From: Hypoxylon rubiginosum
Taxonomy: Eukaryota; Ascomycota; Sordariomycetes; Xylariales; Hypoxylaceae
Assembly: GCA_902806565.1 (NCBI GenBank)
Contig: CADCXA010000029.1
Coordinates: forward strand, 1,488,001 to 1,552,000
Direction of reading: 5' to 3'
DNA: 64,000 nucleotides
Part shown: in pieces, positions 1 through 64,000 of the stretch
How positions within the stretch are numbered: position 1 is the first letter of the stretch
Layout of the letters: every line of letters starts with the position of its first letter
The notes under the pieces: generated by a model
The model's input: the letters and a program-made list of their open reading frames with translations, nothing else
Told to the model about the DNA's origin: nothing
The model's database searches: none
Program-made: the position numbers and the translations under genes

Positions 1-651
1 CCTGTCTATGGGGGTGATTAATGTAAGATGCTAAATATTAAGACAACCTTCTCTACACAGCTGACTATACACGTCGTTATCTTGGTTTAAATTTTCACAT
101 AAATTCATTTAGTTACGTAAGATTAGAGACAAGATATGGAGAGGCCTATAGAAGTTTTGGAACGCTAGAATGAGCTGTCTCTATCGTGTTTAGATGAAAC
201 GTTCATCCTATCCAGCAGGACCGAGCCAACTCAAAAATGGGACGAGGAGGTCCTTCAGTAGAATTGAGAGGATATTAAAGGAGAGGGATCGAGAAGATGC
301 CATCACCATTCTCGCGAATTCTTAGTTGTGACTGAGCACATTAATAATAATATATATGGACCTGGTTTGATTGACTAGATCAAGACGCACTGAAGGTTAT
401 CAGGGAATGCTCTGACCTGAGCGGGAACTGGGAGGTGGCGACTAGCTGGAACCATGGCGAGGGCGTCGCAATAAGGGGTTACCTACAAGGTCCTCTGCCG
501 AACCTTTATCCAAGACGAATTATATTGGACATGAATGCAATTGGTCGCGTAAATGAAATTTATCCTAATGCGGTATTCGCTGCAAGTGCCGTGCGGAGGC
601 GCAAGGTCCCAACCCAAGTCGATTGATTGAGCCGCCATGGAAAATGTGGGC
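1..651. other. Upstream intergenic region, no supported gene
   Basis: I see no convincing gene here. A 63-codon open frame at 435-626 has no recognisable motif, and no splice sites extend it. The last part, just before the TATA-like run, is probably the promoter region of the tyrosinase gene. Confidence 0.5.
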
Positions 652-660
652 TATATATAT
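652..660 (+). promoter_or_regulatory. TATA-like element upstream of tyrosinase
   Basis: An alternating TATATATAT run lies about 97 bases before the tyrosinase start codon at 757. Position and composition fit a fungal core promoter. This is inferred from sequence and distance only. Confidence 0.4.
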
Positions 661-756
661 CATGGAAAATCCCCAGTTCCAGAATTGTTCGAGAGGGTCC
701 CTTGATACCTCATGTTCAACACCAGCTCTATCTTAAGATAAGGTAGCTGATTCAAC

Positions 757-2268
757 ATGTGGGCCAGTGCTCTCCTGCTGCCCTCGCTCCTTGCCGGAGC
801 CCAGGCGATAGAAGTGTAGGTTCCCTACTTGCTCTCTGATTTGCCTTGTTTGGCTTTGCTAAAAGATTTCGTCTAGAATTCGCAATCCTTTCTACCCACT
901 CGATGTCGTCGACAAGCTCGAAGAGGCTACCATGCCTAAGGTAGAGGAGTTCGTGGCGAAGAAGATTGCTGCGAAGGCAAACAACAACTGTACGCTGGAA
1001 AATGCGGCCGTACGAAGAGAGTGGTAGGTCTCTAATTTCTGTAACGCTCATGCAAGCTTCTTACTACGCTAACACAGTCAACAGGAGCGACATGAGTGAG
1101 GAGCTGAGACAAGAATATGTCGCCTCCATAAAGTGCTTGATGAAGCTGCCTCCCAAGTCCGACCCGGAGAGGTTCCCAGGAGCCCTGAGTCGATTTGATG
1201 ATTTCGTCGCGTATCATATGACACACGCCATGCAGCTTCATGACAACCAGCACCTGTTTGGCGCACACAAGTACTTTGTCTACCTGTTCGAGAAGGCCCT
1301 TCGCGAGGAGTGTGGGTACACCGGCTACCAGCCTGTACGTCAACCCCTGAGCACCAAATTGCTCCGGTCTTATCACTGACAGCGACATAGTACATGAACT
1401 ACGACCGATACTCCGAGGACCCAATCAACTCCCCCTTACTCAATGGAAATGCGTCTAGTCTTGGAGGCAACGGTGTGTTGGAACCCTCGTACAAGGGTGT
1501 TCCGCAGTATGGACGCACTCCCAACATCATCGCATCGGGCGGTGGCGGCGGTTGCGTCACAGAGGGTCCCTTCTCAGAGTATGTCACCTGTTTACCTGAT
1601 ACTATCTTAGTATTTTTTAATTTCGTCTTCTGACACGTCAATAGCATGATTGTCAGCCTCGGGCCCACCTCGATGTCAACGGCCACCAATGTTACCAAGA
1701 ACCCAAGAGCCGACGGCACGGGCTCGAACCCGCGCTGCTTACGCCGAGACGTGAACCGAAACGCTGCTATGGGCGCCAAGGCAGACCGCGCTTTCGACCT
1801 GATCAGCAACAGCGACAACATTGATGACTTTTACAACCGGTTGCTCGGGACTCCGCCGCCCAAGGACGACCCCTACCCATGGGGAGTAAGTTTTCCATTC
1901 TGATACCAGCCAGAGACAGTGAATGACTTAAGCTAACCACTTCAAATTAGATCCACACGGCAGGCCACTACGTCGCCGCCGTCGACCCGGGTGGAGACCC
2001 TATGACTTCTCCGGGCGACCCTATTTTCTACTTCCACCACACGTCGCTCGACCGCCTGTGGTGGATCTGGCAGATGCAGGACGCGGAGAACCGCCTCAAC
2101 GTCATCCCCAACGGCACCATGCCAATGCCGCCCATGAAGCAGCGACGTATCCCGGTTCCGGAGGAGACCATTGTCGATATGGAGTGGCTTGGACCCGCTA
2201 TCACGCTTCTCGAGACGCACGACCAGCTCGGCGGAAATGGCGGGGCTTTCTGCTATGTCTATGTTTAA
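757..2268 (+). CDS. Secreted tyrosinase (type 3 copper monooxygenase)
   Basis: Six exons (757-815, 877-1023, 1085-1334, 1391-1578, 1645-1885, 1951-2268) joined by five short GT-AG introns give a 400-residue protein. It opens with a hydrophobic signal peptide (MWASALLLPSLLAGAQA). The copper-A site shows His residues in VAYH, QLHDN and GAHKYF. The copper-B site has HTAGH and, further on, SPGDPIFYFHH followed by DRLWWIWQ. The C-terminus FCYVYV is the usual end of short ascomycete tyrosinases, so the gene is full length. Family members oxidise phenols to o-quinones in pigment or metabolite pathways. Oddly, aromatic residues near copper A are replaced: the usual WH before RYF is AH, and the usual PYWNW motif reads PYMNY. 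All copper-ligating His are kept, so activity is plausible but may be altered. The exact substrate is unknown. Confidence 0.9.
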
Positions 2269-2699
2269 GGGGTCACGTAGGGTGTTTGCAATTAACTCGT
2301 CTGATCCTCGCAAGGGTTGCAGATAGGCGTCATTAACATGAATTTGATATGAATTTTGGGAAATCAATTTGATTGCGTCGTGCTAGCTATGATGTACTAC
2401 CCTCATACGCTATAGCCCTTTTGACCTTGACAGTACCGACTCTGTAAAGAAACTATTTTCTTCGTAGGAATCCTAACCTTTTACTATCTTGAGTCATGAT
2501 CATTCAGGTATCTAATAACATTTCAAGGCGAACAAGGAAACCGTAAGTTTCCATGGCATGCCCGGAGGAGAAATATGCACAGATGCAAAGGTACGATGTT
2601 ACATTAATGGAATTCTACAATCTGTATTCGGGTTTAACTAATGTAAAATAAAGCTAATTGAATCAGAATATCTTGACTAACGTGTCAAATGCAAGTACA
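2269..2699. other. Convergent intergenic region
   Basis: This is the space between the 3' ends of the tyrosinase (+) and the unrecognised gene (-). I see no open frame, repeat or RNA gene in it. It presumably holds the two 3' UTRs and polyadenylation signals. Confidence 0.5.
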
Positions 2700-3591
2700 C
2701 TACCTCCTTCTTTGGGCCCAGTTCCTCATTCGAAGCTTACGTTCTTCGTCTCTTATCCGCAACACTTCCATTTGGTTGTCGAGGATGGAATTAGGAGCGA
2801 TCTCGAATGGTGATCTTGGGAATTTAATGTTAGCATATGGCCACTCTCTTGACTTTGGAGGGTATCTTCCCCAGATCCATAGCTGAGGGTTTCTGCCTCC
2901 TTTAACACCGCGTTCACTCTCCTCCATGCTCCGAATCGGCTGATTGTCTGGATCGTTGCCCTCGTAGACTACGTATATATGCCCGTGTAGGTTACAGATA
3001 TCATATGATGACCCCATACGAACGGTAAGATGAACGTCATCAAGTGACATAATTCGTTCAGTGCCAGTCATACCTACCGTGCTATATTCGTGCCCTTCAG
3101 CCCTGTATATAATTAGCGATTTAGTTTAACAAGAGATGAGGTATACATACGCAACCCAAGCATATCTCAGACCGCACTCTGATGTATGTTGCCTTATTAT
3201 AGCATCAAATGTTTGATACCTTACCTCTTCTTCAGGGGTTAGTATCTGCTCTTGCTGGAACCGGGGGGTGCACCAAATAACCTATGATAGATGTTAGCAT
3301 GAATAATCAAGAATATTCTCAAGTAGAACTAACCATTGGATCTTCCACTGTCGCAGAGCCGTTACCTCGTGTCGATCTGAGAATTCTGTCACCAAAACTG
3401 ACATCATGTTTTGCGCCGCGCCCAAGCGCCATCCCCTTCACCCAGATTATACTCTCGTCATCTTTCCTATATCGCGAACCGCCCATTGTGACTTTACTGC
3501 GATTGCGAAATACGTGAGATGATATGATAGATTCAATATTATCTCGATACGTAGTTAAGAACTCGTGATAGCGATAGCTATATACTGGCAT
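2700..3591 (-). CDS. Hypothetical protein, three exons
   Basis: Exons 3591-3334, 3281-3151 and 3102-2700 join in phase through introns of 52 and 48 bp with good GT-AG ends, giving 263 residues. The start is the first ATG of the open frame (MPVYSYRYHEF). No signal peptide or membrane segment is visible. The protein is mixed charged, with a VIWCTPRFQQEQ stretch early on, an aromatic middle (QLWIWGRYPPKSREWPY) and a very basic C-terminus ending RMRNWAQRRR. I do not recognise the family. Support comes from the clean in-phase splicing of three open segments and from amino-acid composition, not from homology. A lineage-restricted fungal protein is likely. It converges with the tyrosinase gene. Confidence 0.6.
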
Positions 3592-4434
3592 ACTTACAAA
3601 AGAAACGAATAATGTAATGATAGATAATGAGGTTGTTTAAGAGAGTTATATGACTTGTTTTAGAAACTTGCTATTTATAATGAACAATTACCGAAGATGA
3701 GGAACTTGTTAATATGACAGCTTCATATGTTAATATCTACCATTTGAGTTAGAAACACGGTTAGAAAACGTTAAAATTTTAAAATATCAACGGTATTTAT
3801 TGTTGTAAGTACAATTGCCGAGACTTCAAACAGTATGTGAGACTTGGACATTGACAAATAATATTGATATACGGTAGTAATATATTTGGTTATTACTAGG
3901 TAGCTATTCGTTTTTAGTTTAACTTTTACGACCTTAGAAAGTTTGAAGCTCGCCGGTCATTTGGATTATATCATTAATTTGTGAGAGGTTATTATCATTA
4001 AGAGCTAAGAAAATCATATGGATTATCCTATCCTCTAATAAAGCCTATACTATATACCTAGGTAGGTATGTTTGTATATTAAGTACATGTCTCGGGGACT
4101 CGTACGTACGTAACACTCTTACCTACAAGGTAAAATCTTCAGATGCATTGCAGCCCACTGCCACTAAATTTGTGCATATTATCTTTCGACGCACGGGTTA
4201 TCACATTAATGGCCCTTGGATATCATAAAACTATAAACACTATCCGATCGCTACGCATTCCGGAGCTTGACGTTGGACCTGATCCGTCCGACATATCGCC
4301 CCCTACTCGAGATATGATAGCCACCACAGTTAAAACTTGAAGAACAACTGCAAGAGCAGAGACGAATTTCCTGGATGAATATTTGATTTACTATTGCCAT
4401 TTATATTCTCGTGAGGATGGTGTTTTAGTGATAC
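3592..4434. other. AT-rich intergenic region
   Basis: Moderately AT-rich spacer between two minus-strand genes. It contains a palindromic ACCTAGGTAGGT-type motif near 4057 that recurs elsewhere in the window's intergenic DNA. A 65-codon open frame at 4143-4340 has no features I trust. No gene is called. Confidence 0.45.
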
Positions 4435-5952
4435 TCAAACCCATGGGTGTGATGCAACAGCTCCAATATCAATGCGCTTGGCGGGATTGTATCTCAGCAT
4501 CTTCCGTAGTAGGTCCGCAAAGTCGGCTACCTCTTCTTGCGAATACCGCCACGAAATGAATTCTGACGACTGTTGATCTGCTGGCACGTCCTCGGGTCTT
4601 TGCAATTTGCGCAAGACCCTCATCTCTATCCCCAACACTTTTTCAAACTTATCTGTGTGTTGGTCTTCCATTTCAGACTCATAGCCTTCCTCCTGTTCCC
4701 ACTCTGATTCTGACTCGGGCTGTTGCTCTGGTTCCGGTTCGAGATTTTGTTTTTGGTCAGACTCTCTTGGGCTTGAGTTTTCCGATTTGATTGACGAGGA
4801 TTCAGATTGCTGTCTAGGCGAAATTGAGGCGCGTGGAATCTTCCGAAGCATCTCACAAAATGCGTGATTATAAATATTAGGCAATGGGCCTAGATAGGAT
4901 TCAATCTGAAGAACGGGAATGCCGATACCACCACCCGTGATGGATGCGAATAATTGCGTGCCTGTACGGACTTCGAATAACGTACATGCCAATGACCATA
5001 TGTCACTATAGGGTCCTGGGGTTCCAGTCCCATCGAACAAAATCTCGGGAGGCGCGTAGAGACTCGGGATACCTGTTGACCTGGGTGGGCTCTCCATGAA
5101 GTATGACTGGCCAAGGTCAATTACTGCAATTGACTTGGTCGATAAACTCCTGCACCAGTACGAATCTACCGGCTGCACGCTGTATTCGGGAGCCCTTGGG
5201 CCTGGAGGCCGACCCGACTCGGTTTTGACAGTATAACAATGAGCCTCCTCCATCATATCTAAGATTTCTTCTTCATCCAAGTCGTCGAGGCCTTCAATCT
5301 TCATCAGAATGTTTCTCGGAGTAAAATCTCCGTGGCATATTCCGTGACTATGTAAGAAAAACAGAGACTGGACAATTTGTCGACAAGTATCCCGGACGTT
5401 CGGATCTGTTTCCGGCTTGTAGTCCCTCTGCGATAGACGCCAGTCCGAGACTGGCCAACCACAAACTGGCATCACGAAACAACGATGACGGCCATTGGGT
5501 CCCTCAAGCCAAAACCGCTCTAATGGGATCATGATATGATTCTCTTCAAGATATTCCCGGGTGTGTCTATCCAGAAGGCGATTATATATCTTTTCTTCGG
5601 TTTCGCTTGAATAGTTGGCTGCCATTATCTTGACGGCCCTCCACTTCCCTAGGGTAAGGTCGCGACAAAACCAAACGATCCCGAAACCGCCATTGCCAAG
5701 CTTATGGTAGACTTGAAATCGACCGTCGATGATGTCGTCGAGATGGACCGGGTGATGCCCTCCTTTGTTGTACATCTGGACATTTTCGAGACCCAGAAGA
5801 CCACTACCGGGGTCGTATTCAATAACTTCATCTGTCAGAGGCTCATCTGGTACGTCGGCTACATCATGTTGATCATTTTGGCTTTTTGCGCTAGAATCAG
5901 AATTTGTTCTTGTCCTGGTAGCCATGTTGTGTGGTGTGAAGATCGGTTGCAT
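4435..5952 (-). CDS. SRPK-like serine/threonine protein kinase
   Basis: A single uninterrupted frame gives about 505 residues if the ATG at 5952 is used. The frame stays open upstream to an in-frame ATG at 6195, but that extension looks like untranslated sequence, so I prefer 5952 (or 5925). The short GGHHPVHLDD segment before the kinase fold is typical of fungal SR-protein-kinase relatives. Kinase motifs in order: glycine loop LGNGGFG (about 85-91), VAIK-type AVKIM with Lys about 108, catalytic loop HGDFTPRN (about 207-214; HRD is HGD), DLG in place of DFG (about 279-281) and APPE (about 300-303). A long Ser/Glu-rich acidic insert (about 380-445) precedes the last helices, which end SHPWV. 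Key Lys, Asp and Asn are present, so catalysis is possible. Such kinases phosphorylate Ser/Arg-rich proteins; the substrate here is unknown. Confidence 0.8.
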   Translation of the reverse strand: MQPIFTPHNMATRTRTNSDSSAKSQNDQHDVADVPDEPLTDEVIEYDPGSGLLGLENVQMYNKGGHHPVHLDDIIDGRFQVYHKLGNGGFGIVWFCRDLTLGKWRAVKIMAANYSSETEEKIYNRLLDRHTREYLEENHIMIPLERFWLEGPNGRHRCFVMPVCGWPVSDWRLSQRDYKPETDPNVRDTCRQIVQSLFFLHSHGICHGDFTPRNILMKIEGLDDLDEEEILDMMEEAHCYTVKTESGRPPGPRAPEYSVQPVDSYWCRSLSTKSIAVIDLGQSYFMESPPRSTGIPSLYAPPEILFDGTGTPGPYSDIWSLACTLFEVRTGTQLFASITGGGIGIPVLQIESYLGPLPNIYNHAFCEMLRKIPRASISPRQQSESSSIKSENSSPRESDQKQNLEPEPEQQPESESEWEQEEGYESEMEDQHTDKFEKVLGIEMRVLRKLQRPEDVPADQQSSEFISWRYSQEEVADFADLLRKMLRYNPAKRIDIGAVASHPWV

Positions 5953-8900
5953 CTCGACTGAGATGTTGTAGAGGTTCGGACGTAGGTTAACTGAGAATAA
6001 ATATAAAATAGGAACCAGATGTAACAAAACTCTGGTTTTGTTTGAGTTGTTAAGTGCATTAATTGTTTGAAATTTCTTTACTATATCTTTCTTATAATTG
6101 TAATTTTCGAAGGGAAATGGATGGGCCAAACAAAAGACCTGCCTACCCAGGTACCTTAGGTGCGTGACGCCCAAACAAAGAAGTTGCTCAAACATGTCCC
6201 ATTTTGACACATTTCGCCTTGGGAACTTTCAAAAGTATGAGATAACCGTTGAATGTACCATAACTCAAGTAATCAGTCCCATAATAATCGGTGAATAACT
6301 CATTGCTCTTAAAGGGTGATTAATGAGATAGGCTAACACGGCGCAATTTCAACAATCGCAACGGGTAGGTTCCGAACCATTATATGTAATATAAAAATAA
6401 AGCGATACACTTGGATAGGTAGTTACAAGACACATATGTACCTCTCATCCTGTATACTGTATATTCAAGTCAGTCAACAAACAATGTTCACTGCTCTTGA
6501 AATACTGGTCCGATAATCATTTTTGTGTTAGCGTTCCCTTGATATATAAGCATTATCTCGACTGTAAGTCATCTATAGCAAGCCATCTATATACCTAGGC
6601 ACTTAGTCTATTAAACGTCGCACATGCCAATAAGACATTACATTAGACGAAACCAGTAGCAAATGACTTTAATACCTGAAGTTCCAATTTACCGTACCTG
6701 AGCGAGGTATATGTTAGTCCTTATGATTAATTTCATATCACACTTTGATAACTCTGTATATACCTAAACCACTGGTGTTTGTAACAAACAGTTCAGGTCC
6801 CGCTTGTTTCAGGGCAGACTGGAACTGGCGACAAGGAAAATTCTAGTAAATATTCCCAATATCTAAACTTTGGTGAATCATTCATAGACTATCATAAAGA
6901 AAGTACACATAAGTACATAGTATTTCTGATATCTCACTACTCTATACTTGAATAGCGGTAGGGCAGATATAATCTTGAAGTCAGAGATAGTGCAATGATT
7001 ACATAAACACCATCACCAGAGGGCCCATTGTGTATCATGGAAAATGCTTCTAGGAATTGAGAGGGGGAAGGGATTCAATGGATTGTTGTAACCATGACCT
7101 TTTAAATTACCACGTGGGTTGATATTATTGTAAGCCTTTGTTCTGACCCACTTCAGACGTAACGATTCCTACATCAATTCCTTGTTAGCAGATAAAGACA
7201 CAAAGGATTCCCGAACAAAAGGTCTTTCTAAAGATACCCGGAAGGATCAATAGTGTTGTTAATTAGGATGAAATCCTTGATGCATCTTAATCACACTTTT
7301 GGAAAGGCTTGTGTCGTTTAGTAGCACCCGGGAATCCCGAACTTTTGCCCCCCGACGGTCCACGAGGTATCCCGCCTGTGTGAGTGGAATGCGGGTAGAT
7401 GGTTGCATCGTGACCAATACAATGGATGTAGAAATAAACTTCATGTGTAAGGAAACACAAGAGAAAAAACTACGTAGGCCAAGCTTAATTGATCATGCTT
7501 CAGCTTTGTTCCAACTCCGGGGAAGGTTACAATGGAACAAAGGCCATTCTTCATCACATGCAGCCTCACATGCAGCCTCATGAAGACATTGGCTGAATTT
7601 CTTTTAGTCTTGACTACTTTGTTTCTAGTATGCAGCTGAAAAGCAGCTGGCTTTTTATCCCTCGTTACAATGGAATCTAACCTCGTGATACCTGGTTAGT
7701 GTTGCTACCTACACGTCAGATGTTCTTACATTTTTGATTTCTCGCCCCTATAGGAGAATATGTCTTCTCCAAGCTAACTACAATAATAATAATATTGTAT
7801 CTAAGTACCTTGGGTATCTAGGTATGTATGTTGGTTGGTAGGTATGATTATGCTATCATTAGTCAAGTCTTCTATACCCTCACGTGTCATCAACTCTGCA
7901 AACAAGTTTACAAGAGCTCGAGTTTCTCATTACCAATAGACATACTATCTGTTACCTATGCGGCAATATATGATTTGCTAGATTCAATTGACTATATGCC
8001 CAAGAGTTGTTTGCAATCGAGCGTGACCTGTCATGCTATTACCGAGATCCACGCCCAAGCCTGTTTGGTAACCTTCTCGTAACATTGGCATATAGCATAT
8101 AACATCCATTAGAGCGAACACGGCCGCCAATAGCCGTCTCTCCTTTTTTTCAGGGCTCTCCATCAAACCCCACACCGCCGTCATTGTTTCAAGTGAGACA
8201 CTGACTTGAGTCTACTGGCATGCGAATGTAAGCTTTGTCACCCTGTCACCCCGATGTGACCAGCGACGGGCCTACTAGTCCTTGTCGGGACTTTGCGGAA
8301 TTTCCATACTCCAACGCGGGGACGCCACGCGACTCTGCAGACCGCTCATGACCTACGGCGAATGCGAATCACGACTCGGCTTCGCTGTGATTACTCCTGG
8401 ATAGAACCCCCTTTCCCCCTTCTTTCGGCCGGCAACTAAGTCGATGCACGTCATCTTCGGGGAACCCCAAGTTTTTTTTACGTGCTTAGTAGACCTTATT
8501 ATACCGAGATGCGGGAAGGATTCAGGTGACGCTTGAAGCTGAAGAAGATGAAAAGAAAAAGGCGTTACCTTGCGAATTGCACTTGTTGAAAATCACCAAT
8601 TAGACGGGACATCTCTAGCATAGAGATCGTAAGACGCACATGCGGTGTCAATATATAATAACGCATGTTGTCGGGTAGTATCCTCGAAATTATTTTCGGC
8701 TGGGCATCCAGGTCGTGTTACCTTGGCGCCTCTTTTCTCGGTGCTATTTTTCATGATTTCTGGTTCTCTCTTAATTACCAGGACGGATCCAAGTTGTCGG
8801 GTGCGCAGCGTCTGAATATACGTAAGGCGAGCAATGATCATGTCCTGTTCCTCGGAACCGTCGCAGAGGTGGCAGTGGATACACACCCCCAATACGCAAT

Positions 8901-9709
8901 GCCACCTCGGCACATTCCCCCATGCTGTCCACGCCCTACACGCTACGATGGACGCTACGCTACAGTGGGAGGAGGGCTAATTAAAGACTTGTCACTCGTC
9001 AAATAGGGAACAACGTGATAGTTGCACAGAATTTCCTAACGACGAGTACGGTGGGTGGTATACATCGGATTCTACCCCGGCCCTCTCTTCTGTTGTGCGA
9101 CGATCACCTTTTTTAATTACCCTTTTTCTTTTCTTCTCTTACCTTCAGTTACATACCCGTCCAACGTCAGCGAAGCCCCGAACACCGCGTGAAAAATGCC
9201 TACAGCCCTTTCAGACAACCCTCAGGGCGACCTTAGACATGTCAAACTAGGTCACGCACTAGCTGTCGGGCGGTCATTAGGCTGCCGCCCAGGCCTATGA
9301 CTTGTTGTTTCGGTTGTTACGGGGCCTTTTACCATTTGCTTGGCGACCGCCCCTGCGAGACATGGGGGCAGGGCCATGGCCCAAGGGGAGGCCAATCAGG
9401 AATAACCCCAGAAATATTCGTGGCATAGGATTATACGAACCCCAACGCGATGGGGCATCACCCGCTCGAGAGGCTCTGCAGCCTGCACGTCAGTGCAGTG
9501 CAGGATGGGGTCGAAGAAAGTTTGTGGATAGGTATCCGTTTTCGAGGAGGAAGGGGAAGAAAAAAAAAAGCCTAGGGTACCGCAGTACCATGTGGTTGTC
9601 GTGTGTGAAGAAGGATGCGTAGGGCAGGGGGCGCCCAATAATAGACATCGTGGCTTGTGTTCTTTATACGGAGCCAAGTCAACGCTTGCGTCCTTTATAC
9701 ACTTTTACC
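5953..9709. other. Long gene-poor region
   Basis: Nearly 3.8 kb without a supportable gene. Open frames near 7299-7583, 7828-8082, 8593-9006 and 9302-9622 lack recognisable motifs, and several overlap each other on opposite strands. I see short ACCTAGGTA-type palindromes (about 6590, 7815), a small direct repeat of ACATGCAGCCTC at about 7556-7580, and a purine run at about 9544-9570. The right part is GC-richer and probably includes the promoter region of the GH93-like gene. A non-coding transcript or a degraded gene cannot be excluded. Confidence 0.4.
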
Positions 9710-9718
9710 TATATAAAG
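9710..9718 (+). promoter_or_regulatory. TATA box of the GH93-like gene
   Basis: A TATATAAAG element lies about 178 bases upstream of the ATG at 9896. A pyrimidine-rich stretch follows before the start codon, as is common in highly expressed fungal secreted-enzyme genes. Functional role is inferred from position. Confidence 0.45.
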
Positions 9719-9895
9719 GATCACAATCGCCATGTCCGACCCTTTGCCCGTTAATATGGGTTCCGTAAAAAGGCTTCGATTTCAAGTCACTCAAGACCTA
9801 CAGCCGCAAACACTGAGAACAGAGCTCACTTCTTAACTGAGGAGTATCTACTACCTTCTTATTCAACATATACTTTCCTACCTCCTATATATATA

Positions 9896-11092
9896 ATGTC
9901 TCGACAACTCTTTCATCTTTCACTCTTTTCCCTTCTACTTCACTGCTTGAATCTCGTCTCCCTCGTCTCGACCAGCCCCGTCGGCGACAGAAGGGATGGC
10001 GTGACTAAGCGGGTGTCAGGGGGCTCGCAAGTCATGTCTCGGGACACGACGATCCCATTCGGAGACATTGGCGCCACCTTCGTGCTAGGCTCCGCGGAAA
10101 GCCAGCTGGCGCCCGGGGGCACGTACCCTCGCCTGGCCCGCCTGGCCGACGGCGGCATCCTCTCCATATCGTCGTACACCGACGGGGCCGACCGCGTCCT
10201 GCGGGTCGCGCGCAGCGACGACGACGGCGCCACCTTCACCGCGATAGGCGAGGTCGCTAGGAGCACCGGCGACATGGACAACGGGTACCTGCTGCAGCTG
10301 CCGTCCGGGGCCATCCTCGCCGCGTTCCGCAACCACGACAAGAACGCCGACGGCGCCTACACGTACTTCCGCATCTCGGTGTGCCGCAGCGACGACGGCG
10401 GGCGCACCTGGACCTTCGCCGCGCAGGCCGCAGAGCAGGCCGCCTCAGCTTCCGGTTTCAACGGGCTGTGGGAGCCCTTCATGCGCCTGGGCAAGGACGG
10501 CGGGATCCAGCTCACGTACTCGGGCGAGTTAAGCCAGACCAACCAGGAGACGTTCCGAACCCTGTCGTACGACGAGGGCGCGACCTGGGCCGCCCCCGTC
10601 AACCTCATGTTGCACGGAGCGAACCAGCAGTTCCGCGACGGCATGCAGGGCATCGCCGCCACCAGGGACGCCGCGTCGGGCCAGGACGCCCTCGTCATGG
10701 TCTTCGAGGTCAAGGACGGCGACTTCTTCTACGTCGGGACCGTGACCTCGTACGACGACGGCAACACCTGGGGCTCCAGGAACACCATATTCCGGCCCTC
10801 CCAGCACAACGCCGGCGCGCCGCAGATCGCCACCATCGGGTCCAACCTGGCCGTGGTGTTCATGACGGACGCGGACACGACCGGCGCCTTGGACTGGCCC
10901 GCGAACGCCGACGTCAAGATGATCTTCTCCTCGGAACTTCGAAACGGGCAGGTCACGTGGGACAGTCAGACGATGGAGATCTCGCAGGAGAGCTCGTACT
11001 GGCCTGGCGCTTTCCAAAAATCATCTGACAGCATCATAGCTGTTTACGAACGCGGAGGTATCCCGCACGGGAAGACTATTTCAAATGCATAG
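9896..11092 (+). CDS. Secreted GH93-like / sialidase-fold glycoside hydrolase
   Basis: An intronless 398-residue protein starting with a strong signal peptide (MSRQLFHLSLFSLLLHCLNL) followed by a basic pro-like stretch. Four Asp-box (BNR) motifs mark a six-bladed beta-propeller: SDDDGATF (107-114), SDDGGRTW (165-172), SYDEGATW (224-231) and SYDDGNTW (285-292). TYPRLARL, AAFRNHD, GLWEPFMR, FRDGM and NAGAPQI match the signature stretches of fungal GH93 exo-arabinanases as I know them, better than those of true sialidases. GH93 enzymes release arabinobiose from the non-reducing end of arabinan, so a plant-cell-wall role outside the cell is the likely function; exact specificity is inference. The gene is visibly GC-rich with strong third-position C/G bias, which produces long shadow frames on both strands. 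It stands alone with no neighbouring CAZyme. Confidence 0.85.
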   Translation: MSRQLFHLSLFSLLLHCLNLVSLVSTSPVGDRRDGVTKRVSGGSQVMSRDTTIPFGDIGATFVLGSAESQLAPGGTYPRLARLADGGILSISSYTDGADRVLRVARSDDDGATFTAIGEVARSTGDMDNGYLLQLPSGAILAAFRNHDKNADGAYTYFRISVCRSDDGGRTWTFAAQAAEQAASASGFNGLWEPFMRLGKDGGIQLTYSGELSQTNQETFRTLSYDEGATWAAPVNLMLHGANQQFRDGMQGIAATRDAASGQDALVMVFEVKDGDFFYVGTVTSYDDGNTWGSRNTIFRPSQHNAGAPQIATIGSNLAVVFMTDADTTGALDWPANADVKMIFSSELRNGQVTWDSQTMEISQESSYWPGAFQKSSDSIIAVYERGGIPHGKTISNA

Positions 11093-12201
11093 GTATGAAA
11101 GGGATAGGTTTGGGAATGGTCACATCATTTAAGGTATATATTTGGGGCATGATCAGGAGTTTTTAGGATATCCTTTTTTTTTCAATGGTTCATCGGTTCG
11201 GAGTTATGTCGATTTTTGAGATATCCTTGGGCAACGCATTCATTAAGGTGACATCTGTCGTGAAGGACGGCGAGCGGGATAGTAACTTGTGCATATCACT
11301 ACTAGCGTACGCATCTATCTTCATTACCAGTTCAATGGGAACTATTGTCTATTAGCTCTATTGTGCGACAGTTTTGTAACAGCCAAACTATAGAGGTATC
11401 CGAGAATCTTGGATGTTGGAAGTGCAGAAGCAGAGAAGCGAACTTACCTGTCTGGCAATCAATTTCGTACGTAGTTGAAGATCTATTCTGGGTCAGTCAG
11501 CCCCTTAGCACGGCCATCAGTAATGTAGTATTGTATAACCGACCACCAGTTGGGCTGTGCAAGCTCGCTAATATGTCGCAACATCACTGCATGTACTCTA
11601 TTTATACCTGAGAAAACACACATATTATCAAACACTCCTAAAACAACCCTCTGGGAAAAAAGGTCTGGTAGAATAATAATAGGAGATTCTGCTGCCGGGG
11701 CTAAAAGAGGGGGCTATCTGCTTGTGACATTCTCTACAAGACGTAGCAATAGGCTAAATGCTAATACCAGTTATGTAATTTAGCAATAAGTGTCGTTAAA
11801 TTTTCCAATATTTTAACGGGTGGTGTCGAGATAGAAACTAGGGGGGAGGCTGGAAGGTAGCGAGTATAATGAGCCTCGTGGTGTCGACGAGGTATAGGTT
11901 ATGGGAGGATAGATATCATGGCTATGTTGTCCTGTGAAAGCGTTTAATTTGCATAACTAGATCTCGGAGCCGCTTAATAGTATTGTGTATCGAGAGTCGT
12001 TATGGTGTTACGTTTTCGTACCTTAAATTACGCGTAAATAGGGTAGCCAAAGCTTGACATTGCTATGTCTATTCCTTATTACTATTATTCTTAAGCAATA
12101 GAAGGTAGGTATGTCATAGCTCATAGCTCATGTGAGTCTGTTGCTGCATCTACTCTTGTCAGTACCTCATAGCCAACGGCTGCAAGCACAGGCACATGTT
12201 C
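11093..12201. other. Convergent intergenic region
   Basis: About 1.1 kb between the 3' ends of the GH93-like gene (+) and the S28 peptidase (-). Short open frames at 11345-11611 and 11550-11783 overlap in different frames and show no motif. A small TCATAGC direct repeat is at about 12114-12129. Nothing else supportable. Confidence 0.45.
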
Positions 12202-13975
12202 CTAGTATTTACCGGTGAATTCTTGCATCCATCCCTGCACAAACTCCGCCATCTTCTTCTGAGTGTCTGCCACGGGTGCAGGGGGGAAGTCCGCCGTCGT
12301 CTCGTTAGGAAAAACGCCGTTCTCATCCCAATGGTGGACAGCACGCTAATCTCCAGTTAGTCCAGGACAACGAGTTAGGGATTAGGCACCGGGAAGCTTA
12401 CATCGATCAGAAGATACGGCTCGCTTGGCGTGTTAGTTCGCTCGGGTACCTCAAGCGCGTGAACGCCAGCTGCTCGCCAGGGATCCCATTCGCCATCGAT
12501 AAATGCGAGCCGAGGATAGCTGATGTTGAATCCGCCAACCCTATTGATGTATTCCACATCGGCTGGCTTGGTCTGGTTGAAGGCCTCACGACAGATGAGG
12601 GCTGAGTAGTCCACATCAATGGTGCGCGAGATCAGAGGAAGTTGGTCCTCCGGAACACCGCTCCCAGTCTGGAGGTATCCCCATTGGGTGCAGACCTGGA
12701 ACTGCCAAAGTCGCCAGCTCTGATTGATGTCATCCTGCGAGTAGAATTCCGAGTCGTGAGTTGAGTAGCATCCGTCCTGGTCACCGCGACATCTGGAAAC
12801 CGAGGTCGAGTTGACATAGCCGATGTAGTTCAGGAATCGGTTCGCAAGTGTCTCCAGCTCATCCTCGTAACCACCAACCGTGATCAATTCCTCGACCGAA
12901 GCCCGTCGTGCTTCCGTAGCAGGATAGAGTACCGAGTCGGACGAGACAGTGTCACAGTAGGTGAAGAAACTGTTGCTGCTCTGCGAGGGATCCCAGTTTA
13001 AGCTCTGCAGGCCGTAGATGCCGCCATTGATGGCGCTGGCGAAATCATTGTCGTAAGTGACATTGGGAAGGCCAAAGACAGACTTAAGCTGTCCAACGTA
13101 GTCCGTTCCTGCCTTGCCGATGAGGATGTTGTCGACAACGTGCGTTAACTTCTGGGTGGTTTCGACACATGCGGGTGGGCCGTATACGGCAGCAGCTTCA
13201 AAGTATTGCCAGTAATCCCAAATAGCCTCAGGCACGCCGGACGACGAGATGGCGCCATAGTATACATCCGGATATAACACTCGCAAAAATGCGACGAAAG
13301 CACCGGCATAGCTGCCACCATAGGCAATCCAAGCCGTTGTCTCGGGGCTCAGATCTACATCCTCCAGGCCAGCGAACTTGACATTCTTGGCGAAGTATGC
13401 AGTATCAGCCAGAGCCTGGTCGGTAGTCAAGAAGCGCAGGTTCTCGGTGCTGAAGTCCTCTACGGGAATGCTCGAGCCGTAGTATCTGTGCTCGAGAATG
13501 ACGCCGACTCCACCAGTTGCTTTCGCAAGCTGGTAGACGATACCCTTCTGCAAGAACGGCAATCGGTCGGCCCCGCTCGTCTCTCCGCCCGCAAGCACAA
13601 TGACCGGGCCGCCGGGCTTGTAGAATTGAGCATCGTACCAGTATCGCAGATCGAACGTGCCATCCGAGTGCGGCTCGTAACTGGAGTCATTGTGGAAATG
13701 ATCGATTGGCGTCGAGAGGTTGTACTCGGGGTAAAGGGCTTGAAGCTCAACCTGTCTGGCGCCGAGGCCGACGTGCGCATCCCTCGTTCGGATCTGTCAC
13801 GGATCGTATTAGCCTGAGAAGCAAAGCAGAGAATCCGTATCTAAAGACTAAGGCCATATCCATATGCCATACATACCTGTTTCGCAAGCTCGCTAATAGG
13901 CAAGGGATGCTTCTGGATTGCCTGGGCCGATGACACAAGTGCCAGTAGGCTCGCGACAGCACCGTATCGAACCAT
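12202..13975 (-). CDS. Secreted serine carboxypeptidase, family S28
   Basis: Exons 13975-13877, 13793-12402 and 12345-12202 (introns 83 and 56 bp, all joins in phase) encode 544 residues. The ATG at 13975 opens a signal peptide (MVRYGAVASLLALVSSAQA). The S28 layout is clear: STPIDHF near the N-terminus, LEHRYYG, nucleophile Ser in GGSYAG (Ser about 194), acid in DGEWDPWR (Asp about 470), and a His pair in RAVHHWDENG (about 501-502) contributed by the last exon. The third exon must therefore be included for a complete triad. Several NxS/T sites fit a secreted glycoprotein. S28 peptidases (the prolylcarboxypeptidase / dipeptidyl-peptidase II clan) cleave after proline; fungal members act in acidic extracellular or vacuolar digestion. 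It converges with the GH93-like gene. Confidence 0.92.
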
Positions 13976-14837
13976 GGTGACTTTACGAAGCAGCTATTTC
14001 GAGCTGGGTGTTGTCGAGGATGGTTGGCGGTGGTTCAGACGAGGAATGCCAGTTATCAAGGCCGTGGCCAGAGCGAAGGCGATTGGCACGTATTTGAGAG
14101 ATTGGAGATCAGCTTGGCATGGTGCAATAGCTGACCTTCGACCTCCGATGTTGTTATCATTGCTTTAGGCAGGACCAAGATGCAGCGTTGCAATGCTCGA
14201 CCCCGACCAGCCCAACACGGTACCCGAGATGAGCGACGATCCTTGGCGATATGCGGACAAGCCATCTCGAAAGCTGACCAAGCGGCCAAGCTAAGTAGAA
14301 CATGGAAGGTCTTTTAAGGCCATATCGAAATATAGATGCCGTAGTATGAAACCCCTTTATAGCGATAATACTTCATTACGTTTAATAAAGTGGAATAGAA
14401 TGTGAGACTTTCCGGCACGCGACATTAAGAGAAGGGAGACAAAAAAAGGGGGAAATCCAAATCTTCTCTTTTTCTTTTAATTCAAAGTACTTTATATGTT
14501 AGGCACCATGTACTTCTGCTTCATCAATAGTACTTGCGCAGGTTGAACCATTCAGCCCATCTCAGTCTTTAAGAGGTAGAGTAGAAATCTTCCACCAATT
14601 AACATCAGCGAGGACTATCAGCTCATCTTAAATGCATATACCATCCATTAATAGGGGGTACGTATCTAACAAGCTTGCGCTCATCATCTCCTCCGCTCGC
14701 TTAGGTAGCTTCTCCAAGTTTACTAGGGGAACGTCGAGATTCATCCCTAAATCGACGAGAAAAATTGTAAGTCGGCAATGGGTACCGCAGGTGCACGGCA
14801 AACGCAGTAGTAGATAGTACAAGGTATTCGACTCACT
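13976..14837. other. Intergenic region, possible tail of dead methyltransferase
   Basis: Upstream of the S28 gene I see no supported coding sequence. The part at about 14628-14770 reads on the minus strand as an open segment (NLDVPLVNLEKLPKRAEEMM) preceded by a pyrimidine-rich TTTAG acceptor. It could be the last exon of the neighbouring methyltransferase remnant, but I could not confirm this. Confidence 0.35.
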
Positions 14838-15504
14838 CTTACATACGCCAACGACCCCCGCGAGGGCTTCTACCAGCACCTTAGCGCCACGGGCGCCTCA
14901 CTCGAGGTCGACGTGCTCATCCCGGACACCCTCAAAGCCTTCTTCCCTGAGCCAGCCGGCCATGTCCTTGGCGTAGTCGGTGCCCACGCTGGCGGCGGTC
15001 AGGAAGACGCCGGTAGCCGTCCACGCGTCACGCATCGCGAAACCGTGTGTCGGTCGTCCCGGTCACGTCTATCTCGGCGAGCTGGATCCAGCCGCCGGGC
15101 TTGACGAGCCCGCATAGGTAGCCGACGATCTCGCGCGGCGCTGCCTTCTTGGTGCCGCTCGGGATTGTGAAGCACTAGTGCACGAGGTCGCAGGTACCTC
15201 GCAGCTCCGCCGGCTACGGTTCCGAGATGTCGTGGATGGCAAAGGACGTGCGCGGCGGGAAGAAGCTCTGAATGACGTCGTAGTCTAGAAGCGTATAAGG
15301 CTCGGTTAGTGGCGGTTAGATACGATTCAAGAAGGGACCGTCGGCTGTTCCCGAGTCAAGGATCTGCAGGCCTGGTTTGGCGAGATCGATCGGTACTAGG
15401 ATGTGCTTGTTGTTCATCATATGGGTAACGACCGCGTCTTACTCCATCAGATGGGCAATCTCTTGGCCCGGCTCTGGAAGCAGGTATTGAGGCTCTTCTG
15501 ACAT
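14838..15504 (-). pseudogene. Class I SAM methyltransferase pseudogene with RIP-type stops
   Basis: Starting from the ATG at 15504 (MSEEPQYLLPEPGQEIAHLME), the minus strand reads as a LaeA/UMTA-type methyltransferase. SAM-binding motif I is ILDSGTADG (about 15337-15363), followed by YDVIQSFFPPRTSFAIHDI and KPGGWIQLAEID. The frame is broken by in-frame stops at 15439-15441 (TAA), 15316-15318 (TAA), 15214-15216 (TAG), 15175-15177 (TAG) and 14898-14900 (TGA), and by a one-base shift at about 15034-15046 before RDAWTATGVF. The TAA/TAG stops are explained by CAA/CAG to TAA/TAG changes (CpA to TpA), the RIP signature. The gene sits about 170 bp from the AT-rich element, so spread of RIP from the element is the likely cause. 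An O-methyltransferase in secondary metabolism is the probable ancestral role. Confidence 0.8.
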
Positions 15505-15688
15505 GGTTGCAAGTGTGGTGATATGTTCAAAGCTAATTAATTTTGCTAGGCCGCGAGAACCGTTTGGGGCTTCGATCTAGCCGGGTATATTATTCTGCTT
15601 TGTGTCACCCATATAAGCCACTCAGGGACATTTGCTGGGCACCTAAAACGTAAGGGACAGAAGGCTGGGGACCGTTAACGGTTTATAA

Positions 15689-15693
15689 AAAAC
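15689..15693. repeat. Target-site duplication, left copy (AAAAC)
   Basis: AAAAC immediately precedes the TG start of the 5' LTR and is repeated at 20893-20897 right after the 3' LTR. A 5-bp duplication is standard for Ty1/Copia integrases. Collapsing the two copies restores continuity of the left TIR with its inverted partner. Confidence 0.85.
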
Positions 15694-15847
15694 TGTTAGA
15701 TCCGAGGATTAGCCGGTGGCTGGGAATAAATAAACCCTTATTAAGTAAGCTTTTAAATCAGGATTTTATATATAATAATAATATAAAAATTACACATTTT
15801 TTAATTAAAAGATTTAAACTTAATTTAATTAACCTTTAAATCTAATA
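15694..15847 (+). repeat. 5' LTR of Copia element
   Basis: 154 bp, beginning TGTTAGATCC. The first 31 bases keep their G and C, while the same positions of the 3' LTR have been changed at 16 sites, every one G to A or C to T. Further in, a few sites (for example near 15745) are instead mutated in this copy and intact in the other, so both LTRs were hit independently. The RIP boundary of the whole block lies inside this LTR, near 15725. Confidence 0.9.
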
Positions 15848-18800
15848 ATTAAAAGTTTTATTATTATTTTTTTAACGTTATTTATATATAAAAAAAATAT
15901 TAAAATTATTTACTTAAAATATTTATATAATTAAATAATAAAAAAAATAATTTTTTTAAAATTTTAATTAATTTAAAAAATTAATATAATTAGAAGAAAA
16001 ATAAATTTAAATTAAAAGTTAAATTATTAAAGTTTCTTAATTATTTAATTAATAAAATTTTATTATTTAAAAAATTAAAACTTTTTAATATAACCTTAAA
16101 AAAATACAATAAAAAAACTAATATTATTATTATTTTTATAAAATTAAATAAATTTATAAAATTTATTATAATAAAATAAAAAAAACTAAATTTATTTTAA
16201 ATTAAAAAAAAAAATAAAAACTAACTTATTTTAAATTTAATAAAAAATAAAAAAACTAATTATAAAATAAATATAAATTATTATAATTAATATAAAAAGT
16301 TATATATAAAATAAATTATAGCGGTAAAAAAATTTAATAATTATATATATTAAATTATAATAAATTATTATAAAATTATATATTATATTATTAAAAAACT
16401 AATATAAAAATAATATTAAAAACTAAACGCTTAATATAATAAAACTAAACTAAATAAAAAAAATAATATTAAAAAAAAATATAAAAAAATAATAATATTT
16501 CTTAAAAATCTTAAAAACGCGAGTTAATAATTATAAATTTAAAAGATAATTATATTTAAGGTTAAATTTTATAAAATATTTAAAATATAATATTTAAACT
16601 TATAAATAAAAGATTTTTTAAATATAATAAAAAATTTTTATAAAAACTAAACTATTATTTATAAAATAATTAAAAAATTATAATTTATTAATAATATTTT
16701 ATAATATAAAAACTTTATAAATAATTTTTATAATTATATAATTAAAATAATATATAAAATAAAAAAAATATTTAAAAAAGTTTTTAAACTTATTTATAAT
16801 AAAAAAAACCTTAATAAAAAAAAATTAATTAAACTTTTTTTTAACTAATTAAAAAATAAAAATATAAGTAAAAAAAAATTATAAAAAAAAAGTTAAAATA
16901 TTATATTAATTAATAACTATTTAATATATAACTAATATTATTAATTTATAAAATATTATTATATTTTTTTAAAAAAAACATATAATAATTTTAAATTAAA
17001 AATTTAATTAATTTTTAAAGTTAAGAAAATTTTAAAAAAACTTAAAGCTTTAAATATAAATATAATCACTTAAAAAAAGCAAGTTAAAATCTAGGATTTT
17101 TTAATTTAAAAAAAAATTTAAAAAATTATAAAAATAATTATATAATTAGTTTATAAAAAAAATACCAGTTATATTTTTTATTTTAATAATAAATAAATAC
17201 CTTTTAATTTACTTAATTATTTTAAATAATAAATTAATTATTATTATAATAAATTAAATATATTATTTAATTAATTAAAAACAAACGTTATTTAGTAATT
17301 ATTTTTAGTTAAAAAACCGAACCTTATTAATTTAAATATATAAAATAATAAATATATTAATTAAAAATATATTAATATTATTATTAAATATAATTTATTA
17401 TTTTTTATTATTAATTACCTTAGTTTTATTATAAAAATTAAAACGTAAAAAGTTTTAATAAAATAATAAAATAAACTTAATTTATATATAAAAAAAAAAT
17501 AATACTTTTATAAATAAAATTAAAAACATATATAAATAATATATAATAATTTATTAAGTTAATATATAAATAAAAAAAAATATATTTAATATTATTATAA
17601 AAAAATATAAATATAACATATAAATTAAATAAGTTTTTTTAATTAAAAATATTTAAATATAATATTATAAATTAAAATATTTAAGATTTTAAATCTTAAA
17701 ATATTTTATAAGTTTATTTTAAAAAATAGTTATTTAAAGATTAATAAAAATTAAATATAAAACTTATAATATATTTAAAATAAAATAATAAATTTAATAT
17801 GTTTTTAAACTAAATTATTAGATACTAAAAAAATAAATTACCTTTAATTTTTATAACTATAAAAAAATATTTATTAAAAAAAACTTATATTTTATTTTTA
17901 TATATTAAATGTTAAAAGTAATTTAAAATTATATATTTAAAAATTATAAAATAAAAACAATTTTTAATATAATAAATAATTATTTAAAATAATTAAAACA
18001 TTAATATAAAATTATTATAAAAGTGATAAAAACTAATAATAAGATAATTATTAATAAACTAATTATTAAAAAAAGTTTAAAAATATATAAAATAAAAGTT
18101 AAACTTTTAATATTAAATATATAAGCTTAAAATAATAAAGCTAAACATTTAAAAAATATAATAAAAATAAAAACGTGTGTAATATAAACTAAAATAAAAT
18201 TATTAATATATTTATAATTAAAGATATTTAAAATTATTACTTATTTATATAATTATATATTAAAAGTTAAAAATAACTAAAAAACTTTATTTAATGTATT
18301 TTTTAAAATAGTTAAATAAAAATAAAAGTCTTTTATATTAAAAAATAAAAAACTAAATTAAACGTATTTATAAACATATAAATATAAAGTATATATTATA
18401 ATAAAAAATTAAAAGTTTTATTTAAATAAATTAAATAAATTAAATTTAAAAACTTAAATTAAATATTTAATTAACTATTAATCTTTAAATATATATTATA
18501 TATAAATACCTTATTTAAATAAAATAATTAATATAAAAAATATTATTTTTAATAAAAATAAAATATTTAATAAAAACCTAAATATTTTTTAAAATAATTT
18601 AAAAATTACTAGTATAAAAAAAATAATAACTTTAATTAAAAAATATACCTTATTAGATTTTAAAAACTATATTTTAAATAAAGAATTTAAAGAGATAAAA
18701 AAAATTAATAATATATTATTTATTTTAAAAATAATAAATATAATAAATAAAAAAAAATTAAATACTAATATTAAAATAAAATATTTATATATTATAATTA

Positions 18801-19504
18801 AATTTAAACTATTATTTATATTATTATTAAATCCGCTATTTATTTTATTATATTATATAATCTAAAATAAGAATATAAATTTTATATAAAATTTATTTTA
18901 AAATTTAAAACTTTATAAACTTAAACCGTAAAAAGTTATATTTTTAGTAAATTTTAAAGTTTTTTTTATATAAAAAATAAAACTAAAGATTTTAAATTAA
19001 ACTGGCGTAAAAAAAGCATTATAAAAAAAATAAAAACTATATTAAAAGTTTATTAAAAAAACGCCTTATTAATATAAAAAGTTTATAAATTATTTAATAA
19101 AATATTTTTTTAAATAAATAGAAAAAAATCATTTTAAAAGTTATATTTAAATAAAATCTTAATTAAAAATCAAAAAAATAAACCTAACTATAAAAAAGTA
19201 TTAAATTTTAAACTATATATAAATATACGTTTATAAATTTAATAAATATAAATGTTTTTTAAAATATAAAACTAAACTTATTATATAAAAAAATTAATAA
19301 AAAAAATTATAATTAAATAAAATATATACCGTTACTTTTACTAATAAATTATTTAAAATATTATTAATAATAATTACTTATTTTAACTTTAAAATAATAT
19401 AATATAATATAATAAATATTTTTATACACATTGTTATAATAAATAAGATTTTTATATATATATTATTAAAATATTAAAAAAAGAATATAATATTATAACT
19501 ATAT

Positions 19505-19775
19505 AAAGCTTTTTATAAATTAAGAATCTCGTTATTATTTTAACAAAAAAAATTCTTAAAAACTTTATTAAAATTAAGCTTTAAAAATATATTATATAAA
19601 CTATATTACTATATTAAAAAAAAATTATTAATATTTTTCTATATAAATAATATAATTATAACGTATTAAAAAAATAACAAGATAATAATAATTAAAATAG
19701 TTTTATAGTTAAAAAAAAGATATTAAATAATTAAAAAAAATAAAATCTAATAATTCCTAAAAACTAAAATTATTT
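19505..19775 (+). pseudogene. Decayed Copia reverse transcriptase domain
   Basis: One frame, continuous apart from TAA/TAG codons, reads KAFYKLR-x-SLLF at 19505. This is the Copia hallmark KALYGL[KR]-x-SPxLW once GG-to-AA, CC-to-TT and TGG-to-TAA changes are allowed for. 44 codons after its start, FYINN (19637-19651) stands where the catalytic [FY]xDD box belongs (GAT/GAC to AAT). 39 codons further, FLKT (19754 on) stands at the conserved FLG motif that distinguishes Copia from Gypsy. Spacing agrees with known Copia RTs. No active product is possible. Confidence 0.85.
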
Positions 19776-20738
19776 ATAATTAATTTTAAAAAAGGATTTA
19801 ACTATCTTAAATTTTATATATTAAGAAAATAATTAAATTAATCATTTTATTTAATAAACTATTAAATATATTTATAATTTTATAAAAATTACTTTTATAA
19901 AAAAACTATATTATAAAATAAAAAATCTATTAATATTAATATAAAATTAACTTAATATTATTTATAATTATATTTATTAAACTTAATATATTATTTATAG
20001 CTTTATAATTAACTTAATTTCTTATAAACTTAAATAATATTCATTAAAAAATAATAAATTAAGTTATATAATATTTATATAAAATAAAATAATATACTTT
20101 ATAAATAAAAAATAAAAATAATTTAATAGTAACTAGTAATACTTTTTTTACTAATAATATAATAAACCGTAAAAATTTATAAATTTATATTATAATTTTA
20201 TTTAATAAATTAATTAACTAAAAAACAAATAAATAAAATACTATTATTATATTTATTATAAAAGTTAAATTACTAGTATTAATATAAACTATAAAAAAGA
20301 TAATATATATTAAATAATTAATTAAAAAATTAAAAATTAAACTTAACTATAAAAAAATTAAGGTAAAATATAATAATATATAAATTATTAAACTAATGAT
20401 TTTAAAAATTACTTAATTTAAAATTAAATTAAGGTATATAAATATCTATAACTATTAACTTCGTTAAAAAATTAAAAATAACTTAATTATAATTAAATAT
20501 ATATTATTAATAAAAATAAAAATAAATAAATTAATTAAAACATTACCAGCTTAAAAATAACTAAACCTATTAAACCAGTTAAATATTATAAATATTTAAC
20601 ACCTAGTTAAAAAAAAAAAAAACCAAAAGAATTTAATTAAAATTTAAAAGAATATATTAAATATAAATATTTTAGTTTTATATTAATAGTATTTAAATTT
20701 AAACTTTTAATATAAATAATTATAAATTTAAAAAAATA

Positions 20739-20892
20739 TATTAAATCTAAAAATTAATTAATAACTAAAAATAAATAAACCCTTATTAAGTGGGTTTTTA
20801 AATCAGGATTTTATATATAATAATAATATAAAAATTACACACTTTTTAATTAAAAGATTTAAACTTAATTTAATTAACTTTTAAATTTAATA
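20739..20892 (+). repeat. 3' LTR of Copia element
   Basis: Pairs base for base with 15694-15847 and is more strongly RIPed at its left end. Inner positions near 20790-20796 retain GGG where the 5' copy has AAG. It ends at 20892, directly before the AAAAC duplication. An A-rich tract (about 20727-20738) before it may be the decayed polypurine tract. Confidence 0.88.
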
Positions 20893-20897
20893 AAAAC
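20893..20897. repeat. Target-site duplication, right copy (AAAAC)
   Basis: Second copy of the 5-bp target duplication of the Copia element; see 15689-15693. Sequence resumes at 20898 with CGTTAAAAT, which matches the inverted right end of the giant element. Confidence 0.85.
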
Positions 20898-21059
20898 CGT
20901 TAAAATAACAAAAATACCAAATCTATTAAATCCGCTAAACTTATTAAACTTATAAAATAAGTTAAAATTATAATATATATAACTTATATATTATATAAAT
21001 ATATTAAGTTTTTAATAAATTAATATACTTTATTAATTTAAATTATAAAAAATATATAA
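20898..21059 (+). repeat. Left TIR of giant element (inner part)
   Basis: Together with the 22 bp at 15672-15693 this forms the left terminal inverted repeat. It matches the reverse complement of 49354-49534: about 80 outer bases differ only by transitions, with A/T almost always on this side, then a short gapped patch, then an identical run through TTTATTAATTTAAATTATAA. The copy here is RIPed throughout. Confidence 0.85.
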
Positions 21060-21117
21060 ATTAATAATAATATATAAAATATAATAAGAAAATTAAAATA
21101 AAAATTATTAATTATAA

Positions 21118-21325
21118 TAATAATTTAATTATAATATATTCTTAATTTAATAATAATTTAATAATAATTTATTAGTAGTTAAATAATAGTTTAATAATAA
21201 TTAAATAATAATTTAATAATAATTAAATAATAATTTAATAATAATTAAATAATAATTTAATAATAATTTAATAATAATTTAATAGTATTTTAATTATAAT
21301 TTAATAATAATTAAATAATTATTAT
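21118..21325 (+). repeat. 11-bp minisatellite array, left subterminal
   Basis: About 18 units of an 11-bp repeat of the form TTTAATAATAA alternating with TTAAATAATAA. A few units keep TAGTAG, suggesting an original unit containing AGTAGTAG before RIP. The array lies just inside the left TIR. Confidence 0.8.
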
Positions 21326-24300
21326 ATTATAAAAAAAAAAAATAAATATATATTTTTTTAATGTTAATTAATATATTTATAAGTTATATATTAAGTTTTT
21401 TTTATTTTATAAATTACTGTTATAATTTTAATAGTTAATTAGAATTTTAATTATATTATATTTTTTAATTTTATTTTTTATTATTTTATTTTATTGTTTT
21501 TTATTTAATTATAATATAATTAATATTAAAAATTTATATAAAATAAGTTTTATTTAATAATATTAATTATTAAGTTTTATATTTAATTTTAATAAAGATT
21601 TTTTAATTTTATAAAAAATCTTTTATTTATATATATAAATATAGTTAATATAAAACTAAATATAATAAAAAAAAAATAAAAAACTTAAAAAAGATAACTT
21701 AAAATATAACTTTATATATAATTAAATACTTAAAATTAATTTTTAAAAAAAAGGTAAAACTATAAAATATTTATATATTAAAAATATAACTAAATAATTT
21801 TTAGTTAAATATAATTATAAGAACTTATTATTTATTATTAAAATTTTTATAAAATTAATTAATTTATAACTTTTTCCCACTTATAAAAAAAACTTATAAA
21901 AAAACATAGTAATTTTAATTTAAAATAACACGTTAAAAATATTATAAATAATTATATATAAGTTATAAAATAAATATAATTTATATTTATAAATAATTAT
22001 TAAAATTTATTATTTAATTTTTAATTTTTACCAGTTTATAAAAAAAGTTTATAAAAAAACTTAGTTATTTTAAAATTAAAATATAAAAGTTATAATTTTA
22101 TATATTAATTTATATATATTTAATATTTAATTATTTAATTAATTTATAGCTATTTAACTTTTAAATATTTTTTATATAAATAAATTAAATTAAATAAACT
22201 TTTTTATATTAAATTTCTATTATTATAACTTTAAAAAAAATTATTTAAATAAAAATAAATACTTTTTATAGTTATTAAAACTATAAAAAAAAAATATAAT
22301 TAAAAAAAGTTAAATATTAAATGGTTATTTATAGTTATTATAACTTATAACTATATAATTTCAAGGTATATATTTTAATAAAAATAAATAATAAATATTA
22401 ATTTATATATATAACTATAAAATAATATATTTATATTTATATATATATATATAAAAAAAAGCTACTTTTATTTTTTATTTTTATATATTTTTATTTTTCT
22501 TCTTTTTTCTTTTTTTTCTTTTAATTATTATATTTTTTTATTTTTTATTTTATTTACTTTTTTTTTATTTTTTATTATTTATTTATTTTATTTCTTTTTA
22601 AATCTTTTTTTTTTTTTACTTTTATTATAACTTAACTAAATATATTTATTATAAAATGTTTTATTTATTATATAAATAAACTTTTTAAGAATTTTAAGGT
22701 TTTAAATAATATATATTAAAATTAAAGATTTTTTTTTTTTTATTATAAATATTATTATATATATAATTAGTGTAATAATATATTTTTTTTCTAGTGATTT
22801 ATTTTATAAAATAAAGATATATTTTTATATTACGATTTTTTTTTAAGTAAGTTTAATAAAGTTTATTAAAAACTTTAAAATTTCTAATTTTTAAGAAAAT
22901 ATATATTATTTTTATTATTAAATTAAGGATAATAATAATAAAAAGAATTTAATTAAGTATTAAAAAGTTAAATTAAAACGCTTATTAAATTTTTTTAAGG
23001 TAATAAAAATATTATTTTATAAAAAAATATTAATATTATATTAAAAGTTATTAAATTAAATAGTTTAATATTTTTAATTTATTTATTAAGGCTTAAACTA
23101 AAACTTAAATAATAATAATTAATATATATTATTTAATATAAGTAATTATTTTATTTAATTATAATTTTAATTAATATTAAATGTTATTAGTTTATAATAA
23201 ATAATATATATTATTTTAAAAATCTTTTTAAAAAATCTTTTAACTTTTTTTTTATTAAAATTAATTTTATTTTAATTATTTTATTTATTAAAAATATATT
23301 CTTTTTAAAAAAAAATTAAACTTTTTTTTTAATATAAAATTTAAATTAATTATAAGAACTTATTTTTTTTTAGTAGAAATTATTTTTATAATTAACGTTA
23401 TTTTTTAAAACTTATAATTTAACGAGTTTAATTTTAATGTTTATTAATTATAATTTAATAGTTAATAAGTTTAAACTTATATTATTTTTTTTATTTATTT
23501 ATATTTTATAAAAAAGATTCTTCTTTAAAATTAAAAGTTATTATTAGTTTAATTAAAAACTTTAAAACGTTTAATTTAATGTTAAATTTTATATAAATTT
23601 TGATTTTTTTATTAGTAATATAAACTAAGGCGGAATAAAAATAAAATAAAAAGTAAAATAAAAATAAGATAAAAAGTGAAATAAAGGGTGTTTATATTTT
23701 ATTTTTATATTTTAATTTAGTTATAATTAATTGTTTTTTATAAAATTAAAAAAAAAAAATATTAATAATATTTTTTTAATATTTATTTAAATATATATTT
23801 ATATAATTAATTATAATATATGTTTCTTTTTAATTAACTTTTTATTTTATTTATTTCTTTTATAATAAAATATATTATTATAACACGTTTTAAAAACGTT
23901 AATTAAAAAAATATAAATCGTGTTTTTTTTTATTTATTAAGTTTTTTTATTTTTTATTTAATTTTTTTATTTATTACTTTATTTTTAAAAAGTTTTATAT
24001 ATCTTTTTTAATCTTAGTTATTCTTCTTATTTTTAATTAATATATATTATTATATTTTAACATTTATATAAACTTTATTAAAGTTTATTATTAATTAAAA
24101 CTAATTTTTTATTATTATATATTATTTATTTTTATAGTAATTTTATTAAATAAATATATATAATTTTATTAGAATTTATATAAAATGTAAAAAAGTTTAT
24201 AAATAGTTTAAAATAATTTTTAATTTTTATATAAATAAGTTTAATTATATATATTAATTATATTATTTTTGAAAATATTATTAACTTTTAAAAAAAGATT

Positions 24301-27300
24301 AATTTAAATATATTTTATTAATTTAAATATATTTAAAAATCTAAAATTAATATAAATAAAAAGTTTAGTTAATAACTATTAAAATTTAATAATTTTTTTT
24401 AATTATTTTTAGTTTTAAATTAATAGTTTTTATATTTTTTTTATAAAATATAATTAGATTTTATTAGGTATTATAAAGTTTAATTACGTAATAATAAGTT
24501 ATTATAAATTAATATTTATAATATTAATATTATAAATAAATAATATAATTTTTATAATATGTTTTATTAGTTTAATAACATTTTTTATTAATAATTTAAT
24601 TTGTTTTTATATTTTAAAAAAAAAAGATTTATTTTATATTTAATTATTAATATTTAAAATAATAATAAGTATTTAATTTATAGTAATTTTTAACTTTCCT
24701 AATCTTTTTTTAAAGAAAATAACAATAGGTTTTTATTTTATTATAAGCTTAACGTTTTTATTAAATACTAATAATAAAATATTATAAATTAATATTAATA
24801 TAAAAATAACTATAAACATGTTATTTATTTTTAATTGTTTTATAATAGTTATTATAAAAGTTAAATACTGTTACTTAAATTTAAATTCTTATTATATATT
24901 TAATTAATAAAAGTATTTTTTTCTGTTATTATTATAATAATAATTAGTATATATATTATTTAAATATTAAAATAAAATAATATAATATTAAAATATATTA
25001 TTTTTTACTTAATATTAAATATAGTTTTATTTTAAAGGTAAAATATTATTATATATTTATATATAAATAATTAAAAGTAATTAAAATTTTAATTAGTTTA
25101 AAAAACCCCTTTTAATTTATTTTTATAATTAATAATTAATATTATATTTAATTTAATTTCTTTAAAATAACAGCTTTAACTTATATATTATATATTTAAA
25201 ATAATAGTTTATTTTAAAAAAATTTATTAAATTATTAATAAGGTTTATATATTAAAATATAAAACTTTAAATATATTTTTATTTATTATTATTTAAGTAA
25301 TAATAGTATTAATTTTTATATTTTTAATTTTAATTAAAACTTATTATATAAATTTGTTTAATTTTATATTATTTATTAATAAAAACTAATTATTATATTT
25401 ATTAATATATAAAATATATTAAGATAAATAAAATAAAATTAAAAAATAGTTTATTTATATTTAATTTAAAATTATAAAAAGGTTTTAATTAAGTTTAAAA
25501 AAATTGGAATAAATTATATTAAATACTAGTTAGTTATATAAATTAAAGCTGGTGTATTTATTATTATTATTATTATTAATTTTATTTTTACTTACTAGCT
25601 TTTATAACTATTTTTTTAATTTAATAATAATAGTTATTATAATAAAAACTTAATAAATAAATTATATTTGTAATAAAAAGTTAAAAAAAATAAAATTAAA
25701 AAAGCTTTTAAAAACTAAAGGATTTATTAAAACTAAAAGATTTTTTTTAAAATCTAAAAAAAACGAAAAGGTTTTTTAATATTGTATAAAAAAAGTTAAT
25801 AAATTTAAGTTAATTAAAAATTAATATTAGTTAAATTATATATTAATGTTATTTAAAAAGGAAAAAAAAAACATTTAAACGTTATATAAAATTAAATACA
25901 CGTTATATTTAAAAAGTTATAAAATATAAAAAAGTTAAGAAAAAAATATAAGTAAGTTTAAAAAAGTTATATAATTTTTAAAGATAAATATAAGTGTATT
26001 TTTAGCACTTTTTATTATTTATAAGGAATATTAAAAATACGTTTATATTTTTTAATAAAAGATTATTATAATATAATTTAAAAATAATATTTAATAGATT
26101 ATTTAATTTTTATTTAATATTATAAATATTAAAACTATTTATATAAGTATTTTATGTTTTTACTAGGTGTTAATTCTTAGTAAATATTATATTTATTATA
26201 ACTTTAATTTTAGAATTATTTTTAATTTATAATATTAAAACCTTTTTTTTTTCCACGATAAATTTATTTTATATTTTATATAAGTTTTTACTAGATTTTT
26301 ATTTTAAAAAGTTTATATAACTAGTAAATATTACTAATATTAAAATTACCGGATTAAAATTTAATTAATTTAATTTTATTATAAAACTAGTAATTAATAT
26401 TAAATATTTTAGTTATTTTAAACATATAAAATTATTTTTATTTTTCCCCGCTTTAAATTATAATAATATTAATTATAACCTTATAATATATATTTATTAT
26501 ATTATAGTTAAAAATATTTAGCTTTATAATAATATATTTAACGAAGATATTTTATATTTTTTATATTTTAAAAGCCTTTAAAATATTAATTTTATTTTAA
26601 TTATTATATTATTAATAATTAATAATATTATTATTTAAAGAATTTATTATTTTTATATTTTTAATTATATAGGTTTATTTTTATATTTATTTTATATTCC
26701 CAGGGTTTAATTATAATAAATTTAAAGTTATATATTATAATATTTTTTTTTAATAATTAATAGTTTTTTTATATTTTTAATACTTTTTTATTACGTTTTA
26801 TTATACTTTTAAATAGTATTTTTATTAACTTTTTTAATATATTAATAAAAACCACTTTAATATTTTTTTTTTCTACCGCTTAATAAACTATTATTATATT
26901 TATATTTATTTTTTTATTAATTAATTTAACTGGTTATATAGTTATTATTAACTGTAATAAAACCTACTAAATTATATAATATAATATAAAAGTAAAAACG
27001 GTATATTTAATATTAAAAAAAGCAAAGTTATAATTTAATATTAATTATATAAAATAATATATAAAAATATTAAATAATAATAAACTTATTAATAATTTAA
27101 ATAATATGTTTTTTTTTTATAATAATATTTATTATATATTTAATTATAAAAAGCTTATTATTATTTTAAAAAAGCTAAATAATTAATATATTTTTATTTT
27201 TAAAGTTATTAAGTTAAATATAAAATACTTATATAATATATATATAATATATTATAATTATATTTACTAGGATTTTTTAGGTATTAAAGTTAAGTTTTTT

Positions 27301-29349
27301 TTTAGTTATTTTACGTAGAATATTCTTTATTTAAAAACTATATATATTATTTTTATATTATATTTTTATTATTTAATATAAGTTTATAATAATAATAAAA
27401 ACATATATAAAATTTAAAATAAATTTATATTAAAGTTTAAAAAAAGCTGTAATTAATTTATAAATAAAAATAATAAATATATATATAATTTAAATCCGGT
27501 TAATAATAATAATTATTTTATTTAAAGTAATAAGATGTTAATATTTAACGAATCTAAGTTTAAGTTCAACGATTATTAAAAGTGTTTATATAGTTTAAAT
27601 ATTTATAAGAAGTGTTTTTTTAGTTTAAAAAATAATAAAAATTATAAAAAATATAAACGGGTTTAAAAATATAATAATAAATTTAATAATACTAATATTA
27701 AAATAAATATAAATTTTAATATTACTTGTTTTATATTTAATAATATTATAAGTAAATTTTAAAAACTAAATAAAAACATTACTTTTTTTAATTATAATAA
27801 CTTAAAAAAAAATATATAAAAAAAAATATATTTTTAAGGTTTTATTTTAATAAATTAAACTTAAAAAAATAAATTATATATATAACTTTTTATAAAATTT
27901 AAATTTATTAATTAAAATATTATATATTAAATATAATTAAATAAATAATTATTATATTAAAAAAATCTTAAAATAATATATAACTAATATAAATATATAT
28001 ATAAAATCATTTTTATATTAATTAATATAACTAATAAATATAATAAATATAATAATTAATAACTTTTAATCGGTTGTTATTTATAGTAATTATAATATTT
28101 ATTATTATAAGGAAAAAAAGTTATTAATAAGTAAATTAATAATAATAAAAACTATATAAATTCGTGTGAAAATTAAAATAAATTAATATAATTTTTAATG
28201 TAAATAAGTTTTTAATAAATATATAAATAAATTAATTTATTATATTAATATTTAGTTTATTTATATAAAAGGTATTTATTTAAATTAAAAGTAAATATAT
28301 TTATATTTTTAACTTAATATTTAGTTATTTATTATTTATTAAGTAATATAAATAAATTATATTTTTTCTTTTTAAGCTTTTTAATAATAATTATTAAGTT
28401 TTCGTTTAATTATTATTATTAATTTATTATTAATTTATTTTTTAATTTTTATTTAATTGTTATTAATCCGGTTTTTATATTTTTAATAGTTTTATTATTT
28501 TTACTAGTTATTAAATTATTTTTAAAGTTATTATCATTATTTTTAATAATGTTAACCCTGGTTTTATTATTTTTAATTTTGGTTTTAATTTTTAATAAAA
28601 ATAATAAATTTATAAAATAATAATCGTTATTATTTTTAAACTTATTGTTATTTATTATAACATTTAATTATTAAAAAGTTATTAATTAATCGCTTAATTA
28701 AATAATAATTATATTAAATTTATTTTAGTTATTTATTAATATATAATTAATATTATTTATTAAATATAGTTTAATAATAAAATTTATCGGTATTATTAGC
28801 ATTTAAAAATATAAAAAATTACTAGATTTAAACCTTTTTAATTTAATAAAATTAATATTACGATTAATTTTAATTAAGTTATTATTCAACGTTAATTAAA
28901 AACTAATAATATAATTATTATAATTAATTTTATTTAAGTTATTATTTAACGTTAGTTAAATTTACGTTTAAAACGTTAATATTTAATTAAATATTAAAAC
29001 TATTTTATTTTTATTACTTTTTTTTTTCTTTTTAACTTTCACTTTTTTAAATATTTTAACGTAATATAATAACTATTATTTTTTAACTGTTTAAATAACA
29101 GGCTTATTATTTTTTAAATATTTAAATAAAGTATTATTTATTTTAAATATATAAAACTTATTTAACAATAAAAAGTCTTTTTTTATTATATTATAAAAGT
29201 TTTATTTATACACTTAATTTATTAGTTAATTAATATAAAATTAAAAATATAAATATTTTTATATTTTAATTTTAAATTAGTTTATAATTAAGCTTATTAT
29301 AACGATTTTAAGTTTTTATAAACTATAATTAATTAATACTAATAAATTA

Positions 29350-29417
29350 AACTAAATAATAATTAAATAATAATTAAATAATAATTAAATAATAATTTAA
29401 TAATAATTTAATAATAG
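29350..29417 (+). repeat. 11-bp minisatellite array, internal
   Basis: About six units of the TTAAATAATAA / TTTAATAATAA repeat on the same strand as the subterminal arrays of the giant element, ending in a unit that keeps AATAGC. Confidence 0.7.
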
Positions 29418-30146
29418 CTTACTTAGGTTTATAATAAAATTATATATTATATTAGCCTTTTATAAAAATAAATTTATATAAAATATTATATTATTTAGTT
29501 AATATTTATTTTATTAATATTTAAAAAGTATTTTACAGGTTTTTAATAATAAATTCCTTAGTTAATATAAAAAAAACTAATAGTAAATTAATTATATTTA
29601 TTAACCGTTACTTAATTTTAATTAAATTATTATTTAACTATAATTTATATATTTATTTTAATATAAAAGTTACGTTAATATTTTTAAAATTATAATTATT
29701 AATTAAAATTTTTTATATAATTATTAGTATATTTACGTTTTTTTTAGTTTTAAAAATAATATTATATATAATATTAAATTTAAGTATAATTTTAATTATA
29801 TATTTTATAATTTATTAATTTTTAAATATTAATTAAGCTTTAATTTAACTTATATATTATTATTATATTAAAAGATTAAGATTTAATTATTAAAAGATAT
29901 TATAATAGTTAATATATTATTTATTATTAAGTTATTATAATATTTACTAGTATTTTAACTTATAAATATATTTAAAAGTTTATAACTTTTTTTAATATAT
30001 TTTTTTATTTTAAAAAGTTAATTAGATATTATTAATTAATGGTAAAATTAATATTAACCAACCTGTAAAAACTTAATTAATAAAATTTTTATTTAAAATA
30101 AGTTTTATTTTTATTAATTATAATTAAAAAACAGTTAAACCGGCGT

Positions 30147-30192
30147 TAAATAATAGTTTAATAATAATTATATAATAATTTAATAATAGTTT
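30147..30192 (+). repeat. Short 11-bp minisatellite array
   Basis: About four units of the same 11-bp repeat, including two that keep ATAGTTTA. It is oriented like the other arrays. Confidence 0.6.
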
Positions 30193-32269
30193 AAAAGGTT
30201 TTAAATACCATAGAAATATTTATAATTAAAATAAAAGTTTTAAATAATTAAAATGTTTTTTACGTTTATTAATTTTATTAATACTTGGTTTTTAAATATA
30301 TAAAAATTAATATATATATTAAAAAAAAATGTTATATTATTTTTATTATTACTAGTTTTAATAAATAACTTAAACGTTGTTATCTTAATATACTAAAAAT
30401 GTTTATAATATGTTTTTAAAATTATAAATTAAATATTAATATATTAAACTCTTATTAAATAAAAAAATATATTAAAAATAAAAAGTAATTTATATTAAAA
30501 TATAATAGATTTATAATTATTTTTAAACTATATTTAAATTATTAGTAGGTTATTATTAAACTGTTATTTAATTATTATTAAGTTATTTTTATTAAGTGTT
30601 ATTATAAATAATAATTTTATTTTTTATATTATTTATTTATATTATATTATATATTTATTATTATATATATTTATTAATTATAAATATTGGTTTTAAATAT
30701 TATTATTTTATTTATTTTAAAACTATTTATTATTTTTAAATATTTTTTTTTTTTTATTGTTAAACTAATAGTTTTATTTTTAGTTTTTATATTATTATAT
30801 AACATTATTATTTATATATAATTAAAAAATAATCCGCTTATTTAACTGAAATTATTACTTAATAATAACTAATTTTATTTATTTTAATTAGTTAAATAAT
30901 CGTAGATTTATAATAAAAATATATATAAAATTAATTTACTAAGTTTTTTAAATATTATAAACCTTATTTAAATTTTTATATTTATTTAATTTATTATATA
31001 TATATATTATTTTTAAATCCTGAATTTATTTTTTATATATTTACTTAATAATTATATTAGTAATTTACTATTATATTATTATATTACTTTTTCTAGTAAA
31101 TTTATATTAACGTTTATAACTATATATTAATATTATTTTAATTATTTTAATTTAAAACTAATATTAAATTTTAATACTTTTAATAATAATAATGTTTATT
31201 ATATTATAATATATTATATTATATATATAATAACTAGGAATATTTAAGCTTCTAGTAAAAAAAAAATATAAATAAATTTTAATAAAATGTTTTTTTTTTT
31301 AAAATTATAATATTGGTTTTTATAAATATATTTAAGAATAATATTTTATTTATAAGTTATTATTATTTTTATATTTTAAGTTATAAATAAAAAGATTATA
31401 TATATTAATATTATAATTTTATATAAATAATATTTTTTAGTTATTATTTATAGTTTTATTAATTAACTTAAAAATATAAAATATTAATGTTAAAAAATTA
31501 ATTAATTAATAATAATATAATAATATAAAATAATAAACTAATATAAGTTTATTTAAAATCTAAAAATATAATGTTTAATTTAATATAATAATAATTATTT
31601 ATAAATTATTATTATTTATAAAAAAGCTTTTAATAATATTTAAGCTTTGTTATTTTTATATGTTAATTAATCTTATATTTATTAAAAATAAAAATTATCC
31701 TTAGATTTTTTTAAAAGTAATAATAGTTATTATTATTATTATTTAACGTTTTTAAATTTTATTAATAAACTTAATTAATAATAAATTAACTTTTTATTTA
31801 TAAGTATATATATTATATATTAGTGGTTAATTAATTATAATAATTTTATTAAATCTTAAAATAATTTTTAAAATATTAATAATATTAATTTTATTTAATT
31901 TTAACTTTATTTTAAAGTTAAAGTTTATTTTTATTACTAATATATTATTATTTTTTATAATAAGGTACCTTTAAATTTAAAAAGCAGGTTTATTTATTTA
32001 ATAATTAATAAATATTTCTTAAATTAAAAGTAAATTAAAATTATTATTATTAACTAATTTAAAATTTTTTTTTTATATTGGTTTTTTTAATAAAATACAT
32101 ATTATATTAAAATGATTATAATTTTTATTAATATAATTAACGGTTTTATTTAAGCTAAATAAAATTTTTTAATAAATATTAATAAAAATATATATATTAA
32201 GTTATTATATAATATATTATTTTATTTTTAAATTTAAAAGTTAATAATTAAAATTAATTTAACGTAAAT

Positions 32270-32360
32270 AACTAATTTAATAAAAATAATTAATTTAAAG
32301 GTAGCTAGCTTAAAAATAACTAGCTTAAAAATAATTAATTTAAAGGTAATTAACTTAAAA
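32270..32360 (+). repeat. 15-bp tandem repeat
   Basis: About five to six copies of a 15-bp unit resembling TAACTAGCTTAAAAA, with C/T and G/A differences between copies (for example TAATTAATTTAAAGG). It is a local array within the RIPed interior. Confidence 0.65.
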
Positions 32361-33874
32361 AAATCGGTATTTTTAACGTAAATATAATAAAAAATAAAAA
32401 ATAATAAACTTTTCGCGGCTTATAAACATATAATATAAATATTATAATATAAGTTTTATATATATTATTAATTAAAAAACTTTTAATTTTTAACTAAGGT
32501 ATATAAAAATTAATTAATATATTTTATATTTTTATAAAATTATTTAATAATTAAAGTTAAATAAAAGCTTTTTTTTTTTTTTAAAATATTTTATAAACGT
32601 TATAGTTTAATTATTATTAATTATTTACTATTTATTATTATATAATTTAATAATAATATATTTTTAAAAAAAATAATTTAAATATATATAATATTTATTT
32701 AATTTAATATTTATATAGTTTATTTTTAGTTATATTAAATGATTTTTTTAATAAATAATAAGTGGATTTATATTATTTAAATATTTAAATAAATATTTTT
32801 TTATTTTTATTAATATAATATTAAATAATAAATATATAGATTTTAAGTTAAAATAAAAGTGGTAATAAATTTTATAGTATTTATTATATTTTTATTTTTT
32901 TTTTATAATTATTATTAACATTTTAATAAAAGCGTTTATTATAAATAAGATATTTTATTTTATTATTAAAGTTATTATATTAATAGATTTATTTATAGTT
33001 TATATTTTATATTTTATTATAAACTTTAATTTATATATAATTAATTATAATTAAAATATTAAATTTATTATTACTAAGTTTATTATTAAAATTTATATTA
33101 AAAACAAAAAAAGGGGTAAAAAAATATAAAAAAGATATAAAATAATATTAAGATATAAAAATAATAAATTATAATTAAATAATTACGGTAATAAAAAATT
33201 AAATAAATTAATTAAATATTAAGATATTTTAAAAATTAAACATTTAAATTAATATTATTATATATATAGTTATTAATTTATATGTTTTTATATGTTTTTA
33301 GCGATTTAATTAAACGAGATTATTTATTTTTATATAAGTTTTATTAATATATAACTTTTTTTTAAATTAAAATTTATATTTAAAATTAAATTATTAACGT
33401 TATTAAATAAATTAAGCGCTTTTATATTTAAATTAAAATATATATATTTTATTTATATAAATAAATTAAATATATATATTTATTTTATATAATAAATTTA
33501 AGTAAAATAAAAAAACTATTTAATTTAAATTAAAAATCTATTTATAGGTAAATAAATATATTAGTTAGTTTTTTTTCGCTGTTTTTATAATTTTTCCTTT
33601 CTATTTAATAAGAATAATTAAAAAACATTATATACTTAAAAATAAAATAAATATATAACTTTTTAATTTAATATAAAAATTAACTTAATATTAAAATAAT
33701 ATATTAATAATATATATAATAAACTTATTTATATGTTAAATAATTATTTATATTTTATTTTTATTATTATAAGTGTTTTTTTTTTTATTAATTAAAACTA
33801 ATAAAACTTAATAAGGCGTTAAAATAGATATTATTTTCGTTTTAATTATAGTTATTAAATTTTTATTATATATT

Positions 33875-33974
33875 ACTTTTATTTTATTTATAAACTTTAT
33901 ATTAATTATAAATAATAAAATTTTAATATTTATCACTTTTAATTTATTTATAAATTTTATATTAATTATAAATA
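33875..33974 (+). repeat. 60-bp tandem duplication
   Basis: Two adjacent copies of a 60-bp segment (ACTTTTA-T-TTATTTATAAA...TATTAATTATAAATAA) offset by exactly 60 bases with few differences. It is a simple tandem duplication inside the giant element. Confidence 0.6.
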
Positions 33975-35924
33975 AAAGTGATATTTTTATTAATTTAACT
34001 AATATTTTTATTATAAATTTAAGTTTAATATTTTTATTTAGTTATTAAGGTTTTAAAAAGCTAAATAATTTAGTAGTTTAAATGAAAATTAGTTAAATAT
34101 TATAGTTATTAAAGTTATAAAAAATAAATATTTAAAATATACGTTTAACTTTTTCCTTTTTTATTTTAAGAAAAATAATAACTATTATTCTTTTTTTTTA
34201 ATTTCAAAAAAACTGTTTTTTATTATATAACGTTAAATAGTAAAAGTGTTTTATAGCTTGTTTTTTAAAACTAAATATATTATTAAAAATGTTATATATA
34301 TTAAATAAAAAGTTATAAATAAATAAGTGTTAAAAAATTATTTTTACTTTAAATTTTTAAAATTTAAAAGGTAAATAAATTTAATTAAAACCTTTAAATA
34401 TTTTTAATTATAAATTAAAAAAAACTAGTAATATATATAATAATTATATAATAATAAATATTATTATAATAAGGTGTTTTATATTAATTAAAATATAATA
34501 TATTTATTTTATATAGTTATTAATAAAATTAGTTTCGTGTTTTTTAAAAAATATATTTTTTAATATATTTTTTATATTTATTATAAATATTTTTATTACT
34601 TTTTATAAAATATAAAAAAGATTTATTAAATTAATTAAATATTTAATAATAATTAATAATTTATAAAGTAAATTAATTATAATTAATTTTATATGTTTAG
34701 TTATTAATGTTTTTTTTTCCCTTTTTATAATTAATTATTTTTTTTAGTTTAAATAAGTGATATTTATAATAGAAAATTACGTTAAATATATAAAAAAAAG
34801 AAAAAATTGTAATAAAAAAAACGATTTTATTAAAAAGGATAATAGTTGTTTTAAAAAAAACATATTACGATTTAAAGAGTTTTTTAATTATAAAAAAGCG
34901 AGGGGGTTTTAAATAATATAATTAATAATAATAACTTTAATTATAATTTTAATTAATTTTAATTATAAAAAAATATATAAAAAATAGTTTTTATATATAA
35001 TTATTATAAATAGTAGTTTTTTTATAAAAAAGTAATATATTATAATTATAAGTAAATACTAGTATTTTATATATTTGTTTTAATTAACTAATATTATAAT
35101 TATAATTAAATGTTTAATATTTTAATAAAAAAAAATAATAATTTAAATTAATAATTATATATATTATAAACTAAAAAAACTTTATTATAATAAGTTATAA
35201 AAAAATATTATTTTTATTTAATTATTTATTATTAATAAATAATATATTAAATATTAATAAAAAAAAAACTAAATAAATATATAATTAATAAAAGTAAATT
35301 ATAAATATATTAATATTATAAAAAAAATAAAAGTTAATATATTTTATTAAAGTTATTATAAATGCCCCACTTATATTAAAAGGAATATTATAATATTATT
35401 AGTTATTAAAAATTAATAAAATATTATAAATTTTACTTTTTTAATAAATAGTTATTTTAAATGTGTTTTTATTATAAATGGTATTTTTATTGTTAATATC
35501 GATATTATTTCTTATAATAATTAAAGAAAAAAAAGGGAGGAAAAGTTAGAAAAAAAAAAAAAAGAAAATAATCTACCTTAATTAATTAAAAATTATTTTA
35601 ATATAATATTTTAGTTTTTTAATTTTCTATTTATTTTAAAATAACTTATTAAAAAGATTTAATAAAAAATTTAAAGATAAATATTATATTAAATATAAAT
35701 TATTTTTATATAGATAATTTTACTGTAAATGGTTTTATTATAAATAAGTTAAATTAATAAAAATAATTATAAAAACTTTTAAAAATTTTATAATATATGT
35801 TATTTTAATATTTAATTTATAAAAAGCTTTTATTTTACTTAGTTTTATTATAAGTTTTTTAATTATATTTATATATTTAAGGTGTTTTATTTTATAAATA
35901 ATTAAATACTTAATATTTATTTAT

Positions 35925-36335
35925 AATAATTAAACTTAACTTTTTATTTATAAGCGGCTAAAATTAAAACGTTAATATGTTTTTAAAAGGATATTTTTTT
36001 TATTATTTAAACGGTGATATTATTAAGTTTATAAAAGTTAAACCTTATAATAAATAATATAATTTATTTTTAGTTATTAAAAATAAAAATATTAATAAAT
36101 ATTTAAAAAAATGTTTTATTAATTATAGTTTAATAAAAATTAAACCTTGTAATAAATAAAATAACTTACTTATAAACAGTGAAAATTAAAATACCTACGT
36201 ATTTTTATAAAAATATCTTATTAACCGTTTTTTTATAAAAGTTAAATTTTATAATAAAATAAAAAACTTATTTAAAACTAATAAAAATCAAGGTTAAAAT
36301 GCCTAATTATTTTTATAAAAACGTTTTTTACGTTA
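35925..36335 (-). repeat. About 102-bp tandem repeat, possibly decayed protein repeats
   Basis: Four copies with anchors at about 35932, 36041, 36143 and 36244, i.e. periods of about 108, 102 and 101. Each contains a (G/A)TTAAA(C/T)(C/T)TT(A/G)TAATAAA-like block followed by a TTTTTATAAAAA-like block. A 102-bp period equals 34 codons. One minus-strand frame stays open apart from TAA codons and shows recurring TVNKIFL / TIINKTFF-like segments. That is compatible with a helical-repeat protein (ankyrin or TPR class), but I could not align it to either. Confidence 0.5.
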
Positions 36336-39300
36336 TAATAAAAAAAATAATACTAATAAAATATCAGTTATTATTTATAATATTATTATATAATTAATAA
36401 TTATTAATAAAATATAGTTTCTTTTTTTTATTTAATAAGTGATATTAAAAATTATTATATATAAGTTTTTATATTCCTTTTTTTTTATTAAAATAAAAGT
36501 GTTAATATAATAAATATAAAAAAAAATAATATCGTTTTATATTTATTATTATATAATATAAAAATATATATTTATTTTATTAAAAATAAAATTAAATATA
36601 ATAATATTTAATTTAAGTTTATCGGCGTTTAATATATCTTATAGTTAATTATTAAATATTTTTATTAAGTTAATATATATTATTAAACCGGTGATAATTT
36701 AATTTTCCTTAATTTAATTAATAAAATATTTATTAAAACCACCGTTTTTTAATTTTATAAAAAACCAAATAAATAAAACTTTTTTATTATATATAGTTTT
36801 AATAAATATATATATAAATATATTATTTTTATTAAGTTTTAATTATAATATATATATTATAATTTTATATATTAATAATTTTAAAATAATATTAAATATT
36901 AATATAAAAAGTTTTTATAAATTAAATTATATTTTTTTAATAACTTTATTAGGAAAAAAAAAAGTGTGTTTAAATATAAATAAATTTAAAACCTTTTTAA
37001 TTAAACTTTAACTTATATAAATATAATTATTAAATATTATATTTTAATAAGTTTTTTAAATAGCGGTTTTTTTTATTATAATATTTATTTTTATATTTTT
37101 ACTTTATTTTTTTTACTAATTACTTACCTAATTTAAATTATTATTTAATTTAAGTTTTTTAAATATAAGTTTTTTAGTTAATATTATTTTTTTAAATTTA
37201 ATTGCTTTTATTTTATAATGTATTTTTAATAATAACTTTTTAAATTAATTATATATTCGTTTAATTTTTATAACGGTATTTAAAGTTACTGTTAACATAT
37301 TATAATTATTTTTATTAAAAAACTTATTATTAAAAATAATATTATTAAATTTAAATTTTAATTATTAAAAAAAAGTATTAAATATTTTATTTATATTAAA
37401 CTTTTATGTTTTTTTTATATATTCGGTTTATTTAATAGTAAATTTAAAAGTTATAATATATTAAAAAAATAAAATATATTAAAAAAATAAAGATTTAATA
37501 TTTTAAATTTCGGTTATATTATTAAATAATATAAAAAAAAGTTTATTATTAAATAATAAAATAAAAAAATAATCGTTAAATAATAAAATAAAAAGTTTTT
37601 TATTAAACTTTAAATTAAATATATTATATTTAAATAAGGCGGATAATTTTTTTTTAAATAATAATAAAATAATAATTAATTTCTAGTTTAGTTCAAGTAA
37701 TAATAATAAAAATAGTATTATTAAAAAAAAACTTATTAATATAAAACTGGTTTTAAAAAAAACGTTATTCTTAAATTATATATTAAATGTTTTTATATTT
37801 AAAAAAAAGATAAAATTAAACTAATGTTTTAAAATAACGTTAAATAATATAATATAAGTATTTTAAATATTTAAAATATTATAAACTTAAAAAAATAAAA
37901 TATATAATCCGGTTAAATAAATTAAAATAAAATATTATAATATACTTTATATATACTAATATATATTAATATAATAATATTTAACTTTTAATTTATATAT
38001 TAAATTATTTATATTTTATAAAGTTTTTTTAATTTTTAAAATTAAAATTCTATTACTAATTTAATTAATTAAGGTTTTTTTATAAAATATAAGTTAATTT
38101 TATCCGGATTATATAAATTTTTATTAAAAAATAAGTTAGTTTTTTTTAGTTTTTTTATAATAAATAAACTAATTTTATTTAAGTTATATAATTTTTTAAT
38201 AAAAAATAAATTAAACTTTTTTAATATATTATATAATTTTTTTAAAGAAAATAAATCGCTTTTTTTTTTTAGATTATATAGTTTTTTAAATAATAAATCC
38301 TTTTTTTATTATAAAAAAATTACGGTTTAAAAAGATTTTATAGTTAATAAAAAAGGGTATTTTTATAAGTATAATTAAAATAAAATATATATTTATAATC
38401 TTTTATATACTGGAGTTATAAAATGCTAAGAAATATATAAATTTTTATACTTTAAATTAAAAATATAATTTTTAAAAATAAGAATTAAATGTTTTTATAA
38501 TAATAAAAAATATAATAGAAAATTTAAAAGGCTAGGTTAATTAATAAAATAAGCGTGGTAATTTATTTTATATTAATAATATAAAATAAAATAAAATAAA
38601 AAATAATTAATTAAAATGTTAGTAATATTAAAAAACCGGAGAAATATTTAAAAAAATTTTACGAAGGTTAAAAAAGGTTAATAAATATAATAAAATTTAG
38701 TAAAAATAAAATTATATAATAAATTAATAATATAGTTAAATAGTAAAACTTAAATATAAAATATTTAATAATTATATAATGTTTTTTATTAATATAACTA
38801 TAAAAAAAAAAGGGAAATATCTTAAAGTTAAAAATAAAAGTAATTAATATTTATTAAAATTATAGTTTTATTAAAAGTAAAAACCAAATAATTAAACTTT
38901 TATTAATATATTTATTTTTCTTATTATAATATTAATTAATTAAAAATATTTATATTATTTTTTATATTAAAGTTAAAAAAAGTAAGATTAATTAATTTAA
39001 AAACATATAAAATTATAAATATATTAATATATTTGTTTTTTTTATAAATTTTTTAATAATATTATATATTAATAAAAGTTTTATTTAAAAGCGATGGTTT
39101 TATTTTAAATATATATTTTTATATTATAATAATATATTTATAATTACTAGATACTTTTTAAATTTTTTACTTTTTATATAATTATAAAATAATTAATTAA
39201 CTTTTTTCTTTTTTTAAAAAATAACTTATTTTATAATGATACTTAATATATTATATTATATATATAAAATCATATATATAATAACATTTTTTAAATTATA

Positions 39301-41780
39301 TTTATATAGTTAATTAAGTTTTAAATGTTAATATATATTTTAAAAAGGAAATAAATTCGTAGATTATAAAATTTTAATAATAAAAAACAAATGATTTTTA
39401 TATTTTTTAAATTATAAAAAAATATTTATTATATTTTTAGTAATAAAAGTAGCTAATTAAATTAAGGTAAATATATAAAAAAACATAACTTTATTAAATT
39501 ATATTTATATATTTATATTAAATTAAGTTGTTAAATAAGTATATAAAATATAATAAAAACTTTTTTTTTTTTTAGTTAATATTATAAATTCTTTCTTTAA
39601 ATATTTTATTTTAAATTAAATTTATATTTTTTTTATTTCATTTTTATAATAAATATTAACAATTAATTAAACTTTATTACCATGGTAAATAATTATTAAG
39701 TTTTATTATAAAAGTTTATAAAATACGTTAACTTATTTATTATATAATAAAATAATAAAATCTTAAATATGTTTTATATTATAAATAATTAAATACAAGT
39801 TTTAAATATATAAATATAAGGTATAAATATATATAATATTTATTTAAAGTTATAATTAATTAATTAATAAATTTAAAGCTATAAATTATTATATAATAAA
39901 CGGGTTTTAAGTTTTAAATAATTATATTAAAATTATAAATATTTATATTAAAACTATAGATTATTATATAATAAATAAATTTTAAATTTTAAATAATTAT
40001 ATTATAAATAAAATCGTGGTATTAAATAAATAAATAAATACACGTTTTAAAAAGTTAAAAATATAATTAATAGTATTATAAATAAAATAATATTTTTTAT
40101 TAATAATAACTAGGTTTTAATATATAATATAAATAAGAATATAAATAATATAATATATTTAATAAACAGTAAAATAAGTATATTTATTATTAATTTATAG
40201 TTTTTTTAAATGTTAAAAATTAATATTTTAATTAAGAACTTTTTATAAATAATATTAATAATTAATAATTTAATTAATAAATATATATATATATATTATA
40301 TTTATTAATATTAAAAATATTTATTATAAAAACAGAATTTAATTATTTTTTTAAGTTATTAAACTTAGATTTTTATAATATATTTTTTATTAAATATAAA
40401 AAGCTTATTTAAATATATAAGGTAATTATTTTAAGTTTAAAATATATAACTTAGTTTATAAAAAAAAAAAAGGGATATTTTTAAGGATATTTAAAAGTTA
40501 TAAAAACTATAAAAAAGTAATTTAAGATTTTATATTTTTTATAATTATTTATAAGTAATAAATAAAGAATTTAAATAAATTAAAAAATATTTATTTTATA
40601 GTTACTATAAATAGTTTTATTTTAATATTACTTATATTATTTATTATATTATTTTATATAATTTTATATGTTATTTTTTATATTATTTCTTATATATTTA
40701 TATATAGTTTTTAATATGGTTTTTTAATTACTTTTATTATTTTAATATTAAATAAATTATATTTTAAATGTTTAAGTAAATTAAATAAACTTATATTTTC
40801 CTAGTAAAAAGTATAATAAAAAAAGTTTAAAAAATAAAATAAAATAATAATAAAGTTATAATATTTTAAATAATTAATTATATAACTTATCTATATAAGC
40901 GTAAATTAAAAGTTAATTTTTAATAAGTTTTTATTAATAATTTTATAACTAAGCTTTAGTTTTAATTAGTTATTTACTTTTAATTTTTTTATATCCGGTT
41001 TTTTTATTTTTAATTATTTTATTTTCAGTTTTATTATTTTTATTACGTTTATTATCGCCGCTTTTATTATTATTATTTTTATTATTATTTTTATTATATT
41101 TAATTTAAATAAATATTATATAAATTAATCTAGATTTTTAATTTTTAAAATTAATTAATATTTATTAATATAGTTATTCTTTTTTATTTTAAATTAAGAA
41201 ATTATATAATAATTTACTGTTATAATATAAATTTTATATAAATAAAACTAGCGGCTTTATAAAACCAACGTATTTTATATTATTATATAATAAATAAAAT
41301 GGTTTATTAAACTAAAAAAAAAGTATATTTTAATTATTAATATTTAAAAGTTTAATAAATATATATAAATATAAGCTGGTAATTTTTTTTTACGTCGCGT
41401 TTTTATATATAAATAAAATAATTATATTAAAAAAAAGTTTAACGTTTAATATTATTAAATATTATATTTATAATTTAAAATTAAGTTATATTATAAACTG
41501 TTATTAGTTTAATTAATTAATATAAAAAGGTTTTTATATTAAGTTTAGTTTTTTAATATAATAAAAATTTTACGTTTAATTATAAAACGGTTATTTATAA
41601 TTAAATTAATAAATTTAATAAACAGTTAAACGGTTTTATATTTTTAAGTAAATTTTTTATAAAATTATAAGCGATTAATTAATATAAATATTTTAAAGAA
41701 AAATCTTTTAATAAATAAATTTTTAATAAAAATATTTAATTTTATATTTTATTTTTTTATTAACTATAAATAAACAAGCG

Positions 41781-41952
41781 TTTTTTTTTTTTTTACTTTT
41801 TTTTTTATTTTTTTTTTTACCTTCTTTTTTATATTTTTCTTTGCTTTTTTTTTTTACCTTTTTTTTTATTTTCTTTTTTATTTTTTTCTTTATTTTTCTT
41901 TTTACTTTTTTTTTTACTTTTTTTTTTACTTTTTTTTTTACTTTTTTTACTC
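41781..41952 (-). repeat. Polypurine low-complexity tract (minus strand)
   Basis: About 170 bases almost free of A and G on the plus strand, made of irregular units of poly-T with periodic AC or CTT. On the minus strand this is A-rich with GTAAA and AAAGAAA steps. It would encode a Lys/Glu-rich segment if it was once coding. Strand choice is inference. Confidence 0.5.
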
Positions 41953-44900
41953 GCTTACAAATTTATTAATAATATAAAACTAATAGTAAAATAGGTTTTT
42001 TTTTTTAATAAAAAAATAATATAAATAATAATTTTAATATAAAAAACCTTTAATATTTTTATTTATTTTAAAAAGCTTGTTTTATTTTTAATAAAAGTGG
42101 GTTTAAAACTAGTAATTATACGGTAATTTATTTTAAAGTTTTTTACTTTTTTTTATATATTATTATATAAGCTTTAAAAAATTTTTTTTTTATATTTATT
42201 ATTTTAAATTAAAATATTATATTTTCGTTATAAAAATTATTAAATATTATTAATTTATAATTAGAAAACTTTATTATATAAAAGTGTTTTTTAATTTAAA
42301 TTTAAAAATATTAAATAAACTAGAAATATTTAGTTTTTTAAAAATAAAAAAGTAATTTAAAATTAAGTTTATAATAAATATTATTATAAAACTAATAATA
42401 TATAAATTAATTATTATTTTTAAAAGGAATTTAAATTTAATATTTTATTAAAATTTATATATTAATTAAATAAAAAGTTATATAAGTTATATAAATTTAT
42501 TATTAATAATTTTATAAACTAATATATATAATGTTTTTTTATTGGTTTTTATAATAAAAAAAATATAAAAAGTAATTTTTATTTATAAAGTTATTTAACT
42601 TTAAAACTAGTTATATATTAAACGTTTTATTTTTTTATATATAATTAATTTTTTTTTTAAAACGTTAAATACATATATAATATTTTTATTAGTAATATTA
42701 AAATTCTTAAAATAGTTATATTATAATATATTTTTATTTAATATATTTTTAATTAATATACTTTTAATTAATATATTTTAAATTATTTTATTTTTTTATA
42801 AGTTAATAAAAAACTATATAAATATATTTAAACTTATTATATAAATTATACTATTTATATTATTTATAACATAAAAAATAACAAATATATTAAACTAAGT
42901 ATTAAATATAATATATTATTTATATTTTTTTTTATTAGTTAATAATTATAATATAAAATTATAAATAATAATATAAATATATTAAATAAAAGTTTTTATT
43001 AAAAGATTTATAAATATTTTTATAAAAATAATTTAATTAACGTTTATATTTATTAAATATTACTTATTAATTATTTTTTAAGTAATAATTTTAATATAAA
43101 AGTATTATAAAAAATAAAAGTATTAAAATTATTATAAATAAAAATATAATATAAAAAAATTAATAATTATATAATTAAAAAAGTTTAATAAAAGTAATAA
43201 CTGTTTTTTTTTATTTTTTTTTATATTTTTTTATAAATGGTTTTTTATTATAATTAAAAAATAACCAGGTTATTTATATTATATAATAACTTATTAAATT
43301 ATACGTTTTTATTTATAAAACCACCACGTTAAAAATAAGAAGTTATATATATTTAAAGTTAAAAAAGTAAAGTTAAAAAATTAACAGTTAATAGTTTTAT
43401 TTATTTTAATTAGTTATATTTTATTAACTATTTAAATAAAAATACTTTTTTTAAATATAAAATTATTATATAACGTTTTATTTTTTTAATAAATTAATAA
43501 TAATATATATAACGTATTAATATTTAAATAACTTTTAAAATAAATTAAATATAAATTAAAAAATATATAAGAAATTAATATATAAAAACTAATATATATA
43601 ATTATAATTAACTAAAAATATATAATTTAATTAAATAAATTTAAAAATAATATTAAAAAACTTATAAAAAAGGTTTTTTATTATTAAAAAAAAGTGGCGA
43701 CTTAGTTTAAACTATTAGTAAGAATTTTACTTTTATTATAATAAAAAATATATTTTTATTTTAAGCCGCCGGAAAAAATTTTATTTATATTATAATAAAA
43801 AGTAAATTTTTAATTTATAACTTTTTAAATAAAAAGTTTTTAATAATTTATATTAAAATAAGTTATTTATTATAATTAAAAATATAAATAAATGTTTTAA
43901 CGTTAAATATACGTTAAAAATATTTTTTTTAATATAATTAAAAACGGTTTATTATATTAATTTATTAAGATTTAAAAGATTCCTTTTTACTATATAATAA
44001 TAATTAATAAAAATGTTTAATATATTGTTTTTTAAATTTTAAAGTTTTATTAAAAACTTTAAATATAATTTTTAAAAATTATAAAATAGTAAAATAATAA
44101 TAAAAGTTTATTATTTTAATTTTTTAAAAAACTAATAATAAGTAAATTTATTTAAATTAATAAAAAAATTTAAACCAGTTTATAATAATATTAAAAACCT
44201 ATTTTATATATTTAATTATAAAGTTAATATTAATAAAAAGTTTATTAATATAAAATAAAAACTTATTTATATTTTTTAATTGGTTTTTTAAGTTAGTTAA
44301 ACCTATAAATTTAACGTATATTAAAAATATTTTTATTTTATTTTATAAATATTAAAACTGGTTATTTAAAAGTATTAGCTTATTAATTAAACTTAATAAA
44401 TTACTGAGAAAATTTCTTATAATTAATTTTATATATTTAATTATTTACTTTTTTAAATTATTTAATAAAATATATTTTACTATATTATTAATATTAATAT
44501 AAAGGTTTTTTAATGTTAAAAATTTTATTAAAAAAATATTTTATAAATATTATATATTATTTAAAGTTTAAAGTAAAATTTAATAGTTATTATTTATATA
44601 ATTATTTATTATATTTATTATAATAGTTTAATTAATATAAAAAAAAAAAAAAAATTAATTAAAACTTAAGATCTTTTTAAAGTTTTATATTTATAAAAAA
44701 TAAAAAATAGTTTATAAAGAAAAATAAATAATAATATATAATATATAAAATAAATTAAAATAAATAAAGTTTTTTAATAAAATAATTAATAAATTAGTTT
44801 ATATATAATTTAATATTATTAATATATAATTAATATTTTATATTTAAAATATTTAAAGTTTAAATATTAATATATTATTTTTTATTATTTTTTAGTTATA

Positions 44901-44965
44901 TAAAAACTAAATCGCTTAATAATATTAATAAAACTATTTATTTTAAAATAAAATCTATTAAAAAC

Positions 44966-45820
44966 TTTAATAAAAATATAACATTTATATTAATATATAA
45001 ATTTTTTAGTAATATTTATTTAAATATAATTATAGTTTTAATAAATTTAAGAAAATTATTATTTAATGATATTATTAAAATCAGTTAATTAAAATTTAAG
45101 TTTTTTAAAGGTTTTAATAAAAATATAATATTTATATGGTTTTATAAACTTTTAAGCTATATTTAAATAAAGGTAATTTTAATAAATATAAAAAAATTTT
45201 TATTTAATAATATTAAAAAAGAAAGTTATTTAAACTTAATATTATTTAAAAACTTAAATAAAAATATAACGTTTATATTAACTTATAAACTTTTAATTAA
45301 TATTTAAATAAATATAATCTTATTAAATTCTAATTTATTTTTACTTAATAATACTAAAAAAATTAGTTATTTAAAGATATAATTTTTTAGAAATTATAAT
45401 AAAAATATTTTTATTTAATAATATTAAAAGGATTAATTCTTTAAAAATATAATTTTTTAGAAATTATAATAAAATTATAACATTTATATTAACTAAAAAA
45501 CCTTAAAGTAATATTTAATTAAATGTAATTTTAATTAATAAAAAAAATCTTTTATTTATTAATATAAAAAAAATTAACTATTTAAAATTATAATTTTTTA
45601 AAGATTTTATAAAAACTATTACGTTTATATTATTTTATAAACTTTTTATTAATATTTAACTTAATATAACTTTATTAAATTTAAAAAAATTATTATTTAA
45701 TAGTATTAAAAGGATTAATTATTTCGTTAAGAAATTGTTAAAAAACTTTAATAAAAATATAATATTTATATAAATATATAAACCTTTTAACGGTATTTAA
45801 ACTAATAAAAACTTAATAAA
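44966..45820 (+). repeat. About 142-bp tandem repeat, six copies
   Basis: Copies begin at about 44966, 45113, 45254, 45463, 45606 and 45748, with a partial copy at about 45396. Each starts AATAAAAATATAAC-TTTATATTA, continues TATAAACTTTT, then TAATATTTAAATAAATATAA, and ends with a TTATTTAATAATATTAAAA block. Spacing is 141-147 bp; 141 equals 47 codons. In copy 1 one plus-strand frame reads through almost without stops, so a decayed repeat protein is possible. The family is unrecognised. Confidence 0.65.
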
Positions 45821-48800
45821 AATAAAATTAATATTAATAGTATTTAAATAAATATACTTATGTTTTTTAAAATAAAATTACTTTATTTTAAAATTATTAA
45901 TTATTTAATATAAAAGTATTTTAATATTAATTTAATATTATATTCTTTTTAATATAAATTAACGTAATAAGGTACGGTATAATATAATTTAATAAAATAT
46001 AAAAAAAAAGTAAAAAATTAAATATAAAACTATTTTTTTTATATAAATTTTTATAATAAAACTATTTTTAATTATTTATAGTTTATTAAAAAAATTAATA
46101 TAAATTATATCCTTTTTATTAAAATTTGTTTAAAAAATAATATAAAATAAAAAGTTACTAATTTAACTAAATATAAGTAATATAAAAATAATATAATTAA
46201 GTTTTATTATAATTATAAGTTTAAGTTAAATATATTAATAAATATAAGGAAAAATTTAATATATAAATTAATACGTATAATTATAAAATAATTTATCCTT
46301 AAAAGTATAATTTAATTTAAATATATTTAAATATATTTAAAAGTTATAAATTATTAATATAATTAAAAAAAAGTTCGTTATAATAAAAAATAAAAACTTT
46401 TTTTAATTTTAAGATTAAATTAACTATAAAATATAAATAAGTATTAAAGATTTTACTTTATTAGATTTAAAATTTATATAAATATTAATATTTATTTTTA
46501 TAAAATTATATAATATAATATTAATAAATTTAATAGTTTATTTATAAATATAATTAATTAATATTTTAAAATAATTATTATATTAAAATTCCGACTTTAA
46601 ATAACTTATATAAATTATAAAATTAAAACTTTTTTTATAGTTTAAATATAATATTAATTAGTTATATAAACCAGGTTTTAAATAATTATATAGTTTATAA
46701 ATAAAATAAAAGTAAAATATTTATAAAATATATATATTTTAAAGTTATATAAGTTTTATATAAGTTAATATAATATAAAAATTAAATAATAATGGTTTTT
46801 TTTTAAATTAATATAACTAATTATTAAATTATAAATAAATTAATATTTATATTATTAAATATTAATATTAATATTATATTGTTAATAATATTTTAAAAAT
46901 TTATATAATTTAAATTTATTTAAAAAGTATTGGTTTTATATTTAAATTATAATATATATTATTTTTAAAAATTTATTATAATAAAAAATAACCTAGTATA
47001 TTTATTTATAAAATACTTATATTATTAAATAATAAAAAAATAAGGTTATTAGTTATATTAATAAACTTTAAATAAACTTAAATAATATAAAAATAAAAAA
47101 TTATATTATAAACTTGATTTTTAATTTTTTATTATTAAAGTTAACATATTAATTAAAAAAACTAATATATAAATATAATTTTAATAGTTTTTTAACCTTA
47201 GAAACATAATGGATTTATAATAAATAGTTAATATAATATTTATTAAAACTTATTAAAAATAAGGATTATTTATATTTTAATAAATATATTAATTTAAAAA
47301 ATTATTTAAAATAATATAAAAAGAATAAAAAAAAGCTAGTATTAGTATTTAACAAGTTTTTATATAACGGAATAATATAATACATAGCTTAATTAAATAA
47401 AATAAAAAAATAAATAAAAATAAAATAAATATAATTATATAGTTACTTATTAAATATCTTAGAAATAAAAAAATAAACTTAAGAAATACTAGAAATTTAT
47501 ATATTATTTTTTATAATAATTATAAATTACTTATTTTTTAAATATATATTTATAATATAAAGTTATTAAAATAATAAAAACAATTATTTTAATTATTAAT
47601 TATTTTTTACTTAAATAAATATTTATTTAGTTTACTAAATATTATTTTATTATTTAAAGTATTAATACTTAAATATATATTTAAATAAATAAATATTAAA
47701 TAAATAAATATTAAATAATAAAAATTATTATTTTTATTTATTAAAAGTTTTAATTTTATTAGTTTTTTAAAGTTTATATAACTTTTTTTAATTTATTATA
47801 ATAAAAGTTTTTTTTTATATTATATTTAATATTATAATAAGTAAAAATAATTTAGTTTTTATAAACTTTTTTAAAAATATATTATATATAAAACTATAAT
47901 TAAATTATTTATTTTAAATTATAAAAAGAAAATCTTATTTTAAATATATTTTAAATATTTTATAAATTAAACTATAAAAATATATATAATAATAATTTAA
48001 TTGTTTTTATAAGCTTTTTTTAATAAGTTTATATTTAATATATAAAATTTAAAATGTTATTTAAGTTATTATTAGTTTGTTTTTTATAATAATTTATATT
48101 AATTTTTTTAAAATTAAGGTTTTTTAAGCGTTAATTATTATAATATTAATATATAAATTTAAAAGTTTTTTATATTTATTAAAACTAAGGTTTTATTATA
48201 AAAACCTAGTTTTTATTATTTAAAAGATTATAGTTTTTAAAATAATAATATTAAATATTTATATTATTAAAAATATTAAAAATAAATATAATAAGTTTTT
48301 TTATTTAATAAGCTTTTTTATTTATTATTTTTATATATATAAAAACGTTTATAATTATTAAGTTTATTATTTTTTATATAATAATATTTTAATTTTTTTT
48401 ATTATTTAAATAGTTTTATAATAATATTATTATTTTATAATATTAATATTTTTATTAATAAAATACCTTATAATAATATTTTATATAATATTTAATATTT
48501 TTTTTTATCTAGTATTTATTTAAATAAAAAATAAATTAAATATAAATAATATTTATTTATAATAATTATTTTATTTATATTTATAAGTTTATATTTTAAG
48601 GTTTTAAACTTTTATAATTAGTTATTTTTAAATAAATCTTTAAAATTATAATAAAAACTTTAACTTATTTTAATTAATAAGTTATATAAATTATAAAAAA
48701 AAGCCAATTAATTTTTTAATATATAGTTTTTAAATTTAATTATATATATATATAAAACTTATTATTTAAATAATAAAATTATAAATTAAAAAGTTATTAT

Positions 48801-49123
48801 ATTATTTTAATATTAAAATTTTATATATAAATAAACCTAGTTTATATTTTTTTTAATATTAATAAATTAAGCCTTTTATTTAAATTATAAAAATTATATA
48901 TTTTTTTTTTAAATTTTAAAAATAATAAATAAATTTATAGTTTTATTTAAATAATAAAAACTTAAAAAGTTTTAATATATAATAACTAAAATATTAAGAT
49001 TAAAACAAATAAAAAAATTATTATTTAATATATAATAAGTTATATTATTAAAATTACTAATTTAATTAAAAACTTTAAAAATTTTTAATATAATATTTTA
49101 TATATTTTATAATATAAAAACCT

Positions 49124-49284
49124 TAATTTAATTATAATTTAAATATAATTTAATAATAATTTAATTATAATTTAATAATAATTTAATTATAATTTAATAA
49201 TAATTTAATTATAACTTAATAATAACTTAATTATAACTTAATAATAATTTAATAATAACTTAATAATAATTTTATAATAATTTA
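49124..49284 (+). repeat. 11-bp minisatellite array, right subterminal
   Basis: About 14 units alternating TTTAATTATAA and TTTAATAATAA, some with CTTAATAATAA. It lies just inside the right TIR. The array reads on the same strand as the left one, so the arrays are direct although the TIRs are inverted. Confidence 0.8.
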
Positions 49285-49353
49285 AATATTATTATAAATA
49301 CCTTATAAATATAATAAATTTAATTTTAAATTTAAATATAATTATAATTAATT

Positions 49354-49534
49354 ATTATATATTTTTTATAATTTAAATTAATAAAGTATATTAATTAAGA
49401 ACCCAGTATATTTATATAGTATAGGAATTATATATATTATAATTTTAGCTCATTTTATAGGTTTGGCAGGTTTGGCGGATTTGGTAAACTTGGCACTTTT
49501 ATCACTTTGGCGGTTTAGCGTAAATTTACAGCGG
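49354..49534 (-). repeat. Right TIR of giant element, outer part not RIPed
   Basis: This is the inverted partner of the left TIR. Its outer 85 bases (about 49450-49534) keep normal G and C and carry several TTTGGC-like words (49461 on: GGTTTGGCAGG, then TTTGGCGG), which the left copy shows only in RIPed form. It is therefore the best surviving version of the terminus. Confidence 0.85.
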
Positions 49535-49542
49535 AGCTGGGA

Positions 49543-50160
49543 TTTGACAAAGAGGTAGTTCATTTTAGTTATAGTACTCCGTACGTGCATTATGTACCCA
49601 CGATAGCGCAGGTAGCCTACATTATGTATAACACAGACAGGAAACGTCGATATTCACTTGGACCGTTCAACCTTCAGTTTTGGTCCGCGATGTTCCTACA
49701 TTAAAGGGGCGAAAACCCCAAGGCCAGCAAATCCCCTAGTTCCTTAGCAAGCTCGTTATTGCCATGAGTATAGAGCGTCACTTGTACCACTTAGACATCG
49801 GTACGTGAGTATGCTACGACTTCAGCCTGGCGTACTTATAAAAGAAGGAAAGCTTCAATCGGAAACAGCTCACCTGTTCTGCTAATCGCAGGGCTTGGCG
49901 GTCTAAATGAAGAGCCAGGGAGACGCTGGTGTTTCCTTTAGCTACCTAGGACACCTACTGACGGTTGGTCTTTCTCTTCCCAGCTGTGGCAATAGAGTTA
50001 ATGAAATCTGCGCATAAATGGGTCAGTGATTATTTGCGTAAATTGCTTTCCGACGAGAACTCACGTGCCTAAAACCCAGCACTTGTTATAGCCAGGAATC
50101 TTCGCCCAATAACATTGTCGTTTCCCCATCGCTTAGCTGGCCTCGTGACAGCTAGTTCAT
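49543..50160. other. Intergenic region right of the AT block
   Basis: Base composition returns to normal abruptly at about 49450-49540. No open frame with recognisable content is seen up to the FMO stop codon at 50161, and no RIP-type decay is obvious. Confidence 0.5.
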
Positions 50161-51689
50161 CTAGCCTTTGGGTTTATACTCTTCCAGGGGTTTCGCCGTC
50201 GGCTCCTCCGAATAATGAAACCCAGCGTCTTCGATTGATTTGATAGCGAACCGTTCTTTACCATGTGCCTCGGTTGCCCTTCTGATATCGTGCGATGTCC
50301 TTCTTAGCCATCTTTCACGCTCTCCCCATATTGGTGGGGCGAGAAACTTCTCTGCATTTTCAGCTCGTGCCTGTTGGCACCAGTCATACATCTCATTGAT
50401 GTAGTCAGCGTCAGCGGGATAGCTCAACTTGTGGAACGCTTTTCCAGGACCTCGAATTTCCGTGGTTTTGTTCACCCACATTTCCATGTCCTGACAGGAT
50501 GGGAGCGACAGGCGACCTGACCAAACTCGAGCAACAACAGCTGCTTGTGTTTCCGCGAAAGGAAATGCCACTACCCGTAGAGGCATCGTTATGAACGACA
50601 ATGTGACGAAATCGATATGGAATATGTACTGATACGTTTTCGTGTTGCCCTCGCCCCCGCCTAGTTCAAATCCTGGCAGGCTCGAAAGAAATGGATACTC
50701 GTATTCGTAGCCTGTACAGAACAAGACATAGTCTATTCCAGACTCTCTTGTATTATCGGCAAATAGGACCGTCTTGTCTTCCGCATTGAATTCAATGACG
50801 GGAGGCAATAGGAACCTTCCTTCTTGGAATCCCTTGGAGCCAGGAGATAGTCCATCGCCCGATTTTTGGGATATGAGCAGCGGTTTAGCACACACCGGCT
50901 CGATCGCATTTGCAGTATCGACTCCAGAAGACGAGAATCCAATAATAAGGACTTTCTTCATTCGTGTCAGCGTCGTATATCAGTTAGTATATCCATTCTG
51001 CTAACCTTGTCTTTGAATCTTTGCGGGCTCCTATAGAACTTGGAATGCAACACCGTTTCTGGGTGTTGTGTCCTCCATTTATCTAGCCCCGGAATTGCTG
51101 GTTCATATGGCTTATTGTATCGGCCATTGGCCACCACGACAGCATCATAGGATTCTTCAAGGAACAAGTCATTTGCCAAAGCGTGAACGTTCAATTTCCA
51201 CCCAGTTGACCTATTTCTCTGCAGAGGAGTGACGTCAATAACTTCGTGACGGAGCTTCATCTTGACATGCGGGATCACATCTTCTGCATATGCCCTTAGA
51301 TATTGAAGAACCTGTCCTGCATCTGGCAACAGGGGGACATTTGGAGGAAAAGGTTTGTTGTAATATCGCATGACCTCAGTCGGTATGTTCGATTCCATAT
51401 CATGATATATTGGGCTAGGATATGCAGCGACATCAGCCGCGGGAGATCGTGAATCTGTGTTCCATATTCCGCCCACGTTGCTCCTTTGGTCAAAGATCGA
51501 GATCTTGGTGAAAGCTTTCTCCGATAATAGGTATCTGCTCTTTCGGTGGTCAAACATCGAGCTCTACCGTTCTTGAAGTTTGCCTACAGGTTAGTTAGAA
51601 GCCGATTTCACTTACTTTGCTGCGGCAATACCACTCGGTCCAGCCCCAATGATAGCAACATTCTTCGCACAGATCTGGGTTGATGCCAT
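50161..51689 (-). CDS. Flavin-containing monooxygenase (FMO-type)
   Basis: Exons 51689-51616, 51534-51006 and 50955-50161 (introns 81 and 50 bp, in phase) encode 465 residues. The first exon supplies the FAD-binding motif GAGPSG (15-20) after CAKNVAII, and the acidic end of the first Rossmann unit follows in ISIFDQRSNVGGIWN. The NADPH-binding motif is GFSSSG (207-212), created exactly at the second intron junction (FKDK|KVLII). The FMO fingerprint before it reads HSKFYR, and the ATGY-like motif is FCTGYEYEYPF (about 280-290). FMOs oxygenate nucleophilic N or S atoms using NADPH, FAD and O2. No membrane anchor or signal peptide is seen, so it is probably cytosolic. The gene is intact although it is only 0.6 kb from the giant element, unlike the methyltransferase on the other side. 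Substrate unknown. Confidence 0.9.
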
Positions 51690-53746
51690 TGTGAGGAATA
51701 TTTTGAATGGGGCAAATAGTGGTTGTTAATGACAACTTAAAATACTTCGGATTGGATCAGGCCCGGAGTTGAGGTTCTCCACTTCCTACGTCGACTTTTC
51801 TGAAGTGCCGATATTTACTACCGCTTAGTAAGGTCTATACAGTATTTATTTAGCTGCCAGGGAAACATATAGCTTGTGAGTAACATAGCCGCTGACGTGA
51901 CGGTAGCAAACACACCGCTTCCGATCGGTACGTAGGTAGTGAAAAACCACACTAAGAAAGCATCAATATCAAGGCACGGACCACTTACTGCCAATTACTA
52001 TTTATCGTTATCGTCTCTAAGGGCTCAAAGACTCCGATTACGTAAGTGGCTTTTATCAGAAAATATAAAATGGCAGTGGGGGTTTAAGTAAGTAAAAACT
52101 GCGTATCGCCACAATAAGTCAGCAGACGCGTTCATACAGCGTGTTTAATTTTACTTACCTTCTACTATTTTAAGTTAAGAGGTAGCTAACCGTGTTGAAT
52201 ATAATCTATGAATTATTCTAACTAGGCTTTTGCTCCTGAGTTTTTCACAGTCCGCGATTTTTTTACTAGCTTCATCTACCATAGGAACATGAAGCATTTC
52301 GTGGCTGACCTTACACTAACTTAGAAAAGATAATAAGGCGTCACAAACCATGACTCTTATGTAAATGAAAATCTGGTACCCACATGATCCTGGACCTGCG
52401 ACAAAGTTGCTTCTCTCTTAACGATTTGTCGATCCTTGATCTCGGCGTTCGCTTCAGCGTGTCCTTTGATTGGTTTATATAAGGAAGAAAGGGTTAGGGT
52501 TGCGGCCCAATTCCGCCGATTCGAACGGAGCGCAAGCACTAACCTGCCACTAAAACTACGGAGGTGGGCCGGGGCATTGAAATCGGCAACTGTCTCCGGG
52601 TTGCCAGCCAGAATTGCGTAACAGAATGTGGATATCTATCCTAATCTAGCTTTTCATCGCTAAGGGGCGGAATAAATATTCCGGTAGATTTTATGTAAAA
52701 TCTGTAGGAAAAGGTCTGAGGGTGTAGATCAGAGCTGTATAAAATTGAATGCTACGATAGTTAAAGTGGTATCGTGACGACCCCGGAAAGGAGGTTCCTA
52801 TAACCTCTCGGTATATTGAAGGCATCTTTTGTGATCGTCTAGGGCAGATCATCTGCGTACATGGACCTACCTACCTAGGTAGGCATGTAAAGAACAAATG
52901 CATTGATTCTGATCAAATGCGAGTATTTCTCGAAGAAGCTAGTCGCCAAGTTCCGCAAGAAAATTTACAATTGAGTGGAACGGTTGATGGTAGTTTGGCC
53001 AATCAAGGTCAAGGAGAGCCTGCTTGTGACATATTCTCAGACTTTAGGAAGTTTGGGAGATGGTAGAAGCATGCGGCTCTTCGATCTTGATCTCTAGGCA
53101 AGATCGTACGTCTCAATCGTCCCCTGAAAACTTCCGTTCGGCCTAGCTCTAAATATGGTTGCCGAAACCATGCGAACTCCTTCTTAGGCGTAGCTCGTTC
53201 TTCAGACGTTTGTCGAACCGAACGTCGCTGCCTGACGCTAAGTTAGTCTAGCACGTTTTTCAACTTCCGCTGTCGTATTGCATGCAGATCTTAGCTGCCG
53301 AGATCCCGCGTGCCAGTAAGGTACCTACCTATTTATGCTCTACCTACACGCCAGCACTTGGTATTGACACAGGAACTTCAGCTGGACCCAGAAGTAAAGT
53401 GCATATAAAGTCATAGCGTAGTAGGTAGAATCCAATAGCGCATTGTTAGCGAAAACCCCTGAGACGATTATAGAGGATGAAATAAGTGGTCTAGGGGTAC
53501 AATAGACAAACTTCCCTACCTTATGTAGGCAGCCTATACCTCAGGGGGTAGCCGGAACTTGACTTGGTACTTCATTAAATACTTACCTACATAGAGTAGG
53601 AAACCCCAACATTTCCCCCATCTTCTACCTATGTTACTGATTGATAGGCATTCCCGCACCTCTCAAATCAGCCGCTTCCATTGGCTTGCCATAACATCTG
53701 TGTTACTCGTGAGTTAGTTCAAAAAGGTGATTCTTAGAATTCCACC
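51690..53746. other. Divergent intergenic region
   Basis: About 2 kb between the FMO (-) and the membrane protein gene (+). Short open frames at 52357-52621 overlap on both strands and show no motif. CTACCTACCTAGGTAGG-type palindromic sequence is present at about 52867 and related CTACCTA words around 53320-53600. A GGGTTAGGGTT word at about 52490 is too short to be a telomeric array. Confidence 0.45.
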
Positions 53747-55141
53747 ATGGCAAACGACTACACCGATATTCAGATCTCTTCGCTGGCCGCTGGATTCTCC
53801 ATTGGGTTTGGTATCTTGACAGTATGGGAAGCCATCAAACAGACACGTCGGAATCGACATCCCCTTCGCAGCGTATATGTAAGTAGGAAATTCGTCGTTC
53901 GACCGAGCAGTAATAAACTAACATATCCAATCAAAGATATATATGGTATGGGGTGAAATACTTGCAAATTTAATCATTCTTGTATTGGGATATCTATGGA
54001 TCGGTGGAATCTTTGGCAGCAAACCGACGTGAGTCAATAGTCTTTTGGGTACTTGAAGCTAGTAACTAACTCGTTCTTAACAGAGTGCCCCTTTTATTCT
54101 TTATTCTACTCACCTGGGTGTTTGAGATCCAGTTGCTTATGCAAATCATTATAAATCGCATAGCCGTTATTGTAAGTATCCTGTCAATCAGATCTATTGA
54201 ATTAATACTGATAATGTTGCAGGCAGAAAGTCAAGAAACAATTCGGAAGCTCAAATATGGTACTGCTATTGTTATTACGCTCATCAATATTGCCGTCTTC
54301 TGTATTTTCATTCCGGCACATTTGGATCCTCCAGTAAGCGAGTTGTAAGTATTTGCCATTGCTAAATCGGAGAGGTCTTCACGAAGATATTTGTTACTAA
54401 TATGACGGCTTCAGGTATGTTCAGATCAACAAGTATTGGGATAGAACATCCAAATGTCTCATCTGCGTCGTAGACGCTGGCCTCAATTATTATTTTTCAC
54501 GAACTGTGAGGAAAAGGCTTGTTGAGCAGCATGGTTTGGTTAAATATCGCCCGCTGGCTAGCTTCAACGACAAGCTAATGGTCGTCTCGATTCTCATGGA
54601 TGTACGTGGCAATCGAATACCTATGTGCGAGGCTTGACGACTAACATGCAGTTTAATACAGGTCATGCTCATTTGTCTGATGTCGCTGCCCAACCCGATC
54701 GTCTTCGTCCAATTCCATCCCGTAACCTACCTGGTGAAACTCAACATCGAAATGTCTATGGCGTCCTTGATTACCCATGTTGCTCGCGAAGCCGGCCTCG
54801 GAGACGAGGAAAACAGCGACCCCAATTTTTCCCTCTCGTATGGAAAGAATCGAAGTCAAGGAGGCACGCGGAACGCCAAACAAAGCCATAACGACCCTTT
54901 GCAGATGAAGACATTCCACACGACTGCTATCGGTGGCGGCGGCTCGGAGGAAGACTTCGACGTGATCAAGGGACATGCCGGTGGCATCCACAGGAGAGTC
55001 GACGTTCGCATAGAAAGCACAGCAAATTCGGAGACAGGATCAACAGCATACAAAGGAACGTCATTTGAGAGAATTGACGACGAAATGTCGCTAACCAACA
55101 ACCCAGGCCATCCGAGGGCTGACGGTAGATCTATTAGCTAG
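53747..55141 (+). CDS. Fungal multi-span integral membrane protein
   Basis: Six exons (53747-53878, 53937-54028, 54084-54171, 54223-54344, 54415-54601, 54662-55141) join in phase into 366 residues. Hydrophobic segments, in order: LAAGFSIGFGILTVWEAI; GEILANLIILVLGYLWI; VPLLFFILLTWVFEIQLLM; YGTAIVITLINIAVFCIFI; CLICVVDAGLNYYF (partial); MVVSILMDVMLICLMSL. That is about six to seven membrane spans. The last exon adds a 110-residue soluble, charged tail rich in Ser, Gly and Asp. The segments VVDAGLNYYFSRTVRKRL, HGLVKYRPL and KLNIEMSMASLI are characteristic of a widespread but unnamed ascomycete membrane-protein family that I recall without a known function. No enzyme motif is visible. Plasma membrane location is likely but not shown. 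Confidence 0.85.
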
Positions 55142-56014
55142 ACGACACACGATACAGTCTCTATACAGGCAAACAACTCGCTAAAATAGCCTTTTGCTCT
55201 CCACCTATCCGATGAGAGCCTTCTGTCGCAAGTGGGACCCTTTATGGTTGCGTCGATTTGATATATGTAGACGATCTAAAAGGACCGCAGGATACGGCTC
55301 AGTTTTACTTGGATGGAACGAGATATGACATATTACTATACATGTACTTGCTTATATAAGATAATTATAATTACAAAGATTAGAATGTCAGCATACCAAT
55401 TACCTATTAATATGTTGCATATAGATGATGCCTACACGGCATAGAAGCCTCCAGGAGTGGAAGTTTTGGGATCTGAAATTGGTATCCCCTATGCCACATG
55501 AGGTCCAAAAGAATAGCCTGCCATGAGTAGATAATTTTTAACGCAGGGTTTTAACACTGAAGGTCCCTCTCCGACATAATTACCCTTGTTGCATTTGGGA
55601 ACTATTAGAATCTTTTTTTATAATGTAATTTTAGTATGCAAATGCAGCCACTTAGCTCGGTGGCCAGCCGTAGCGACGTATGGTGTCCGTTATAATCATC
55701 GCCGTAAGAATAGTTTTTATCTCATAGGGTACCTCCTACGTATACGGTTTGAATATATAGAAGTCTCCTATAGTTTGTCCCCATTGAACGTAACGCTCAC
55801 CATGTATTATAAGACGTGTTCCGCATAACAGTATATTCCTACGTTGTCCTAAGATCAGGCTTCTCTCAGCATATGTAAATAAGATGCATCCCACCCTACC
55901 TAACTTCATGATCAATATCATTGAAGATCCTTCCAAGATCCGAGGCTATCAGGGATGGGGGTGCCGACCATCGACATCGACATTTACATAACAGCGGTCT
56001 ATGCTATCCAGCAC
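55142..56014. other. Intergenic region
   Basis: 3' flank of the membrane protein gene and upstream region of the small secreted protein gene. Open frames at 55586-55828 and 55736-55936 overlap on opposite strands and look random. No repeat or RNA gene recognised. Confidence 0.45.
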
Positions 56015-56023
56015 TATATAAGG
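56015..56023 (+). promoter_or_regulatory. TATA box of the small secreted protein gene
   Basis: A TATATAAGG element about 123 bases before the ATG at 56146. A C/T-rich stretch with CTTTCCCCC follows it, as in strongly transcribed fungal genes. This is inferred from position. Confidence 0.5.
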
Positions 56024-56145
56024 CCTACTTTCCCCCTTTCTTAGTCCTTCTTTCACAGTCAGCCATCTTCATCTTTGCTACAATCACCAATAAATTTACA
56101 ACACCCCAACAATTTCGTGTTATCCAGATTCCTTGAACGTTCCAA

Positions 56146-56500
56146 ATGCGTTTCCATCCAGGACTCCTACTCGTTCTTTCGGGGAGGTAGGTGTATCTTC
56201 TCACTCAGCCATGTTCCGGGCCTCTGCTGACTAGTACTATCTTCCAGCGCGGCCGCCTTGTGGTGCAATTGCGCGATCTCCAGTGACAGTACCCGAACAT
56301 GCTGCGAAGACAGAGAGGTTTTCTTTTCCTTCAATGGCTATGTGGTAAGACAACGCCTTTTCTGGCCTGTGAAAATGGTGACTAGACTAATTATCCCATT
56401 TTGTGATGTTTACTGTGACGTTGGGCCTGACTACCAAGAGCAAGATGCGATAAAATATTGCTGTGCCAGTATCGAAGGACTCCAAGGATCATGCCACTAG
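56146..56500 (+). CDS. Small cysteine-rich secreted protein (candidate effector)
   Basis: Exon 1 (56146-56186) and exon 2 (56248-56500) join through a 61-bp intron to give 97 residues. The N-terminus MRFHPGLLLVLSGSAAA is a signal peptide split by the intron. The mature part has nine Cys: CNC, a CC after STRT, then FCDVYCDV, YCC and the terminal SCH. WCNCA, TRTCCED, VYCDVG, YCCAS and a C-terminal SCH occur in similar order in a family of short Cys-rich secreted proteins of ascomycetes, as far as I recall. A GTAAGA donor inside exon 2 has no in-phase acceptor, so I keep exon 2 unspliced. Its 18 residues after GYV are the least certain part. Function unknown; host interaction or antimicrobial activity is inference. 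Confidence 0.75.
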
Positions 56501-57269
56501 ACACAAGGTATAACCCCTAGCGGTTAAGCTACCAGGACGAAAGATTAGGGAATGGCAAGACCGGGCGAGAATTGACAGAAAGAAGGTTATAGACAGATGA
56601 AATGTATGAGTCGATGGCGTATACGCTGATTTTTGAGACACCCCCTATAAATACCTACGTTTTGACCCCAATGTGGTCGTTATAGATAGGGGCGATGGGG
56701 TCTGGTAGTCAAGTATACGAATTCTAATAATACCTCGAATCATACAAGCAATTCCATCCAGCATAATAACATTCATATTAAACGGACTATCGGAGTCCGA
56801 TCCGGGGTGTCGGGTTAAATGTAAAATTCGGGTTTCTATCACACGACACCGTGAGCCACCGGGAGCAGAGCTGACCAAATGCGCATGGGTCATCAATAGC
56901 GTGGACCTGCATAGAGGATTTTTTAACTATCTACTAGAACCAATAAGGAAATTGCTGATTAGTCCTGAATTTATAGCATTTACCCTTTTCGGGTCGCCGT
57001 CGCAGCTTCAGCGAATCAGGTTTAAGAAACAGATCAATATAACTGCCTGCTATGAAGCGTGTAATGCAGACAGCTGGTATGACTACAGACGGTAAGCCCG
57101 ACAAAGCGCTCACTACGCGGCTGTGAGCTTGAATCCTCAATGAAACTACCAGCAACTTTTGTAAGTACAAGAATCATCAAATCTGTTCACACCAAGTTTC
57201 CCAGCCTCGAAAGTCCATCATTTCTATCACTCCTTCAACTAGTCGGATATAATCACCTTTTCCTCTACT
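56501..57269. other. Intergenic region
   Basis: No supported gene. Two overlapping open frames on opposite strands at 56901-57170 have no motif. The last 80 bases before the SDR start are C/T-rich, like a fungal 5' UTR. Confidence 0.45.
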
Positions 57270-58282
57270 ATGGCAGACATAGCCGCTCTTCCTAAAGACT
57301 GGATCGTCACATCAGGCCAGTTTACCAGGACAGCCTATACCAATGTTTATCCTGCCATCGACCCCGCCAAGGCAGATAACTCACTCAAGGGGAAGACTGT
57401 GGTTCTGACAGGTGCCAGCCGCGGTCTCGGAGCGACAGGCATCGCGCCAGCATTCGTGAAGGCTGGCGTCAAAACTATAGTGCTCGTCGCTAGGAAAGCT
57501 GATAAACTAGCAGCGGTCGAGAAAGAGCTGAAGGGGATCAACCCGCATGTCGAGATACTTACCTTGAGCGTGGATATCTCGCCCGCCTACCAAGTTGGCA
57601 AGGCGTGGAACGAGATCAATGCCAAGTATCCGAAGGTTGATATCCTCGTCAACAACGCCGGCGTGGAGTCTACCGACAGCGACAAGACCCACGAGCAAGA
57701 TCCAGACATCTTTTTCAGAAACTTCGTAAGTGGCCCTAGGTATTCCCTCTGTGTTCGCGAACAGTTCATGTTATAATATTAATACTCCGAACGTAGGAAG
57801 TGAACGTAAAGGGCACCCACATGATGACGCAGCAGTACCTCCAAACTGCGATATCGTGGGCCACGACCGCAGATCCGGCGAGGATAATCAACATGACCAG
57901 CTCGAGCGCCTGGGGCGTCTGGCCTTTCCTGGCCGCCTACTCCAACAGCAAAGCGGCAATGATCCACTACAACACCCTCGTTGCCGCCTCGTACCCAGGA
58001 ACGGTGCTCTCGATCGCAGTCAACCCCGGTCTCAACGACACCGAGATTCTCCCTCTGATTCTTCGAGAGGCCGGCTTCAACTTCAACGACCCGATGCTGA
58101 CCGGCGCGACCCTCGTGTGGCTGGTGTCCGACCCGGTAAGGAGCCAGTTCCTGAATGGGAGGGTGCTCACATCGGAGTGGGATGTCGAGGAGCTAGTAGC
58201 CAGGAAGGAAGAGATCACGAAGAAGAATCTACTTACGATGCAACTGAATGCAACACTGGGAGTTGAACAGTTTCCCAACTGA
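57270..58282 (+). CDS. Short-chain dehydrogenase/reductase (SDR)
   Basis: Exons 57270-57725 and 57797-58282 (71-bp intron; NF|EVNVKG joins in phase) encode 313 residues. A classical SDR: cofactor loop TGASRGLG (47-54), NNAG (128-131), catalytic Ser in NMTSSS (about 185-188), and YSNSK with Tyr 200 and Lys 204. SDRs of this size reduce or oxidise carbonyl/alcohol groups with NAD(P)H. The residue after beta-2 is Arg (LVARKADK), which favours NADPH; this is inference. A 40-residue N-terminal extension before the Rossmann fold contains no targeting signal I recognise. It converges with the M24 peptidase gene. Substrate unknown. Confidence 0.9.
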
Positions 58283-58409
58283 AGTACTCTTAGATGACTG
58301 CTTAGAAATGGGTAGTGAAATAGCACAGATATAATTTACTCCACTCTATGTACTCTCCTATCGTTCTATGCTCATTTCGTCGTTTTCAAGTCTACTTTAA
58401 CCTAATCTA

Positions 58410-60092
58410 TCATGGATTATAGGGATCTATAGCTCTGCGACCAGACAGTAGCTCAGGGTCGCCGTCCTCTCTGACGAGATATATGTCCTCGTGCCGAACG
58501 CCAAATTTCCCTTCTAGATAGATCCCAGGCTCATTAGTGAAAGTCATTCCTGGTTGAAGAGCCACTTTCGTGTTCCACTTGTTCAAATAGGGGGATTCGT
58601 GTGCTGGAGGAAGTTAGCAAGTTTAATTCTAAATCCGCATTCAGAATATCACACCTTTTATACCAATCCCGTGGCCCAGACGATGCGTGAAGCCATGACC
58701 GTATCCGGCTTCTTCGATCACCTTACGAGCCGCAAGGTCAATACTAGCAGCACTGTTATTTGGCTTGAATTGTGCGGCTGCAGCAGTTTGGGCATCCAGC
58801 ACAATATTCCAAACTTTTAGTTTCTCCGCGTGTAACTCAGTCTCCTCTACTTGTGGGAGTCTCGGTGTCTGGGCGAGTGGTCTCATCTTCCCAAAGAAAA
58901 ACAATAACTGGTCTAAGCATGCTCGCTTAGGTTGCGACGCTGAATCGATAAAGAAACTGCGGCAAATATCTGAAGAATATCCCAGGTAGTGGGCCCTACA
59001 TAAATCAGTCAAGATACTTTCCCTACCCCTATCTGGAGCGCAGACTTACCCGACATCGATCACAACCATAGTCTCTTGAGTAAGTTTCTTCTTTCCGACC
59101 ACGAAGCCTCCATGGGGAAGCGCGCCATCCTCTTCAAAGAGCACAATATTGAAAAAGAGACCGAACCCGACGGACAACAACGATGCATCGAGGATATCCC
59201 GTACTTCGTCTTCGGTCAAGCCGGCAACAAGACACGGGCGCATGGCGCGCACGGCAGCGACGGTCCCGGTATTTGCCGCCCGAAGCACTTCCACCTCGGC
59301 GGAGCTCTTGATCTGCCGCACCAGTTCGACTTCCGGGGTCAGCCCCCGCGTCTCAAACCCGGCACCCGCCAGGCCGCGAGCGATGAAGTCTCGCATCTCC
59401 TCGTCGACTACGACTTTGGGTTTCCTCTTGCCTTCCAAGCCGGCAAAGAGGTGGGACGCGAGCAGCGTCGAGTAAGGATCCCAGTGTTCTTCCCAGGTCA
59501 CGATCTCCAGCTCGGACTCGCGCGAGGGGATTCCGAGCATGCGGACCCGGCCCTCTTCGAAATGCGGGGCGAGAAAGGCCGTCTTGGCGGTGACGACGCC
59601 AGCTGTGGAGATGGGTAGGACCAGCATGAGGAAGGGTCTCTCTTCTGGTTCCCACGGTTCCCAATCAGTCTGTGAGGTATTGCCATAGTACCTGATATAA
59701 TAGGTAGCCACGTCAGAATGAAACGAAGGCTGCCATAGATATAATTTAATAGGATCTTACTGGAAAGTATAGCCTGGCTCGAGGATAAAGGCATCGGCTT
59801 CGGACGCTACCAGAGCTCGCGCGAGGCGGTCCCTTCTGTCGAGGAACTCGTCTGCTCTGATTGGCGACGCCTCATCGAGGAAAGAAAGGTCAGCATGAAG
59901 ATTTTCAATGGCACATTTCTGAATCTCGGCAATATCTGGTTTAGATTCCTTGTTCCATAAAAACTGCGTGCGCGAAAGCAGGATGAAATTAAATGAGAAG
60001 AGACTCAATAAGAGAATACATTTGCGGGGAAATTTAGACGTCAGGTATTTTGTTCTCCTGAATGGAGGCCGCTTTTTGCCTTGATCCTCCAT
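58410..60092 (-). CDS. Membrane-anchored M24B metallopeptidase (Xaa-Pro peptidase-like)
   Basis: Exons 60092-59761, 59691-59050, 58995-58655 and 58603-58410 (introns 69, 54 and 51 bp) join in phase to 502 residues. The frame is open further up to an ATG at 60203, but MEDQGKKRPPFRR at 60092 gives a better N-terminus: a basic stretch then a single hydrophobic span (CILLLSLFSFNFILL, about 25-39), i.e. a type II membrane anchor. The creatinase-type N-domain is followed by the pita-bread fold with all five metal ligands visible: Asp in VVIDVGAHY, Asp in YSSDICR, His in GHGIGIKAHE, Glu in TNEPGIYLEG and Glu in VRHEDIYL. M24B enzymes remove N-terminal residues before proline. The His/Glu ligand segments sit across the last intron, so the 51-bp intron must be removed. 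Extracytoplasmic location is inferred from the anchor. Confidence 0.88.
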
Positions 60093-60518
60093 TGAAAATA
60101 TAGATACTTCTCCTTGGTAAACCCTTAGGGACCAATGGGAGTGCAGCGGCAGAGCGAAAAAAAAAAAAACGTTAATTAGCATAGAAGAGATGACATTTCG
60201 CATTGTTTGATAATCCTAGAGGCTCAGTCTGCCATTAGCTATCGCGCAACCCCGCCTACGGGGTAGGGAGATCCCGTCGCTCTCTTGCGATATGATACGC
60301 GGCACGAATTACGTATCGTAGTGGCTATCTACCTATATTACAGGGGTTATCATAGGTCTTGCCCGAGGCCCCTATGAAAAAACAACAGTATAACAAATAT
60401 AACAAAATTAATTAAAATACATATACCTTATAAACCTTTATAAACCTACATATGCAAAAAGAGTACAGTAGTCCTTAAAGAAACACGGACAGTTTTAAAA
60501 TTAAAGGGGTTAGCAGCT
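60093..60518. other. Tandem intergenic region
   Basis: Spacer between two minus-strand genes. It contains the possible 5' extension of the peptidase frame (to 60203), a 12-A run at about 60158-60169 and, near 60370-60500, an A-rich stretch that is probably the 3' flank of the kinase-like gene. No gene called. Confidence 0.45.
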
Positions 60519-62071
60519 TTACGTCGGATAAGTGAACGGAAAAAGCTCTAACAGATCGGAAAACCCGCTATAATTCGAGCGGACGGACAGCTCGGACGAA
60601 ATATCGCTCCAGATATCGTCCTCTTCGTCCTCCGGCCCCAGGGTTACCTCGGGAGGATCGCCATTGTATACGATGTCGCGCCAAAGCTTCGTGATCGCCT
60701 CATCCTCTTCTGCTGCTCTGTTTTGGTAAAGGTCTGGCGTTCTCCCCGGGATGTATACTGTTGCCAAGTCCGAATGTAAAAGCCACAGAGGTGGACGAAA
60801 CCTTGCGTTCGTCGCCATACAGGCGCAGATTAGGCCCGCCAGCCGCTTATCTACCCCATGCACGCCTGGGATGAGTCTTCCGGCAGCCGTTTTGAATTTC
60901 TTTCCGCGAAACTCGAATTCTTTGTAAATGGGCTCCTGATGTTGTGAATTTTCCCTTAGCATGATAAGGTCGAGCATGATCTGCCGAGCCTGTTAGCCTA
61001 CAATCGAGAACTGTTATATACCCCCCTAGGAGGTATCTCGGGCAGAGTACGTACACATCCAATGTCGAAGATATTTTCTTGTTCGGCGGTGGGCTTTTCC
61101 TTCGGCCACCTTTCCGCCATGCCGAAGTCGATGAGCTTCATTATCGGCGCTATGGAATGCTCGGCGTCCTCAGGGGGATCTCCAAGGAGAACTCCGACGG
61201 TGTTAACGTTTCTATCGTTGCGTATGGTATTGGGGGTCAGGGTGTCAACATACTGTTGCCTTGATGCATGTCAGCGTGGAATAGTCCCGATGCTGTCATA
61301 CCCTTCCGCGCGATTTCGCCAGCATTAGGATGCTAGAGTCAAAGGATCAGCGTCTACTGTCTGTATATCATAGGTGTAACGTACGGCCATAGCTATGCAA
61401 GATTTGACCACTATACGACCAGTCAGCTTGGTACGATGATGCATAAGTGTCCACCCTGCTCATAACTTACAACATAAGAAAAACCTCCAAAGCAGACGAT
61501 TCGGCAGCGTTTGTCCTTCTACTAGCCTTTCCTTTGCCCTAGTGATGAAATTTTCCATCGTACCGCACGCAATCCATTCCATTATAATCCACTCCTTTTC
61601 GTCAATTTTCGCGAGAGGGTTATCGGGGATATCGATAGTCTGCACTACGTGTCTATTGCCGCGCATACTCTAACGGATTTGGCAACGTTAGCTTTCCTGT
61701 AACGGTTTAAGAGATCCATTCTTGAAGGAGGTATATACTCCAAGGTGCCGCTTCTCAACAGCTAAGGCACGTATCGCGGCCGGCGATTTAAAAGACCTCT
61801 TGACTAGAAAGTCCTGTATATCCGGGAGTGCCTCGTCCTTATACCGAACTCGACACGTAGAGCCGAACTGCCCGTGAGCGATTAGGGATAAGAATTCAAA
61901 TCTTTTATCATTTTTGAAGGTCTTTTTAATCTCCTCCGCCTGAGCGGCTGCTTCCGCAGTCCTCTTGGCCTTTGCTGCTGCTTCCCGCGCCTTGAACACC
62001 GCAGATGGCGATGGGCGCGATGGGCCCGATGAGGTCGATGAGTCCGTGGATGAGGAAGAGATAAAAGACAT
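60519..62071 (-). pseudogene. Protein kinase-like gene with a one-base frameshift
   Basis: Exons 62071-61739, 61669-61471, 61410-61385, 61332-61055 and 60989-60519 can be joined by GT-AG introns. The N-terminus is Ser/Pro-rich, then a short Ala/Lys/Glu helix. Kinase motifs follow: HGQFGS (glycine loop), FLVKRS (Lys), KEWIIMEWI (hinge), FHADMHQGN (catalytic loop, HRD as HAD) and KLIDFGMAE. The HAD and DFG motifs lie in the same exon but in different frames. After MHQGNSML the frame runs into a stop, and the continuation NTIRNDRNVNTVGV needs a one-base shift at about 61240-61250. The 42-bp GTATGT...ATAG segment there cannot repair the phase if spliced. Total would be about 436 residues. Either a recent pseudogene or a sequence error; a 26-nt micro-exon (61410-61385) is also unusual. 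Confidence 0.65.
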
Positions 62072-62462
62072 TTTCGTGCTTAAACTTTGGTAAGTGCAAA
62101 TAATAGGGTTCCGACTTGACGTCGTTAATATAGATTACTAAATAACTGAGGGCTAATCTGATAATTTTATGTAGAGAGCTATATATTTCGCTCTGGTTAT
62201 TGTTTTCCTTATGGGTACATCCTATCCTCTTCCGGCGGCACCAATGAAAGCCTACTCCTAGGTAAAGTCAGTAGGTACGGGGTTGGATTAATGAAGCTTT
62301 GTTTCACTTTTGTTCCCCAATTACATAGATAGTTATTATAGACAAAAAGCGATCAATGAAAAATACAAACAAACCCTTACTCTAAGTGCGCTCGCTAGCC
62401 AGGCGCCCACGCGAGAGCTGACTACCAACTAATTTGACGACCTTTGACCAAAATTCGGCTTT
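62072..62462. other. Tandem intergenic region
   Basis: About 390 bases between two minus-strand genes, probably the promoter of the kinase-like gene and the 3' flank of the HELMH peptidase. No open frame or repeat of note. Confidence 0.45.
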
Positions 62463-63970
62463 TTACGTACAGGCGATATCACAGCCTTTAGGGTCCATAT
62501 TAATACATCCAGACGGGACGACGCATTGATTCGCCTTGTAGAGGTCGCTATACCAGCCATTCAACTGGTCGACGTAGCCCTGATCGAGCTTGTCCGCGGT
62601 GACAAACGTATCGAATTCAATCGCGTACGCCGGATCCAATTCCGTCTCCTCGTCAATAAAATCGCCGAAAGACATGCTCGTGGTGCCTAGGGGGAAAGCC
62701 CCCGGGCATCGGGGATCGTGAGAAAGGCTGGCGAAGGTGTCGATCGGCGGTAGCCCGACGGAGCCGTTGTTATACAGCTTCCAACCTGTTCGACTGGCGG
62801 CGTCGGCTGACAACGTCCCCACGCTGTCTGACTCGGGGTTGCTGGGGTCCCACGCATTGGAAGGAGCAGCAGGCGCCAGCGGTAGGTGAGGATAGACATT
62901 GCCGAGTTGGCTCTGGATATACCGTACCAAGGCGTAGAGAGCGAGGGAGTCGGCATTGCGCATGACCCATGATCCCCCGTCTTTGCCGTAGCGCGCCAGG
63001 CCTTTTACGGGCTGTGGACCGTACGCTCTCACCACGCCTGCTCCGATCCCAACAAGGTTTGCCCACATACGAATATCGGTAACGTTGTCGTTTGGGCCGT
63101 AGATGTGGGAGTTGGTCACCCATCTGATGTGCATGAGCTCGTGCGCCCACACGTGGGCTTTGCTCATCAAATAGTTGGATACATCGTATCTCCATGTGGG
63201 ATCCATTTGGGGGTCGTTGCCATAATCAATAGCATCTTTTAGATTAAAAGTTCCGAAGTAAAGAGGACAGAAGTTTATGCGTGCAAGGCCGGACTCTTCG
63301 TCCCTGTTGGTTGTGTAGGCATATGGGCCGCGCAACTTCGGGTCTTTGCTGCAAGCGTCGCCGCATCTCTTGCTAGGGTCGTCACAGCGGACGTGTATCC
63401 GCCAGTCGAAGGGGGTGGTGACATACCCAGGCTGGATAGTGGCCCATTGTTTGAATATATCTAATATTAATGTTACGTTAGGATGTGAGATTTGACAATT
63501 GGTTGAGCCAGAGTATACGAACCCCTGATACTGTCATGAATGCCTCCGTTCACACCCGGAGGTCCCAGATACTCTACAGCAGAGGCTTCATTCCAGTTAA
63601 TGTTATCAGCCTCGCTGAGAACCTGGTTCATGATCTTCCAAGACTGAACCCAACCCTTGTAGATCTCATTAGCATCAAAATTATTGCAACCATCGTAGCG
63701 GACTAGACGGGTAGCGGCATCTCCAATATCTCCATCGTAGGTCATGCCCTCAGCATCTAGAGCGGTCTGGAGGAACGAGGTAGCCCGCTTGACATCAATA
63801 TCGACCGAGACAGGCCGTTGGTCAGACGTGATACTGGTTGTGACAGTGGTAAAGTCGTCTTTCACGGGGATGGGAATTCGAAAGGGACCATTTGGAATAT
63901 TGAGAGAGTGAGCGACGTGCGCACCGAGGGACGCCAGAGCTACAAAAGTGAATCGCGAAATCAGGGCCAT
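62463..63970 (-). CDS. Secreted HELMH zinc metallopeptidase
   Basis: Exons 63970-63523 and 63460-62463 (62-bp intron, join SIR|DIFKQW in phase) encode 481 residues. The start at 63970 opens a signal peptide (MALISRFTFVALASLGAHVAHS). The zinc-binding motif is HELMH (about 256-260) within KAHVWAHELMHIRWV, and NADSLALYALVRYIQ downstream resembles the helix after the active site in fungal deuterolysin-like (M35) and related lysine-specific metallo-endopeptidases. Cysteines in CDDPSKRCGDAC and in the tail CVVPSGC...GCDIAC suggest disulphides, fitting secretion. Family assignment beyond an HExxH secreted peptidase is inference. The C-terminus ends at TAC GTA-like sequence with a clear stop at 62463. 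The gene is complete, its ATG lying 31 bases from the window edge. Confidence 0.85.
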
Positions 63971-64000
63971 TTTAAAGAGAAATAACTGATAACATGAAAT

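What the first reader, a model, noticed from the sequence alone, without database searches (positions are those of the whole stretch)
15672..49534. A 28.7-kb giant transposon hidden in an AT-rich isochore
The AT block is not anonymous RIPed DNA: its two ends are inverted repeats of about 182 bp. The outer part of the pair differs almost only by transitions, so both descend from one terminus and diverged by RIP. Subtracting the nested Copia gives about 28.66 kb, far larger than ordinary fungal TIR elements. Candidates by architecture include giant DNA transposons (KDZ/Zisupton-like, Maverick-like) or an undescribed cargo-carrying family. Coding content is erased here, so I cannot choose.
Basis: partly seen in the sequence, partly recalled or inferred. 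Interest (0 to 1): 0.88.

Follow-up and report, generated by a model that had tools for sequence, protein, structure and literature searches.

The report
Giant RIP-silenced fungal transposon family
The AT-rich block holds a 28.7-kilobase jumping element with inverted-repeat ends that inserted itself about twenty times or more in this fungal genome and was then mutated beyond recognition by the host, so that it is real but its enzyme family could not be named.

Summary
In the window it runs from 15670 to 49536; without a nested 5.2-kb LTR element it measures 28,663 bp. A capped search of the same genome lists 27 left ends; 19, plus the window's split copy, pair with a right end: 15 pairs span 28.5–29.1 kb, 5 are longer. 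Of these 20 pairs 16 carry an exact 5-bp target-site duplication, 3 one with a mismatch, 1 none. Three internal probes list 23, 31 and 34 near-full matches. Six copies differ from a seventh by 2,617–2,931 transitions but only 11–85 transversions: a nearly uniform family multiplied and was then destroyed by RIP (GC 6–9%). A diverged block elsewhere shares several stretches, among them a gene with codon-position constraint, probably minus-strand. The 5-bp duplications suggest a DDE-type transposase or integrase (inference); none was identified. A RIP-tolerant comparison of one copy found no Starship captain and no fairly close protein-primed polymerase; single short hAT, MULE and rve references found nothing either, with little power. 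KDZ (usually 8 bp) and Polinton (6 bp) do not fit on duplication length. Class: unassigned giant TIR DNA transposon.

The parts
15670..49536 (+). whole element, interrupted by a nested LTR element; 28,663 bp without it
   Evidence: ends defined by comparison with other copies and TSD
15665..15669 (.). left target-site duplication CTGGG
49537..49541 (.). right target-site duplication CTGGG
15670..15693 (+). outermost 24 bp of the left end (first 12 bp not part of the TIR), cut off by the LTR insertion; its last 5 bp AAAAC are one copy of the LTR element's TSD
20893..21058 (+). rest of the left TIR (RIPed); its first 5 bp AAAAC are the other copy of the LTR element's TSD
49360..49524 (-). right TIR; outer part hardly RIPed, with tandem 9-mers
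15694..20892 (.). nested RIPed LTR element, LTRs about 15694-15847 and 20739-20892 (about 154 bp; aligned over 124 bp, the first 31 matched by eye), TSD AAAAC at 15689-15693 and 20893-20897; superfamily not determined
21051..21323. left subterminal array of an 11-bp unit (24.9 copies); similar repeats lie near the right end (about 48893-49346), and shorter arrays at 29325-29416 and 30515-30591
26773..28182 (+). coding-like island 1 (purine/pyrimidine 3-periodicity and RIP-degraded codon usage)
28183..28947 (-). coding-like island 2
33379..35119 (-). best-conserved block shared with a diverged relative, with codon-position constraint; minus strand is the better of two readings; candidate for the mobility enzyme (inference)
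   Evidence: coordinates carried over from copy C43
36390..37882 (-). coding-like island 3, possibly an upstream exon or another gene
44584..46111 (.). weak coding-like island 4
   Evidence: coordinates

Best explanation
A giant TIR DNA transposon family (28.7 kb; internal probes list 23 to 34 near-full matches, so roughly 1 Mb or 2% of a 48.3-Mb genome). Shown: two defined ends, about 170-bp inverted repeats set 12 bp inside the tips, 5-bp target-site duplications of varying sequence, normal-GC flanks at the right ends looked at, and seven compared copies that were nearly identical before mutation. Inferred: a DDE-type transposase or integrase, its own or supplied in trans, binds the ends (the 9-mers in the TIR and the 11-bp subterminal repeats are plausible binding sites) and joins both ends to target DNA with a 5-bp stagger. 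Whether it is cut-and-paste or copy-and-paste is not known. RIP then mutated nearly all C:G pairs except the outer 75-100 bp; no un-RIPed copy was seen. The gene shared with a diverged relative is the best candidate for the mobility enzyme. The superfamily is unassigned.
For: 27 left ends listed; 19 plus the window copy paired with a right end, 15 of these 20 at 28.5-29.1 kb and 5 longer (spans computed by hand). TSD exact 5 bp in 16 of 20 pairs, one mismatch in 3, none in 1 (15 of 19; the window read). Six copies against C43: 11-85 transversions, 2,617-2,931 transitions over 28,224-28,692 aligned bases. Near-full matches, probe copy counted: 23, 31, 34. RIP indices: TA/AT 1.14-1.20 inside against 0.86 in both flanks, (CA+TG)/(AC+GT) 0.19-0.27 against 1.09-1.11. 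GC 0.45-0.64 outside the right end at 20 loci. Coding-like islands (none in one block-shuffled control). Codon-position constraint in the minus reading: middle position 143/1742, first 168/1742, third 241/1599 changed (element 12.83-13.80 kb, seven sequences, codons with more than one change dropped). Diverged relative sharing blocks.
Against: No transposase was identified by any test. Four TSD exceptions are not explained (C29:1119k, C31:841k, C32:377k with one mismatch, C67 with none). The outermost 12 bp of the two ends differ, which is unusual for a classical TIR transposon. The strand of the conserved gene is not certain: a codon-usage score favours the plus strand in 13.6-14.2 kb and the third-position contrast expected for the minus reading is small (140/871 against 101/728). 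Much of the length shows no coding signal.
Confidence: 0.88

Rival explanations
1. A KDZ (Kyakuja/Dileera/Zisupton) element grown large: the KDZ transposase acts on long TIRs.
For: Fungal KDZ elements have TIRs of 139-241 bp, like the ~170 bp here, and KDZ2/KDZ3 of Cryptococcus gave 4-8 bp TSDs (PMC12810828, passages).
Against: Zisupton and Zisupton-1_PGr (a Dileera) make 8-bp TSDs (PMC12730594, passages) and KDZ1 8 bp; here 16 of 20 are exactly 5 bp. Those Cryptococcus elements are 9-11 kb. PF18758 found nothing in the genome, but that search rang in none of 14 controls and would not see heavily RIPed copies.
Confidence: 0.12
2. A Maverick/Polinton-like, virus-related element with integrase and protein-primed PolB.
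For: Size class, several coding islands on both strands; retroviral-type integrases cut with a 4-6 bp stagger (PMC10045372, passages).
Confidence: 0.1
3. A small Starship mobilised by a DUF3435 tyrosine recombinase.
For: 28.7 kb lies in the Starship range of ~20-700 kb; 18 of 20 high-confidence A. fumigatus Starships have TIRs and 19 of 20 direct repeats of 2-12 bp (PMC12153272, passages). The genome encodes an intact DUF3435.
Confidence: 0.03
4. A 5-bp-TSD branch of a known cut-and-paste superfamily (Ginger2, hAT5, Transib, MULE) carrying extra genes.
For: TSD length: Ginger2 4-5 bp (PMC10045372) with 50-180 bp TIRs (PMC2836005), hAT5 5 bp (PMC12730594), MuDR/IS256 4-10 bp (PMC10045372), all passages; Transib 5 bp (recalled).
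Confidence: 0.25
5. A non-autonomous block: host DNA or merged elements between ends mobilised in trans.
For: No transposase recognised; much of the length shows no coding signal; a 15.5-kb relative shares only parts.
Against: A gene with codon-position constraint is shared with relatives, so at least one gene was kept by selection.
Confidence: 0.15

Closest known systems
KDZ transposons of fungi (Zisupton, Dileera, Kyakuja)
   Same: long TIRs (139-241 bp in three Cryptococcus elements), large for a DNA transposon, fungal
   Different: 9-11 kb in the cases read; 8-bp TSD as a rule (4-8 bp in two), here 5 bp; transposase not shown here
Maverick/Polinton
   Same: tens of kb, TIRs, several genes (coding islands on both strands here)
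   Different: 6-bp TSD; no PolB motif set and no fairly close PolB found here
Starship elements
   Same: giant mobile element of a fungus; direct and inverted repeats
   Different: no DUF3435 signal; 5-bp duplications of varying sequence; many equal-sized copies
Ginger2/TDD and hAT5
   Same: 5-bp TSD possible; Ginger2 TIRs of 50-180 bp
   Different: far smaller (recalled); termini not TGTNR; transposase not shown here

Membership tests
DNA transposon with TIRs and TSD | inverted repeats at both ends | tested here: met
   outermost 12 bp excepted
DNA transposon with TIRs and TSD | constant-length target-site duplication | tested here: met
   5 bp exact in 16 of 20 pairs (and window)
DNA transposon with TIRs and TSD | transposase gene | tested here: inconclusive
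   coding islands seen, none identified
KDZ | 8-bp TSD | tested here: not met
   but 4-8 bp reported for two Cryptococcus KDZ elements
KDZ | KDZ transposase domain | tested here: inconclusive
   PF18758 search silent in all 14 controls and weak for RIPed copies
Maverick/Polinton | 6-bp TSD | tested here: not met
Maverick/Polinton | protein-primed PolB | tested here: inconclusive
   not found by motifs or similarity in copy C43; distant polymerases or introns would be missed
Maverick/Polinton | rve-type integrase | tested here: inconclusive
Maverick/Polinton | capsid genes and packaging ATPase | not tested
   no references at hand
Starship | DUF3435 tyrosine recombinase | tested here: not met
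Starship | short direct repeat that reflects a preferred target site | tested here: not met
   repeats present but of varying sequence
Helitron | no TSD, no TIR (recalled) | tested here: not met
hAT (8 bp; hAT5 5 bp) | hAT dimerisation domain | tested here: inconclusive
MULE | MULE transposase domain | tested here: inconclusive
   Z -1.3 with one 98-aa reference of this genome
Ginger2 | TGTNR termini | tested here: not met
   ends are GACCG and, reversed, CTCCG
Transib | RAG1-like transposase | not tested
   no reference

The most novel reading that the evidence does not exclude
An undescribed superfamily of giant multi-gene TIR transposons, with 5-bp target-site duplications, about 170-bp TIRs set 12 bp inside unequal tips, and a diverged sister lineage in the same genome; it may be of viral origin or carry cargo, and has been seen here only as RIP-dead copies.
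Probability: 0.35. Interest if true: 0.82.

Novelty: new variant of a known kind. Interest (0 to 1): 0.6.

Why it matters
Other fungal mobile elements are put at 1-8 kb against ~20-700 kb for Starships, which use a tyrosine recombinase (PMC12153272, passage), and transposition efficiency is said to drop as TIRs lie further apart (PMC6431247, passage). A 28.7-kb element with DDE-like 5-bp duplications and some 30 copies suggests another route to giant size in a RIP-active fungus, and it explains roughly 1 Mb of AT-rich blocks as one family. The RIP-tolerant comparison used here (degrade both sides to A/T codon classes and align) finds RIPed genes that an ordinary HMM scan misses and could be applied to other AT-rich isochores.

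Tried and rejected
Pfam scans of RIPed frames: 48 pieces of copy C43 gave 9 families, best E 0.015; 6 rows of the conserved gene gave none (one row misframed); 6 frames of the nested LTR element gave one at E 0.056. This is uninformative: of 4 host ORFs of this window 3 had Pfam hits (the best 173.7 bits), and all 3 lost every hit after RIP in silico. My simulations of HMM power (one search failed) were far too hopeful, because the simulated homologues were ungapped and centred on the query. PDB profile search: 0 hits (its profile A3 held the misframed row, mended in A4). Structure prediction of the RIPed gene: mean pLDDT 37.6, discarded. Alignment A2 had wrong frames and was dropped. The conserved gene was at first read on the plus strand, then on the minus strand. 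A terminal pattern in viral contigs gave 0. Rfam and tRNA scans of the window gave 0. The LTR alignment was too loose and was replaced; this genome's rve does not match the nested LTR element either (48.0 against a shuffle mean of 46.1), so a silent rve result says little. The relative at C25 shows no clear TIR of its own. Segmental duplication was rejected because flanks differ and TSDs are present. The species was not determined; a RIP-active fungus is inferred from composition.

Full report
Observation. The AT-rich block of the window (GC 5-10% per kb from 16 to 49 kb) is bounded by an inverted repeat, the longest inverted pair listed for the window; its arms differ mostly by transitions.

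Copies. The right end used as probe lists 40 matches in the genome in which the window lies (48,274,338 bases, 70 contigs; 40 of 60 candidates scored). A left-end probe lists 40 (of 52 candidates), of which 27 are left ends and 13 are right ends matched through the shared TIR. Of the 27 left ends 19 have a right end on the same contig in the right orientation; with the window's own split copy that makes 20 pairs. Spans, computed by hand: 15 are 28.5-29.1 kb; 5 are longer (33.9, the window; 34.4; 35.0; 37.4; 45.1 kb), as nested inserts would give, shown only for the window. Of the 8 unpaired left ends 5 lie too near a contig end to hold the element; the other 3 have interior matches beside them but no listed right end. 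Interior probes list 23 matches at 87% or more, 31 at 89% or more and 34 at 86% or more, each counting the probe's own copy; the tool scores 40 candidates at most. Some 30 copies of 28.7 kb make roughly 1 Mb.

Ends and duplications. The element begins GACCGTT (with RIP variants) and ends GCGGAG. For 19 pairs other than the window both flanks were compared: 15 show an exact 5-bp duplication, 3 differ at one base (CTTTC/GTTTC, AAGAT/GAGAT, ATATT/ATATC), 1 (C67) shows none. The window shows CTGGG on both sides: 16 of 20. The duplicated sequences vary. The TIR starts at bp 13 from both tips and is clear for about 170 bp; the outermost 12 bp differ between the ends. Over the copies compared the outer 75 bp keep GC 0.41-0.55, the next 75 bp 0.10-0.25, and beyond 150 bp it is 0.07 or less, so RIP spares the tips.

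RIP. Six full copies aligned to a seventh (C43) have 11, 18, 28, 32, 43 and 85 transversions and 2,617-2,931 transitions over 28,224-28,692 aligned bases (the 43 is the window). These copies were therefore close to identical before mutation. The nested LTR element is RIPed too; its LTRs differ by 6 transitions and no transversion over 124 aligned bases. No less RIPed copy was seen among 7 copies whole, 17 interior pieces of other copies and relatives (GC 5-11%), samples of three more copies (GC 1.5-11%) and 19 inner ends (GC 3-9%).

Coding content. RIP makes only transitions, so purine/pyrimidine patterns survive. Three-base periodicity in the purine pattern is strong in several islands. A scan with codon usage learned from this window's host ORFs, degraded to A/T, marks a plus-strand island near 6.0-7.3 kb and a minus-strand one near 7.3-8.2 kb in all three copies scanned; around 14-17 kb the copies agree on a minus-strand island but not on the strand of the stretch before it; one block-shuffled sequence gives none. 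The best-conserved part was compared with six diverged loci and the C25 relative over element 12.83-13.80 kb, codons with more than one change dropped: in the minus-strand frame the middle codon position changes least (143 of 1,742), then the first (168 of 1,742), then the third (241 of 1,599). This argues for a protein under purifying selection before RIP. The plus reading fits this test less well, but codon usage favours it in part of the block, so the strand is probable, not settled.

A relative. A 15.5-kb AT block at C25:380-395 kb, one of ten loci at 69-74% identity, shares stretches with the element: 22 of 81 windows score 121-442 and exceed 1.35 times the reversed-sequence score, which is 80-110 throughout. 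Longer alignments pair element 3.6-4.8, 11.7-14.4 and 24.7-27.1 kb in order, and 27.0-28.5 kb inverted; two further stretches (9.5-11.3 and 22.5-23.9 kb) match out of order or at a place already matched, so the relation is not cleanly colinear, and outside the conserved gene no codon pattern is seen. Its own ends were not resolved.

Literature (passages only, except one short section of PMC12730594). TSD lengths: Zisupton 8 bp, hAT 8 and hAT5 5 bp (PMC12730594); Cryptococcus KDZ1 about 11 kb, 241-bp TIRs, 8 bp; KDZ2 and KDZ3 9-10 kb, 139- and 169-bp TIRs, 4-8 bp (PMC12810828); Polinton 6, Ginger2 4-5 bp (PMC10045372); Ginger2 TIRs 50-180 bp, termini TGTNR (PMC2836005); Starships ~20-700 kb with a tyrosine recombinase captain (PMC12153272). 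Six searches returned listings (four others failed); in their titles and abstract beginnings I saw no description of such an element. That is not proof of absence from print.

Verdict. I rate it a new variant of a known kind. The mobility mechanism (DDE enzyme, 5-bp stagger) is inferred from the duplications.

Noticed in passing
G000 contigs C10 and C60 (for example C10:594225-595539, C10:182445-182693, C60:138304-138597): Of 11 rows of DUF3435, hAT and MULE matches in the genome, 10 lie on contigs C10 and C60, 7 of these 10 without a stop. These searches would hardly see RIPed copies; still, in a genome with such harsh RIP these two contigs may be an accessory chromosome that escapes it, or foreign sequence.
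   Followed up: no
G000:C63:50441-52036 (-) and 53422-55017 (+): Two matches to the probe from the element's right half stand in opposite orientation about 1.4 kb apart with equal score, like a palindrome or an assembly fold-back.
   Followed up: no
G000:C46:39641-40369 and C28:49782-50510: Two diverged relatives have the same length and GC and identical comparison scores: a recent duplication or a duplicated contig stretch.
   Followed up: no
window 15694-20892: The nested RIPed LTR element (5.2 kb) belongs to a repeated family: 41 matches to window 15600-15800, its own two LTRs counted. This genome's rve reference does not match it; superfamily open.
   Followed up: partly
window 49460-49496 and the same place in other copies: The spared tips hold four tandem 9-mers of the type GCCAARYCY (read on the other strand here), seen at both ends; a candidate transposase binding site.
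   Followed up: no
contigs C14, C16, C17, C26, C30, C34, C35, C40, C59: Element ends lie within one element length of the end of these contigs, so the element seems to break the assembly.
   Followed up: no
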